DNA from: Beroe forskalii
Taxonomy: Eukaryota > Ctenophora > Nuda > Beroida > Beroidae
Reading direction: 5' to 3'
DNA: 64,000 bases
Assembly: GCA_011033025.1 (NCBI GenBank)
Contig: WFMF01000212.1
Coordinates: 227,629-291,628 of the forward strand
This document shows, in pieces, positions 1 to 64,000 of this stretch. The position numbers and the translations under genes were made by a program. The number at the start of each line of letters is the position of its first letter. The stretch's first letter is position 1. The notes under the pieces are model-generated. The model worked only from the letters and a program-made list of their open reading frames with translations. It did no database searches and was not told the origin of the DNA.

Positions 1-2760
1 TCCTGTCTTCTCTGAAGTTCAGTTCAATGCTGCTCCCACACAACCACGTCTCTTCCTCTCCTCTTCCTGTGCAAGCAATTCCTCGACAAGGAGTCCCGAT
101 TACTCGACAAAGTCTCGTATAGATTTCCCGTGGGTGGTAGAAGGAGGGAGTTGTCATGTTGTCAGGCAACATGTTCTTGTTGCTAAGCAACTTGTTCTCC
201 GTGCTAAGCAACTTGTCATCTGATGTCGCGTTGCTATCTGAGAAGTGTGCAGTGTTCTGATTGGAGGCAAGGTTAGCAACAGGAGAATGAAGAGGCGGGA
301 TTGAGATGTTGAAATCTGTGTAGCACTTTGCTGCCCATAGTTCTGAAATGGATTTAATTTGACAACCCCTAACAGTTAGCACACCTTATATTAGTTATGT
401 AAGAACACATTTCAAAATCACTTAAAAACGTTGTGCTATAAATAAAAGTGGAAGCCCATCCCACGAGATATCACTCAAATGTCAATTGTCAAAATGCTAT
501 TCCTCAGCAAGTTGTCCCGTCTCTAAAATGGAATGCCCAGCACAAAAAATTACTAAATAAGGCCAGTCAAAAAATTGGCCTTCTTAGAAGAAATTGCTCC
601 TTCAATAGAAACACAAATCAACGTAAAATTTTATTTTTAGCTATAATTCGGTCACAGTTCGAGCACTGTTCACAAATTTGGAGGCCAGTGCACAAAACAA
701 ACATTGATAAGTTTGAAGCCATGCAGAAAAGAGCCGTTAAGTGGGTTTTCAGTGAAGATTTTTGCAGCTATACCAAATCAGAATACCACCTTAAATTAAA
801 GAATCTAGGTGTCCTGCCAATGAAATACAAGTTTGATTATAACGACTTAGTCTTGTTCTATAAGATGTTTAATCATCCTAGCCCATTTCAAGTATCCCTG
901 AATATCTTAGGAAGAAGCACCTCCCTGACCCAAAATTAACTCGATATACTAGGAGTATGTCATCATCTGATGAACTTCAATTAGAATGCTCCATAAAACC
1001 TAGAATAGATGTTTTAAAAATTCATACTTCTACCGTACACATTTACTTTGGAATGAAGTTCCATTGAATATAAGATCTGAAAATTGCTTAACAACCTTTA
1101 AGACTAAACTCAAGGAATATCTCTGGATGAAAGCGGACAGTGAATTTGACTAATTTTGGTTAATATGTTAATATCCCTAAACATGTGCTTTCCTATGATA
1201 AGGGTAAGGGACAGGAAGATAGGTAAGGAACAGGAAGAAAGGGAAAAGGTATACAAGGGATTCATATCATGTTCATAGGGATCACCAGGTTCAGGTTCAC
1301 CACCCACATCACATACATCTTTTTTGAATATTTCAGAGATTTATATCACTCAAGCACTCAGAGTAATAAAAGTAATTTATCATTATTTTATTATATTTTT
1401 AAGATAAATTTTTACCATCTACTTTTAATGCAATTTTACCAACTATGTAACTAACCAATCTGTGTGATTTAAGATTTTTGAGGGCGTAATTGTGCAGCAT
1501 AGAGTAGTTTCGACTACTCTGCACGTGCCCCACTCATAGCTTATGCAACAAGTTAGACTCTACTATGTTTATTTTTTATTCAACTATGATTATTCAATTC
1601 TTTTGGTTGGGGCACCCTCATGTTTCATGAAATATTTTATATAGGGCAAGTGACAATGTATAATTTGTTGTGTATCCTATTTGTGATTTTAAATTAAAAA
1701 AAAATAAATAAATAAATTTTCTTCTAAGTGGATTCTCACGTTGTCGAAGCTATCCATTATGATTTAAAGGGATGGTAAAGTTTTCAGATGCAAATTTCTA
1801 ATTTTATCTTATTCCGGTAAAAATAGCTACTTCATGACCTCTAATAAGGTTCTACACGTTTGTTTGTACAAACACGCCCTGGAATAAGTCAATTAAGGCT
1901 GCCATTTGTGCTCTGAAAAGGCACATGGATGTTATGAGGTTATCATGTGAAACTCATTGGTTTTTAACATTAATTAGATATGGATTATGGTTCCCCAATC
2001 AATTTTGGACATGCCAAATATTATTTTGTTGCATACACATATGTGGTTCCGCCATAATGATGCAATTCATGAGCGTGATATCACATTAGATCATATTGAA
2101 AGGTGGACCCCATGCCTTCTCGGCTTGCGGTTATGTATATTGTATGATAAATTTCCCGTTACAAATCTATTAATTAGTGGTCACAGGGCGCATATTGTGG
2201 AATGAAACACATCACATACTTGTCGATATGATATTCCGGTAACATTCAGGCTAAAATAAACAAAATCTATTTTTGAGCCCAAAACTACACCATCCCTTTA
2301 AATCTCTAACGGTTGTAAATTTCCTGAGAATCCTGTAACGGTTTGCAAATTCCCCAGAGAATTCACGTAGTTACGTACCTGGTAAGTTGGCTAAGTATCT
2401 GAGTTGTGTACAAGTCTGTGAAAGGGCTGCCAGGGAGGCTGCTGAGCAAAGCTGGAGAATGTTGAGCAGTAGTTCAGTGGGGTGGCACAGAATGCTAGCG
2501 GAGGGTGGCGGGGAATGTGCCTTACTGGTAGAGGAAGAAGGAGGAGGAAAAGGAGCTCTTTGAGGAATCCCAGAGGTGGAGGAATCAACGCAGTTTGTCT
2601 TGTGAGGTCTGTAACACGCTGATTCATGGTGGGTGATATTCCTGTTGTAGTGAGACCTTTGATTCCGGGTGTTCGAGTTAGTCGTCAGAGGATGGTTTCT
2701 GGTGGCTTGGCGGTTGTGGCACTTGGAGTTATTCGTGGGATGCTGGTTCTTTTGTCTCAT
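1..2760 (-). CDS. F-box protein, first two exons (partial, runs off left edge)
   Basis: Exon 1 is 2760-2377 and starts at the only in-frame Met. A low-complexity Asn/His/Ser/Pro-rich stretch of about 85 residues precedes an F-box: HPTELLLNILQLCSAASLAA, then LSQTCTQLRYLANLP. The exon ends CCAG followed by donor GTACGTAA. Exon 2 begins at 342 after an acceptor reading TCCATTTCAG; its first bases complete a split Glu codon to give LPELWAAKCYTDFNI, which is how an F-box normally ends (LW..C..DF). Exon 2 then stays open to base 1, with PREIYTRLCRVIG near its end. F-box proteins link substrates to SKP1-CUL1 ubiquitin ligases; the substrate domain lies outside the window. The YxRL segment after the F-box is loosely like FBXO31-type proteins, but I do not assign a subfamily. 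The 2-kb intron holds a LINE fragment and a small inverted-repeat element. Confidence 0.72.
448..1719 (+). mobile_element. 5'-truncated, frameshifted non-LTR retrotransposon (LINE) 3' end
   Basis: Bases 448-939 encode the end of a reverse-transcriptase ORF of the CR1/jockey type: HKKLLNKASQKIGLLRRN, then ILFLAIIRSQFEHCSQIW and IDKFEAMQKRAVKWVF, all typical of the segment after the RT catalytic domain. The frame breaks near 920; the continuation LPDPKLTRYTR and, after another shift, LLWNEVPLNIR and LTTFKTKLKEYLWMKAD reads to about 1152 in other frames. The catalytic YxDD region is missing. A non-coding tail runs to an A-rich (TAAA)n end near 1693-1719, as expected for a LINE 3' end. It lies inside the intron of the minus-strand F-box gene and is plainly dead. 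Confidence 0.75.
1761..2304. mobile_element. MITE-like element with ~24-bp terminal inverted repeats
   Basis: The left end GATTTAAAGGGATGGT followed by AAAGTTTT matches the reverse complement of the right end (ACCATCCCTTTAAATC preceded by AAAACTAC). There is no coding capacity in the 544 bp. TTAA occurs at both outer borders, which would suit a piggyBac-type target site, but the TTAA is also part of the inverted repeat, so the class is only a suggestion. It sits in the F-box gene intron just downstream of the LINE fragment. Confidence 0.6.
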
Positions 2761-2984
2761 TATTCTACTGGGTTTTCTTTTTGTTATTCTTTTCTAAAAT
2801 GGGATGAGTAGAAAAACGCTATCAAGTGAGAGAAAATTTCAAAAGAGAAACTTGTGCGCACAAAGTCAAATAAACTTACGAAAGCTCAATGAATGTTATT
2901 ACTTTTTAATTTGAAGAATCGTAGGAGGCCCGAAGATATATTGCCAGTCTAAAATTAATACTCTCTGTTCCACCTGACTAACAA

Positions 2985-3062
2985 TCAACCAATGACATGC
3001 TGTGATTTAATCACGTGACGTACCACCCACCAATGGATAGTTTAGATTTGATCACGTGATTT
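2985..3062. promoter_or_regulatory. Promoter-like block: two CCAAT boxes and two CACGTG E-boxes
   Basis: CCAAT occurs at 2989-2993 and 3030-3034, and the palindrome CACGTG at 3012-3017 and 3053-3058, each inside TCACGTGA-like contexts. The block lies about 230-300 bp upstream of the F-box start codon on the minus strand. Paired NF-Y and bHLH-type sites at this distance suggest its proximal promoter. It could also act on a plus-strand transcript, since the myosin-tail exons begin 1.2 kb further right. Confidence 0.45.
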
Positions 3063-4226
3063 CAATCTGCAGACCGTAGAAAGCTTGCTTTTCTACTTGT
3101 AGAGCTTGCTAACAGTGGAGTATATTGTATAACAAGTATAACAGTCGGGGCATCGGGGCTAGTCTGAAAACTAGAACGGTTGCAGAGAGTTCGTTTTAAT
3201 GGCCATTCAAGTTTTTGCCATCTTTAAAGCATCAAACGACAAAATCTAGGGCAACAGCAATAGCTATAATGCAATTTTAAGAGTAAAAGTACAAATTGCG
3301 ATTTTTAGACGGACAATCAAAAACATAAAATGAACATAAAATTTATTATCAGCCAAAACATTATTACTTCTCCTTCGAATTTTAAAAGTGTTAATCATTT
3401 GATGAAAGGTCGGATTCTTTCAAAGTTTTAAGTCGTATCTTGATGATACATTCAAAGAACTCAACAAATGTAATACTGAATTAAAATTCTAAAATAGCAT
3501 CGTGCATCCACTTGTACAATACTTTAATTCGTGTCAAACGAACGTAAATTCAAATATTTTCCTCAAAGAACGAATGAGAAGTATCGCCTAGTATAATATC
3601 TCAAAAGCAGTGAGCAGAAGTAGCCAGGCGTTAGGAAAGCATGAAATAGAAGCGGGATATATCAGTAGAATACAACTCTCCGTTAATTGTGCCTATTATG
3701 TGTCATGTAATGAGGCACCCTCGCTCCTTATTTGGGATAATTGGCTCTATGGGTGGACCAATTAAGCCCTATCAAGTCGGGGGAGTTACCTAGCTCTCAT
3801 TTTATCGCTCCAGATGGAGGTATGATCAGCATGCAATGTTCGGTGTCTTTGTTAGAATGTACACTTTCCATCAAAATGTCGCGGATAGAAAAGTGGGGGC
3901 CGATCATCGAGTCATTGCCATCATTTTAACAATGTTTAATTAATTTATCATGATGATGAAGACATTTTCAACCGTAAAATCGTTAAAGAGCTAGAAAAGT
4001 ACAAAGCCTCAACTTTATAGTTTTTCCTCTTGAACAAGTACACATCCAAGCGCTCCCGACAATTTAGGGATACGTTGAAGTAAAGACTTCACATTTCGCA
4101 CTCGCCTCGACCTCAAACTTCTAAGATAACAGCACTTTAGCAGTAACTTCACAGTTACTTCACAGTAACACTTATTATCCCCCCCCCCCATTATTGATAC
4201 CACGTCTATAACAGTAACTTTGCAAG
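3063..4226. other. Intergenic or upstream intronic spacer, no gene seen
   Basis: AT-rich sequence with only short, unconserved open frames. I looked here for a first exon or an earlier myosin exon (IQ motif or motor residues) and found none. The stretch is far too short to contain a myosin motor. Confidence 0.5.
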
Positions 4227-7200
4227 AAGATCCGGCTACCGAAGATGACGGGCGTGTTCAGCTCTACTATTAACATGTACCTGGAACGTATCTACCTGTG
4301 CTGGTGGGCCCGCTGCAAGGTATTATTTAGAGTTATTTAGAGTTCTGAGTTATTTAGAGTTATGAGTTATTTAGAGTTCTCAGTTATTTAGAGTTCTGAG
4401 TCATTTAGAGTTCTGTGTTATTCAGAGTTCTCAGTTATTTCGAGTTCTGAGTTATGTAGCGTTCTGAGTTATTTAGAGTTCTGATTTATGTAGAGTTCTG
4501 AGTTATTGAGAGTTCTGAGTAATTTAGAGTAACATGCTGGACAGAATTTATAACAAAGTAGTGATACAATACCAAAGCATTTTATGAAATTCCAATACTT
4601 CGACTGGACAATTGGCAGGTTTTGGAGAATCATGCGTGTTACAATGTATAGGGTTTCTCATTACTCACCTCCTCATCCCTTGCAGATTATGGCACTGAAG
4701 CCACCTCAGCGAGAGAACGTGAGGGTGGCGTTAGCGGCTCACGATGCCTTCAGAGGAGAGCTCAGCTCCCACCCCTCCCTTGTGGTGAGTTGACAGCCCC
4801 CCCCCCTCTCAGCTCCCACCCCTCCCTTGTGGTGAGTTGACAGCCCCCCCACCCCTCTCAGCTCCCACCCCTCCCTTGTGGTGAGTTGACAGCCCCCCCC
4901 TCAGCTCCCACCCCTCCCTTGTGGTGAGTTGACAGCCCCCCTCTCAGCTCCCACCCCTCCCTTGTGATGAGTTGACAGCCCCCCCCTCTCAGCTCCCACC
5001 CTCCCTTGTGGTGAGTTCACAGCCCCCCCCCTCTCAGCTCCCATCCCTCCCTTGTGGTGAGTTCATAGCCCCCCTCTCAGCTCCCACCCCTCCCTTGTGG
5101 TGAGTTGACAGCCCCCCCTCTCAGCTCCCACCCCTCCCTTGTGGTGAGTTGACAGACCCCCCTCTCTCAGCTCCCACCCCTCCCTCGTGGTGAGTTGACA
5201 GCCCCCCCTCTCAGTTCCCACCCCTCCCCTTGTGGTGAGTTGACAGCCCCCCCTCTCAGCTCCCACCCCTCCCTTGTGGTGAGTTGACAGCCCCCCTCTC
5301 AGCTCCCACCCCTCCCTTGTGGTGAGTTGACAGCCACCCCCTCAGCTCCCACCCTCCCTTGTGGTGAGTTGATAGCCCCCCCCTCTCAGCTCCCACCCCT
5401 CCCTTGTGGTGAGTTGACAGCCCCCCCTCTCTCTCAGCTCCCACCCCTCCCTTGTGGTGAGTTCACAGCCCCCCCTCTCCCAGCTCCCACCCCTCCCTTG
5501 TGTGGTGAGTTGACAGCCCCCTCTCAGCTCCCACCCCTCCCTTGTGATGAGTTGACAGCCCCCCTCTCAGCTCCCACCCCTCCCTTGTGATGAGTTGACA
5601 GCCCCCCCTCAGCTCCCACCCCTCCCTTGTGGTGAGTTCACAGCCCCCCCCCTCTCAGCTCCCACCCCTCCCTTGTGGTGAGTTGACAGCCCCCCCTCTC
5701 AGTTCCCACCCCTCCCTTGTGGTGAGTTGACAGCCCCCTCTCAGCTCCCATCCCTCCCTTGTGGTGAGTTCATAGCCCCCTCTCAGCTCCCACCCCTCCC
5801 TTGTGGTGAGTTGACAGCCCCCCCCCTCTCAGCTCCCATCCCTCCCTTGTGGTGAGTTGACAGCCCCCCCCCTCTCAGCTCCCACCCCTCCCTTGTGGTG
5901 AGTTGACAGCCCCCCCTCTCAGCTCCCACCCCTCCCTTGTGGTGAGTTGACAGCCCCCCCTCAGCTCCCACCCCTCCCTTGTGGTGAGTTGACAGCCCCC
6001 CCTCTCAGCTCCCACCCCTCCCTTGTGGTGGTGACAGCCCCCCTGACTCCCACCCCTCCCTTGTGATGAGTTGACAGCCCCCCCCCTCTCAGCTCCCACC
6101 CCTCCCTTGTGATGAGTTGACAGCCCCCCTCAGCTCCCACCGCTCCCTTGTGGTGAGTTCACAGCCCCCCCTCTCAGCTCCCACCCCTCCCTTGTGGTGA
6201 GTTCACAGCCCCCCCCTCAGCTCCCACCCCTCCCTTGTGGTGAGTTGACAGACCCCCCCTCTCAGCTCCCACCCCTCCCTCGTGGTGAGTTGACAGCCCC
6301 CCTCTCAGTTCCCACCCCTCCCTTGTGGTGAGTTGACAGCCCCCCTCTCAGCTCCCACCCCTCCCTTGTGGTGAGTTCACAGCCCCCTCAGCTCCCACCC
6401 CTCCCTTGTGGTGAGTTGACAGCCCCCCCTCTCAGCTCCCACCCCTCCCTTGTGGTGAGTTGACAGCCCCCCCTCTCAGCCCCCTCCCTTGTGGTGAGTT
6501 GACAGCCCCCCTCTCAGCTCCCACCCCTCCCTTGTGTTGAGTTCACAGCCCCCCCTCTCTCAGTTCCCACCCCTCCCTTGTGGTGAGTTGCCCCCCCCCT
6601 CTCAGCTCCCACCCCTCCCTTGTGGTGAGTTGACAGCCCCCCCTCTCAGCTCCCACCCCTCCCTTGTGGTGAGTTGACAGCCCCCCTCTCAGCTCCCACC
6701 CCTCCCTTGTGGTGAGTTCACAGCCCCCCCCTCTCAGCTCCCACCCTCCCTTGTGGTGAGCTGACAGCCCCCCCTTCAGTTCCCACCCCTCCCTTGTGGT
6801 GAGTTCATAGCCCCCTCTCAGCTCCCACCTCCCTTGTGGTGAGTTGACAGCCCCCCCTCTCAGCTCCCATCCCTCCCTTGTGGTGAGTTGACAGCCCCCC
6901 CCTCCCCAGCCCCCCCCAGCTCCCACCCCTCCCTTGTGGTGAGTTGACAGCCCCCCTCTCAGCTCCCACCCCTCCCTTGTGGTGAGTTGACAGCCCCCCT
7001 CTCTCAGCTCCCACCCCTCCCTTGTGGTGAGTTGACAGCCCCCCTCTCAGCTCCCACCCTCCCTTGTGGTGAGTTGACAGCCCCCTCTCAGCTCCCACCC
7101 CTCCCTTGTGGTGAGTTGACAGCCCCCTCAGCTCCCACCCCTCCCTTGTGGTGAGTTGACAGCCCCCCCTCTCAGCTCCCACCCCTCCCTTGTGGTGAGT

Positions 7201-10200
7201 TGACAGCCCCCCCCTCTCAGCTCCCACCCCTCCCTTGTGGTGAGTTGACAGCCCCCCCTTCTCAGCTCCACCCCTCCCTTGTGGTGAGTTGACAGCCCCC
7301 CCCCTCTCAGCTCCCACCCCTCCCTTGTGATGAGTTGACAGCCCCCCTCAGCTCCCACCCCTCCCTTGTGATGAGTTGACAGCCCCCCTCTCAGCTCCCA
7401 CCCCTCCCTTGTGATGAGTTGACAGCCCCCCGCCCCACCCCTCCCTTGTGGTGAGTTCACAGCCCCCCTCTCAGCTCCCACCCCTCCCTTGTGATGAGTT
7501 GACAGCCCCCCTCTCAGCTCCCACCCCTCCCTTGTGGTGAGTTCACAGCCCCCCCCCTCAGCTCCCACCCCTCCCTTGTGGTGAGTTGACAGACCCCCCT
7601 CTCTCAGCTCCCACCCCTCCCTCGTGGTGAGTTGACAGCCCCCCCCCCCTCTCAGTTCCCACCCCTCCCTTGTGGTGAGTTGACAGCCCCCCCCTCTCAG
7701 CTCCCACCCCTCCCTTGTGGTGAGTTCACAGCCCCCCTCAGCTCCCCACCCCTCCCTTGTGGTGAGTTGACAGACCCCCTCTCTCTCAGCTCCCACCCCT
7801 CCCTCGTGGTGAGTTGACAGCCCCCCCTCTCAGTTCCCACCCTCCTTGTGGTGAGTTGACAGCCCCCCCCTCTCAGCTCCCACCCCTCCCTTGTGGTGAG
7901 TTCACAGCCCCCCCTCAGCTCCCACCCCTCCCTTGTGGTGAGTTGACAGCCCCCCTCTCAGCTCCCACCCCTCCCTTGTGGTGAGTTCACAGCCCCCCTC
8001 AGCTCCCACCCCTCCCTTGTGGTGAGTTGACAGCCCCCCTCAGCTCCCACCCTCCCTTGTGGTGAGTTGACAGCCCCCCTCAGCTCCCACCCTCCCTTGT
8101 GGTGAGTTCATAGCCCCCCTCTCAGCTCCCACCCCTCCCTTGTGGTGAGTTGACAGCCCCCCCTCTCAGCTCCCACCCCTCCCTTGTGGTGGTGACAGCC
8201 CCCCTCTCAGCTCCCACCCCTCCCTTGTGGTGAGTTGACAGCCCCCTCTCAGCTCCCACCCCTCCCTTGTGTTGAGTTCACAGCCCCCCTCTCAGTTCCC
8301 ACCCCTCCCTTGTGGTGAGTTGACACCCCCCTCTCAGCTCCCACCCCTCCCTTGTGGTGGTTGACAGCCCCCCCCCTCTCAGCTCCCACCCCTCCCTTGC
8401 AGCCCCCCTCTCAGCTCCCACCCCTCCCCTTGTGGTGAGTTCACAGCCCCCCTCAGCTCCCACCCTCCCTTGTGGTGAGCTGACGCCCCCCCCTTCAGTT
8501 CCCACCCCTCCCTTGTGGTGAGTTCTGGCCCCCTCTCAGCCCCACCCTCCCTTGTGGTGAGTTGACAGCCCCCCTCTCAGCTCCCATCCCTCCCTTGTGG
8601 TGAGTTGACAGCCCCCCTCTCAGCTCCCACCCTCCCTTGTGGTGAGTTGACAGCCCCCCTCTCAGCTCCCACCCCTCCCTTGTGGTGAGTTGACAGCCCC
8701 CCTCAGCTCCCACCCCTCCCTTGTGGTGAGTTGACAGCCCCCCCTCTCTCAGCTCCCACCCCTCCCTTGTGGTGAGTTGACAGCCCCCCTCTCAGCTCCC
8801 ACCCCTCCCTTGTGGTGAGTTCACAGCCCCCCCCTCTCAGCTCCCACCCCTCCCTTGTGGTGAGTTCACAGCCCCCCTCAGCTCCCACCCCTCCCTTGTG
8901 GTGAGTTCACAGCCCCCCTCTCAGCTCCCACCCCTCCCTTGTGGTGAGTTGACAGCCCCCCCTCTCAGCTCCCACCCCTCCCTTGTGGTGAGTTGACAGC
9001 CCCCCTCTCAGCTCCCACCCCTCCCTTGTGGTGAGTTGACAGCCCCCCTCTCAGCTCCCACCCCTCCCTTGTGGTGAGTTGACAGCCCCCCTCTCAGCTC
9101 CCACCCCTCCCTTGTGGTGAGTTGACAGCCCCCCTCTCAGCTCCCACCCCTCCCTTGTGGTGAGTTCACAAACCCCCTCTCAGCTCCCACCCCTCCCTTG
9201 TGGTGAGTTGACGGCCCCCCTCCCTCTCAGCTCCCACCCCTCCCTTGTGGTGAGTTGACAGCCCCCTCAGCTCCCACCCCTCCCTTGTGGTGAGTTGACA
9301 GCCCCCCCTCTCAGCTCCCACCCCTCCCTTGTGGTGAGTCCACACCCCCCTTCAATGAAATGTGACAGATCACGGGTGCTCTCGATAGGTGGGGTTGAGC
9401 AATGGCATTATTTTGGATTTGAATAATCGATAATCGCGTAATTTTGTGCGTGGGGGGCGGGTCAACAGAAGTTTATTGAACCCCTTACTCAATTTTTGCT
9501 TCCTCAATTACTGTCGCAGATGCTGAAGCACTTTGTTCCTGGAATTTTCGTGAAGTCTAAGGTTTGCGTTCATTTTCTTAGGATTTATGTCCTAATGAGG
9601 AGATCATCTAATATTCCGTTACTGTCTCGGGCCTAAACTATGACTGAAATTCTGAATTTGATTCGTCGCGGGTTAACAGTTACATCTTTAATAATTTAAA
9701 CCACGATTATTCTAATACACTATAGACAGTTATTTAGCTGAAGTGTTTACTGCACCCTCCACGATGTTACAGCTGAGATCTATGGACACCGGTCTAGTCT
9801 CAAAAGTCGCATAAATTAAGGTCTGGTTATTTAACGATTCTCTAGGAAACAGGGCGGTTGAATGTGACACAATCACCATGGCTAACCTTGTTGATTGGAT
9901 GCCGTCAAAGCACCTAATTCTCACACAAACCCCCTTCAATAATCCCACTCACTCTGTGACTATACTCGTTAGACCCCTCTCAGGACACCGCTCTGTTCAC
10001 GATACCCGGTCAGTGATCCCATTCAGGTTTAATAAAGCTGGGTTAATATTGTCACTCAGTGATCATATGTACGCTGGTTATGGATCGTGCTGGTTTTATT
10101 CAAAGATATATTTCATGATAATAGTGGTTTAAGAATGTGCGGTTCAAGGGACTGCAAACCTAATATATTGCCGAGTTTGAAGGCGATATCATGAAACTCA

Positions 10201-12406
10201 ATGGTAAAAAGACGAAGTAAGACTGTCAATACTTTTTGTGCCTCTTCCTTCTCGACAAACTTGAGCACTTATAGTTCCAGACGAGGTTACAATATCAGCT
10301 TGTTCCGAATTAAAAAGCTCTCAATTTAAAGATGAGGCTCAAATTATCAAAAAAATCTGCCACATCTATAATTCTAGAACTGTTATTTGTGCACATGGAT
10401 CGGTCGATAAAAACGCGTGAAAAGGCTGCAATTTCGACAGAAATTCTATGAAAATTAAATTGCGGAGGCTGTAATATGCGCGTCTTTATCAATGCCTTCA
10501 TCAATCCAATAATGAGCACACATACGGTTAGCTGCCACATCAATTCAAACAGTCGATAACGACGGTCAATTTAATTTCCGAGGTCACGAACGAGGCTCTT
10601 AGTCCCAGACATGACTATTATCAGCTTGTTCTCTCAATTTAAAGATGCTGTCACTTTTTATAGCTGCCACATCTATTACAATCAATAACAATAATAACAA
10701 TCAATGTAACAATATTTCAAAGGTCGAGCACGAGCCAAAGTAGCGTAAGTTCAGTGACGTAATTATCAAGATTTACAGTATTAACTTTAAGTACTTTGAA
10801 TCGGAGTATTTGATGAATATCAAGTAATTGAGCCAGCTATTAGTATTATCATCAGTCCTCACTTTCTCAACACGTGTTTCAGAGCACAGGGAAGCCGCTG
10901 GCCCTAGAGAAGCTGCGTCTCAGGAAGAACTACATCGAGTCTAACCACTTTGACGCTACTCAGCTGCTGTCTGCAGCCCACGGACAGGAGGTCTACTTTG
11001 CAGGCCCCATCAACAGACTCAACAGGAAACATGTCGTGGAGAGGTAAGTGGTTGGTGGTTGGTTAGAGGACCAAGAGTCCAAAAGTTCCACTGATTATTT
11101 TCACCTAAATTGTTGCTACTCAGATCTCATATTTTGAAAATATCTTCACTCTTGTAATATCATTCATATGAGCCCTAAACTCACCTCTTCCGTAGGAATA
11201 ACGTTGTTCTGACCGACAAAGCTCTGATATTCCTGACCAGCAAGTTCGAGCTGTACCCCCAGAAAACTATGTTCCTACAGAACTGCAGATCTGTCAGCCT
11301 GAGCAACCACGTGGATACCATGTGTGTAGTGCACCAAGCAGAGGTAGGCGTTACCAGGTGGATACCATGTGTGTGGTGCACCAAGCAGAGGTAGGCGTTA
11401 CCATGGTAGCTGAGTGGTAGTGTGGTAGCCTTGGTAACCACTTACCATGGTTACCAAGTGAAACTGTGGTAACCGTTGTTGCTAATTACCAACTAGAACA
11501 TGTTATGGTTGATGATGATTAGCTAGGTTACCATGGTTACCATGACAACCCATACCCTGCAGGCTGGTAAGGACATGGTAATAGACCTTGGTGTGACTGG
11601 TATCTACCACACCCTCCCTGACTATGTAGCTAGGTTACCATGGTTACCATGACAACCCATACCCTGCAGGCTGGTAAGGACATGGTAATAGACCTGGGTG
11701 TGACTGGTATCTACCACACCCTCCCTGACTATGTAGCTAGGTTACCATGGTAACCATGACAACCCATACCCTGCAGGCTGCCGGCTGGTAAGGACATGGT
11801 AATAGACCTTGGTGTGACTGGTATCTACCACACCCTCTCGACTATGTAGCTAGGTTACCATGGTTACCTTGACAACCAATACCCTGCAGGCTGCCGGCTG
11901 GTAAGGACATGGTAATAGACCTTGGTGTGACTGGTATCTACCACACCCTCCCTGACTATGTAGCTAGGTTACCATGGTTACCATGACAACCCATACCCTG
12001 CAGGCTGGTAAGGACATGGTAATAGACCTTGGTGTGACTGGTATCTACCACACTCTTCCTGAGTTCGTGGCTCGGCTCTACTTAGCCTGTAAAAACATGG
12101 GTAATAGGATCCAAGTCAACGTCTACCTCGAACGGATACGATATAACAACTCCCGGAAAGCTAATGTGTTCGACGAACTGAGTTTCAGGTGGGTGCGGTG
12201 CTCCTTTGCAAAGTTATCAACGAATTTTTCATTGCATTTACTCAGGATTCTCTTTGAGTTCGTATGGTAGTATTTTCTTAACTCGTAACTTTTCATTTTT
12301 CAGTGCAAAGAAGGACAAGCACAGCAAGTTAAAGCCGGGTACTCCAATCTGTCAGTTGAAGAACAAGGTTGTAATTTACCACGGGGGACGCGACTTCCTC
12401 CACTAG
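4227..12406 (+). CDS. Class I myosin-type TH1 tail, six 3'-terminal exons
   Basis: Exons 4227-4319, 4686-4784, 10883-11043, 11196-11343, 12004-12188 and 12304-12406 join in consistent phase to a TAG stop. The first gives KIRLPKMTGVFSSTINMYLE then RIYLCWWARCK, and the second IMALKPPQRENVRVALAAHD then AFRGELSSHPSLV. These follow the start of the myosin-I tail homology domain, where family members read ELKRIFHLW..., then SELFK.KK..YP.SV. Exons 3-4 match the core TH1 strand pattern (INRLNRKHVVERNNVVLTDK, ALIFLTSKFELYPQ). TH1 binds acidic membrane phospholipids and links actin motors to membranes. About 207 residues are visible and no motor or IQ exon lies within the 1.1 kb upstream. Either the motor is beyond the window with the F-box gene nested in its intron, or this is a tail-only gene. 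Introns 1, 2 and 4 carry splice-site-bearing tandem repeats, and the donor of exon 4 is duplicated. Confidence 0.72.
4320..4531 (+). repeat. 17-bp tandem repeat starting at the donor of myosin-tail exon 1
   Basis: The unit is approximately AGTTCTGAGTTATTTAG, about twelve imperfect copies. The array starts directly at the exon 1 donor (AAG, then GTATTATTTAGAG), so the first intron bases are part of the repeat. Confidence 0.8.
4761..9345 (+). repeat. ~4.6-kb minisatellite whose unit contains an exon end, a donor and an acceptor
   Basis: The period is about 42-45 bp. Each unit reads CTCAG, CTCCCACCCCTCCCTTGTG, GTGAGTTGACAG, then a run of 5-9 C. Span over period gives roughly 100-105 units, an estimate rather than a count. 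The first unit is the real 3' end of the second myosin-tail exon (coding HPSLV, then donor GTGAGT), so the array grew from an exon-intron junction. Between neighbouring units the C-run plus CTCAG forms a pyrimidine-rich acceptor, followed by 19 nt and another GTGAGT. The minus strand has four G-runs per unit (GGGAGGGGTGGGAG, then GGGGGG) and is strongly G-quadruplex-prone; the plus strand is i-motif-prone. Unit variants include GATGAG, GAGTTCACAG and shorter C-runs. Confidence 0.95.
9346..10882 (+). other. Remainder of myosin-tail intron 2
   Basis: AT-rich intron sequence between the minisatellite and exon 3. Apart from the small foldback element near 10401-10500 I see no coding or RNA feature. 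The real acceptor is CACGTGTTTCAG at 10871-10882. Confidence 0.6.
10401..10500. mobile_element. Small foldback/MITE-like element
   Basis: Left arm GATAAAAACGCG and right arm CGCGTCTTTATC are near-inverted copies around a short AT-rich centre with GGCTGCAATTT and AAATTGCGGAGGC as inner inverted pair. The GATAAAnACG arm recurs in elements at 13341-13501 and 19333-19462, so this is probably one dispersed family. Confidence 0.45.
11310..11400 (+). repeat. Tandem duplication of myosin-tail exon 4 end and donor
   Basis: The last ~32 coding bases of exon 4 and its donor (CACCAAGCAGAGGTAGGCG then TTACC) are repeated immediately downstream at about 11358-11400. Two nearly identical donors now lie 48 bp apart. 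Use of the second would add 48 nt in frame. Confidence 0.8.
11536..12060 (+). repeat. Four tandem copies of the acceptor and 5' half of myosin-tail exon 5 upstream of the real exon
   Basis: Units of 107-114 bp each carry ATACCCTGCAG followed by coding sequence for AGKDMVIDLGVTGIYHTLPD. Acceptor-like sites end at 11562, 11669, 11776 and 11889, and the real one ends at 12003. Two copies have an extra GCTGCCG at the exon start. The upstream copies end in an intronic GTAGCTAGG tract and then stop codons, so they are pseudo-exons and not a repeated protein domain. Confidence 0.85.
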
Positions 12407-13340
12407 CAGATACAGAGAATATTATTATAGTGACGTCATTATAGTGATGACAGTGCCATATGAGCAGTGCAATATCATGCAGTGCAGTGTGAGCAGAGTA
12501 TTCTGTGTCTGTGATATTTCACTCGGCAATCACAATGTCAGAGATAAATATTTTCATTCAGAAGTTACCAAATTCCCTAAGATTAAATGGTTGATGCCCT
12601 GCTGATGACGAGCCTAAAAGTTGCATAAAACTTCAAATAAGGGGGACATTGAACTTAATAGTAAAATACTTGACATTATGATTAAACATATTTACTGTAA
12701 GACATAAATGCATGGCGTGAAGTTTGCAACTTGAATCTAATGATCGAGCTGTCAAGGGGAAGGACTTTTTGATAATTTTATGAGATTTATTGTAATGTGA
12801 ATGTGATTTATTACTATGATTATCATGAATATGAATATTGTACATATTGTTAAATTATCAATATCCCGAAGACTTATGATTATTAGACTTATCATTTATT
12901 CAGAAAGTTCAGCATTATTTTGATATCATATTTGATGATTACAGATATTCTTTAATTGCATGCACCAAATTTGGTTAATTTACATAGATCTTTTTATTTT
13001 TAATATATTATTACTTTATTCTAAGTCAATTAGCAAACTTTATTTTCATTAATTACACCTAAATTCGAGAATCAAGAAAGCCAAGTTTCTGATTATGTTG
13101 GAACGGAAGTTTAATGTAAATTCAGATTGTAAGCCAAAAGATCCATTGCAGAAAACCAAATCCTTTAAAAGCTTTGAAAGATAGTTTTTTTAAATCAAAA
13201 AGAGTTTATACGTGAGAATTATACTAGTCACAGCATTTTATTTCTGTCTTATGAATTACTATTATTTAGAAGTACCTATAATCTTGAGAGGCATTTAGAA
13301 CTTTTGTGAAGCCTATGATATTGTAAATCGTTGTGTCACG
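12407..13340. other. 3' flank of the myosin-tail gene, no further gene
   Basis: AT-rich, with a CRE palindrome TGACGTCA at 12431-12438 just after the stop codon. I see no coding potential. Confidence 0.5.
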
Positions 13341-13501
13341 CATATGTGTGCAGACCGCTCGATTGACCTCGATAAATTAGACGCTCGGATTTCCTCTGCG
13401 CGCTTCAACTATCCTAATCCATATAAATTCCATCAAAAGCACACAATTTCGCATACGTCTTTATCGGGGCCTTTTTCAATCGAGCGGTCTGCACACATAT
13501 G
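13341..13501. mobile_element. 161-bp MITE with long inverted repeats, probably Tc1/mariner-type
   Basis: The outer 26 bp (CATATGTGTGCAGACC, CGCTCGATTGA) are perfectly inverted at the other end. The similarity continues less perfectly through a GATAAAnnAGACG motif to about 43 bp per arm. TA at both edges within CATATG fits a TA target-site duplication. The element is non-coding. Confidence 0.75.
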
Positions 13502-15127
13502 GGTAGTGCATTTTACCTTTAGTTTAGAATGATAGTTTCATCGTTTGACTTGCTTTCAATCTTTTAGTTTTAGGACGCTATCTTGATATTTTGATCATGA
13601 TATCACGATGTCTTGGAATAATGGAATTAGTATTACGCATGGAGTTAAATGATAATTCTCCCAAATACTAGGCATTTTGATGATGACTTAAATACGAATC
13701 GCTATGTAGGTCATGCAGTCTGAAGGGTTGACGCGTCACTACGTCAATAACGTAACTGAGAAAGGGAGGGAAGCACTAACAGCAGCTATGGATATTGGCA
13801 ACCTATAGCACTAACAGCAGCTGTGGATATGGCAATTGCAACCTCTCTTCTTCCTACATCCTACTCTGGGGTATCTCTTGATGGCAGTATGCCAGTTGTA
13901 AAGCCTGGATATTATCTCAACAACTCCTGATTAGCCCCACTTCCTCATCTTTTAGGAAACAGATTTACATTTCGGGTATGTTAATGTGATTGAGCTACCT
14001 CTGTGGTTTTAGTTATTGTTTCTGAATTATTGATATCATGATAGGTAGGTTTTGTGAACTTAAATTGAGATACTGGTTAGAATTGCAAGTTCGAATTCAG
14101 CTGGGTACGTTAATTCATCTGATAGTAACACCCTTTCAGGATTACCTCAACCTATCCTGCACGGTTGCCTTGACAACTCATTCATCTCTTGCTGCCTTGA
14201 CAACGCATTCACCTCTTGGTTATTTCAATATCATCAACTTTCTATCACCAAGCATCCAAGAAAAGGTATCTTTTATTATTTGATAATTTAAATGAGCTTG
14301 GAGCTCTGATAAAGCCAGTATATTAATAAATTGACTTCAGGCCTATGTCAGAGCTATATTATTTTTATTATTAGATTGATAAATACAACATGAAGTTGCG
14401 CTAAAACGTCGATGTGGGTTTTTATTTTATACGATCCTTTGGGGATTTTGGGGATTTCAAAATCTCATTTATATAAACGGCAGTGTCCCTCCAATCGGCA
14501 CTAAATGTTTTATTTCCCCGATAATTCAATAAACCCCTCCCTCTTCCCCCTGAAGCCCCGTATAAATTATTTGCCATGACAGCTCTGTGCTCTGGGTTGG
14601 TATTAAATAGTTTAGGTATAAAAGTTGATACGGATGGAATTATTGCTATATTTTGAGCTTTCGTTTGTGCAATTGATAACGCCAGAGGTTGCTATCTGCA
14701 CAATGCAGGGGTGGGGTTGGGTGGGGTTCGGACTGAATCGTGTTCTAGGTATTTTTACTTTTTGCTAATTTCAATTTTTTATTCGGGAAAAATTTGAAAA
14801 TAGCATTTTGACTTTTCAGAGTTGACACTGAAAATTGTGCAATGTGCGATTCTTCTTATTTTTTACGCAAGAAATCAAAAAATAAATGCCCTAAATTTTT
14901 GCCATTGTCGGAATCATTGAACGTTTTGAGTTTCATGAATCACAGTAAAGATAGCGAAATGCTCACAGAAATAGAATGCGCTCGACAGTTACGTCATTAT
15001 CATAGTATAAAGTAGTGTAATTGACTAGGCTCTTGTTGTCCTTGTATCCCAACCTCATGAGATCTCAGATAACAATCTGGGAACTGTCATGCCAGTAAAT
15101 CTTATCCCCACGTAGTTTAGCAGTTTA

Positions 15128-15205
15128 CCCGTGACGCGGTGTGGACTGACCAATCAGAGCGCAGGGATTTATTCTACTGCGTGTTGATTGGCTGAGTTAT
15201 GGCGT
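15128..15205. promoter_or_regulatory. Inverted CCAAT pair, module A
   Basis: GACCAATCAG (CCAAT at 15150-15154) faces TGATTGGCTGAG (ATTGG at 15187-15191), start to start 37 bp. The flanks TTACCCGTGACGCGG and GGCGTG are similar to module B at 18.86 kb. No TATA box is obvious. A short inverted repeat GAGGGTATT / AATACCCCTC follows at 15209-15236. Confidence 0.4.
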
Positions 15206-16591
15206 GCGGAGGGTATTGGGTAAGTTAATACCCCTCTGGCGACTGCCTCACTGCCTGTGATACTGATAGACACAAGTTGTAGGCTTCTATCTGACGTTAT
15301 TTTGTGCGCGATCAATGAATATTTTTCAGGGTTTTCTTTGTATGAATTTGATCAGAAGAGCATCCGTACAGAAGAATAATCAGCTCCATCATCTCAGAGA
15401 ACCATTTGAAAGATAGATTGAAAATGCATTTCGCTGTCATATTCTTTTAAATTCTGATCCAGTTTGTTCAGATCTAGATAAAAGTTGACTGGAAAACCTT
15501 GCTGGCTAATTATGGCATGGGTTTCTTCCCGTAACAAGGTTCATTTAGGAGAAAGTTTAACTAATTGAAAAAGCTCAATGCTTTACATGACAAATACAGA
15601 TTGTATCAAAATCTATAAAAAAAAATAACCATGTCATTTTGGACTTTAAAAAAAGTTCAGATTTGACAGGAATAAGTTAGCAAAATTGAGTCTTGAGTTC
15701 TGGTTAGCTGTGTGGGAGCCGAATGCCACTCTGTTTATACAGGTCAATATAGGGTCAATATAGGGTCAATATAGTATGATATCTATCCCACTATCTTAAA
15801 TTTCTACGATTTAGAAATAAGAACTTTTATATTGGAGTATTGGTCTTAAAATTTCTTTTGAGACGTGATCGGAATGTTACACTAAAGGTGTTCATTTTAC
15901 GCAAGTGTCGTCAAAGCTCGTATGCGATGCTCGCGTTTTGAAATTGAATGTTTGAGTTTCCCGGCCATAATAATTTCGTTAGATTATTATTCTGCGTTAG
16001 ACTCTATCGCTGACGGCTTTTGATATGATTCGAATATTCGTTATAATGAATTTGGGAGGTGTGCTGTGAATTGAGGTGTCTTTTGTTGTTTGGCTGCATG
16101 AAAGTGATAGCCATATAACCATCGCAAACTGCAGCTGTATCCCGAGAAAAATATACTGCTGAGGTCGGTATTCGTATACTTTCAATCTGTGTTTATATTA
16201 ATTAACCTGTGAGAAATATCATGATACTATTCGCAATTTTACTCGTATCAAGGATTCAGATCGGTTCACTAGCGTACTCGTACGTTATATGATTTCTCGT
16301 ATTACAGACTGCTTCATTATTACAAAAAATAGACAGTTCGATCTCTCCATTTCGCCATTTCAAACCATGATAATTTCGTGGCTCACTGAAATCTATTACC
16401 TGAGTGAGACCTGGAACTCCATGCTGGTGGTTGAATGTCTGGAGTACGGGGGTTGAATGAGAATAGTCCGGTAGTTTAGGCAAATTATTCGGAAATTAAA
16501 ATAATTCTGGTACAGTGTACTCCAGCCGTATCAATGCGTAGGTAGCGCAGCATGATTATAACAAGCCCACATGAGATATGGGCGGTTACGA

Positions 16592-16599
16592 TGACGTCA
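16592..16599. promoter_or_regulatory. CRE palindrome with adjoining TTATCA
   Basis: TGACGTCA inside GATGACGTCATTATCAGG, preceded by GGGCGGTTAC and followed about 45 bp later by ACCGCCTATTT. A TTAAAAAG lies about 65 bp downstream. Confidence 0.35.
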
Positions 16600-17287
16600 T
16601 TATCAGGGCGCAATGAAGTGTGTTAGTGACTTTGTACCGCCTATTTCACACACGCGGGGTTAAAAAGACGGAACCTTGTGACGGTATTACTATGGTTTGG
16701 AATGGCTAAGTGAGGGCATGGAACCGTCTGCTTACCTTCCTCGGGGAGACCTCTACAACTCATTGCCATGTTCGTATGATTGAGCGGACTCAAGTAGTCC
16801 TAATCTACCCTGTAGTCCTACTCACTGACTATGCTCCAGTGACGTTCGCTGTGTCTCTTTTCAGGCTTCTCTTGAAGCTGTAGATGATTTCAACACGCGC
16901 GTTCGAACTTAGGTAACTTCGCCATATCGGGCAAACAGATTCGGTTTCCATTTTGTGAAATAAGACGAGCTCAAATCCTGTTAACGTCTCAGATCGCGTA
17001 TATATCCCAATCCAGTCTTATCTTATTTGTGTGTTTTATTCTCGATGATCACGCACTCGCCCATATCATGATGTATAGCTCAAATCCGTGCACTTCTGAG
17101 GAGAAAATACCGTTTTTCAACGTCTCTTCAAACTTCGGAAAAGGCGTAAATTGCCCCTCTTTATGTCTGCTGTCAATGTTTTGTGTTGTAAGTTTGAAAT
17201 CCTAAGTACGATCAGCATGCGTGTGATGCAGCACCAATTATTTCGAATATTTCGTTGCCGGTGAATCCGGTAACCTCTGTTTACTTG

Positions 17288-17358
17288 TTGTCGGCCGTTG
17301 ACAGACCCTCGTGAGAATCAGCGCCGCGCGCGTCAGCGGGTCATCCATCGTACGACAA
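17288..17358. mobile_element. 71-bp MITE with TTGTCG ends
   Basis: The element starts TTGTCGGCCGTTGACAGACC and ends GGGTCATCCATCGTACGACAA. TTTACTTG occurs directly on both sides (one extra T on the right), compatible with an 8-bp target duplication. A second copy is at 37539-37612 and a rearranged one near 36596-36665. Confidence 0.6.
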
Positions 17359-18854
17359 TTTTACTTGTTGTTCTATATCTCTTCATATTTAGACTTTTAC
17401 TTGTTGTTCTATCTCTCTTCATATTTAGAATACGTGCGGTGTACCTTTTGCCGTGAAACTACTTCTTTTTAGGTGACACCGGTTCAGTGTGACACTTCAC
17501 TCTGATGCAGTGATACACCTCTAATTGGGACTTTATTCTGTCTCCACTTTACACTTCGGGGCCATTGTTAAAAAGCTACACAGTAATAAGTTCAGTTGCA
17601 AAATTTGGGATCGACTTCTTATTTGCGAGAGAAAGACCAAAATTTGAAATTCTGGGAATCTTCATCAACCAGAAATCAAGAAATTAATCAGAAGCTTTGA
17701 ATATTTGCATCTCTAGCATTTTCACTCTAGCGCGAAGTTCTTTGAATCTGACAACTGACAAGCCTGGTGTCTGTATAATAGTTCTCTCGCCACTTTACTG
17801 CAGTTTCTTTGGCATAAGTGAACGCTATACGGCACCATTAAGCCATTAATCGGGTATTATTCGAATGGAACCCAAGTGGCAATAAAGCTACCCCTTTGTT
17901 AGCCTAGCACCCCTATAAGCCGCGCACTTAGAAACTGTCTGTTTATCGACTTTAATTCGCTACTTCTAGTCATAATGATGATTTCACTGCCAGATTTGCC
18001 TACTTTAGTGTAGACACTAGAAAGTACGAGTGTGTTGAAGTTTAAATACACAGAGTGCTCAAGCTCTAGGAGCGAGCAAAATACAATTTCAATTTGTTTC
18101 ATAGTGTTTCAATTTGGACACTAGAAAGTATGAATAACCATGGTAGCTACTAGCTGCCCATACTCCATAGCATGGCGCAAATAGTGAATACTGCTAACTG
18201 CATAATGATGGAAAATCATGTTTTATACCAGTCAGGCAGTCAAAATTGGTGTATTTCTGCCGTTTTAAACAATTTTCGACTATAAAGATTCACATTATTT
18301 TGGATTGTAGATTTTCTAATGATACCTTGAGAGTTGAGCTGTTAGAATTATAAATAACATTGGTAATCAAGGACGGAATGACGGATGTAATACGCTGGAG
18401 GGGTATTAAGAACAGTTCATGCGGACGGTGGACTTTCTGGGTTATGCGCTCAATCACAACGAACTCATTCCCACTTTCGTGGAATTACGTCTAGCCTCTA
18501 CGATAACTAGGCAGTTAGAAACTGGGTCATAATCATGACTTGTAATGTAGAAGTGTTGACGTTTACTTCTGTCTTTGTTAGGGTATTTCTCAATGCGTGT
18601 GTTTAAAATCAGCATACAAGCCAATCCCAAGAATATAACTCGAAGTCATTTCTTCGCGTACTTCCTTGTATTAAGCTGTCGGAAAACTCCATGATTTTGC
18701 GTACTGAAATCCGAGGGAAAGCAGAATGATACCACTGTCCGATATGTACTGACACCAATCTACGAGTCGATGTTTAAACACAATGTTTCAGTTGACTAGC
18801 GAATTAACCGTGCAACTTAGCGCCCAGTATATTGACCACTCAGTTAAAAGCTTA

Positions 18855-18990
18855 CCCACTGCGCGGCTAGGTCCGACCAATCAGCTAACTGGGTTTCTAA
18901 GATACTGTGTCCTGATTGGTTGAGTCTTGGTGTGGTACGGTACCTCCTTTAATCCTTGTTCTGATCTAATAGACTCCCTTTATATAGAGG
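18855..18990 (+). promoter_or_regulatory. Inverted CCAAT pair with TATA box, module B
   Basis: GACCAATCAG (CCAAT at 18877-18881) faces CTGATTGGTTGAG (ATTGG at 18915-18919), start to start 38 bp. TTTATATAG follows about 60 bp downstream near 18980. The arrangement and flanks resemble module A. No gene was recognised downstream. Confidence 0.45.
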
Positions 18991-19332
18991 ATCTCTGCCG
19001 TGACACAGACACTTCATTTTGTCGGATTAACTTCAAACTTGACAGGATCAATCTTTTAATTCTTTAATTCGCCTCTTGAATATAACCCTTACGTTGAGAG
19101 GTTGGAAGTGCTCTGGAACGTTATGCAACTCGAGTCACATATCTAGCTTAATGGCCAGGTTTATACGAATTAATAATTATACGCTGAAAGTTAGATTTCA
19201 TGAGGCGCATTTTTACTTCAACTTCATAATTTGATACTTTTATACAATTTAACCATCATTGGATCAGGCTTAGTTCGCTTAAGTGTATCCAAATCAGAAC
19301 TCAGAAGTTCAGATACATCAACGTTTGCAGTT

Positions 19333-19462
19333 TTCTCGATTGATGGTAGGCTTGATGAAAACGTGCAAATTCACTGCACGTGCGTCAACTTTCGATATAA
19401 ACCCTATCGAAAGTACGGCCAAATTGCACGTCTTTATCAAACCCTGCATCGATGGACCGAGC
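19333..19462. mobile_element. Foldback/MITE-like element
   Basis: The left arm CTTGATGAAAACGTGCAAATT and the right arm AATTGCACGTCTTTATCAAA are imperfect inverted copies. Inside, ACTTTCGATA is inverted as TATCGAAAGT. The arms share GATRAARACG with elements at 10.4 and 13.3 kb. Confidence 0.55.
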
Positions 19463-19639
19463 TTTACATCCATATTTATCCTTACGCCCATATTCTCTTC
19501 ATAGTAGTAGTGATCCAGTTTTAGTGCATGAATCTGGTGGGTTGTCTCCGACATTTCCCCTTGGCAATTGGCACCTGCGATACTGTTTACTTCCGTGGAC
19601 ATGCAGCCTAGAGAGTATCACGGCGGCGTAGTTACCAGA

Positions 19640-19695
19640 TCATCCACCAATCGGCGCGCAAGTTGACCGTCAACTCGCGTTCTGATTGGCTTATG
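19640..19695. promoter_or_regulatory. Inverted CCAAT pair, module C
   Basis: CACCAATCGG (CCAAT at 19647-19651) faces CTGATTGGCTTA (ATTGG at 19685-19689), start to start 38 bp, as in modules A and B. Between them lies the palindrome TTGACCGTCAA. Confidence 0.35.
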
Positions 19696-20784
19696 ATGAT
19701 TTAGGTTCCGAATGGTGCAAGGTTATACGCCGACGATGATTACATTACTGTAAATACTGTGCGGCTTGGAAATGCCAGCGATCTTCTCAAATCTCACCAA
19801 ACAGTAAACGTCTGGCTGGAGATATTTTATTCGCGGAAATTCGGTTGTTCTGAAGTAGAAATAAACAATTCGAGGATTATTAAATGACGGTACCCAGACT
19901 GCAGCTATACTGCAGTTATATTTCGCAGAATCACAGAGCCAATCATATCGTCCACTTGATTTCCGGTTATTTAAATCGATACTATTTGTCGTTGCTTACA
20001 TCTAAGTTGGCATCGTTATGAGAAGTATCATTTTTAAATCTCTGCAAAATAGATGATATCCGTGATATAAATGTTGGAAAGTCACCAGGGAATTTCCTTT
20101 TAGAGAGCCACTCCCCTTTAAAGGGTTCTTTTAAAAAGTTCATAACTTTTAAAAGTTCATAACTTTTAAAAAGTTCATAGAATATTTTGTGCAGTAATCT
20201 TTACAGATGTCTAAATTTGTGCAGGTTTTGTTGCTTGTACTATAATTACGCTGAACTTTTTAATTCTTTGTGCAGTGTTATATGATATAGGTTCAGCGGG
20301 AAATAATAAATGAGCTTTGAGAATTTTAATTTCGTGGTATAGTTTTGGTACCTGATGAAAATAACTAATTGTATGATGCAAGTTTGGCGATCTTGCACTC
20401 GCAAAAGTTTTTCCAGCTACAATGATTATTCAAAAATTTTCGTCTCGTTACACGAAATTTCTTGGAGAATATAATCACCACCTTTTCTCCTTACCAAAAT
20501 TCTGAACGCCGAAATTTTAACTATCTATATAATTATCCCTCGGTCGGTAATTAGCATCGATAAAAATTTGTAAAATTAAGACTACTTTACGTTCGACAGA
20601 AATTATCGTTAGATCGATGCATGTGCACACACACGGGTTACATTGACAGCAGTTATCGTTAGATTTGTATCCACAGTACGAGAGTCATGAAGAAGCCTAC
20701 CAATCTGGATCTGCGAAAGCTTGTAACAACTTCTGTGTAATATCCAGAACTCTAGGTTTCTTTCAATAAATAGGCGGTTTATTA

Positions 20785-20792
20785 TGACGTCA
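20785..20792. promoter_or_regulatory. CRE palindrome with TATCATAG
   Basis: TGACGTCA within TATGACGTCACTATCATAG, preceded by ATAGGCGGTTT and followed by CAGCGCCTATA about 48 bp later. This is the same composite layout as at 16.59 kb. Confidence 0.35.
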
Positions 20793-21962
20793 CTATCATA
20801 GTTAAATGTGGAATGTTGTGACTTATCCAGCGCCTATACCCCACCTGACTCACTGAAGTGGCAGGGCACAGTGTTTATAACCAGGTCCGTGTTTAACGTT
20901 TGGACAGGGTTTGTATACTTCCACCCACGGATAAGACAACCTTCGACAATGCAGGACACAACAAGGGAGCTACGTCATCAAGTCGTAGCTATAAACCATG
21001 ATAATGACATCATCCTCAACCTTTGCAGTTTGTGCTTGGGGTGAATCCCAGCTGCGGTGGCAGTTTGTTTATATCGGTGTAACCTTGTGTATAGTTGTAC
21101 TGCATTCTGCAACAGTCTTCTTCCTAATCAGTTTACTTCATGCCATTGGCATTGTTCAGTGTTAGATCTGCGAAAATTATTCACAAAAACGAGTTATTTT
21201 TTAAATCTTTTCTTATTTTTTATTTTTATTTTTGATTTCTTTTCTTGTTCTTGCCGTTTCCTAAATTCATGTTCTTAAGTTTTATTTTCCTTATTTTTCT
21301 TGTTTTTTGCTTACTTTACATTAAATACAAAACTAAGCGTATATCAAAGAACTCTATTTTCGTCTGTTTCCCATATGATATTATCATATGCACACAAATA
21401 GAAATCAGAATTTAAAATAATTCGTTCCTCAAATCGTAATATCAATGATTTCTTGATGTTATTCGGTGCCCGAACCTCATTAGTTATATTTTCGTTGCAT
21501 CTACATATTTGGTGATATGTAATTTAGAATCTATTATAAACTTTAGATTTACTCGTGTCAAATTGAGCAGTATAAGTATTCTCCGTAAGCCAGCACGTGG
21601 CACTCGATGTGACGTCACTATGACAACTAATAATGGTGGTTTGGTGTGCATCCAGATGTTGGTGACATGGCGCCCCTCAGAGGTGCAGGGATGAGAGTTT
21701 CATTAATAAATGTTGTGATACGACTTGACAAATGCTCCTGATACCATGACACGTTACAATTTACTATTTCTCAGCAGCAGTGAATTGCAGTGAGGATTGT
21801 GATAGGTCTTGGGGTGCATCTCATGCTGGTCCACGATTACATAATTTATTCGTCAATATGTTTTAGTGATTGGTGTTTCATATCATGTGTCAAATCCTCA
21901 AACAGTATCGTTAATTTAATTATCTTTATCTTTGGTGAACTTTTTTTACTATACGAGAGGAA

Positions 21963-22415
21963 ATTTGGGGATTTTTAGAAAAATCCCCATATTTTCGTAC
22001 CCCAAAACTTTGATCCCAAAAATTATTTCCCCCAAATTAATTTATTGTGATTTGATAACTTTGGCTATCAATATAGTTTCACATTTCATAAAATAGAGAA
22101 TTCCGGACAAATTTCAATAATTAAATCAGTGCAGAGGGTTTCAAATCATCTAAAATTTAGTATTTCGAAAATGCAGAAATTCAAAATAAAACCCTATTCA
22201 CTCTGGATAAATAAAAATTTTTAAAATAATTGAATAAAGGGATCTTGTTTAGGAAATTCTACTACATCGATTATCTCAGTGATATTGGCCTTACTGAAGT
22301 TTTGATTTGTTCCCAAGATTTACCTTATTCTCTCAGGGAAATCCCCTTTCTCAATTTGGGGTGCGGAATTTGGGGATTTTGGAGAAAAAATCCCCATATT
22401 TTCGAGCCTCCTAAA
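21963..22415. repeat. Pair of GGGGATTTTT hairpin repeats
   Basis: AAATTTGGGGATTTTT then AAAAATCCCCATATTTTCG forms a hairpin near 21963-21998 and recurs near 22368-22412. A related, looser version is at 62758-62818 in an ELP1 intron. It is probably a small dispersed element. Confidence 0.5.
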
Positions 22416-24773
22416 TTTGAATTTTCCCAATTTTCGTTCGATCTAAATCTGGCTTTCACATCCATAAGGTAGCGATATCGATGATCCAGTCAACGAGACA
22501 TTGAAATTTCATAACCTAATTGAGAATAATTTGAATTTGAAGAATAATTTTAATTTTCAATTACGCAAGATCGTCCTTATTGGGAACGTCAATGGCTTTG
22601 ATGATCTCCTAAATGGCATCTATCGGATGGCTAACCAGTCTGCGAAAGATGTTTAAAAGTTTAACTATTTGAATTGCATGCAGTATTGCATTTGACCGCT
22701 TCATTCTCCAAGTCTTCCCTGTCTGTAGTTAAATTGATTGTCTTTGCATGTCAATTGTAGACGGGAGTCTTTAAGATGTGCTCCTATTTAACCTTTAACT
22801 GGGTGGATGCCTTGTTTCCCAGAGTTAAATGACTATTAAAAGGACTATTATCAATTTCTGAGAGTTACGCCATTTCCAATGTTCAAAGTAGTGAACTGAC
22901 GACGATCAGCGGCCTATTTTCAGCGTCAGGTCCACAAAACTACCTTTTCCAGACTTCCAGACTGCAATCATTAATTAGTTTGATTAAATTGGAAGTTAGG
23001 CTGCTCGACAATTCCTGAATCGGTAGTTTCAAATGTTATTATGCAACTTGGTCGGTTGCCTGACGTATTAAAATAACCAAATATAAGACTGTCATCTGCA
23101 GTGGTTACAGCTGCATAATATAATAAGCTGACGACGATAGTCACATGATTTTCGAAAGGTCCTGATTGTAAACTTTGTCGTATCATTTAAATTTTAACGT
23201 TTTAAACTCGCTCCCCAAATAAGCTGATTGATCGCGTTCGCAACTTTTGACTAAGAAATCACGTTATTGAAGGTGGAGATGGTCTTTTGTAAACAAACGT
23301 TATTAAACGTATTGTAATTTGAATTGCGTTTTGAAAATAAGCTCTTTACCCTCTCTATACCCTAACTAATGAAACGCCTTCGAAAACGAGAATTATATCA
23401 TTGCCAACCATCTATATTGTGTTTCGAATACGGCCATAGTGAGCAAGTTAAGATAATCTGATATCCCATCTAGCTGGCGACATTCAGTGATGAGAACTTT
23501 GTACACGTTTCAATACTCATATCATGGTTATCATGGTTATTGCAAGCTCATATCATGGTTAAAGCAAGCTCAAATTTGATTTATATAGTTGTGTTGAAAA
23601 GTTTAAAAAGATAAGCTTATTTCATTTGGGTGAGGTATAAGAAAGTTGCCCATCAATTTAGTTGAGTAAACTTAATTTAATCAAGAACATTTGGTCACAT
23701 ACAAACCTTTCTGTGTTACTATCACTGATGATCAGTGAAAGTTTATACTTTAATTTTGTTGATTTGAAAGCTCAATAAACCTGATGAAAACTTAATCGTT
23801 ACGAATCGGGTTTTTATTTGTCTACTGTCTTATATTTCTTATTTTAATGGCAACGTGTGTCGGACCAAGTTATATAGTTTTAGTTAAACCATAGGCTTAG
23901 TTATATGTTATTCACCTAATAACGTCTGCACTCTGCAGCAAGATATTATCGTATAAAGGAAATAAGTCATTTGTAAACTAGGCGCAGTGATCACGCCCTG
24001 GTTTCTGATTAAATATTACATGAATTAGATCTCTCACTCCATACTCTGAACTTAGTGTGATATAAATCATGATGAGCTGCGCATGGTATGTAGAAACTTC
24101 TAATGTCATCAATCCTCCATTCTAAACTATGATGATGACGTAACTCCTAATCGCCTATTAATATTATTGAGGCTGCGCGACCTTTGCCTGCTGAGTTACA
24201 TGTCTTGCACGTGTGCAGTGCACTGTTTCCTAGTAACACGACACAGTGTGACACATGTAAAGTGTGGCATATGTCAAGTTGCGATCATTTCTGGTATTGT
24301 CGGGTTAAGTTGAGAATTTGAAATGAATTTCATAGATATGATAGATTGGACGAGGAGAAGCCGATTCTATGGTTCGAGTCAAATAGACTGTAACTTGTGA
24401 CTTTGAAATTGCTGGGAATGTAGCGATATTATGACACTGGATCTAAAAGCTATCTTGCTCCCGGATCATGACAACCACTCATGCGAATATCGTTTTACAA
24501 CCTCCGATCGCACAATGATATTATGTAAGTTGTGCCACGGAATATTTCTTGAATTGTTACGTCACAATTTTACCACTTTTTACCGTGATACCGTCAGTAT
24601 TTGTGTAGAATATTACGCGTGCAGAGCATAATGAAAGTGATAATAATATGATCATGATATTGTGGGGAAGTCATATTGAATTAGATAACACAAGTTGACA
24701 CCTTCAAAAGCATTAGGATCTTATAAAAGTTGACGACTCAACTTCATCAACGTACCATTTAATGCTATGATAA

Positions 24774-24781
24774 TGACGTCA
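24774..24781. promoter_or_regulatory. CRE palindrome with CTATGATAA
   Basis: TGACGTCA within GCTATGATAATGACGTCATC, the reverse orientation of the composite at 20.78 kb. AAGCGCCTGTTT follows about 50 bp downstream. Confidence 0.35.
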
Positions 24782-27199
24782 TCAACATATCATATCATAG
24801 GGCAGTAGTGACATCATATCATAATCAAGCGCCTGTTTCTCAATATTCACGCATACTTGTACCACTGATGACACCTAGATTGTAACAACCACTGTAGCTG
24901 ACACTTACTTGAATTCAGATGATTAATATTCTCGGTTTATACCTACCTTCTCCATGTGAGTTCTAAAGTATGATTTACTTTCTAAAGTATGATTTGTCTT
25001 CGGTTGCACGTTTGTTTGTATGCTTGCATACCCATGGCTCGATATTTTTGTGCACGTATCCTACATTTTGCTATTTTGGGTATTTTGCGCAGGAATCTTT
25101 TGCAAATGCTTGAATTGGCATTTATGTTTGTTCAGGCATCCTAAAAATTCTGATGAAATATTTTTGTTTTGTGCCTGCATCTAGGTTTCCAACTGCCCAG
25201 GATTCAAGAATATCAGACTCTGGGCGTACCAACACTGCACTTTAGCCCCTTATATTAAAAGAGATGCCCACTGAGCTCATCCATAGAGCCATCTAATGTC
25301 TATAGAGACTGGAGTCACTGAGGTGACAAAAGGCTAAAAATATTGCTGATCACCGTGCGTCATGGTACGTATGTGATCAAAAGAGGTCAATTCTGATCAC
25401 GTACCAAGATATGCCGCTCTGCAGTCGGTGCAGAAATATATCACATGGGTCTCAACCTCAAATAGTCAAATCCTGCCACCATTTCTGGTTAATATTACCT
25501 TCGCCAGTCACCACTTTGTAGGATACAATTGGATCGAAGAACTTCTTTGTCTGCTGTAAGCTATAATATCACTTCGTTTGAGGGTATGAAACTTGTTCTA
25601 GAACCTATGAAATAGCCGTCCACCAATGATTATTATGATTGCAATCCGGTGATAGTATTATGCTCAAGTTATGATAATGAAACGCCCCCGGGCCCTATCA
25701 TTGCTTGAGTGGTTTCGCATACTCTGCCCTCTCGTTAAATAGTATCTCCCTGACGAGCTCCTTGTTTCTAAGAAAACTGCAGCTCATTAAACAAAACAGA
25801 GGGTATGGTTCATTTCGTCTCCTGCAACCCTAGTTCTCCTATCGAAAGATAGTGAAAATATCATACCTCTCTCATAAAGATGAGAGTTGCGTTTCGTCGA
25901 ATTTACGCTCACACCATTGTCTTCGATAACTCGGTCTTATTAAATCTCGGGGTCGCAATCAGTGGGTTTTTCGAGGTGTCTGTTTTTTGAATTTGCGTCT
26001 TAATTAAGATCGTGTGTCGTGCGTTTTGATTAGGGATATTCGAGCATTGAGCGTCATGGTTGAGGGATTCTGCGGTCCTTTGGATTTCGTTTGAATCACA
26101 TGTTTTAATTTATACGTTCGCCTTCTTTGTAAGTTTCTACGCCTTTTCTCCTCACGACAATTGACCTCATGACCCTTTATCTCGTGATATAAGGGTTGAA
26201 GTTAGAGTTATGGTATACTAGAGTTGGGGTTAGGGTTATGACATAGTGCTTTGAGCAGTAAAAGGCTTAGTTTTTGTAGAGAAATCATAAGATCCAGGCT
26301 ACCGACTGGCTTCGGCAGGGTTAAGACATCTTTATGTGCACGACGATCCCCTTTACATCATTCTCTTTGAGGCCAAAGTGAAATGTACAAATTCCGTATA
26401 TTTCCAGTCCCTGCGAAACCCTTCATTAATAAACCTACGCTGCATAATTCGGCATCAGTATAATATTTGCCGTTAGTAGGGTATTTATGTGAACAACTCA
26501 TAGACATAGACCAGGAAGGCAGGAATACGTTGCATGAGAAGGATGGAAGGGAGAATATGACGTCATCATCATGTTTTAAAGTGTTGAATTGGTGACATTT
26601 AACTGCCCTGTTTGGGGACAAGGCATTTAGGTCATTGATTACCCATACCCAGTTACAGAGTACTTCATAATTAAAAGTACGATGTTAATAACGAACTGAT
26701 TATATTGCTGCCAATAACTTTGCAAAGCAAGACACGTGGTGTGTAGCGCATTGTTAGATTTAGATTGTGATGGGTGGTCGTACATGCTTACGTTAGTGTC
26801 AAGTTTTATGGGCCACGTTTTGTGTCTTCATGATGATACATGTTCCTGTTTAGACTCCGCATTTTGTTCATATCTTCTGCCTACGTTCAACATTTGGTAT
26901 ATGGTTCTAAATGCCTGTTTATCGCTGCATGATTTGCAATGCGTCTGCTTTTTACCTCTGGAATGTAACCAATAAAGCACCTCTAAGAAGTAAGAACGTG
27001 TCTACATTTACACTGGATTGTAACCAATATGCGCACCTATAAGAACGTGATATATCGACGCTTTGACCCGCATGATTCCATTTTCTCACAGTTGCCGGTC
27101 TCCATTAATGGTTAAGTGCCTGCTTAAGTGGGCATACAAGTTCCTGTGTACCGTGTTAGCCAGGAGTGCAGCTAATAGACCAGCCACTCTGTTACCTCT

Positions 27200-27275
27200 C
27201 TGTGTGACGTCATAGCCCCCCTAACCAATCACATCTTGTTTATTTGAATTAAAAGGTGCGGCTAGCCCTCACAGA
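27200..27275 (+). promoter_or_regulatory. Promoter-like block: CRE, CCAAT and AT-rich core
   Basis: TGACGTCA at 27205-27212, AACCAATCAC near 27221 and GAATTAAAAGG near 27247 are spaced like a compact pol II promoter. A GAGAGAGAG tract follows. The possible membrane-protein exon at 27616 would be downstream. Confidence 0.45.
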
Positions 27276-27632
27276 GAGAGAGGTGTTCTGGAGTGAGAAT
27301 GTGGCTGCATTATCAGGAATCTTAATGTGTTTTTCTGTAGGGGTCCGCACTGCTGGCGGAGTGCTTCTCTGCTAAATGATTGCATCATGGCTCATTGCTT
27401 GGTGCTATTGCTTGGTGCTTTTACTGCCACTGGACCCTGAACGCTGTCCCTTGACATTGCATCATGGTTCATTGCTTTAGCTTCTTGGTACTGTTACTGT
27501 ATGCTTCGCCACTTGACCCTGAACGCTGTCAGTTGTCCCTGAGCCTTGCCTCCTAGCTGTGCTACTGGGCCCTGATTCTCCCCTCTCAATCCTGTTATTA
27601 TGTTTCCTCCCACAGATCTAGCATCCACCGAA

Positions 27633-29245
27633 CAGGCATGGATCCAGCCCAGAATTTTTGGGGGCGTGCAAATTTGAGCTCACTCGGCGCCGCTTCGCGG
27701 CGCCTCATTAGCAGTAAGTGCGTTTTTCGAAAATAAAGATAATTCAAGTATGTATTAGCACTAGCAGGGGCCTGGGGGCGGCAGCCCCCAGAAGCCAGAG
27801 GTCTGGAATGTTAAGCAATGTCATCTAAATAGGGTTTTTGCATTGTTTTCATCTCAAGAGCTTCATCGTTGTAGTCATACTCAATTTCACTAAATATATT
27901 CACAATCAAAAGAAAGAAAGAACAGCAGGGGTTTGTGGGCGGCAGCCCCCAGAAGCCAGAGGTCTGGAATTTAAAGAAATGTCAAATCAATAAAGTTTTT
28001 GCATTGTTTTCATCTCAAGAGCTTCATCGTTGTAGTCATACTCAATTTCACTAAATATATTCACAATCAAAAGAAAGAAAGAACAGCAGGGGTCTGGGGC
28101 GGCAGCCCCCAGAAGCCAGAGGTCTGGAATTTAAAGAAATGTCAAATCAATAAAGTTTTTGCTTTGTTTTCATCTCAACAGCTTCATCGTTGTAGTCGTA
28201 ATCAATTTCACTAAATATATTCACAATCAAGGAGAAAGAAAGAACAGCAGGGGTCTGAGAGTGGCAGCCCCCAGAAGCCAGAGGTCTGAAATTTAAAGAA
28301 AGTGTCATCTTAATAGTGTTTTTGCATTGTTTTCATCTCAGCAGCTTTATCGTTGTAGTCGTACTCAATTTCGCTTAAAATATATTCACAATCAAAAGAA
28401 AAGAAAAGAACAACAGGGGGTCTGGCAGCAGCCCTATTAAGGTCTTGAATTTAAAGAATGTCACCTGCTCTCAATAGAGTTTTTGCATTGTTTTCATGTC
28501 AATTTTCAACAGCTCCGTCGTTTTTTGTGTGCATTATTTCACTAAATATATTACCAATCACCAGGAATAAAAAGTGCAGCAGGGTCTGGGGTGCAGGCAG
28601 CCCCAGAGCCATATGTCTGGAGTAAGACATGTCTGTTGTCACCTCAATAGCTCAATAGGGTTTTGCATTGTTTTCATTTCAACAGCTCTATCGATTATGT
28701 CGTACTCAATTTCAATAAATTTAATATTGTAAATCAAATGAACAGCAGGGGTCTGAGCCCTGAAGGCGGCAGCCCCCAAAAGCCAGAGTTTGGGAAGAAA
28801 CAGTTTTGGAAGAAACAAGTGAAGAAGTGACAACAATAGCGTATTTCCATTCAATTGATACTTTTATGTTGTCTCCAAACCAATAATTCAGTTCATGTAA
28901 AGCTTGTCCGTTTAGACAATTAATGCAGCATCTGATGTTCTCAGTGGTATCCATCATTGAAGCATCGTTCAGCCCACACTGAATGGAAGGCCATCGATTT
29001 CTGACGAATGCTATTCTAGATACTTGACAGTTGACAAATAAGACTTTTCATGGATCGGAATTTATAACCTTATGTTTAAAAAGCTATTAATTTTCATAAA
29101 TTCTTCAGTCCTTTTTCGGAATTCATTTTAAATTCTAATGATGCTTTAGTTTGAAATCTTTGAATTGCACGCCCAGAGCACGCCCCCAAATTTTCGTTTG
29201 GGGGCGTGCGCACGCCCCCAGCACGCCCCCGTGGATCCATGCCTG
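27633..29245. mobile_element. Non-autonomous hAT-type DNA transposon (1613 bp)
   Basis: The element begins CAGGCATGGATCCA and ends with its exact reverse complement TGGATCCATGCCTG. It is flanked by identical 8-bp copies of CCACCGAA at 27625-27632 and 29246-29253. CAG termini with an 8-bp duplication are the hAT signature. Subterminal GGGGGCGTGC motifs are inverted as GCACGCCCCC several times near the right end. The interior has about six tandem units and no transposase. The perfect inverted ends and duplication suggest a fairly young insertion. Confidence 0.88.
27765..28790 (+). repeat. ~150-bp tandem repeats inside the hAT element
   Basis: About six diverging units each contain AACAGCAGGGGTCTGG, GGCGGCAGCCCCCAGAAGCC and AGAGGTCTGGA, followed by an AT-rich half with GTTTTTGCATTGTTTTCATC. 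GGCGGCAGCCCCC and its neighbours allow local hairpins. Divergence grows toward the right. Confidence 0.85.
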
Positions 29246-29253
29246 CCACCGAA

Positions 29254-29893
29254 CCAACCGTATTCTCTAACCTTTCCATCGGGCATATTACCTATTGGGT
29301 GTTGTCATTGGGTGTTGTCGTTACTATCTACTATGCTTCCAAAATGGTAACTTCCTCGCCCATGCTTATGAATAACTTGGGATTATTAATCTTTGCAGTT
29401 GGTTTGTAGGTGGCATTAGTGCCAGGAAATCCCGAGATCGCTTCATTAGTAACTTCACATTTCCCTTAATGGATTTAATGTTATTTGCACCGAACAAGCC
29501 GCGGAAGCATATTATAAATTTTCAAACGTTTAAATAATATAATTCGTGTTTCCCCCTTATTAAGGACTCCCAATCCGTGATTTATTTAATCAGACATGAT
29601 CTATTAGCTTGTACTTAAATGTTGTCGTCTCGTTTCGGAAATATAGCCTTCAGTTAGCGGTCGTCATACAAATATTTATTAAGTTTAAGTGTATATAAAC
29701 GCTAACTTCTAGCTAGAATTTCAGAGATAGGTTTGTTGGAATAGTGCCTTTTCCTATGTAGAACTGAATATCAATCCTTTTGCCTGACCTTCGGAAGATC
29801 TGTTTGCTTTGCTGTTTTATTACGATTGCAACGCAATAAAGCGAAACTTATTTTCTAAGTATCGTACTATCGTAAGTATTGTATGAATTTCTT
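29254..29893. other. Spacer before the first GPCR copy
   Basis: Apart from the tail of the possible exon ending at 29409, only AT-rich sequence without recognisable features. Confidence 0.5.
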
Positions 29894-30152
29894 GAGTTGA
29901 CGGATTTAATGGAGGTCACATTTTATTTGCACATTCTCGGTTTGACGAGGTTATATCCACATTGAGAACTTTGAGTTTTGACCTAAGTTCATCAGTCTAC
30001 AGATTTTATTTTTCATCCATACTTGGTCTACTTGCTCTGACGCATCACGACCTTATCAATATTTCCTTGTGTCTGATCTCTCTAACCCATTCCCCACTTG
30101 CAGCTATATTCCCCCTCTCTAACCCATTTCCCCCCTGCAGCTTTATTCCACT

Positions 30153-31474
30153 ATGACCGCCAGCACGCCCTTTGGTCCCTACAGCACGGCCCCTGTACCC
30201 TACAACACGCACGTGGACCAACTATTCGGGATGCTCTGTGTCTTCTCCTTCCTGATAGGGACTATTGGTAACTCTGTGGCGCTGTCCCAGTTCCTGAAGA
30301 AGAAGAAGGACGTGCCCACCATCATCTACATAGCTGCTGTGGTGGTCGACATCACCATCAGCATCCTGGTCCTGCCTATAGCTGTCTCTCTCTACGCGGA
30401 CAGAGAACGCATGATCTTCTCCAACTCTGCCTTCTGTGATATCTGGGCCTTCTTCTGGACCACCCTCCTGCGGATGTCTGTGTTTGTGGTGGCCGTGTTG
30501 TCGCTCTCCAGGGCCTACTCCCTTGCCTTCCCCTTCAGCAGGGTCAAGAAAGGAGTGATTATTGGCATCCTGGTGATTGGGTTGCTAGGCAACACCCTGG
30601 GAACGAGCATTCCCTTCTGGTTCGGGAAGCACCACCACTACTCTAGAGCTAGTCCGGGTTGTAACGTAGTGGATACCATGAGTCACAAGACCGTGTCTGA
30701 CATCATGACCTCTCTAGACTGGCTGGGCAGTGTGGTTCCTGTAGTGGTTATCCTGGCTAGCTTCCTGGTGACGATCTGGAAAATAAAGGAGAAGACTGTG
30801 ACAGTGATGAGGGTAGAGGGAAGGAGGATGGGAGGAAAGAGGAGGGCTACAATCACCATCAACATCTTCACAGGTAGATCCCTTATATTAAACATCTTCA
30901 CAGGTGACTAGATCCTTTATGTTAGCTGATTATGTCACTATTCAACCGAATCAACCAATCTCGACTTAAGTTGTCCAGTCATTTTATGTTTCGAGTTGTA
31001 TGAATGATCTTATCAACATTTAGGTAACCGGCCCTTATTTCAGGCACGTTCCTGTTCTTCAACCTGCCCGCTGCCATCATCTTCCCTCTGTACACGTTCA
31101 ACCCTCAGATCCTACCCTGGCCGGACAGCATCTACCTGATCTGCTACATGTACATCATGGTAGTTCCCCTGAACTCCGCCACCAACCCCCTCATCTACTT
31201 CTGGAGAATGGAGCACCTGCGCCCCACCTGGTTCCGGCGCAGGACCTGCAACTCCACCGCCCGCGGGCTGTACTCCACTACGCGGGACCTGGGCCTCTCC
31301 CACCCGTACCTGATGTCCCGCCAGCTGACCGCCCTCACTCGGAGCAGTCTCAGACCCTACTCCAAGTCCAGCGCGCGGAACAGGCACTTGTCTAGAGTCA
31401 TCGTGGCGGATGAGATGACTGTGGTTATGCGGGAGGGAGGCGACAAGCAGGAGGAGTTGAAGACGGTGCAGTGA
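30153..31474 (+). CDS. Class A (rhodopsin-like) orphan GPCR, copy 1
   Basis: Two exons, 30153-30873 and 31044-31474, join at a split Gly codon into 383 residues. TM1 has N40 (IGTIGNSVAL), TM2 D66 (VVVDITISILVLP), C95 before TM3 and C170 in loop 2 for the usual disulfide, and TM7 NPLIY at 288-292. The TM3 end reads LSLSRAYSLAFPF: R120 is kept but the flanking Asp and Tyr of DRY are Ser and Ala. TM6 has FFNLPAAIIF instead of CWxP. The long C-tail is basic and Ser/Arg-rich. The ligand is unknown; the adjacent amine-forming decarboxylase makes a trace amine conceivable. A 30-bp in-frame duplication gives a second donor at 30904, which would add ten residues at TM6. An AG lies 19 nt upstream of the ATG (CCCCCCTGCAG), suggesting a 5' intron or trans-splice site. 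Confidence 0.85.
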
Positions 31475-31720
31475 GGCGTGACAGTGATGTGTTCAGAAAG
31501 CGCAGTGAGGGGCTCAGAAAGCGCAGTGAGACTCTCAGAAAGCGCAGTGAGGTGCTCAGAAAGCGCAGTGAGACTCTCAGAAAGCGCAGTGAGACTCTCA
31601 GAGTGTGGCAGTGAGACTCTCAGAGTGAGACAATGAGACTCTCAGAGTGTGACAATGAGGCTCTCAGAAAGCGCAGTGAGACTCTCAGAAAGCGCAGTGA
31701 GGTGCTCAGACAGTGAAATT
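31475..31720 (+). repeat. ~20-bp tandem repeat starting at the GPCR stop codon
   Basis: Units like CTCAGAAAGCGCAGTGAGA repeat about ten times. The first CAGTGAG contains the TGA stop of the GPCR, so the array appears to have grown from the coding end. Copy 2 has a shorter version at 40940-41050. Confidence 0.75.
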
Positions 31721-33362
31721 CAAGCTGTTAACTTATTGATCTGTGCAGTGAGATTCGAACAGAGATTTCTATGCAGTGTACTGAGCTTCACGCTCAGAAA
31801 TAACAGTGAGATTCAAGCAGCTATACTCAAGCTGAACACTGTGCAGAGCAGTGAGTCAGAGAACATGAAGATGGGAGGCGTCGGATATTGACACTGATAT
31901 CAGAAATCAGAGACATGGGGATTCTGGACATGGGATACTGACACTTGATATCAGAATTAATCATAGAAAATGGAGATTGGACACATCGGTTACTGACACT
32001 GATATCCGAAATCAGATAACATGAAGATCGGAGACATGAGATACTTTGACACAGAAATATCTCAAATCGGACAGCTTCATGGCGATTTTCAGTGGTTAGA
32101 CGCCCTCGGCCTCCAATATTTGATGAATATTCATTAATGATCTATTATAAATCTAGAATCCTGAAACTAGGATCAATAATGTTAAATGTCGCAAAGTAGT
32201 ATTTCGCTATTGAGTACTACTACTATGACTATCTTTCAATACTATTGGTATTATTGTTAATCGTTCAAAGGTTAAAACTTATCATATATCTGTTATCCTA
32301 TTTAATTTTAAGTTTTCGTTTTAAGTGAAACTGTTAACTGTTTAATGTCATAAATTTTGGTGAAAACCAAGACCCAAAATATGTTTGCAAAAATTTGTTT
32401 GTTTCTTTACAAAAGTTTGTGTTAAAATACCTGAACAATTCTACTTTCATTTCGTTCGATTTTTACAATTTTTTATCATAAATCATAGATCTTTTAGAAA
32501 TATCTTCATTGTCCTTGGTCATGCGAATGAAGCTATCCTGTGTCCACGCGTCTGGGTGAAAATTTACACGATCTATAAATAATAGAAATGTGCTATAATC
32601 ATTATCAGAATATCTGGTGGCAGTATTCCTAATTTCTAACATCTCAGAATTCTGAGAAATGCGCTATGATATTGAGATAAGGAAGTACCAGATAATACAG
32701 ATAAGTTTATATCAATCTTTCTTTTCATATCACCACATGAATGAGACGAGTAATCAACCAATCTCAATCCCCTCACAAGTTATCAGCCAATCGTAGCACG
32801 CTACCAGGAAATGAGTGAGCCAATCAGCATGCAGCACGCTGATGAAAAACACTTAATATGTGGCATTGATAAGATTTAATCTTTCATGATTATCTTTAAG
32901 CCATTAATTCCATAATCCATATAATTCAGTTTACTACTTTGATGGTTGTTCAACTTTTCAGTATATGGCAGGCTTATTTGTCTTGACTTTCAATAAGACG
33001 AAGATCATGTTTTTTCTTTCCTTTTTTCTCTTCCTTGTCCATTTACTTGTTATCTGACGATTCTTAAATATTACAATAGATCAATTAAGATTTCTGTCGC
33101 CATCGCACATTATTTACGGCTTGAAACGAATCAGACTTTTTCCTACTTTTTCCTAGCTTATACTTATAGAAAGCGTTTTTGAAAATGAACCCAAAACACG
33201 AAATTCTGGGAATGGGAGTGGGACTGAATTAAATTTTAAAATTTTCTCTCTTGGGTGAAGGCCCCGGCATGATACCCCCTTAAACACCCCCTTTTCCGTA
33301 AGACCTCCCTGAAACTGCCAGTATTGCTATAAACTAATGCTAACCCCCCTCTGAATTTGAGG
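31721..33362 (+). other. Intergenic region between GPCR 1 and decarboxylase 1
   Basis: Contains GATATCAG/CTGATATC-type short inverted repeats near 31880-32060 and a CCAAT cluster (separate entry). The last 30 bp contain CTAACCCCCCTCTGAATTTG then AG directly before the ATG. There is no gene. Confidence 0.6.
32758..32824 (+). promoter_or_regulatory. Three CCAAT boxes upstream of decarboxylase 1
   Basis: CCAAT at 32758-32762, 32787-32791 and 32820-32824, all in the same orientation, about 540-600 bp before the start codon. The cluster is conserved upstream of copy 2, which supports a regulatory role. Confidence 0.45.
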
Positions 33363-36215
33363 ATGGAAACTGACGGCTCTGCTCCGCTGGGAGATGTGTA
33401 CTCGGAGCAGTGGAAAGCTCTGAGCGGGTGGTTCCTGGGCCCCCGGGCTGAGAACAGGGACGTGTTCCTGGACCTGTTCTCAGAGGTGTTTGAGAAGCAT
33501 GTGGAGCTAAGGAACAACTACTTCCCTTCCGACCCGGAGTACATCACGCAGGAGATGAAGTCTTCTCAGGCATACCATGCTGAGGTAGCGGACTTGAGAC
33601 ACCAGCTACACCAGATGCAGGATCAGATGAGGGGGAGTGTACCATTCTTCTCACCTCGCTACCAGGCCCACATGTGCTGGGATACCACCTTACCAGCCCA
33701 GCTGGGCTACATGGCTGCCATGCTGTTCAACCAGAACAATGTGGATTCTGCAGCGAGCCCCGTTACCACCCTATTCGAGCAGAAAGTGGGGCAGCAGCTA
33801 TGCGACATGTTGGGGTATAACATCCACCCTTCCAGCAAAGAGCCTGTAGCGTGGGGACACATTACTTGTGGCGGGTCTATTGCTAACATTGAGGCAGTGT
33901 GGGCTGCAAGGAACATGAAGTTTGTACCTCTCTCTGTAAGGGCTGCCCTCCTCAATAAGGCTGCTAAAGACTTCCTCTCTGACGATCAGATAGAGATGGG
34001 ACTAAGCACTACAGTGCTAGTGTTCAGGAAGGAGTCAGGAAAGAGGGAAGCAGTCCCTCTCAAAGACTGCTCCACATGGCAGCTCCTCAATGCGGATGTG
34101 GATGAGATCTGTGATTTAGCTGAGACGGTGGCTAGCAACATGGCACGGGTTGGAGCATTGGACGAGACTCGGTTTAATGAGTTGGTTGAGCATGAGGGAG
34201 TCATGAGTAAAGGACTCTTTAACTTCATGAAGCAGCACGAGATGAAGTACTCGCCCGTCTACACTGCCCCTGCAAATAACCACTACTCCTGGCCTAAAGC
34301 TGGCACTCTGCTAGGCCTGGGCTCTGATGCCCTCATCCCCATTAACCTTGACAAGGATTTCAGACAGAAAGTAGCACACCTCAGGGAGGAGTTGGAGCGG
34401 TTGCTGGAGCAGGAAGTGCCTGTGATATCTGTAGCTGCAGTGATGGGATCTACCGAGGAATCAGCCGTCGATCCTCTGAAAGATATCTACGATTTGAGGG
34501 AGGAGTTCAAAGGAAGAGGTCTCAACTTCGCTCTGCTGGCTGACGGCGCCTGGGGTGGATACTTCAAGACCATGCTCATTGGGTCTCCTGGGAAAGACAA
34601 AGTCAGGAAGCACGGAGATGACAAGAGAAAGTTGGAGGGGTTTGTGCCGTACTGCGAGCTGAGTCCGTACGTTGAGTACCAATACAACCACATCCAACTC
34701 GCTGACACCATCACCATAGACCCCCACAAGTCCGGCTTCTGCCCCTACCCTGGCGGTGCTCTCTGCTACAGAAACGGCAAAATGCGCTACCCCATCGCCC
34801 TCTTCCACCCAGAGGTGTTCCACGGGGCTGACGATCCCACCATGGGAGTGTACGGGATCGAGGGATCGAAGCCAGGGGCTGCCCCGGCAGGGATCCTCAT
34901 GTCTCACAACGTGATAGGACTGAGTAACAGGGGATATGGCAGGATCCTGGGACAGTGCACTGCCACTGCTAAGCTCTTCTACTCACTGTGGCTCACCATC
35001 GCCAGAGAGGACGATCCCTTCGTGTGTGTGCCGCTTCAGGAGTTACCGGAGGGATGGGACATGGAGAGTGCTAGGAAGCTTGTCGAGGAGAAGATCGCTT
35101 ACAAGAACATGAGGGAAGTTTACAAGAACAAAGAAGCGAAACAGTTCCTAAAATGCTGTGGTCCTGACACCATGATCAACACTTTCGTGGTAAACTTCAA
35201 GGGGAACTCGTGTGTCAAGAAAGCCAACAAGCTTCAGCTCGCTCTGTCGGATGCAATGAACGTGTTCGTGGGTACGGATGCCAGCAGAGTGCCTCTAATG
35301 GTAATGCAGTCTGGGCTGGATGCCAAGAAGCACGGAGAGGGGCTGAAGATCTTCAAAGAAAAGGCTGGGCTGGATCAGGACGATGAGAACCTGAACGTGA
35401 TGGTGAACTCCTGCATGAACCCCTGGCAGTGGAATGAATCTATCTTCATGATCGGGGACCTCTTCAGACAGTTGGTCCTTGACTGCATGGGGAGAGTTGA
35501 AGACCAGCCTGCCACCCACAAGTTCTTCTTAGCGCACCCTAAGATGGGAGAGGATGACTCCATCTTTCTGGAGTACATGAGCTGCAACGACCTTCCCGAG
35601 CACAGGTACCAAGTGTCGGTCAAGATGACCACCAACTCAGTCGCTGACACTAAGGTACTTCGAGAATACATCAACTCCTGCCACAGAAAGGATGCAGCTG
35701 TCATCTTCGAGACTGTGACTCCTGAGCCAGAAGACGATAGCACTCCCAACCTCTACAACCTGCTTTATCTCAAGGACTGGGATGGAAAACTTAGGATGAA
35801 GCTGGTAAATGACGCTGATGGGAACTCCGTGTGTCTCAAAGTGCTGGACATCCCCCGATATCGCAGACTGGACATGTCCACACACGTCTCCTACCCGGCC
35901 AAGCAGCAGTATTTCCTCTACGGGGACTCCACCCGGACCATCCTCTCCCACGTCATCTCTAAACTCCCGGACTTCCAGCACACAGCCTGTCTCACCACTC
36001 GGCCCCACTCGCTGACAGAGACCATGCTGGGGCTCGGAGTGGTGGCTGAAGTGGAGGGAGTGGAGGGGTACCCACTCGAGGCCGAGGGGGAGATGAGGAA
36101 CCCGCTGCAGAGGAAGAGCTATGACGTGACGTTCAAGGGAGAGCTCTACGCTACGCTGCACACCACTATTCATGTGAAGGACACAATCTACTTCAATGAG
36201 ATTTCTAAGGAATAG
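33363..36215 (+). CDS. PLP-dependent amino-acid decarboxylase, bacterial tyrosine-decarboxylase type, copy 1
   Basis: A single open frame of 950 residues. Residues ~1-715 follow group II decarboxylases and most resemble Enterococcus/Lactobacillus tyrosine decarboxylase: AWGHITCGGSIANIEAVWAA (GGSIAN at 170-175), NHYSWPKA with PLP-stacking H307, GSTEESAVDPL, ADGAWGGY with D394 for the pyridine nitrogen, TIDPHKSGF with Schiff-base K456, and EGSKPGAAPAG. The expected product is an aromatic amine such as tyramine plus CO2, in the cytosol; the substrate is inferred. A ~235-residue C-terminal extension is absent from the ~620-residue bacterial enzymes, and I do not recognise it. The ATG at 33363 is chosen because it opens the shared protein; an AG precedes it by 1 nt, in a sequence where copy 2 has TTTCAG. 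No introns, unlike its neighbours. AATAAA at 36404 may be the poly(A) signal. Confidence 0.9.
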   Translation: METDGSAPLGDVYSEQWKALSGWFLGPRAENRDVFLDLFSEVFEKHVELRNNYFPSDPEYITQEMKSSQAYHAEVADLRHQLHQMQDQMRGSVPFFSPRYQAHMCWDTTLPAQLGYMAAMLFNQNNVDSAASPVTTLFEQKVGQQLCDMLGYNIHPSSKEPVAWGHITCGGSIANIEAVWAARNMKFVPLSVRAALLNKAAKDFLSDDQIEMGLSTTVLVFRKESGKREAVPLKDCSTWQLLNADVDEICDLAETVASNMARVGALDETRFNELVEHEGVMSKGLFNFMKQHEMKYSPVYTAPANNHYSWPKAGTLLGLGSDALIPINLDKDFRQKVAHLREELERLLEQEVPVISVAAVMGSTEESAVDPLKDIYDLREEFKGRGLNFALLADGAWGGYFKTMLIGSPGKDKVRKHGDDKRKLEGFVPYCELSPYVEYQYNHIQLADTITIDPHKSGFCPYPGGALCYRNGKMRYPIALFHPEVFHGADDPTMGVYGIEGSKPGAAPAGILMSHNVIGLSNRGYGRILGQCTATAKLFYSLWLTIAREDDPFVCVPLQELPEGWDMESARKLVEEKIAYKNMREVYKNKEAKQFLKCCGPDTMINTFVVNFKGNSCVKKANKLQLALSDAMNVFVGTDASRVPLMVMQSGLDAKKHGEGLKIFKEKAGLDQDDENLNVMVNSCMNPWQWNESIFMIGDLFRQLVLDCMGRVEDQPATHKFFLAHPKMGEDDSIFLEYMSCNDLPEHRYQVSVKMTTNSVADTKVLREYINSCHRKDAAVIFETVTPEPEDDSTPNLYNLLYLKDWDGKLRMKLVNDADGNSVCLKVLDIPRYRRLDMSTHVSYPAKQQYFLYGDSTRTILSHVISKLPDFQHTACLTTRPHSLTETMLGLGVVAEVEGVEGYPLEAEGEMRNPLQRKSYDVTFKGELYATLHTTIHVKDTIYFNEISKE

Positions 36216-36733
36216 ACTGTGTCGGGAATGGACTGCCGTCCGTCATTATTGAACTTTAACTTAGAGTCATTTTTGGAGAGATTTCCAATTCTCGTTTTTT
36301 TCCTATGGAATTTTTTAGATAAATGAAAATCTTTGAGCGGAATTTTGCATTGTATTTGTATGAATTTGAAAATTGACTTTTTTCCTGAATTAAAACTATC
36401 AGTAATAAAATGTATCCCACAATCAGACGAACAATGAATTTAAAACAGATCATTTCAACATCTCCATTTACAATCCAGGTAGAATATTTCCATGGTCACC
36501 ATGGTCATATGTCATACGGACATGGGACATACCACATGAGTGGATTGCCGGAGCAGAGTGATAGAGTATACCCTTCGATTGTCTTTCCTGTTGCCTGACT
36601 CGCTGACGCAAGCCCAAAGCCCCAACGCTGAGTTCTCACGAGGGTCTGTCAGCGACCGACAATGGTCACCATGGTCATGGTGATAAAAGTCTTTCTGCTC
36701 TCACTCTGCCCCGGCAAATTGTATGTCTGTATG
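36216..36733. other. 3' flank of decarboxylase 1
   Basis: The 3' flank has ATTAAA near 36389, shared with copy 2, and AATAAA at 36404-36409. From 36596 to 36665 lies a rearranged copy of the TTGTCG MITE family (GCTGACGC, TTCTCACGAGGGTCTGTCAG, CGACCGACAA). Confidence 0.55.
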
Positions 36734-37124
36734 TTAAGGGGTCTGCATAGACTTAGGTTGATCGAAAATCAGGTTTAATGTAAAAACTCACACAAATATT
36801 GCTACGAATAATATTTTTTCATGAATTGTTTTGCATCAGATAGAAAACAAAATTCCTCAGAAACAAATGGAGCCAGATATTTGATTTAGGCCTCCATAAC
36901 GTTTTTGGCCCATTTTGACCAAAAATTTGGCAAAAATATGCGTAAAATGGGCTCAAAATTTTTTGGAGGTCTAAATCAAAAATCTGGCTTCATTTGTTTC
37001 TGAGGAGTTTAGTTTTCTAACTGATGCATTAAGAATTATGGAGAAAAATTTTTGTAGCGACATTTGTGTGTGTTTTTACATTAAACCTGATTTTCGATCA
37101 ACCTAAGTCTATGCAGACGCCTAA
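36734..37124. mobile_element. Foldback MITE with ~150-bp inverted arms
   Basis: The left arm starts GGTCTGCATAGACTTAGG, then TTGATCGAAAATCAGG and TTTAATGTAAAAAC. It is mirrored at the right end by GTTTTTACATTAAA, CCTGATTTTCGATCAA and CCTAAGTCTATGCAGAC. The arms stay complementary through the CAGAAACAAATGG segment almost to the centre. The whole unit could fold into one long hairpin. No coding capacity. Confidence 0.88.
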
Positions 37125-37232
37125 TGTGATCACCAGCGCAGCGTAATGCTGCTCCAAGTTTCCTAAGCCTGCATGCTGCATAGGATTAGGTGTGCATACG
37201 CTCACCGCGGCTAGTTCAGCTTCTCTTTTTCC

Positions 37233-37439
37233 TAAGCCCGCATAGGTGTGTGTACGCGCGCGGCGCTTCCCTACGCGCTTCTGAGGAAGCGCGCCGCGCA
37301 ACGCAGACAGGGATATACGTGTTTAGCAACTTCTCTTTGCTAAACACGTATGCGATAACAGGGGTATACCCCTGTTATCGTCGCGCGGCGCGCTTCCCCA
37401 TAGGTAAGCGCCGCGCGCGTACACACCTATGCGGGCTTA
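37233..37439. repeat. Nested (concentric) inverted repeats, GC-rich
   Basis: Outer arms at 37233-37268 and 37406-37439 (TAAGCCCGCATAGGTGTG and CACACCTATGCGGGCTTA, extending into GCGCGCGGCGCTT). Middle arms at 37285-37299 and 37383-37397 (GGAAGCGCGCCGCGC). Inside are a 15-bp stem, 37315-37329 with 37337-37351 (ATACGTGTTTAGCAA), and a perfect 28-bp palindrome at 37353-37380 centred on GGGGTATACCCC. Related pieces lie at 37640-37830 and 50560-50660. Confidence 0.88.
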
Positions 37440-37538
37440 CGAACCCTAAATTAACGAGGACCCTGGTTTTGCGATCATAGTTGCTCCAACCAGATCCTTA
37501 GTTTTACGCGTGCGCCGCGCCTTGCTCAAACACCCCTG

Positions 37539-37612
37539 TTGTCTGACGTTGACAGACCCTCTCGAGAATCAGCTTCGCGGCTGGCGTCAGCGGGTCATAC
37601 ATCGTACGACAA
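37539..37612. mobile_element. 74-bp MITE with TTGTCG ends and 8-bp target duplication
   Basis: Starts TTGTCTGACGTTGACAGACC and ends GGGTCATACATCGTACGACAA, homologous to the element at 17288-17358. CACCCCTG is repeated exactly on both sides, showing transposition with an 8-bp duplication. Confidence 0.75.
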
Positions 37613-38419
37613 CACCCCTGGTTAGGGGAACGATCATAGATAACGCGGCAAGCCCCTGGTTAGGGGAATTTCCTAAGCCCTTGCTAAACACGTTTCCTAA
37701 GCCCGCATAGGTGTGTGTACGCGCGCGGCGCTTCCCTACGGGACACACACCTATGGATTCAGAGGCAAATGTGAGCGTACGTGCTGTGCGCGCCAATATT
37801 TGACGCGCGCAGCACGAACAGGGCACGTTCGGAGGCATGTAGAAATTACGCAGCAACACTACCAGGCGGCGTGGCTTTGGTTATTGGTGATCTTACTTGC
37901 AATTTAATGAACAACATTTACTTTCAATTAATTATAAATATTAACAGTGATACAGAGTCAAAGCCAAATGTGTAGAGTCAAATTCCTTTCAATTAAATGC
38001 GATATCATGAACAGAGATCAGCATAACACAAGTTTCACTTACACTCAACATATTTTCAGCGAAATATAATTATCTAGCACACGCCAAAAATAAATTCAGC
38101 AAGATAAACCACAACAAATACGATTGAATTGAAATTTGGTATGATCGGATCATAAACTTAAACTCTTGAAAAGTTAATAAAACTTACTGATTCGATACAC
38201 ACATTCTTAAACGGAATCATGAAAAGGAGGTACCGGACATCAGACTATAGTTCGAAAATCAGACTATAGTTCGGACATCAGACTATATTCAAGAACATAA
38301 GTGATAAGACTATAGTTCGGGGACACCAGACACCGAGCAGCATTTGGCAGTGACAAATGACACCTCGAAGAGAGTGCTGCCAGGACATTGCAGCAGCTTG
38401 CGGACACCCAACAGCAGTG
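37613..38419. other. Spacer before segmental copy 2
   Basis: Contains fragments of the GC-rich inverted-repeat family: CCCCTGGTTAGGGG twice, GCATAGGTGTGTGTACGCGC near 37703, and a TGCGCGCC / GCGCGCAGCACG pair near 37788. It also holds a short tandem repeat of CAGACTATAGTTCGG at 38240-38330. No gene. Confidence 0.5.
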
Positions 38420-38597
38420 GAGTTGACGGATTTAATGGAGGTCACATTTTATTTGCACATTCTCGGTTTGACGAGGTTATAACCACATTGAGAACTTTGA
38501 CCTCAGTTTATCAGTCAACAGATTTTATTTTTCATCCATACTTGCACTACTTGGTCTCACGACCTCATCAATATTTCCTTGTGTCTGATCTCTCTAA

Positions 38598-39625
38598 CCC
38601 ATTCACCACCCTGCAGCTATATCCCCCCTCTCTAACCCATTCCCCACCCTGCAGCTATATCCCCTCACTAACCCATTTCCCACCTGCAGCTATATCCCCT
38701 CACTAACCCATTCCCCACCTGCAGCTATATCCCCCTCTCTAACCCATTTCCCACCTGCAGCTATATTCCCCTCTCTAACCCATTTCCCACCTGCAGCTAT
38801 ATTCCCCTCTCTAACCCATTTCCCACCCTGCAGCTATATTCCCCTGACTATGACTAACCCATTTCCCACCTGCAGCTATATCCCCCTCTCTAACCCATTT
38901 CCCACCTGCAGCTATATCCCCCTCTCTAACCCATTTCCCACCTGCAGCTATATCCCCCCTCTCTAACCCATTCCCCACCTGCAGCTATATCCCCCTCTCT
39001 AACCCATTTCCCACCTGCAGCTATATTCCCCTCTCTAACCCATTTCCCACCTGCAGCTATATCCCCCTCACTAACCTATTCCCCACTTGCAGCTATATCC
39101 CCTCTCTAACCCATTCCCCACCCTGCAGCTATATTCCCCTCTCTAACCCATTCCCCACCTGCAGCTATATCCCCCTCTCTAACCCATTCCCCACCTGCAG
39201 CTATATCCCCCTCTCTAACCCATTCCCCACCTGCAGCTATATTCCCCCTCTCTAACCCATTCCCCACTTGCAGCTATATTCCCCTCTCTAACCCATTCCT
39301 CACCCTGCAGCTATATCCCCTCTCTAACCCATTTCCCACCTGCAGCTATATCCCCTCTCCAACCCATTCCTCACCCTGCAGCTATATCCCCTCTCTAACC
39401 CATTCCCCACCCTGCAGCTATATTCCCCTCACTAACCCATTCCCCACCCAGCAGCTATATCCCCTCACTATGACTAACCCATTCCCCACCTGCAGCTATA
39501 TCCCCTCACTATGACTAACCCTTTTCCACCTGCAGCTATATCCCCTCACTATGACTAACCCTTTTCCACCCAGCAGCTATATCCCCTCACTATGACTAAC
39601 CCTTTTCCACCCAGCAGCTATATCC
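38598..39625 (+). repeat. Array of ~30 tandem 3'-splice-site units upstream of GPCR 2
   Basis: The unit of 31-36 bp reads CTCTCTAACCCATTTCCCAC, CTGCAG, CTATATCCCC. Each has a branch-point-like CTAAC, a pyrimidine tract and a CTGCAG acceptor. The count of about 30 comes from span over period. The last unit ends just before the GPCR ATG at 39633. The paralogous site at 30080-30150 has only about two units. Confidence 0.92.
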
Positions 39626-39632
39626 CCTCACT

Positions 39633-40943
39633 ATGACCGCGAGCACTCCCTTTGGTCCCTACAGCACGGCCCCAGTTCCCTACAACACGCACGTGGACCA
39701 ACTGTTCGGGATGCTCTGTGTCTTCTCCTTCCTGATAGGAACTATTGGTAACTCTGTAGCGCTGTCCCAGTTCCTGAAGAAGAAGAAGGATGTGCCCACC
39801 ATCATCTACATAGCTGCTGTGGTGGTTGACATCACCATCAGCATCCTGGTCCTGCCTATAGCTGTCTCCCTCTACGCGGACAGAGAACGCATGATCTTCT
39901 CCAACTCTTCCTTCTGTGATATCTGGGCCTTCTTCTGGACCACCCTCCTGCGGATGTCTGTGTTTGTGGTGGCCGTGTTGTCACTCTCCAGGGCCTACTC
40001 CCTCGCATTCCCCTTCAGCAGGGTCAAGAAAGGAGTGATTATTGGCATCCTGGTGATTGGGTTGCTAGGCAACACCCTGGGGACGAGCATTCCCTTCTGG
40101 TTCGGGAAGCACCACCACTACTCTAGAGCTAGTCCGGGTTGTAACGTAGTGGATACCATGAGTCACAAGACCGTGTCTGACATCATGACCTCACTGGATT
40201 GGCTGGGAAGTGTGGTTCCTGTAGTGGTTATCCTGGCTAGCTTCCTGGTGACGATATGGAAGATAAAGGAGAAGACTGTGACAGTGATGAGGGTAGAGGG
40301 GAGGAGGATGGGAGGCAAGAGGAGGGCTACAATCACCATCAACATCTTTACAGGTGATTAGATCCTTCATAATTTAATATTAGCTTTAATGAGGAATAGC
40401 TGATTATGTCACAACCGAATCAACCAATCCCGATTTAAGTTATCCGTACATTTTATGTTTCGAATTGGATGAATGATCTTATCAACATTTAGGTAACCGG
40501 CCCTTATTTCAGGCACGTTCCTGTTCTTCAACCTGCCCGCTGCCATCATCTTCCCTCTGTACACGTTCAACCCTCAGATCCTACCCTGGCCGGACAGCAT
40601 CTACCTGATCTGCTACATGTACATCATGGTAGTTCCCCTGAACTCCGCCACCAACCCCCTCATCTACTTCTGGAGAATGGAGCACCTCCGGCCCACCTGG
40701 TTCAGAAGAAGAACCTGCAACTCCACCGCCCGCGGGCTGTACTCCACCACGCGGGACCTGGGGCTCTCCCACCCCTACCTGATGTCCCGCCAACTGACCG
40801 CCCTCACTCGGAGCAGTCTCAGGCCTTACTCCAAGTCCAGTGCGCGGAACAGGCACTTGTCTAGAGTCATCGTGGCGGATGAGATGACTGTGGTTATGCG
40901 GGAGGGAGGCGACAAGCAGGAGGAGTTGAAGACGGTGCAGTGA
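39633..40943 (+). CDS. Class A orphan GPCR, copy 2
   Basis: Exons 39633-40353 and 40513-40943 give 383 residues. By my reading only one residue differs from copy 1 (position 93, Ser here and Ala there), although many synonymous sites differ. All motifs described for copy 1 are present, including SRA in place of DRY and NPLIY in TM7. The duplicated donor of copy 1 is absent; exon 1 ends at one site (ACAG, then GTGATTAG). The near-identical protein with silent changes indicates purifying selection on both copies or recent conversion. The ATG lies 15 nt after the last CAG of the acceptor array. Confidence 0.85.
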
Positions 40944-43434
40944 GGCTGTGGCAGTGAGACTCTCAGAGTGTGACAGTGAGGCTGTGACAGTGAGACTCTC
41001 AGATTGTGACAATGAGGTGCTCAGAAAGCGCAGTGAGGTACTCAGATAGCGCAATTCAAGCTGTTAACTTATTGAGCTGTGCAGTGAGATTCGAACAGAG
41101 ATTTCTATGCTGTGTACTGAGCTTCAAGCTCAGAAGTAACAGTGAGATTCAAGCAGCTATACACAAGCTGAGTACTGTGCAGAGCAGTGAGTCAGAGAAC
41201 ATGGAGATTGGAGGTGTCGGATACTGACACTGATATCAGAGACATGGGGATTCTGGACATGGGATACTGACACCTGATATCCGAAATCAGATAACATGAA
41301 GGTCGGATACTGACACTGATATCAGAAATCATAGAAAATGGAGATTGGACACATCGGTTACTGACACTGATATCCGAAATCAGATAACATGAAGATCGGA
41401 GACATGAGATACTTTGACACAGAAATATCTCAAATCGGACAGCTTCATGGCGATTTTCAGTGGTTAGACGCCCTCGGCCTCCAATATTTGATGAATATTC
41501 ATTAATGATCTATTATAAATCTAGAATCCTGAAACTAGGATCAAATGTTATAATTATATGTCGCTATGAAGTAATAGTATTTCGCTATTGAGTACTACTA
41601 CTAATACTATGGCTATCTTTCAATACTATTGGTATTATTGTTAATCGTTCAAAGGTTAAAACTTATCATATATCTGTTATCCTATTTAAGTTTTCGTTTT
41701 AAGTGAAACTGTTAACTGTTTAATGTCATAAATTTTGGTGAGAACCAAGACCCAAAATATGTATACAACAAGAATTGCGCCTGCGGGCTTAATTCTTCAA
41801 TTCTTGTTTGTGGGATGTACCCGTATGCAGGCGCTTAATTTCCCTCCCCGGCGGTGCTTGATGTAACCTTAGCATAAATAGTATAAATCTTGCACCAATG
41901 CTGCGCGCGACCACCGCGAACATGCATTGGCACGTGCCATTTCTTCTGAAATTCTTGCGCGCGCGTTTTTACGTACCAAGTTGTTGTAATCAGTTCGTTG
42001 TAGATTTAGCGCCATTTCGTTGAATTGGTTTACGTTTCGCATCAGATTGTGTAACAGTTTGTTCACGCGCTTTCTTTTCTAATTTCTTGACTGTTTCATC
42101 TGATCTTCAAAATTTCAAATTTCATGCTTTCTGTTTCAATGCTGTCACTCGTTCCGAAAAGAATCATTCGTCTTTTACAAATCACATCGACCCACCGTAT
42201 TTTTTGAACTTAGTCGAACTCAGTATACAGTCGAATAGTGATACAGTTTGGTACTAAAATTAATACAGAACCGAAGCCTTATTATCTTATCCCTCAATCC
42301 ACAGCCCAACTCACTCCTAAGATTTTAAGTCACGAATTCTTCAACGGCCCTTCAATTTAGAATTTATCATAATTTTAGAGAATTTGAGCATTTTCCACGG
42401 ATGGACCAAGTCAGACTTTAGTTTTGACAACCGACAGCCAATAATTATAAAATTTGTGATTTTGAATTTTTGTGATAAGGGGAGGGAAGGACGGACGGAC
42501 GGAGGGAGGGACATTTTCGCGACTGATATTATAAAGGAGCAATCCGGGTACTTTCCAGAAATTACAGTAGTTGTATTGCAAATCTGAACCTGCTATACAC
42601 ATATCCTATTTCTAACCTTCCCAAACCACGATCTCTGCAAACCCTCTCATTTGCCTTTTTGTATTCACAAAAAGGCCAATGGGGAGGGAAAAAATTTCTT
42701 TGTTTCTTTACAAAAATTCGTGTTAAAATACCTGAACAATTCTTCTTTCATTTCGTTCGATTTGTTCAATTTAATGTAATTCTTAGCAACATCTTTTTAA
42801 GTGGCTGTTGGCTTCATCGTCGTTGGTCAGGCGAATCAAGCTATCCTGTGTCCACCGGTCTGGGTGAAGATTTACACAATCTAATATAAATAATAGAAAT
42901 GAACATGATCATTCGCAGTATGCCAGTGTATCTGGTGGTAAGCCGTAAGCGTATTCCTAATTTCTATAATCTCATAATTCTGAGAAATGCGCTATGATAA
43001 GGAAATACCAGATAATGCAGATAAGTTCATATCAATCTTTCTTTTTATTTTACGACATGGATGAGGCGAGTAATCAACCAATCTCAATCCACTCACAAGT
43101 TGTCAGCCAATCGTAGCAAGCTACCAGGAAACGCTAGAGCCAATCAGCATGCAGTACGCAGTTGAAAAACACTTAATATGTGGCATTGATAAGATTTAAT
43201 CTTTCATGATTATCTTTCTGCCATTAATTCCATAATCCATTTATTTCAGCTCAGTACTTTGATGATTGTTCAACTTTTCAGTAGATGTCAGGCTTACTTG
43301 TCTTAATTTTCAATAAGACCATAATCATGTTTTTTCTTTCCTCTCTTGGTTTTCCATTTACTTAAACTTATTATTTGAAAGTTCTAATTAGACTTCTGTC
43401 ATTTACATATAACGCCTATATCAATGTGTTCATC
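40944..43434. other. 3' flank of GPCR 2 and copy-2-specific insertion
   Basis: The 3' flank repeats the CAGTGAG and GATATCAG motifs of copy 1. From about 41761 to 42690 there is sequence absent from copy 1. It begins near an inverted pair GCGCCTGC / GCAGGCGC and ends near the hairpin GCCTTTTTGTATTCACAAAAAGGC region; I could not define its termini or class. A (GGAC)n-like tract lies at 42480-42510. CCAAT boxes at 43078, 43107 and 43140 mirror those of copy 1. No gene. Confidence 0.55.
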
Positions 43435-46400
43435 TAGTCAGGGATGACTTGGAAATCCGTTGGCGTTGTTTGAGCACGGTGATTTCTCAACGGGATATGG
43501 TATTTTAGACCCTAAGGAACAAAACTGAACTTGTCGCCAATTTTTTATCTGACGGCCACGCCCATTTTTGGCCACGCCCATTTTTGCGATTAAGAGTACA
43601 TGGTCGAAAAATCGTATCAGCCAGGGAGAAGGTCGAAGAGACTTTGTTTTTAGTGCAAAATGTGCGCAATGGCCATGTTTATATACGAATTGTTAATAAC
43701 ATATGCCCTAAAACGCTCACAAATTGAGTTATGGAAAACTGATTTTTGGGCCCTTGCGATCCATCGCAGGAGCGATTTTTGTAACTTGGTCAAGGAAGGT
43801 CGTAGAGACTTCATTTTGGGCGCAAAAGAATCGCAATGGCCATGTTTATATGCGACTTGTCAATAAACATATGCCCTAAAATGCTCACAAACCGAGTTAT
43901 CGGCCAAAAACTGGATTTTTGGTCACTTGCAAACCCCGATTTGAGCCAAACTGATATCTCGGGCCAGGAAGGTCGTAGAGACTTTGTTTTTAGTGCAAAA
44001 TGTGCGCAATGGCCATGTTTATATACGACTTGTCGATAAACATATGCCCTAGAACGCTCACAAATAGAGTTATGAGCCAAAAACTGAATTTTGGTCACTC
44101 GCAAACCCCAATTTGGGCCAAACTGATATCTCGGGCCAGTAAGGTCGTAGAGACTTTGTTATTACTTTATAAGTGTAAAATGTGCGCAATGGCCATGTTT
44201 ATATACGACTACTTTATAAACACACGCCTAAAAACGCTCAAAAACAGAGTTATGGGCTAAAAACTGAATTTGTGGACATCCATGCCTACTCAATATCTTG
44301 GTCTAGGAATTTCGCTGAGACTCCGTTTTCAGTGCAAAATATTTGCAATGGCCACATTTATATAGGACTACTTTATAAACACACGCCTAAAAAGCTTACA
44401 GAGTTTTGAGCCAGAAACTGAATATTGGTTTTCAGTTTCTGGTCTGCATAACTCTGTACGCTTTTTGGGAACATTTTTTGGTAACCACTAAGCCAAACCT
44501 CTTCCCGCTGCCGTGGTTTGCCATTAATTTTTCACAATGAACTGGTTGACTTCTATGAGAGGTTGCTTTACTTAACCGGTATACCGATATCATCATGAGC
44601 ATTGAGACCAAAGAGGTTCAGTTAGGATGAAATTCATGTGATCGCTTTTAGTCATGAGCCGGGAGAGATCATGATAATACATGAAATATGAATTTGGGCT
44701 GCAAGGGAATAAAGAGAAAACCTCAAACCAGATCTTCCGTCAAATAGTTCTATGATGATGCTACAAGCATGCTAATGCCTCTTGGGATTTTATAAGAACA
44801 CCAGGAGGAGCTTGTACTCTGTTTACTGTTTTACTCTAAGCTATGTCGCATAGTACCAGGCGGCAATCAAGCACCCTCAAGAAATTTTGGACCAGGATCA
44901 AGCTAGGCCAGGAACAGGCTACCTTGTGTCCTTGTTACCACTGCCATGCGGACTCAGGAAGATCTTCAACTGATCTTTGACATTATCTACGATCAAACAC
45001 CGTCCAAATATTGTTTTGGTCGTGTGGAACTGGCGTGATTCAATACTGGCTTCTACAAGTACAATGTAGTGGGCCAGCTACCTCAGGCCGTGGAAAAGTT
45101 GGTGAAAGACTATATTCGGCTCAGTCCACGCAAAAGTTTACCTAGTCAGCTCTTGTAAAAGGGAAGAGCGTATTCTGTATCAAACCAAATTAGAGTGACT
45201 ATTATGGCAATTACTATGAAAGAAAGGCTGGATTCGAGAGCTCATCTTGCAGGGGGTTCTGCCCGCCTCTCAGTAGCTGAAACGGCAGGGTGAATGTGGG
45301 GTATACAATACGTGAATACCTAGTGCAAAAGGCAAGGAGGGTATGGGATCCTAGGTCACCAGGAAGTTTAAGATTGCTGGTTCTCTTAACTTCTTAACTC
45401 GGTGTGTGAGTAAATATATCCATCAACAAGGCGTATTCTATACTTCTATAATATTAGTTTATTAACTGTAACATTTGCGGACCTTTTGCTAGGATTAAGT
45501 TAAAATCGAAAGACTTTTTTTTTTTTTGGGCAATATTCACTGACCACCCCCTCCCCTTGCGGGGGGTGAAGGCAGCTCTCCAGCACGGAGAGCTCGACTG
45601 GAACCCACCTGGCTGCACTCGAGCCCCTTACCGGGCACCAGGTGATGATACCCTGACGGGTACCAATTGAGCGGGGGCGCCCCTCCGAAGATTGACTACC
45701 ATGATCCCTTGGTAAGTGTGGCTGAAAAGCCTGTCCCTCTAACTCTGGGTGCTAAATCACCAGGTTAGGTCGTGCAGGAACTATCTGTGATACTTTTTAT
45801 TGAATGTTTTGTATTCCTTGTTATAATAGTGGGATTATAGCAGTTTTCGGGAGATAATTCGTGATTTATTTTGATGTTTGTGATAGTATCGAAAGACTGT
45901 ACACTGTACAGTGCACGACCTCCAGTCCTGATTTATCAATAAAGGGTTTTCAGGGACTGCCACAAACTCCTTCAGATTAGATTTTGGGCTCCGGGGCCCA
46001 AAACATCGTTTGTGAGCAGTTAGCATTTTGGACATAGTATTTCGATGAACAAGTGATAAATATGAATGCAACCTTCACGAGCATTCTACATAAAATCTCT
46101 CCATATCCGTGGCCTTGGAACGATTATTATTAAGTTTTGAGTGTGACCAAAATTCAGTTTTTGGCGCATAACTCTGTTTGTGAGCGTTTTAGGGCATATG
46201 GTTATTAGCAAGTTGTATATAAACATGGCCATTGCGCACATTTTGCACTAAAAGCAAAGTCTCTACGACCTTCCTGGCCCGAGATGTCAGTTTGGCCCGG
46301 ATTGGGGTTTGCGAGTGACCAAAAATCCAGTTTTTGGCCGATAACTCGGTTTGTGAGCATTTTAGGGCATATGTTTATTGACAAGTCGTATATAAACATG

Positions 46401-46820
46401 GCCATTGCGATTCTTTTGCGTCCAAAATGAAGTCTCTACGACCTTCCTTGACCAAGTTACAAAAATCGCTCCTGTGATGGATCGCAAGGGCCCAAAAATC
46501 AGTTTTTCGCCCATAACTCAATTTGTGAGCGTTTTAGGGCATATGTTTATTAACAAGTTGTATATAAACATGGCCATTGCGCACATTTTGCACTAAAAGC
46601 AAAGTTTCTTCGACCTTCCTGGCCCGAGATACGATTTTTCGACCATGCGCTCCAATCGCAAAAATGGGCGTGGCCAAAAATGGGCGTGGCCGTCAGATAA
46701 AAAATTGGCGACAAGTTCAGTTTTGTTCCTTGGGGTCTGAAATGCCATATCCCGTTGAGAAATCGCCGTGCTCAAACAACGCCAACGGATTTAGAATATC
46801 GACCAAGTCATCCCTGACTA
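43435..46820. mobile_element. 3.4-kb foldback transposon with internally repeated inverted arms
   Basis: Ends are TAGTCAGGGATGACTTGG and its exact inverse CCAAGTCATCCCTGACTA, with ATC on both sides as a possible 3-bp target duplication. The arms (43435-44450 and 46130-46820) are built of ~165-bp subrepeats, about five on the left and three on the right. They share GTCGTAGAGACTTTG, GCGCAATGGCCATGTTTATA and ATATGCCCTAAAACGCTCAC. The 1.7-kb middle has no intact ORF and carries a SINE. It is inserted only in segmental copy 2. Confidence 0.85.
45515..45887 (-). mobile_element. SINE-like retroposon, copy 1, in the foldback transposon
   Basis: On the minus strand this ends in a 13-A tail. ATCGAAAGAC is duplicated exactly at both sides (45505-45514 and 45888-45897), the mark of LINE-mediated insertion. 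The body shares with the copy at 59.4 kb the segments GGGGCGCCCCTCCGAAGATT, GACTACCATGATCCCTTGG and AGCTCTCC/GGAGAGCT. A pol III B-box-like GGTTCCAGTC is present but poorly placed, so the parental RNA is unknown. Confidence 0.8.
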
Positions 46821-47203
46821 ATCAGTCAAAAGGTCCTTGTAAAATGGGTAGTAAAAATGGTTAAAAAGGGTAAAAACGTTCCAATCAAAAATAGAAGATT
46901 TCCTAAAAATTTCTTGACATTTTTACGAATAAGAATTTTTGTCCTACTTTTTTCTAGCTTATAGAAAACGTCTTTTTTGAAAATGAACACGAAGCACGAC
47001 ATTCTGGGGAATGGGACTGTATTAAATTTCAAAATTTTCTCTCTTGGGTGAAGGGCCCGGCATGATACCCCCTTAAACAACCCTTTCCCTAAACCCCCTC
47101 CTGAACCTGCTATATTGAGCTATTGCCCACCCCCGCTTCCCCTTAACCCCTCCTGAACCTGCCAGTATTGCTAACAAATTCTAACCCCCCTCTGAATTTC
47201 AGG
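46821..47203 (+). other. Spacer immediately upstream of decarboxylase 2
   Basis: Alignable with 33060-33362 of copy 1. A CCCTCCTGAACCTGC-type unit occurs twice here and once in copy 1. The sequence ends CTAACCCCCCTCTGAATTTC then AG, an evident 3' splice site 1 nt before the ATG. Confidence 0.6.
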
Positions 47204-50056
47204 ATGGAAACTGACGGCTCTGCCCCCCTGGGAGATGTGTACTCGGAGCAGTGGAAAGCTCTGAGTGGGTGGTTCCTTGGCCCCCGGGCTGAGAACAGGG
47301 ACGTTTTCCTGGACCTGTTCTCTGAGGTGTTTGAGAAGCATGTGGAACTGAGGAACAACTACTTCCCTTCAGACCCGGAGTACATCACGCAGGAAATGAA
47401 GTCTTCTCAGGCATACCATGCCGAGGTAGCGGACTTGAGACACCAGCTACACCAGATGCAGGATCAGATGAGGGGGAGTGTACCATTCTTCTCACCTCGC
47501 TACCAGGCCCACATGTGCTGGGATACCACCCTGCCTGCCCAGCTGGGCTACATGGCAGCCATGCTGTTCAACCAGAACAATGTGGATTCTGCAGCCAGCC
47601 CCGTTACCACCCTCTTCGAGCAGAAAGTGGGGCAGCAGCTATGCGACATGTTGGGGTATAACATCCACTCCTCCCAGAAGGAGCCGGTAGCGTGGGGTCA
47701 CATTACTTGTGGGGGGTCTATTGCTAACATTGAAGCTGTGTGGGCTGCAAGGAACATGAAGTTTGTACCTCTGTCTGTGAGAGCTGCCCTCCTCAATAAG
47801 GCTGCTAAAGACTTCCTCTCTGATGATCAGATAGAGATGGGACTGAGCACTACAGTGCTGGTTTTCAGGAAGGAGTCAGGAAAGAGAGAAGCGGTCCCTC
47901 TCAAGGACTGCTCCACATGGCAGCTCCTTAATGTGGATGTGGATGAGATCTGTGATTTAGCTGAGACGGTGGCTAGCAACATGGCACGAGTTGGAGCAGT
48001 GGATGAGACTCGGTTTAGCGAGTTGGTTGAACACGAGGGCGTGATGAGTAAAGGACTCTTTAACTTCATGAAGCAGCACGAGATGAAGTACTCGCCCGTC
48101 TACACTGCCCCTGCAAACAACCACTACTCATGGCCTAAAGCTGGCACTCTGTTAGGCCTGGGCTCTGATGCCCTCATCCCCATTAACCTTGACAAGGATT
48201 TCAGACAGAAAGTAGCCCACCTCAGGGAGGAATTGGAGCGCTTACTGGAGCAGGAAGTCCCTGTGATATCTGTAGCTGCAGTGATGGGATCTACCGAGGA
48301 ATCAGCCGTCGATCCTCTGAAAGATATCTACGATTTGAGGGAGGAGTTCAAAGGAAGAGGTCTCAACTTCGCTCTGCTGGCTGACGGCGCCTGGGGTGGA
48401 TACTTCAAGACCATGCTCATTGGGTCTCCTGGGAAAGACAAAGTCAGGAAGCACGGAGATGACAAGAGAAAGTTGGAGGGGTTCGTGCCGTACTGCGAGC
48501 TGAGTCCGTACGTTGAGTACCAATACAACCACATCCAACTCGCTGACACCATCACCATAGACCCCCACAAGTCCGGCTTCTGCCCCTACCCTGGCGGTGC
48601 TCTCTGCTACAGAAACGGTAAAATGCGCTACCCCATCGCCCTCTTCCACCCTGAGGTGTTCCACGGGGCTGACGATCCCACCATGGGAGTGTACGGGATT
48701 GAGGGATCGAAGCCAGGCGCTGCCCCGGCCGGGATCCTCATGTCTCACAACGTGATTGGACTGAGCAACAGGGGATATGGCAGGATCCTGGGACAGTGCA
48801 CTGCCACTGCTAAGCTCTTCTACTCACTGTGGCTCACCATCGCCAGAGAAGACGATCCCTTCGTGTGTGTACCGCTTCAGGAGCTACCGGAGGGATGGGA
48901 CATGGAGAGTGCTAGGAAGCTTGTGGAGGAGAAGATCGCTTACAAGAACATGCGGGAAGTTTACAAGAACAAAGAAGCGAAACAGTTCCTAAAATGCTGT
49001 GGTCCTGACACCATGATCAACACTTTCGTGGTAAATTTCAAGGGTAACTCGTGTGTCAAGAAAGCCAACAAGCTACAGCTCGCTCTGTCGGACGCAATGA
49101 ACGTGTTCGTGGGTACGGATGCCAGCAGAGTGCCTCTAATGGTAATGCAGTCTGGGCTGGATGCCAAGAAGCACGGGGAAGGACTGAAGATCTTCAAAGA
49201 AAAGGCTGGGCTGGATCAGGACGATGAGAACCTGAATGTGATGGTGAATTCCTGCATGAACCCCTGGCAGTGGAATGAATCTATCTTCATGATCGGGGAC
49301 CTCTTCAGACAGTTGGTCCTTGACTGCATGGGGAGAGTTGAAGACCAGCCCGCCACCCATAGGTTCTTCCTAGCCCACCCTAAGATGGGAGAGGATGACT
49401 CCATCTTTCTGGAGTACATGAGCTGCAACGACCTCCCAGAGCACAGGTACCAAGTATCTGTCAAGATGACAACCTGCTCAGTCGCTGACACTAAGGTACT
49501 CCGAGAGTATATCAACTCCTGCCACAGAAAGGACGCAGCTGTCATCTTCGAGACTGTGACTCCTGAGACAGAACACGATAGCACTCCCAACCTTTACAAC
49601 CTGCTTCATCTCAAGGACTGGGATGGAAAACTTAGGATGAAGCTGGTAAATGACGCTGATGGGAACTCCGTGTGTCTTAAAGTCCTGGACATCCCCCGAT
49701 ATCGCAGACTCGACATGTCCACACACGTCTCCTACCCGGCCAAGCAGCAGTATTTCCTCTACGGGGACTCCACTCGGACCATCCTCTCCCACGTGATCTC
49801 CAAACTCCCGGACTTCCAGCACACAGCCTGTCTCACCACTCGGCCCCACTCGCTGACAGAGACCATGCTGGGGCTCGGAGTGGTCGCTGAAGTGGAGGGA
49901 GTGGAGGGGTACCCACTCGAGGCCGAGGGGGAGATGAAGAACCCGCTGCAGAGGAAGAGCTATGACGTGACGTTCAAGGGAGAGCTCTACGCTACGCTGC
50001 ACACCACTATTCATGTAAAGGACACAATCTACTTCAATGAGATTTCTAAGGAATAG
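47204..50056 (+). CDS. PLP-dependent amino-acid decarboxylase, bacterial tyrosine-decarboxylase type, copy 2
   Basis: Again 950 residues in one exon. I count 11 amino-acid differences from copy 1, mostly in the variable N-terminal third and in the C-terminal extension (for example THRFF for THKFF and PETEHD for PEPEDD). Catalytic K456, D394 and H307 are unchanged, so both copies should be active. The start at 47204 directly follows a strong acceptor, CTAACCCCCCTCTGAATTTC then AG, so the message probably begins with a 5' UTR exon or a trans-spliced leader. The two genes share a ~360-bp stretch with only one nucleotide change around D394 and K456, which suggests gene conversion. Substrate and product are inferred as for copy 1. 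Confidence 0.9.
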   Translation: METDGSAPLGDVYSEQWKALSGWFLGPRAENRDVFLDLFSEVFEKHVELRNNYFPSDPEYITQEMKSSQAYHAEVADLRHQLHQMQDQMRGSVPFFSPRYQAHMCWDTTLPAQLGYMAAMLFNQNNVDSAASPVTTLFEQKVGQQLCDMLGYNIHSSQKEPVAWGHITCGGSIANIEAVWAARNMKFVPLSVRAALLNKAAKDFLSDDQIEMGLSTTVLVFRKESGKREAVPLKDCSTWQLLNVDVDEICDLAETVASNMARVGAVDETRFSELVEHEGVMSKGLFNFMKQHEMKYSPVYTAPANNHYSWPKAGTLLGLGSDALIPINLDKDFRQKVAHLREELERLLEQEVPVISVAAVMGSTEESAVDPLKDIYDLREEFKGRGLNFALLADGAWGGYFKTMLIGSPGKDKVRKHGDDKRKLEGFVPYCELSPYVEYQYNHIQLADTITIDPHKSGFCPYPGGALCYRNGKMRYPIALFHPEVFHGADDPTMGVYGIEGSKPGAAPAGILMSHNVIGLSNRGYGRILGQCTATAKLFYSLWLTIAREDDPFVCVPLQELPEGWDMESARKLVEEKIAYKNMREVYKNKEAKQFLKCCGPDTMINTFVVNFKGNSCVKKANKLQLALSDAMNVFVGTDASRVPLMVMQSGLDAKKHGEGLKIFKEKAGLDQDDENLNVMVNSCMNPWQWNESIFMIGDLFRQLVLDCMGRVEDQPATHRFFLAHPKMGEDDSIFLEYMSCNDLPEHRYQVSVKMTTCSVADTKVLREYINSCHRKDAAVIFETVTPETEHDSTPNLYNLLHLKDWDGKLRMKLVNDADGNSVCLKVLDIPRYRRLDMSTHVSYPAKQQYFLYGDSTRTILSHVISKLPDFQHTACLTTRPHSLTETMLGLGVVAEVEGVEGYPLEAEGEMKNPLQRKSYDVTFKGELYATLHTTIHVKDTIYFNEISKE

Positions 50057-50939
50057 ACTGTGTCGGGAATGGACTGCCGTCCGTCGTTATCATTGAACTT
50101 TATTATTGAACTTTATTATTGAACTTTAACTTAAAGTTTAATAATAACTTTAGAGAGATTTCCAATTCTCGTTTTTTTCCTATGGAATTTTTTAGATAAA
50201 TGTAAATCTTTGAGTGGAATTTTGAATTGTATTTGTATGAATTTGAAAATTGACTTTTTTCCTGAATTAAAACTATCAGTATCTAATATATTTTGATATT
50301 AACCAAACTTTGAATTTCCATTTTCATTTCTGTACTTTGTACGGATCCAATTCCAAAGCACATCACGACATCAGGCATGTTCAATGTTGCGGAATCGAAA
50401 GTATGTCCCACATCCCAGAGCTTTTGATCACAATTCACATTCACATACGAACATGGGACATACCACATGAGTGGATTGCCGGAGCAGAGTGATAGAGTAT
50501 GCCCTTCGATTTTGTTTCCTGTTGCCTGACGCAAGCCCAAAGCCCCGGCGCTGCATGTGCAGTATGGAAGCGCACGGAATACGCGCCGCGCGCTTCCATA
50601 CTGGGGAAGCGCGCCGCGCGAGCCACACAGGGATATACGTGTTTAGCAATGAAAATATGGACTTTTGAATTTTAAGAATCACTATCTTCGAAGATTTTTG
50701 TGACAGGAGCCAACTTTGAAAATTCATATTTTCACTTCTGAGGCCTAAATCAAAAATCGGCTCGATACAAAGTTGACTTCCCCTAACCAGGGGTGTCGCG
50801 AAACGACAAGCAAGGCGCGGCGCGCGCGTAAAACTAGGGATCTGGTTAGAGCAAAAAGTTGACTTATTTGCCCTAGAAGGGCTTTCCTCAAAATTTGTAG
50901 GAGAAGATAGATTTTAAAGTTGATTTTCTGCAAATCGCG
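50057..50939. other. 3' flank of decarboxylase 2 with GC-rich inverted repeats
   Basis: GAACTTTATTATT is tandemly repeated just after the stop. From 50565 to 50660 lie GCGCCGCGCGCTTCCATAC and GGGGAAGCGCGCCGCGCG, then ATACGTGTTTAGCAA, pieces of the nested inverted repeats seen at 37.2 kb. Near 50786 is CCCCTAACCAGGGG. No gene. Confidence 0.55.
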
Positions 50940-51186
50940 GTAGGTCTCCCATATAAACGGGAGCCTTCATTATCTAGGACAATGACGTCACTCAGAAAAA
51001 TATAATTAAGTGCACCTAGCGCTTAAAGGACTAGGGTTAGGGTCAGGATTAGGGTCAAGATTTGTTAGGGTTAGGGTTAGGATTAAGGTTAGGGTTTGGT
51101 TAGGGTTATGGTTAGGTTTAGGATACAGAAAAATTGACGTTTAGATCTGTGACGTCACTCAGAGCCGTTTATATGGGAGAGATACC
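50940..51186. mobile_element. 247-bp MITE enclosing a TTAGGG-like tract, 9-bp target duplication
   Basis: Arms TCTCCCATATAAACGG and CCGTTTATATGGGAGA are exact inverses. A CRE TGACGTCACTCAG lies inside each end (50983 and 51150), in direct orientation apart from the palindrome. CAAATCGCG is duplicated at 50931-50939 and 51187-51195, a 9-bp duplication as for Mutator-like elements. The centre (51027-51120) is a degenerate GTTAGG/TTAGGG array. Confidence 0.85.
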
Positions 51187-51195
51187 CAAATCGCG

Positions 51196-52941
51196 TCGAA
51201 AGTTCTCATGCGTACTGTAATTACAGGCAAACTCGCGATTTGAAAAATTTATAACTTTGGCTAGGAACAATATTTTTTCATGCGGTAAAACCTACTGGTA
51301 GCTGGCGTTCTACTCTATCAGAAACAACAAAAACCGGAAATTGACCTCAGACCCCCCAGCCCCCTTAAAAAGAAATCTTTCTTCAAGACATCAATTGGCA
51401 AGACTTTTCTCCAACTCTGCCCTTGGACTAAACCTCAATCATAGCACCTCAGAATTAAGCAGAATTCATTTCAAAGAACAGGTCTCACTTATATGTGCAA
51501 ATTCTCAGTTTGGTGATCAGCTGCTCAGTGTTTGATTGGGACATTATCATCTACATAGTACGTGTGCATGGAATCAGAGCTGATGTTGGGAAGTTTTATT
51601 TCTTTGATTATATTAATTTATAAAAACTGAAAATTTTTAGATAATCATATAATATCCATTTACCTTAATGAAATATCAATTTGATTTAATCAATTCATAG
51701 CCCCTTGTGTTATGTTTGCTACTGACATCACGTTTTGCTTTTATTAGAAAGTTTTAGATAATTTATAATTATTACCATACCTATATTGACGGCGCTTATT
51801 TGAACTAATATGAAATTAATTTTGTTATGAAAAGCACTGGTAACCTTTTCAAGACTCATTTTCCCCTGCAAGTAGAGGGCTTGTGTCACATTTTTTCGGT
51901 TATTTAATTTATTTTACATTTTTATCTACTTATAACTTATCTGTATATTAAGTTAATTAATTTAATTATCCAATGTATCCAGGTTACATTCAAGTATCCT
52001 TTTTAACTTTAAATTATTTTATAGTGACACAATGTTTGTATATTTAGAAGTAATTAATTAATTAATTACTTGAACACCAACATGATCCCTTTAGGTAATG
52101 TAATGCGGAGAGCAGCAGGATCTAAGTGAGCTGTGAGTCACACCAAGATGAGTGGTGTGCAGGCATCTTCAGTCCTATACCTACATCAGCTTTCGGGGTG
52201 TTTAAATTGCAAGAGCTTTTTATGAGGTAGCCCCCAGCAGTCACCCCCTGGTACCAGGGTATAGCACTGTCAAGTGCAGTGACCACCTGCCTGAATGAAA
52301 CTGAAACTAGCACTTTGGTCTTTGATTGTACTCCAAGCATCAAGAAATTATTTAAATTATTGTTAAAGTTAACAGTCATTCCCAATTTCTTCTCATCAAA
52401 TCTAAAACCTTGCTAAGCAAGGCAATAATTCTCATCTCTGACTTCAGGGCTGAGCAAGTGCCATGAGCCCAATCCAAGGAAAACCCCCTGGGGTGTCTGG
52501 GGACAGCCCCCAGAAAATTAAATATTGCCCTGGACTGATATTTGAGCAATGAAAAGAGTATAAATAATTTCAAAGTGTTCGTGCATCTGTGTATGTATGT
52601 GTGTGTAATGGGTTTGTAAGAAGTGCACTTGATATTTTTGATCCGTTTTTCGGGAAAATCTTTACCCAATTACGAGGATTATTCATATCTATGATAAATT
52701 TGAATTGAACTATTTGTTAATTAGTTATTCGCATAATAAATATCATGCGTTTACTAATGCTAATATATGCTGTGTGTATATATAGGTGATCTCAAATTAC
52801 AAAGTATGTTGTGCGATGCATTTCCGCAAATATCTGTAATCCTTGGTAAGCAGTAGCATGTTAAGGTGATACCTAGGTGATTCAATTCAATTCAATTCAA
52901 TTATAAGATTTTACAATCCAATCAATTTACACATTCCATGA
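51196..52941. other. Intergenic region upstream of ELP1
   Basis: AT-rich, with TTAATTAATTAATTA near 52053, a (TG)n-like tract near 52585-52605 and ATTCAATTCAATTCAATT at 52882-52900. One open frame at 51341-51535 and one on the minus strand at 52122-52385 resemble nothing I know. No supported gene. Confidence 0.5.
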
Positions 52942-52949
52942 TGACGTCA
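52942..52949 (+). promoter_or_regulatory. CRE in the probable ELP1 promoter
   Basis: TGACGTCA in CATGATGACGTCATGAAG, 128 bp upstream of the ELP1 start codon. It gives the CRE motif of the gene-poor region a clear promoter precedent in this genome. Confidence 0.45.
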
Positions 52950-53076
52950 TGAAGCAAGTAGCTGTTGGCTGCTGGATACAAAACGAACCACAGGTTGATT
53001 GTTTCCGCGAATTCGCGAATCTTCGCAGGCAAACGCTAGTATGACTATAATTGAAAATTCATCCTAGGTTCACACA

Positions 53077-56000
53077 ATGCGTAATTTGCTATGTCAGTGC
53101 CAAAGAGTGGTCCAGACTAATACCCCTCTAGATTATCTCTCAGTTGACCAAGATTTCAATACAATTTATGGAAGTTATAACAATGAAATAGTCAACCTCA
53201 ACATTGAAAAAAAAGAAGTAAGCTAGAGTTTTTTAATTGTATTTATGACCATGAAATCATCTCAAGAAACTGCCATAACATTCTATTGTTTTATTAACAT
53301 TCTATTGCTTTGTTAGTTGAAGTCTTTATCATAATTTAACAATCAATGATATATCCAGGTAACTTTACATCATGCTCTTGATGACATCGAAGCTAAGATA
53401 TCAGACATACATTGGTTGCCATCTCATAGAGCTCTCTTTGTGGTTGTGAATGCCACTACTCTAGCTCTCTTCCACCCAGACACTACCAATCTTGAGGAGG
53501 TATTTTATGAATACATCAACTATTCCTAAAATAACTGAAGTTTTGGTATATTGATCTAATTGATGTACTATCTCAGGATTGTAAGATTTAATCCCTCATT
53601 GACACAGTAAATGTTGAAACAATAGATTTAAGATTTTCAGCAGTGAAAGCTAACACATACACAAATTTTAAATTATCAGATGAAATAGTTCTTCAGAAAA
53701 ATCCAGTGTGACACACTATTCTCTCATTTCATTGATTTACATGTACGAGTTTGTTGGTATGCACAAATAATACACAAAACCATCTCTCTTCAGGTAGCAG
53801 CTATTGATGAGGGTGTATCATGTGCAGAGTGGGCACCAGATGATGGAGTTTGTGCCATTGTAACAGAAGCAGGTATGGCTATGAAGTCTTAGGAGTGAAC
53901 TATTTTATATTATGGTGTGCACTTTAAAATCTTCAATCATGATTATTATGGAAAAGATAGAGCTAGATACTTGATTGGGAATCATCTTATTGAAACTGAT
54001 TAGTGATAAGCATTTTTTGTGTTAACTTCTCAAACCAAGGTATCATCAATTTTTTCAGGTAATTTGATGTTGATATCAGAAGAATTTGATTGCATTAAGA
54101 GTGTGAATGCCAGACCAGAGGACTTTGGTTCTGAACACCAAACACAGGTAACTTTTGTGCACAAACCTACAATAATATGTTGAAATACATGTGTAAATGT
54201 ATACTCTTGGTGAGTTATGCACATTTCTGCTATGATTGTTACTTGAAATAGATCAGCTACTCAATCAATAATTCCAAGGAAACAGAGGAATTTAAAGTTG
54301 AGGCTGCGGTGTATCTCATAACATGATACAATATTACTGATAGACAGCTAATGATAATGATAGCAGCTGATATGATGTTCTGGTCATCCTCTTCCAGGTT
54401 GGTTGGGGTAGCAAGGAGACACAGTTCCATGGCAGTGCTGGGAAAGCAGCCTCCCAGCAACCTGTCTTCTCTACCCCCACGCCAGTTTCCCACACAGACA
54501 CTCTCGAAACTCGTGTCAGTTGGCGGGGAGATGGACAGTACTTTGCTGTCTCCACAGTCGATACCAGAGATGACAACCAGTTCAGGTGAGTGCTGAGTAG
54601 CAGCCATTTATTTCTAATGGTACTGATTTTGCACAAACGGGGTGAATTTCTTTAAACTGATATTTTCTCTCGATTATAAGTAATGACTTGCTAACTTGTG
54701 TTTATTTTCAGGTACTGTGAAACCTGAAATTTAATAAAAGGCATGATAAGACCCACTGACCATCACAATATGTACCAGGGTGATCAGGATGTGGACCCGG
54801 GAAGGAGTCCACACTTCCACCAACGAACCTACTCCTGGCCTGGAGGACTCACTGTGTTGGAGGCCCAGTGGGAACCTCGTCACCAGCACTGCAACCCACA
54901 ATGAACAGCATCAGGTGAGACATCTTGGGACGTTTGCTTTTGAGTTCTAAAAAATGAGGAATTTAGGAAATCGTTCAAACTACTGATTTGATGGAAGACT
55001 TACAATTGAAATAACAAAGCGTTTTATTGATATATTGCATTATTTACTCTTTTAGTTTTACCAATAATCAAATAATAAAAGTCGTGTGTTTGAGTCCCCT
55101 GACCCCTCTTCCAGTAAAGTGTGTTTGAGTCCCCTGACCCCTCTTCCAGTAAAGTGTGTATGGGTCCCCTGACCCCTCTTCCAGTAAAGTGTGTATGGGT
55201 CCCCTGACCCCTCTTCCAGTAAAGTGTGTATGAGTCCCCTGACCCCTCTTCCAGTAAAGTGTGTATGAGTCCCTGACCCTGAGTGCAGTAAAGTGTGTAC
55301 CCCTGCCCCCTGTTAAAAACCCTGACCCCTCTTCCAGGTGGTATTCATGGAGCGTAACGGGCTACGACACGGGGAGTTTCCCCTGACCCTGAGCGTGCTG
55401 GCAGTGGTCAGCAGCAACGTGCTGGCAGTGGTCTATGAGGGAGAGAAGCAGTGTCATGTGATGCTGTACACTGCTTCCAACTACACCTGGCAGGTTAGGG
55501 GACTAAGGGGGGCAGAGCAGGCCTTTTCGGGAAAACAAATCAGGCAATTTTCATTTAACTTTGACACCAATTAGGAAATTTCATGATGATTGCTGACTTG
55601 CTGGCCTTGACACCAGCTTGAACCGGTTTGAACTGATGCCACTTTTGCACTTTATATTGCCATCAGTTTTCTTTGACATCAGTTCACACTGGTGCCACTG
55701 TACATTGCCGCCAATACAACTTAAAATAACCTACTTTCAAGCCATTCAATCATTTCAGCTGAAGCAGCATTACACATACGACAGTTCCAGTATCACGTTC
55801 ATGTGGGACCCTCTTGATGAGTTTAGATTCCATCTTGCTCTCAGTGATAGGTAGAAACGTTAGACACGGTTTGTTATTTGCTTTTGTTTATCTGTGGTTT
55901 GACTAAGATGCTCGTTATAATTTCATTTATTACCGTACCTATTGGTGTATTCATAATTATATTAACATGTTAATTAAGCTTCAAGATGTTCCCTAAATCT

Positions 56001-59000
56001 CATTTTTTATAATCAATTCCCTGCAGGTACATCTGTTATCAGTTGACAAGCAGGGTACTGACGTGTTCCAACACCACCACACTAGTCATTGACAACAAAC
56101 AGGTAACTACACGTCGTCTTGAAGTGTATCTCTTTTATTGAAAATATTGAAAATTTGATGCTCATCATCATATCGGTAGTCGGTATTGTATGCTTAAAAT
56201 TCTAATTTAGAACGTCCCCTCATCTAAAATCAAAACTATCCAAAGCCTTATTTCATACAGGTTTAAAGGCTCTAAAGAATAGTCCTAGATGTCTCAAATA
56301 AAATGAAATATTGTAACATTTAAAACTTTAGAGCTGTAATCGAACGATTCAGAAACATCTTAGATTTGTACTTTCGAAGAATCGTGTTTGTCTGTATTAT
56401 GCCAAGGAAACTCTGACCACTCTCTTGTATGCTTGTTTGGTAGTGTCCCACTAACTAGACTGGTATTGGTTGTTTGTTGATGTATGATTTGTAACAATGA
56501 ACATGTGCATGCACCCTTGCTTCTATTCCTTACTACTGTATAGACATAGTACTATAACCTTATATTAGGACCAAGATGACCTCTTAAATGCTTATATACT
56601 ATCAATTAAACTCCTCTCTGTCCCTTACTGCGCCCATAATAAGTATTTAATAGACTCATTACACTATTACATGCCTAGTATCTACATGCTGTGTCCGTGG
56701 CTTATAATGTGCTGGCAGCGAATCAAAGCACAGAGCTCCATGCTTGCAGCAGTAGCAGGTCAACATGCCCTGTGATCTACTGAAACTCTCCCCCCTCACC
56801 GGTCCTCACTGGCTTCTAGTCACAGCATCAGTGCTGTGTCTTTGTTGCAGGGTCCCCACTCGCATACAGCTGCATACAGAAATAGACACTCACTGAAGGA
56901 CTGAGTCAGGTAGTAAGTTAATGACTTACCAGGTCAATAAGTCAATAAGTCACGTTCGTCGTCAGGTAAGTCGCTAGAATACTTACCTCGGGAGGTAAAC
57001 CACTTCCCTCTCTTCAGGTGAACACCACTCCAATGAGTACCATGTGTATACCTCCCCCCATGTCTTACTCCCAACTCGTCACCCCCTCTACCTGCAACTC
57101 AGTCAGTTGTCATGGAGACGACGCTTGGCTCATCTGTAACGACAGGTCAGTCGGGTTTAGGATTGGATATATGATCTGAGATTTGCTTGAACTGCCTAAA
57201 ACGTGATGCTGCCTAATGTATATCACACGGTAGCATTTCTGAAATGAACATCACTCGGCATCACTTCAATGTTATCGTGAAATGACCTACGTGTTGAAAC
57301 ATGACAACATTTTCACATTTTATAGTCCCTATCATAAAACTGACTTGCAGTTCTTGGCAGTGTTACCACTTCTTCTCAGGACATTCCAGCGATTTAACAA
57401 GGTCTCCTACACGCCCCCCGGGGAGACCGCCCCGGACGAGTCCTACTCTCTGGAGACGGAGTTCCCTCTGGAGAGCTACGCGGAGATCCGGCACCCACTC
57501 ATGATTAGTCCCACCAAGGCCTTCTGTGTCACCCTCGTCAATGATGTGGACGCTATTCTCACGGTAAGAAACAGGCTGTTACGTATTAGGGATAGTTAAG
57601 ATCTGCAGTTAGTGTTAGAAGTTAAAATCGAGATTTCCAAAGCATCGGGTGCATAAGATTCAAAGCCTATGATTATGACGCCTATAGAAATAACCTATAG
57701 AAATCACTCTCCAATATAGAGTTAACATAGTGATAGTTTAGTAGTTTATCAACCATTTTACAGTTTCAAAGAGTAATCGTTTATTACTATTCTTGGAATC
57801 TATTACGCTAAAAAAGACCAAATCACCCTCCCTAACCACACCCTACCTTACCAGACCTTACCTTACCAGACCCTTCCTTACCAGACCCTACCTTACCAGA
57901 CCCTACCTTACCACACCCTACCTTACCAGACCTACCTAACCAGACCCTACCTTACCAGACCCTACCTTACCAGACCCTATATTACCAGACCCTACCTAAC
58001 CAGACCCTACCTTACCAGACCCTACCTTACCAGACCCTACCTTACCAGACCCTACCTTACCAGACCCTACCTTACCACACCCTACCTTACCACACCCTAC
58101 CTTACCAGACCTTACCTTACCAGACCCTACCCTACCACACCCTACCTTACTACCTTACTAGACCCTAGCTTACCAGACCCTACCTTACCAGACCCTACCT
58201 TACCAGACCCTACCTTACCACACCCTACCTTACCACACCCTACCTTACCAGACCTTACCTTACCAGACCCTACCCTACCACACCCTACCTTACTACCTTA
58301 CTAGACCCTAGCTTACCAGACCCTAGCTTACCACACCCTACCTTACCAGACCCTACCTTACCAGACCCTACCTTACCACACCCTACCTAACCAGACCCTA
58401 CCTTACCACACCCTACCTTACCAGACCTACCTAACCAGACCCTACCCTACCACACCCTACCTTACTACCTTACTAGACCCTAGCTTACCAGACCCTAGCT
58501 TACCAGACCCTACCTCACCAGACCCTACCTTACCAGACCCTACCTTACCAGACCCTACCTTACTAGACCCTACATTACCAGACCCTACCTTACCAGACCC
58601 TACCTTACCAGACCCTACCTCACCAGACCCTACCTTACCAGACCCTACCTTACCAGACCCTACCTTACCAGACCCTACCTTACCAGACCCTACATTACCA
58701 GACCCTACCTTACCAGACCCTACCTTACCAGACCCTACCTCACCAGACCCTACCTTACCAGACCCTACCTTACCAGACCCTACCTTACTAGACCCTACAT
58801 TACCAGACCCTACCTTACCAGACCCTACCTTACCAGACCCTACCTCACCAGACCCTACCTTACCAGACCCTACCTTACCAGACCCTACCTTACCAGACCC
58901 TACCTTACCAGACCCTACCTTACCACACCCTATCCTCCTGCAGCTAGAGCTATCAGATAAGGAGGTGTTCGTAGCGTCCTGCATGACCCTGGAAGACCAC

Positions 59001-62000
59001 GCCACGGTAGCTAACATGGTACGACACCCCGAGAGTGGTACGGTTGTGGTGCAGATGTACTCGGGGGAGCTGTTTGAGCTGAACGATGGGATGCTGGAGC
59101 CTTGGGGAAACGAAGCTATGCGGGTACGTGTGCTGCTGCCAGGGGGGTTTCACTAGATTTGAGCATACGTATTGCATGTGATTTGTAGTGCATATAATAC
59201 AAGCTGCGGTAAATTGAGTGATCCATCTAGGCCAGTAGGTGGGTCTGGGGAAATGAGGCTATGCGGGTACGTACATATTCCCATGTTATTCCTCTGGGGC
59301 AAACACCTGGAGGTTTTACTCTGTTTGAGTATACTTTTATGTGTAATTTGTAGTGCAAATACTAGCTGCAAATCTTGCAGTTTTTTTTTTTTTTTTTTTT
59401 TTTTTTGCGAAATCCACTGACCACACGCCACCACTTACGCGAGTGACGGTGGCAGCTCTCCATTGCAGAGAGCTCTGCTGGGACCCATCTGGATGCACTC
59501 TAGCAGGCTAGTAACCCCTTACCAGGGTGCCAGATGGTGGTGCTCCTGGAAGCACCAAAAGGTCGGGGCGCCCCTCCGAAGATTGACTACCGTGATCCCT
59601 TGGTAAGAATGGCTTGAAGGCCTGGTCCCTCTAACACTGGGCTCTGTGAGGAGTCCACCAGGTTGAGTTGTGCAGGACTCGAGCTGGTTGTTCTGGTGAA
59701 GCGGCGTTAGATGCGGGGTTATGTGCAGGGTTGTGGTTGAAGAGTAGTTGCTTTTCAAGGTAGAATTAAAGAGAAGATGATGATGTGTGAGTGATTCTCC
59801 GTTCTATGTTTATACTTATTTTTGATTGAAAATAATAAAGTGTGTTCTCATGGCGATACTCTGGAAACAATGCGCACAACTAGGTAGAAGACTGCAACAG
59901 TGCTTTCTACTCCAGAGTTTCTGATGCCTGCTGAGAAAATTGGTAAGAACAAAATGATATTACCCCATGAGAAGGCCATAATGGCATCATGACGGTCATC
60001 ATGAAGACATCATGACAGGATGGGGAGATCACAGTGTCTTGAGACCTTAATGTGACTCTAGGGATGAAAAATCTTTAGAGAATGGCCGCTTGGTCCTAAT
60101 TCTCCTGTTATCCTAGAGTTCTATTAGAGTCAGGGGTGTGATGTAATATCTTATCTACAAATTTTATTAAAGCAGTACTCATCAATGAAAAATCAATCAT
60201 AGCCTTCTCATTGCACATGTGTTAGACGATGATATGGTAGACAACCAGACTTTAGGAATGCCCTCAACAGGACATTAAAATGGCCCAAGAAGCAGGGCTA
60301 ATATGCTAACGTATTTTTTAAAAGTGTAGACCTTTTTTGGATGCCACCCTGAAGAGGCCATCCGAGATAGTGCTTACTAAGTATACTTTTCGATGTGGTA
60401 GTCTAACAAACTGCGTGCTTGCAGAGAAAGTGGTAACGATGTGGTAGTCTAACAAACTGCGTGATTGCAGAGAGAGTGGTAAAAATGTGGTAGTCTTACT
60501 GCGTGATTGCAGAGAGAGTGGTAACGATGTGATAGTCTAACAAACTGCGTGATTGCAGAGAGAGAGTGGTAACGATGTGATAGTCTAACAAACTGCGTGA
60601 TTGCAGAGATAGTGGTAACGATGTGGTAGTCTAACAAACTGCGTGTTCTAGAGAGAATGGTAACGATGTGGTAGTCTAACAAACTGCGTTATTGCAGAGT
60701 GGTAACAATGTGGCAGTCTAACAAACTGCGTGATTGCAGAGAAAGTGGTAACGATGTGGTAGTCTAACAAACTGCGTGCTTGCAGAGAGAGTGGCAGCGA
60801 TGTGGTAACTGGTAGTCTAACAAACTGCGTGCTTGCAGAGAGAGTGGTAACGATGTGATAGTCTAACAAACTGCGTGATTGCAGAGATAGTGGTAACAAT
60901 GTGGTAGTCTAACAAACTGCGTGATCGCAGAGAGTGGTAACAATGTGGTAGTCTAACAAACTGCGTGATTGCAGAGAGAGTGGTAACGATGTGGTAGACG
61001 GTAGTCTTACTGCGTGTTCCAGAGAGAGTGGTAACGATGTGGTAGTCTAAAAAACTGCGTTATTGCAGAGTGGTAACGATGTGGTAGTCTTACAAACTGC
61101 GTGTTTGGAGAGGATTTGGTACAGATGTGGTAGTCTAACAAACTGTGTGATTGCAGAGTGGTCACAATATGGTAGTCTAGCAGACTGCGTGATTACAGAG
61201 AGAGTGGCAGCGATGTGGTAGTTTTATGTACTGCGTGTTCTAGAGAGAGTCGTAATGATGTGGTTGTCTAACAAACTGCGTGATTGCAGAGACATTGGTA
61301 ACGATGTGGTAGTCTAACAAACTGCGGGTGTAGAGTATTTAAGTATGTATTAAGCGTGTTTTTGAGTATGTATTTGGTCCGCTTAAGCGGCTGTTCGGTT
61401 GCCCATGAACATGCTCATGGGGGCTTGGTTCCCATTGCGGGTTGATCCAATTTGATGGATTCTATCGGGTGGTAAGGTTCTTTTCAGGTCCAAAACCTGA
61501 GTCAGGGAACCAGCAAGACCTGGAGTCCCCAGCTGGGTGGAGTCCAGCTGAGGGAGGACCAGTTTGTATGATAGCTCATAGCAGATTGTATTCGCAGTAA
61601 TTGCACCTTGTACACTAAGTTACACAAAATGTACTTCATTTTCCTTACAGTATCTGTGAACTAGTGTGGTAGTGTATCGATTGTTCAGTTCCTATAAGTC
61701 TATTAACTGCTTGCTTCAGATGTATCAGGAGTCCGGTCCAGAACTCATGTATTTTTGTGGTTTCTGGTTATTTTGTCACTCTTTCCATCTATTTCTGGTT
61801 ATTTTGCCACTTTTTCCATCCATTTCTCTCCCAACTTCAATCCTGAGTTCCTCTCAGCCGCCAGCTACTGCTAAATATGAAGTTATATATCATTAGACAT
61901 GTTCGTTTTTAGAATGTCAATTGACGTTATATAAAAAGCTACCCATTAACACTTGGTAGGTGTTAATAAGTCAGGAGTTTTTGACGTGGTAATGAAAAGT

Positions 62001-64000
62001 GCTCTTGCAGTTCGAATGTTAGCACACAAATACACTTTACAGCGTTACATCGAATCATCTGGAATAATAAATCTCAACTTTTACAGAACTGCGAATTTGA
62101 TATTTTGAATTCAAATAGATTCAATAATCTATTTAAATTAATAGCTAAATTGGATTATTGCTTCAAATATTTGAATTCTTGCTAACTGCAAAAATACCCC
62201 CTTTATTTCAATAAAACATATTCGATATACATGGAACTTGGAGGAATGTCTAGCATTCTAACATGGATACATCACCATCGGTTAGATCACTTTATCTTAA
62301 GTTGGTATGTGGCATGTGTTACATATCAATACATACCAACACATAGCGTTAATCAAGTAAAATAATACACCACATTATGTTGTGTATACTTGACTAAAGA
62401 AACCGTGGTAATATGAGTAATTATTCGTGGTGGACGGTGACGTAATCGTTATACCATCTTGCCATGAATGGTTTTGTATGGACAGTGCTCAAATTTGACC
62501 TTATATGGTATTATGTGTAATTTGTAATCGCAAACTTCAATGAGAGATAATTCTGTCCTTCTGTGACTGAAAAAATATATATCAGCCATGTAACAAAGCC
62601 TCATTCACTGTGGCAATAATCGATAAATAACTAACACTATTAAAGATAACTGAAAAATACCTTACTGAAAATAATGGCACTTAACAAGTGGACACTCTTC
62701 GCACCGGGGAATTCCTTTCGAGACATATCTTGTTTCCAAGTATCAAACAGATACGAAATTTGGGGATTTGTTATTTTTGTACACCTATTCGAAAAATATC
62801 CCCAATTTTCGTACAAAATTTCGATCTTATGTCTTATGTAAATTTATCTCATAAGGTATCTTATTCTCTGGGCTAACAAAACCTCCTCATTTCAACAGGA
62901 GTGTTCAGTTTTCAGTGAGATGTTACTGGCCGTGTTCAAGGAAGAAATGGTGGTTATTGGGCGAACTAACGACAATCACTTGTTTATGGATACTCGGCTC
63001 TGGAGTTACGACTGTACTTCCTTCTCCCTACATAAGACAGTTGGTTCAAGGTTTCAGTAGATGAAATCGCTAAAAATCAAAATCATCATTAAATCTTAAT
63101 TTATTGATACGTTGTGAGTAATCATTTACAATTTTATCAATGTTCGCCCCAAATATTACTCTAATATCACCTTTCTAGAACTAGATTTCTAATCTAGAAC
63201 TAGATTTTCTAGATCAACATCAGAAAGTCAGTATATTCCTACATAAGACGCATCTCCTGTTAACCTCCAACTCTCATACTCTGACATGTGTAGACCTGGA
63301 CCAGCCTAGTCGAGTAGCAAGGAACGCTGAGGGGTCGTGGACACTGGGGTGAGTTTTATGGGGGTGGGGGTAGTGGATACTGGGATGAGTTGTACGGGTG
63401 TCGTGGGGGTCTTGGGGGGGGGGGTAGTGGATACTGGGGTGAGTTGTAGGGGGTAGTGGATACTGGGATGAGTTGTACGGGTGTCGTGGGGGGTCTTAGG
63501 GGGGGTAGTGGATAATGGGGTGAGTTGTAGGGGGGTAGTGGATACTGGGATGAGTTGTACGGGTGTCGTGGGGGTCTTAGGGGGGGGAGTGGATACTGGG
63601 GTGAGTTTTATGGGGGGATGGGGGACATGGGGTGAGTTGTAGCCGGGGAAGTGGGGGTCTTAGGGGGTAGTGGGGTGAGTTATAACTTATAAGGGGGTTA
63701 CTGGGGTTAGTTGTAGAGGGGGGCACTGGGGTGAGTTGTAGGGGGACACTGGGGTGAGTGTTTCTACTCTGGAGGTTTTGATTTTCTGGAATTTCACATG
63801 ATGTCACCTACCTACGTCCAAGTTAGATGTTTAGATATCTAATAAATTTAAAAGCTTGAGCAAAAACTACATAATAGAACTCCACTTACGAATCATTGGA
63901 ATTGGGGATATTATATTCAGCACTTTTACCGAACTGCTTGGATGCTAACACAGATTTACTTTAGATCCGGACCTTGGAACGAGGATCCCGCCTCGTTATC
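53077..64000 (+). CDS. ELP1: Elongator complex protein 1 (ELP1/IKAP), N-terminal WD40 half, partial
   Basis: Exons 53077-53217, 53359-53499, 53794-53872, 54059-54147, 54398-54585, 54779-54914, 55338-55493, 55759-55850, 56027-56102, 57018-57145, 57380-57563, 58944-59123 and 62899-~63040 join in phase. Diagnostic matches to animal ELP1 are VGWGSKETQFHGSAG, VSWRGDGQYFAVS, MWTREGVHTSTNEPTPGLED, VVFMERNGLRHGEF, FMWDPLDEFRFHL and IPPPMSYSQL. A further exon (~63239-63349) gives LLLTSNSHTLTCVDLDQ, and a last one from 63964 gives IRTLERGSRLV. About 600 residues of the usual ~1300 are present; the TPR half lies to the right. ELP1 scaffolds Elongator, which modifies wobble uridine of cytosolic tRNAs. 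The start has AG 9 nt upstream (ATCCTAG). The phase between the ~63239 exon (ends phase 2) and the last exon (needs phase 0) does not fit, so one small exon or another donor is missing from my model. Confidence 0.88.
55081..55337 (+). repeat. Tandem copies of the ELP1 exon 7 acceptor
   Basis: Five close and one diverged unit of ~37 bp read GTCCCCTGACCCCTCTTCCAG then TAAAGTGTGTATG. The true acceptor at 55337 is the last CCTGACCCCTCTTCCAG. Every unit is thus a full pyrimidine tract plus CAG. Confidence 0.9.
56103..57017 (+). other. ELP1 intron 9
   Basis: Unremarkable AT-rich intron. A short run of AAGTCAATAAGTCA-like repeats and GGTAAGT-like motifs lies at 56910-57000, just before the acceptor CCCTCTCTTCAG. 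Confidence 0.5.
57838..58935 (+). repeat. 15-bp minisatellite filling the ELP1 intron before exon 12
   Basis: The unit is CCTACCTTACCAGAC with CACAC, CTTACTAC and CTAGC variants, roughly 70 units by span. Higher-order blocks repeat. The array runs up to the real acceptor (TATCCTCCTGCAG ending at 58943) and forms its pyrimidine-rich upstream region. On the minus strand it reads as an open (VGSGK)n frame, which I regard as non-coding. Confidence 0.92.
59090..59380 (+). repeat. Tandem duplication of ELP1 exon 12 end, donor and intron start
   Basis: TTGGGGAAACGAAGCTATGC then GGGTACGT at 59103-59128 recurs as GGGGAAATGAGGCTATGC then GGGTACGT near 59246-59272. The following GATTTGTAGTGCA / ATTTGTAGTGCAAATAC segments also match. 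The second copy is a decoy donor with a partial exon. Confidence 0.75.
59381..59760 (-). mobile_element. SINE-like retroposon, copy 2, in ELP1 intron 12
   Basis: On the minus strand it ends in a 26-A tail (59381-59406 as T on plus). The body matches the copy at 45.5 kb in GGGGCGCCCCTCCGAAGATT, GACTACCGTGATCCCTTGG, GGTCCCTCTAAC and the AGCTCTCC / AGAGAGCTC pair. I could not find a target duplication, so the 5' limit near 59760 is approximate. Confidence 0.72.
60385..61335 (+). repeat. ~46-bp tandem array with acceptor-like units in ELP1 intron 12
   Basis: About twenty units read GTGGTAGTCTAACAAACTGC, GTGATTGCAG, AGAGAGTGGTAACGAT. Each contains a CTAAC branch-like motif about 18 nt before TTGCAG. 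No recognised exon adjoins it. Confidence 0.88.
61336..62898 (+). other. Rest of ELP1 intron 12
   Basis: 61370-61590 is GC-richer with small dyads (CCCATGAACATGCTCATGGG, GGTTCCC, CTGGAGTCC/GGAGTCCAG) and may be a decayed SINE. 62758-62818 has the GGGGATTT hairpin motif. The rest is AT-rich. The acceptor TCATTTCAACAG ends at 62898. Confidence 0.45.
63330..63765 (+). repeat. G-rich array of tandem donor sites after an ELP1 exon
   Basis: The first element is the end of the ~63239 exon and its donor (GGACACTGGGGTGAGTTTTA). About ten derivative units follow, such as AGTGGATACTGGGGTGAGTT then GTAGGGGGG. Each retains GGTGAGTTG or a close variant. The runs of G on the transcribed (plus) strand could form RNA G-quadruplexes. 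Confidence 0.88.

Follow-up and report, generated by a model that had tools for sequence, protein, structure and literature searches.

Tandem repeats at splice junctions of four genes in a 64-kb window resemble the mirage minisatellites of amphioxus

Tandem repeats that extend over exon–intron boundaries have been described in amphioxus, where passages of two papers place them in Adh3, in the globin genes BflGb6 and BflGb9, in TnC and in PGBD5 (PMC3087553, PMC3902484). According to these passages, both intron ends are hit and haplotypes differ in length; both papers credit the term 'mirages' to the amphioxus Adh paper, and a model of intron gain from mirages has been drawn for amphioxus (PMC3087553, PMC3902484). 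RT-PCR results given in the first of the two suggest that regular splicing is undisturbed by mirages (PMC3087553), and the word mirage is absent from the examined passages of the arrestin paper PMC5501109. In human CBS, the relevant passages of PMC2630376 list a 31-bp VNTR, c.1444_1467+7, with 16 to 21 copies, and the variant 844_845ins68, which duplicates the intron 7/exon 8 junction. The name c.1444_1467+7 we read as a unit of 24 exonic and 7 intronic nt. An excerpt of PMC4974935 reports that a duplication crossing an intron–exon boundary created a new intron, and excerpts of PMC2812944 report internal tandem repeats in human segmental duplications, some of them at exon–intron boundaries, with copy numbers that vary between paralogues. 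An earlier note on the DNA analysed here, made from the letters alone, knew of single repeats containing splice sites but of no genome in which this is the rule; the portions of the amphioxus papers cited above show that such arrays had already been published as mirages (PMC3087553, PMC3902484).

In the stretch of 64,000 nt analysed here (the window), we placed 44 splice junctions in four genes on the basis of reading frames, phases and homology; these genes, their junctions and the arrays described at them all lie on the plus strand. The 3′ part of a myosin-I-like gene, comprising its Myosin_TH1 tail, was modelled as six exon pieces at 4245–12406, and the joined exons match Pfam Myosin_TH1 (E 1.1e-14) with consistent frames and phases. 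Its junctions fall after 4319 (donor), 4685 (acceptor), 4784 (donor), 10882 (acceptor), 11043 (donor), 11195 (acceptor), 11343 (donor), 12003 (acceptor), 12188 (donor) and 12303 (acceptor). Two paralogous GPCR genes lie in paralogous blocks. Copy 1 (30153–31474) starts with an ATG at 30153 and has exons up to 30873 and again from 31044, joined at a phase 1 junction, and its stretch 30150–30908 matches Pfam 7tm_1 (E 4.3e-10); copy 2 (39633–40943) starts with an ATG at 39633, and start and stop codons were checked in both. The fourth gene is the 5′ part of ELP1 (Elongator complex protein 1) at 53077–64000, with 14 modelled exons and the start of a 15th. Its frames agree, and it matches PDB entry 8ptx (E 5.1e-53). 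Junction placement in ELP1 was guided in part by the human ELP1 layout and by the PDB comparison. Rfam and ARAGORN gave no matches in the window.

The ELP1 protein shares 35% identity with its human counterpart over 342 aligned columns, and in the PDB comparison it scores 183.5 bits against human ELP1 versus 153.6 bits against 6qk7, which we take to be a yeast protein; the TH1 tail of the myosin-I-like gene found no myosin match in PDB. Amphioxus proteins are expected to be closer to vertebrate ones than those seen here. Together, these comparisons suggest that the DNA may come from an animal evolving faster than amphioxus.

Several other features accompany these genes. An intronless PLP decarboxylase of ~950 residues is present in two copies (33363–36215 and 47204–50056) as part of a duplicated GPCR–decarboxylase block, with a DNA identity of 94–95% over the decarboxylase. 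Queried from 33387, a few codons past the start, copy 1 has the non-canonical aromatic amino acid decarboxylase 6ebn as its best PDB match (E 1e-140). Protein scans with the decarboxylase and with a reverse-transcriptase-like piece found no relatives in the non-eukaryote collections searched. Long inverted repeats at 43480–46790, both arms of which contain 173-bp tandem repeats, lie in the interval from GPCR copy 2 to decarboxylase copy 2; this copy of the block has ~3.6 kb there, the other ~0.3 kb. The structure resembles a DNA transposon whose subterminal ends are repeated. The DNA pattern of the 173-bp repeat had no match among the viral contigs or the (non-eukaryote) genome contigs searched. 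The minus strand encodes an F-box domain (Pfam E 2.2e-06) in an ORF at 2374–2793, and interstitial telomere-like TAGGGT repeats are found at 51032–51122.

TRF returned 61 rows, which were merged into 37 arrays with a period of at least 10 (shorter periods were dropped before counting), covering 12370 bp in total, with founder units of 1479 bp. For our main junction count, array ends were extended by at most one unit using a 24-mer map; counted in this way, the unit copies a modelled junction in six of the 37 arrays, and by TRF limits alone in five. The six are located at the donors of myosin-I-tail exons 2 and 4, the acceptor of its exon 5, the 5′ acceptor of each GPCR gene and the donor of ELP1 exon 14. 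Beyond these, two short duplications copy the donors at 30873 and 59123, and at the ELP1 exon 7 acceptor the intron side only is copied. Both 5′ and 3′ splice sites are affected in the myosin-I tail and in the GPCR pair, and donors in ELP1. Of the 16776 intron bases in the 21 modelled introns, 8419 (50%) belong to the listed arrays, a figure that leaves aside the array 53276–53315 (40 bp). The other 31 TRF arrays carry no modelled junction, and the statement of the earlier note that splice sites seed arrays 'throughout the window' was overstated. It had listed eight arrays with a copy of the adjoining junction, the one at 60385–61335 as probable: six of them do copy it, the array at 55081–55337 copies the intron side only, and the probable case lies off junctions. 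Its claim that arrays with different unit sequences occur at junctions of unrelated genes is borne out by comparison of the units, the consensuses of which differ by inspection between unrelated genes; the sole junction unit present at two loci is that of the paralogous GPCRs. Introner elements, which are near-identical copies at many unrelated sites, were considered and rejected, since the units of unrelated genes differ in the window. A search with the DNA pattern of the 43-nt unit gave no match among the viral contigs searched.

The largest array (4761–9350) lies at the donor of myosin exon 2, after 4784, where a unit of ~43 nt (24 exonic and ~19 intronic) is repeated in ~106 copies over ~4.6 kb, with 89% matches between the copies. 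Only the first donor is open, as 88 of the 89 exact GTGAGT sites lie behind an in-frame stop. The donor of exon 4, after 11343, is covered by a duplication of 2.1 copies of a 47-nt unit (11306–11403, within 11305–11450; 38 exonic and 9 intronic nt), in which use of the second donor would shift the frame. At the start of exon 5, with the junction after 12003, a 107-nt unit is present in five copies (11519–12067), and all four inner acceptors run into a stop ahead of the real exon. Myosin intron 4 (11344–12003) has the donor duplication at one end and the acceptor array at the other, with a remainder of only 68 nt. The array 4323–4530 ends 4 nt from a junction, without a clear copy of it.

At the 5′ acceptor of GPCR copy 1, with the junction after 30140, a 37-nt unit is present in 1.9 copies (30078–30149). 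The acceptor array of copy 2 (38586–39628, junction after 39617) has a unit of 36 to 41 nt, the longer variants of which include the start-codon context; TRF ends this array 25 nt before the junction, and the 24-mer map continues it across. The paralogues therefore differ in the number of acceptor copies, ~2 versus ~28. As these arrays are untranslated, the frame cannot pick the copy that is used. Exon 1 of copy 1 additionally carries a donor duplication of 30 nt (30861–30903), with donors after 30873 and 30903 that are both open and in frame, so that either could serve. Its junction score of 16/24 is equalled by 6% of shuffled positions, and the duplication is credible because the paralogue, GPCR copy 2, lacks it. 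Both repeats of copy 1 are additions to the earlier note. The alignment of the paralogous GPCR blocks is poor within the array (85% identity, with one 947-base end gap) and was used for small differences only. A 21-nt repeat by the GPCR stop codon also has unequal lengths in the two paralogues (31493–31701 versus 40938–41053), indicating that arrays change off splice junctions as well, and a further difference between paralogous arrays lies at 50087, off any junction.

In ELP1, 35-nt units at the exon 7 acceptor (55084–55337) copy the intron side alone: the unit contains the acceptor side CCCTGACCCCTCTTCCAG, the bases after the AG (TAAA...) mismatch the exon, the score at the junction is 14/24, and a stop follows each of the six inner acceptors. 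A pyrimidine-rich array of 75 copies of a 15-nt unit (57825–58932) ends 11 nt before the exon 12 acceptor and holds no clear copy of the junction; neither this array nor the one at 4323–4530 was part of the earlier note. The exon 12 donor, after 59123, lies in an old two-copy duplication (59098–59371) with its second copy near 59266, behind a stop; the score of this duplication is 17/24 at the junction itself and reaches 22/24 close by, and TRF does not list it. The intron 12 array (60391–61326; 20 copies of a 46-nt unit) was ruled out as a junction array, since it lies inside the intron and the nearest junction is 1268 nt or more away. Compared over 695 windows, its unit is most alike to a stretch in the interior of exon 12, with 17 identical positions out of 20, a likeness that is borderline given that 3 of 1000 shuffles equal it and 14 exons were tried. 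The presumed end of exon 14 carries a donor array with G-rich units of ~30 and 81 nt (63331–63754) and a donor, GG/GTGAGT, after 63348; the 10 later GTGAGT/ATGAGT sites all lie behind a stop. This donor is the least certain of our junctions because its phase 2 does not agree with phase 0 of the next recognisable exon. ELP1 intron 13 (208 nt) is flanked on both sides by an exact 12-nt direct repeat (63027–63038 and 63238–63249), seen in one of the 21 introns and in 0 of 500 and 1 of 5000 shuffles, and may be a recently gained intron.

A count per base gives no excess of junctions in repeats: a local copy of at least 18/24 was found at 6 of the 44 junctions versus 19% of all bases, a count dominated by the expanded arrays. 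In the founder-unit test, every array was instead counted once, as its founder unit, and then placed at random. Across the whole window, six of 37 arrays contained a junction versus 0.92 expected (p = 1.3e-4), and with genic placement 6 of 15 versus 1.44 (p = 0.0013). After removal of GPCR copy 1, which took out the two TRF arrays at 30078 and 30161, we observed 5/35 versus 0.88 (p = 0.001; genic 5/13 versus 1.32, p = 0.005), and with an additional TRF score of at least 100, 5/17 versus 0.76 (p = 0.0004; genic 5/11 versus 1.23, p = 0.003). By TRF limits alone (5/37), p was 0.0014 for the whole window and 0.0078 for genic placement; here, score cut-offs of 60, 100 and 150 gave p values from 0.0007 to 0.011, and a score of at least 300 gave 3/11 versus 0.62 (p = 0.018; genic 3/8 versus 0.94, p = 0.05). 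The strictest null barred purely exonic founder units and was applied to the TRF arrays of myosin and ELP1; the models lack the 5′ introns of the GPCR genes, so the arrays there were set aside, as was the 59098 duplication, which is absent from the TRF list. It yielded 4/10 versus 1.16 (p = 0.015) and, after removal of the uncertain array at ELP1 exon 14, 3/9 versus 0.88 (p = 0.04). The junction excess is moderate and its size depends on the null chosen, and the p values are optimistic because the window was picked after the pattern had been noticed. The proposal of the earlier note that arrays overlap exon borders beyond chance is thus partly supported: for founder units, at p = 0.015–0.04 under the strictest null, but not per base.

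These counts bear on a simpler explanation, namely that the repeats are ordinary intronic minisatellites which, making up half of the intron DNA in short introns, reach junctions by chance. We consider this somewhat unlikely: placement of founder units gave p values of 1.3e-4 to 0.05 in all versions run, and the usable copy is the outermost one wherever the frame decides, although the missing per-base enrichment, the 31 of 37 arrays without a modelled junction, the paralogue differences off junctions (31493 versus 40938, and 50087) and the p values of only 0.015 and 0.04 under the strictest nulls speak in its favour.

The arrays are probably minisatellites of the mirage type, in which duplications straddling a junction would be tolerated as long as the outermost copy splices, and would then expand within the intron. 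The reading frames are in line with this: where the coding frame decides, the predicted usable copy is the outermost one, with the donor duplication of GPCR copy 1 as the exception. A stop or a frameshift follows from the inner donors in four of the five donor cases tested, and in the largest array this applies to each of the 88 inner GTGAGT sites; in both coding acceptor arrays tested, every inner acceptor runs into a stop (4/4 and 6/6 sites). Such an array would start when a short tandem duplication by chance extends across a splice junction. Exon and intron would still meet at the outermost copy, the first at a donor and the last at an acceptor, so that the mRNA would be nearly unchanged; the inner copies would turn into intron, presumably a neutral change, and slippage or unequal exchange could then lengthen and homogenise the array there. 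Judging from the frames, the arrays seem to have lengthened introns without harm to the protein.

It is scarcely credible that the arrays are maintained by selection as decoys or backups for splicing, one of the ideas raised in the earlier note. Intact inner sites are numerous (89 exact GTGAGT in ~106 units, and 23 CTGCAG in ~28), and both dinucleotide columns are fully conserved in three of the seven arrays measured, but in those three at least 16 other columns tie with them. In the other four, at least one of the two dinucleotide columns falls under the unit mean, as for the first G of GTGAGT (0.89 versus 0.95) and the AG of the ELP1 intron 12 array (0.80 versus 0.92), and most inner sites result in stops. 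The GT and AG columns, at best tied with many others in the unit, thus lend no support to selection for decoy sites, and this conservation test is weak for arrays of five or six copies.

If mirage-type duplications were merely tolerated, no excess would be expected over the strictest null, and an extra bias towards junctions is therefore possible. Such a bias could come from a mutational hot spot, with R-loops, paused spliceosomes, or slippage or template switching at AG/GT or pyrimidine tracts seeding duplications at junctions. Part of the excess survives the barring of purely exonic units, and unrelated genes are hit at donors and acceptors alike, but the transcript-sense GC skew is mixed, at -0.46, +0.21, +0.26, +0.78 and -0.43 for donor repeats and -0.07, -0.78, -0.76 and -0.20 for acceptor repeats. 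We therefore see no common G-rich R-loop strand and hold a hot spot to be unlikely; a common R-loop cause, which the earlier note had suggested, finds no support in skews ranging from -0.78 to +0.78. Wrong expansion or joining of repeats during assembly is very improbable, as the units diverge (89% matches in the array of 106 copies) and repeats with two or five copies are short, even though the legend of Additional file 4 in PMC3087553 calls one amphioxus mirage aberrantly assembled in its draft version.

More speculatively, and with considerable doubt on our part, minisatellites could repeatedly originate at splice junctions in an animal lineage that evolves fast and is not amphioxus. In such a lineage, about half of the intron DNA of the genes seen would consist of repeats, duplications would sometimes yield new splice options or introns, such as the in-frame second donor of GPCR copy 1 and ELP1 intron 13, and a junction-linked mutational bias would add to tolerance. 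Should the pattern hold genome-wide, introns would have a simple way to grow, and possibly to arise, which could be followed by comparing paralogues and alleles. In a host other than a cephalochordate, mirages would have evolved by convergence or would occur more widely than the papers found suggest. For annotation, the inner copies call for caution, as they resemble splice sites and could give rise to false exons.

Compared with the amphioxus mirages, as far as the cited passages describe them, the arrays of this window share units that span the exon–intron boundary, occurrence at donors and acceptors, and a distribution over unrelated genes. Amphioxus mirages differ between haplotypes, whereas here the copy number differs between GPCR paralogues. 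Apart from Adh3, the amphioxus copy numbers given in these passages range from 2 to 7, in contrast to up to ~106 copies (4.6 kb) in the window; the host genes are also different, and the junctions were deduced here from frames and homology. The human CBS repeats likewise cross the boundary but are, in the passages of PMC2630376, single polymorphic loci, and with ins68, splicing takes the more distal site and an upstream exon piece is removed (PMC2630376). The duplication in the excerpt of PMC4974935 resulted in a new intron, whereas in this window existing introns became longer, with an intron gain no more than suspected, for ELP1 intron 13. In the human segmental duplications, the excerpts give an average of ~4 copies, with half of the repeats in coding sequence (PMC2812944). 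The kind of array reported here is thus already known, and what differs is its size, with ~106 copies, its occurrence in four genes of three unrelated kinds within one 64-kb window, and possibly the lineage.
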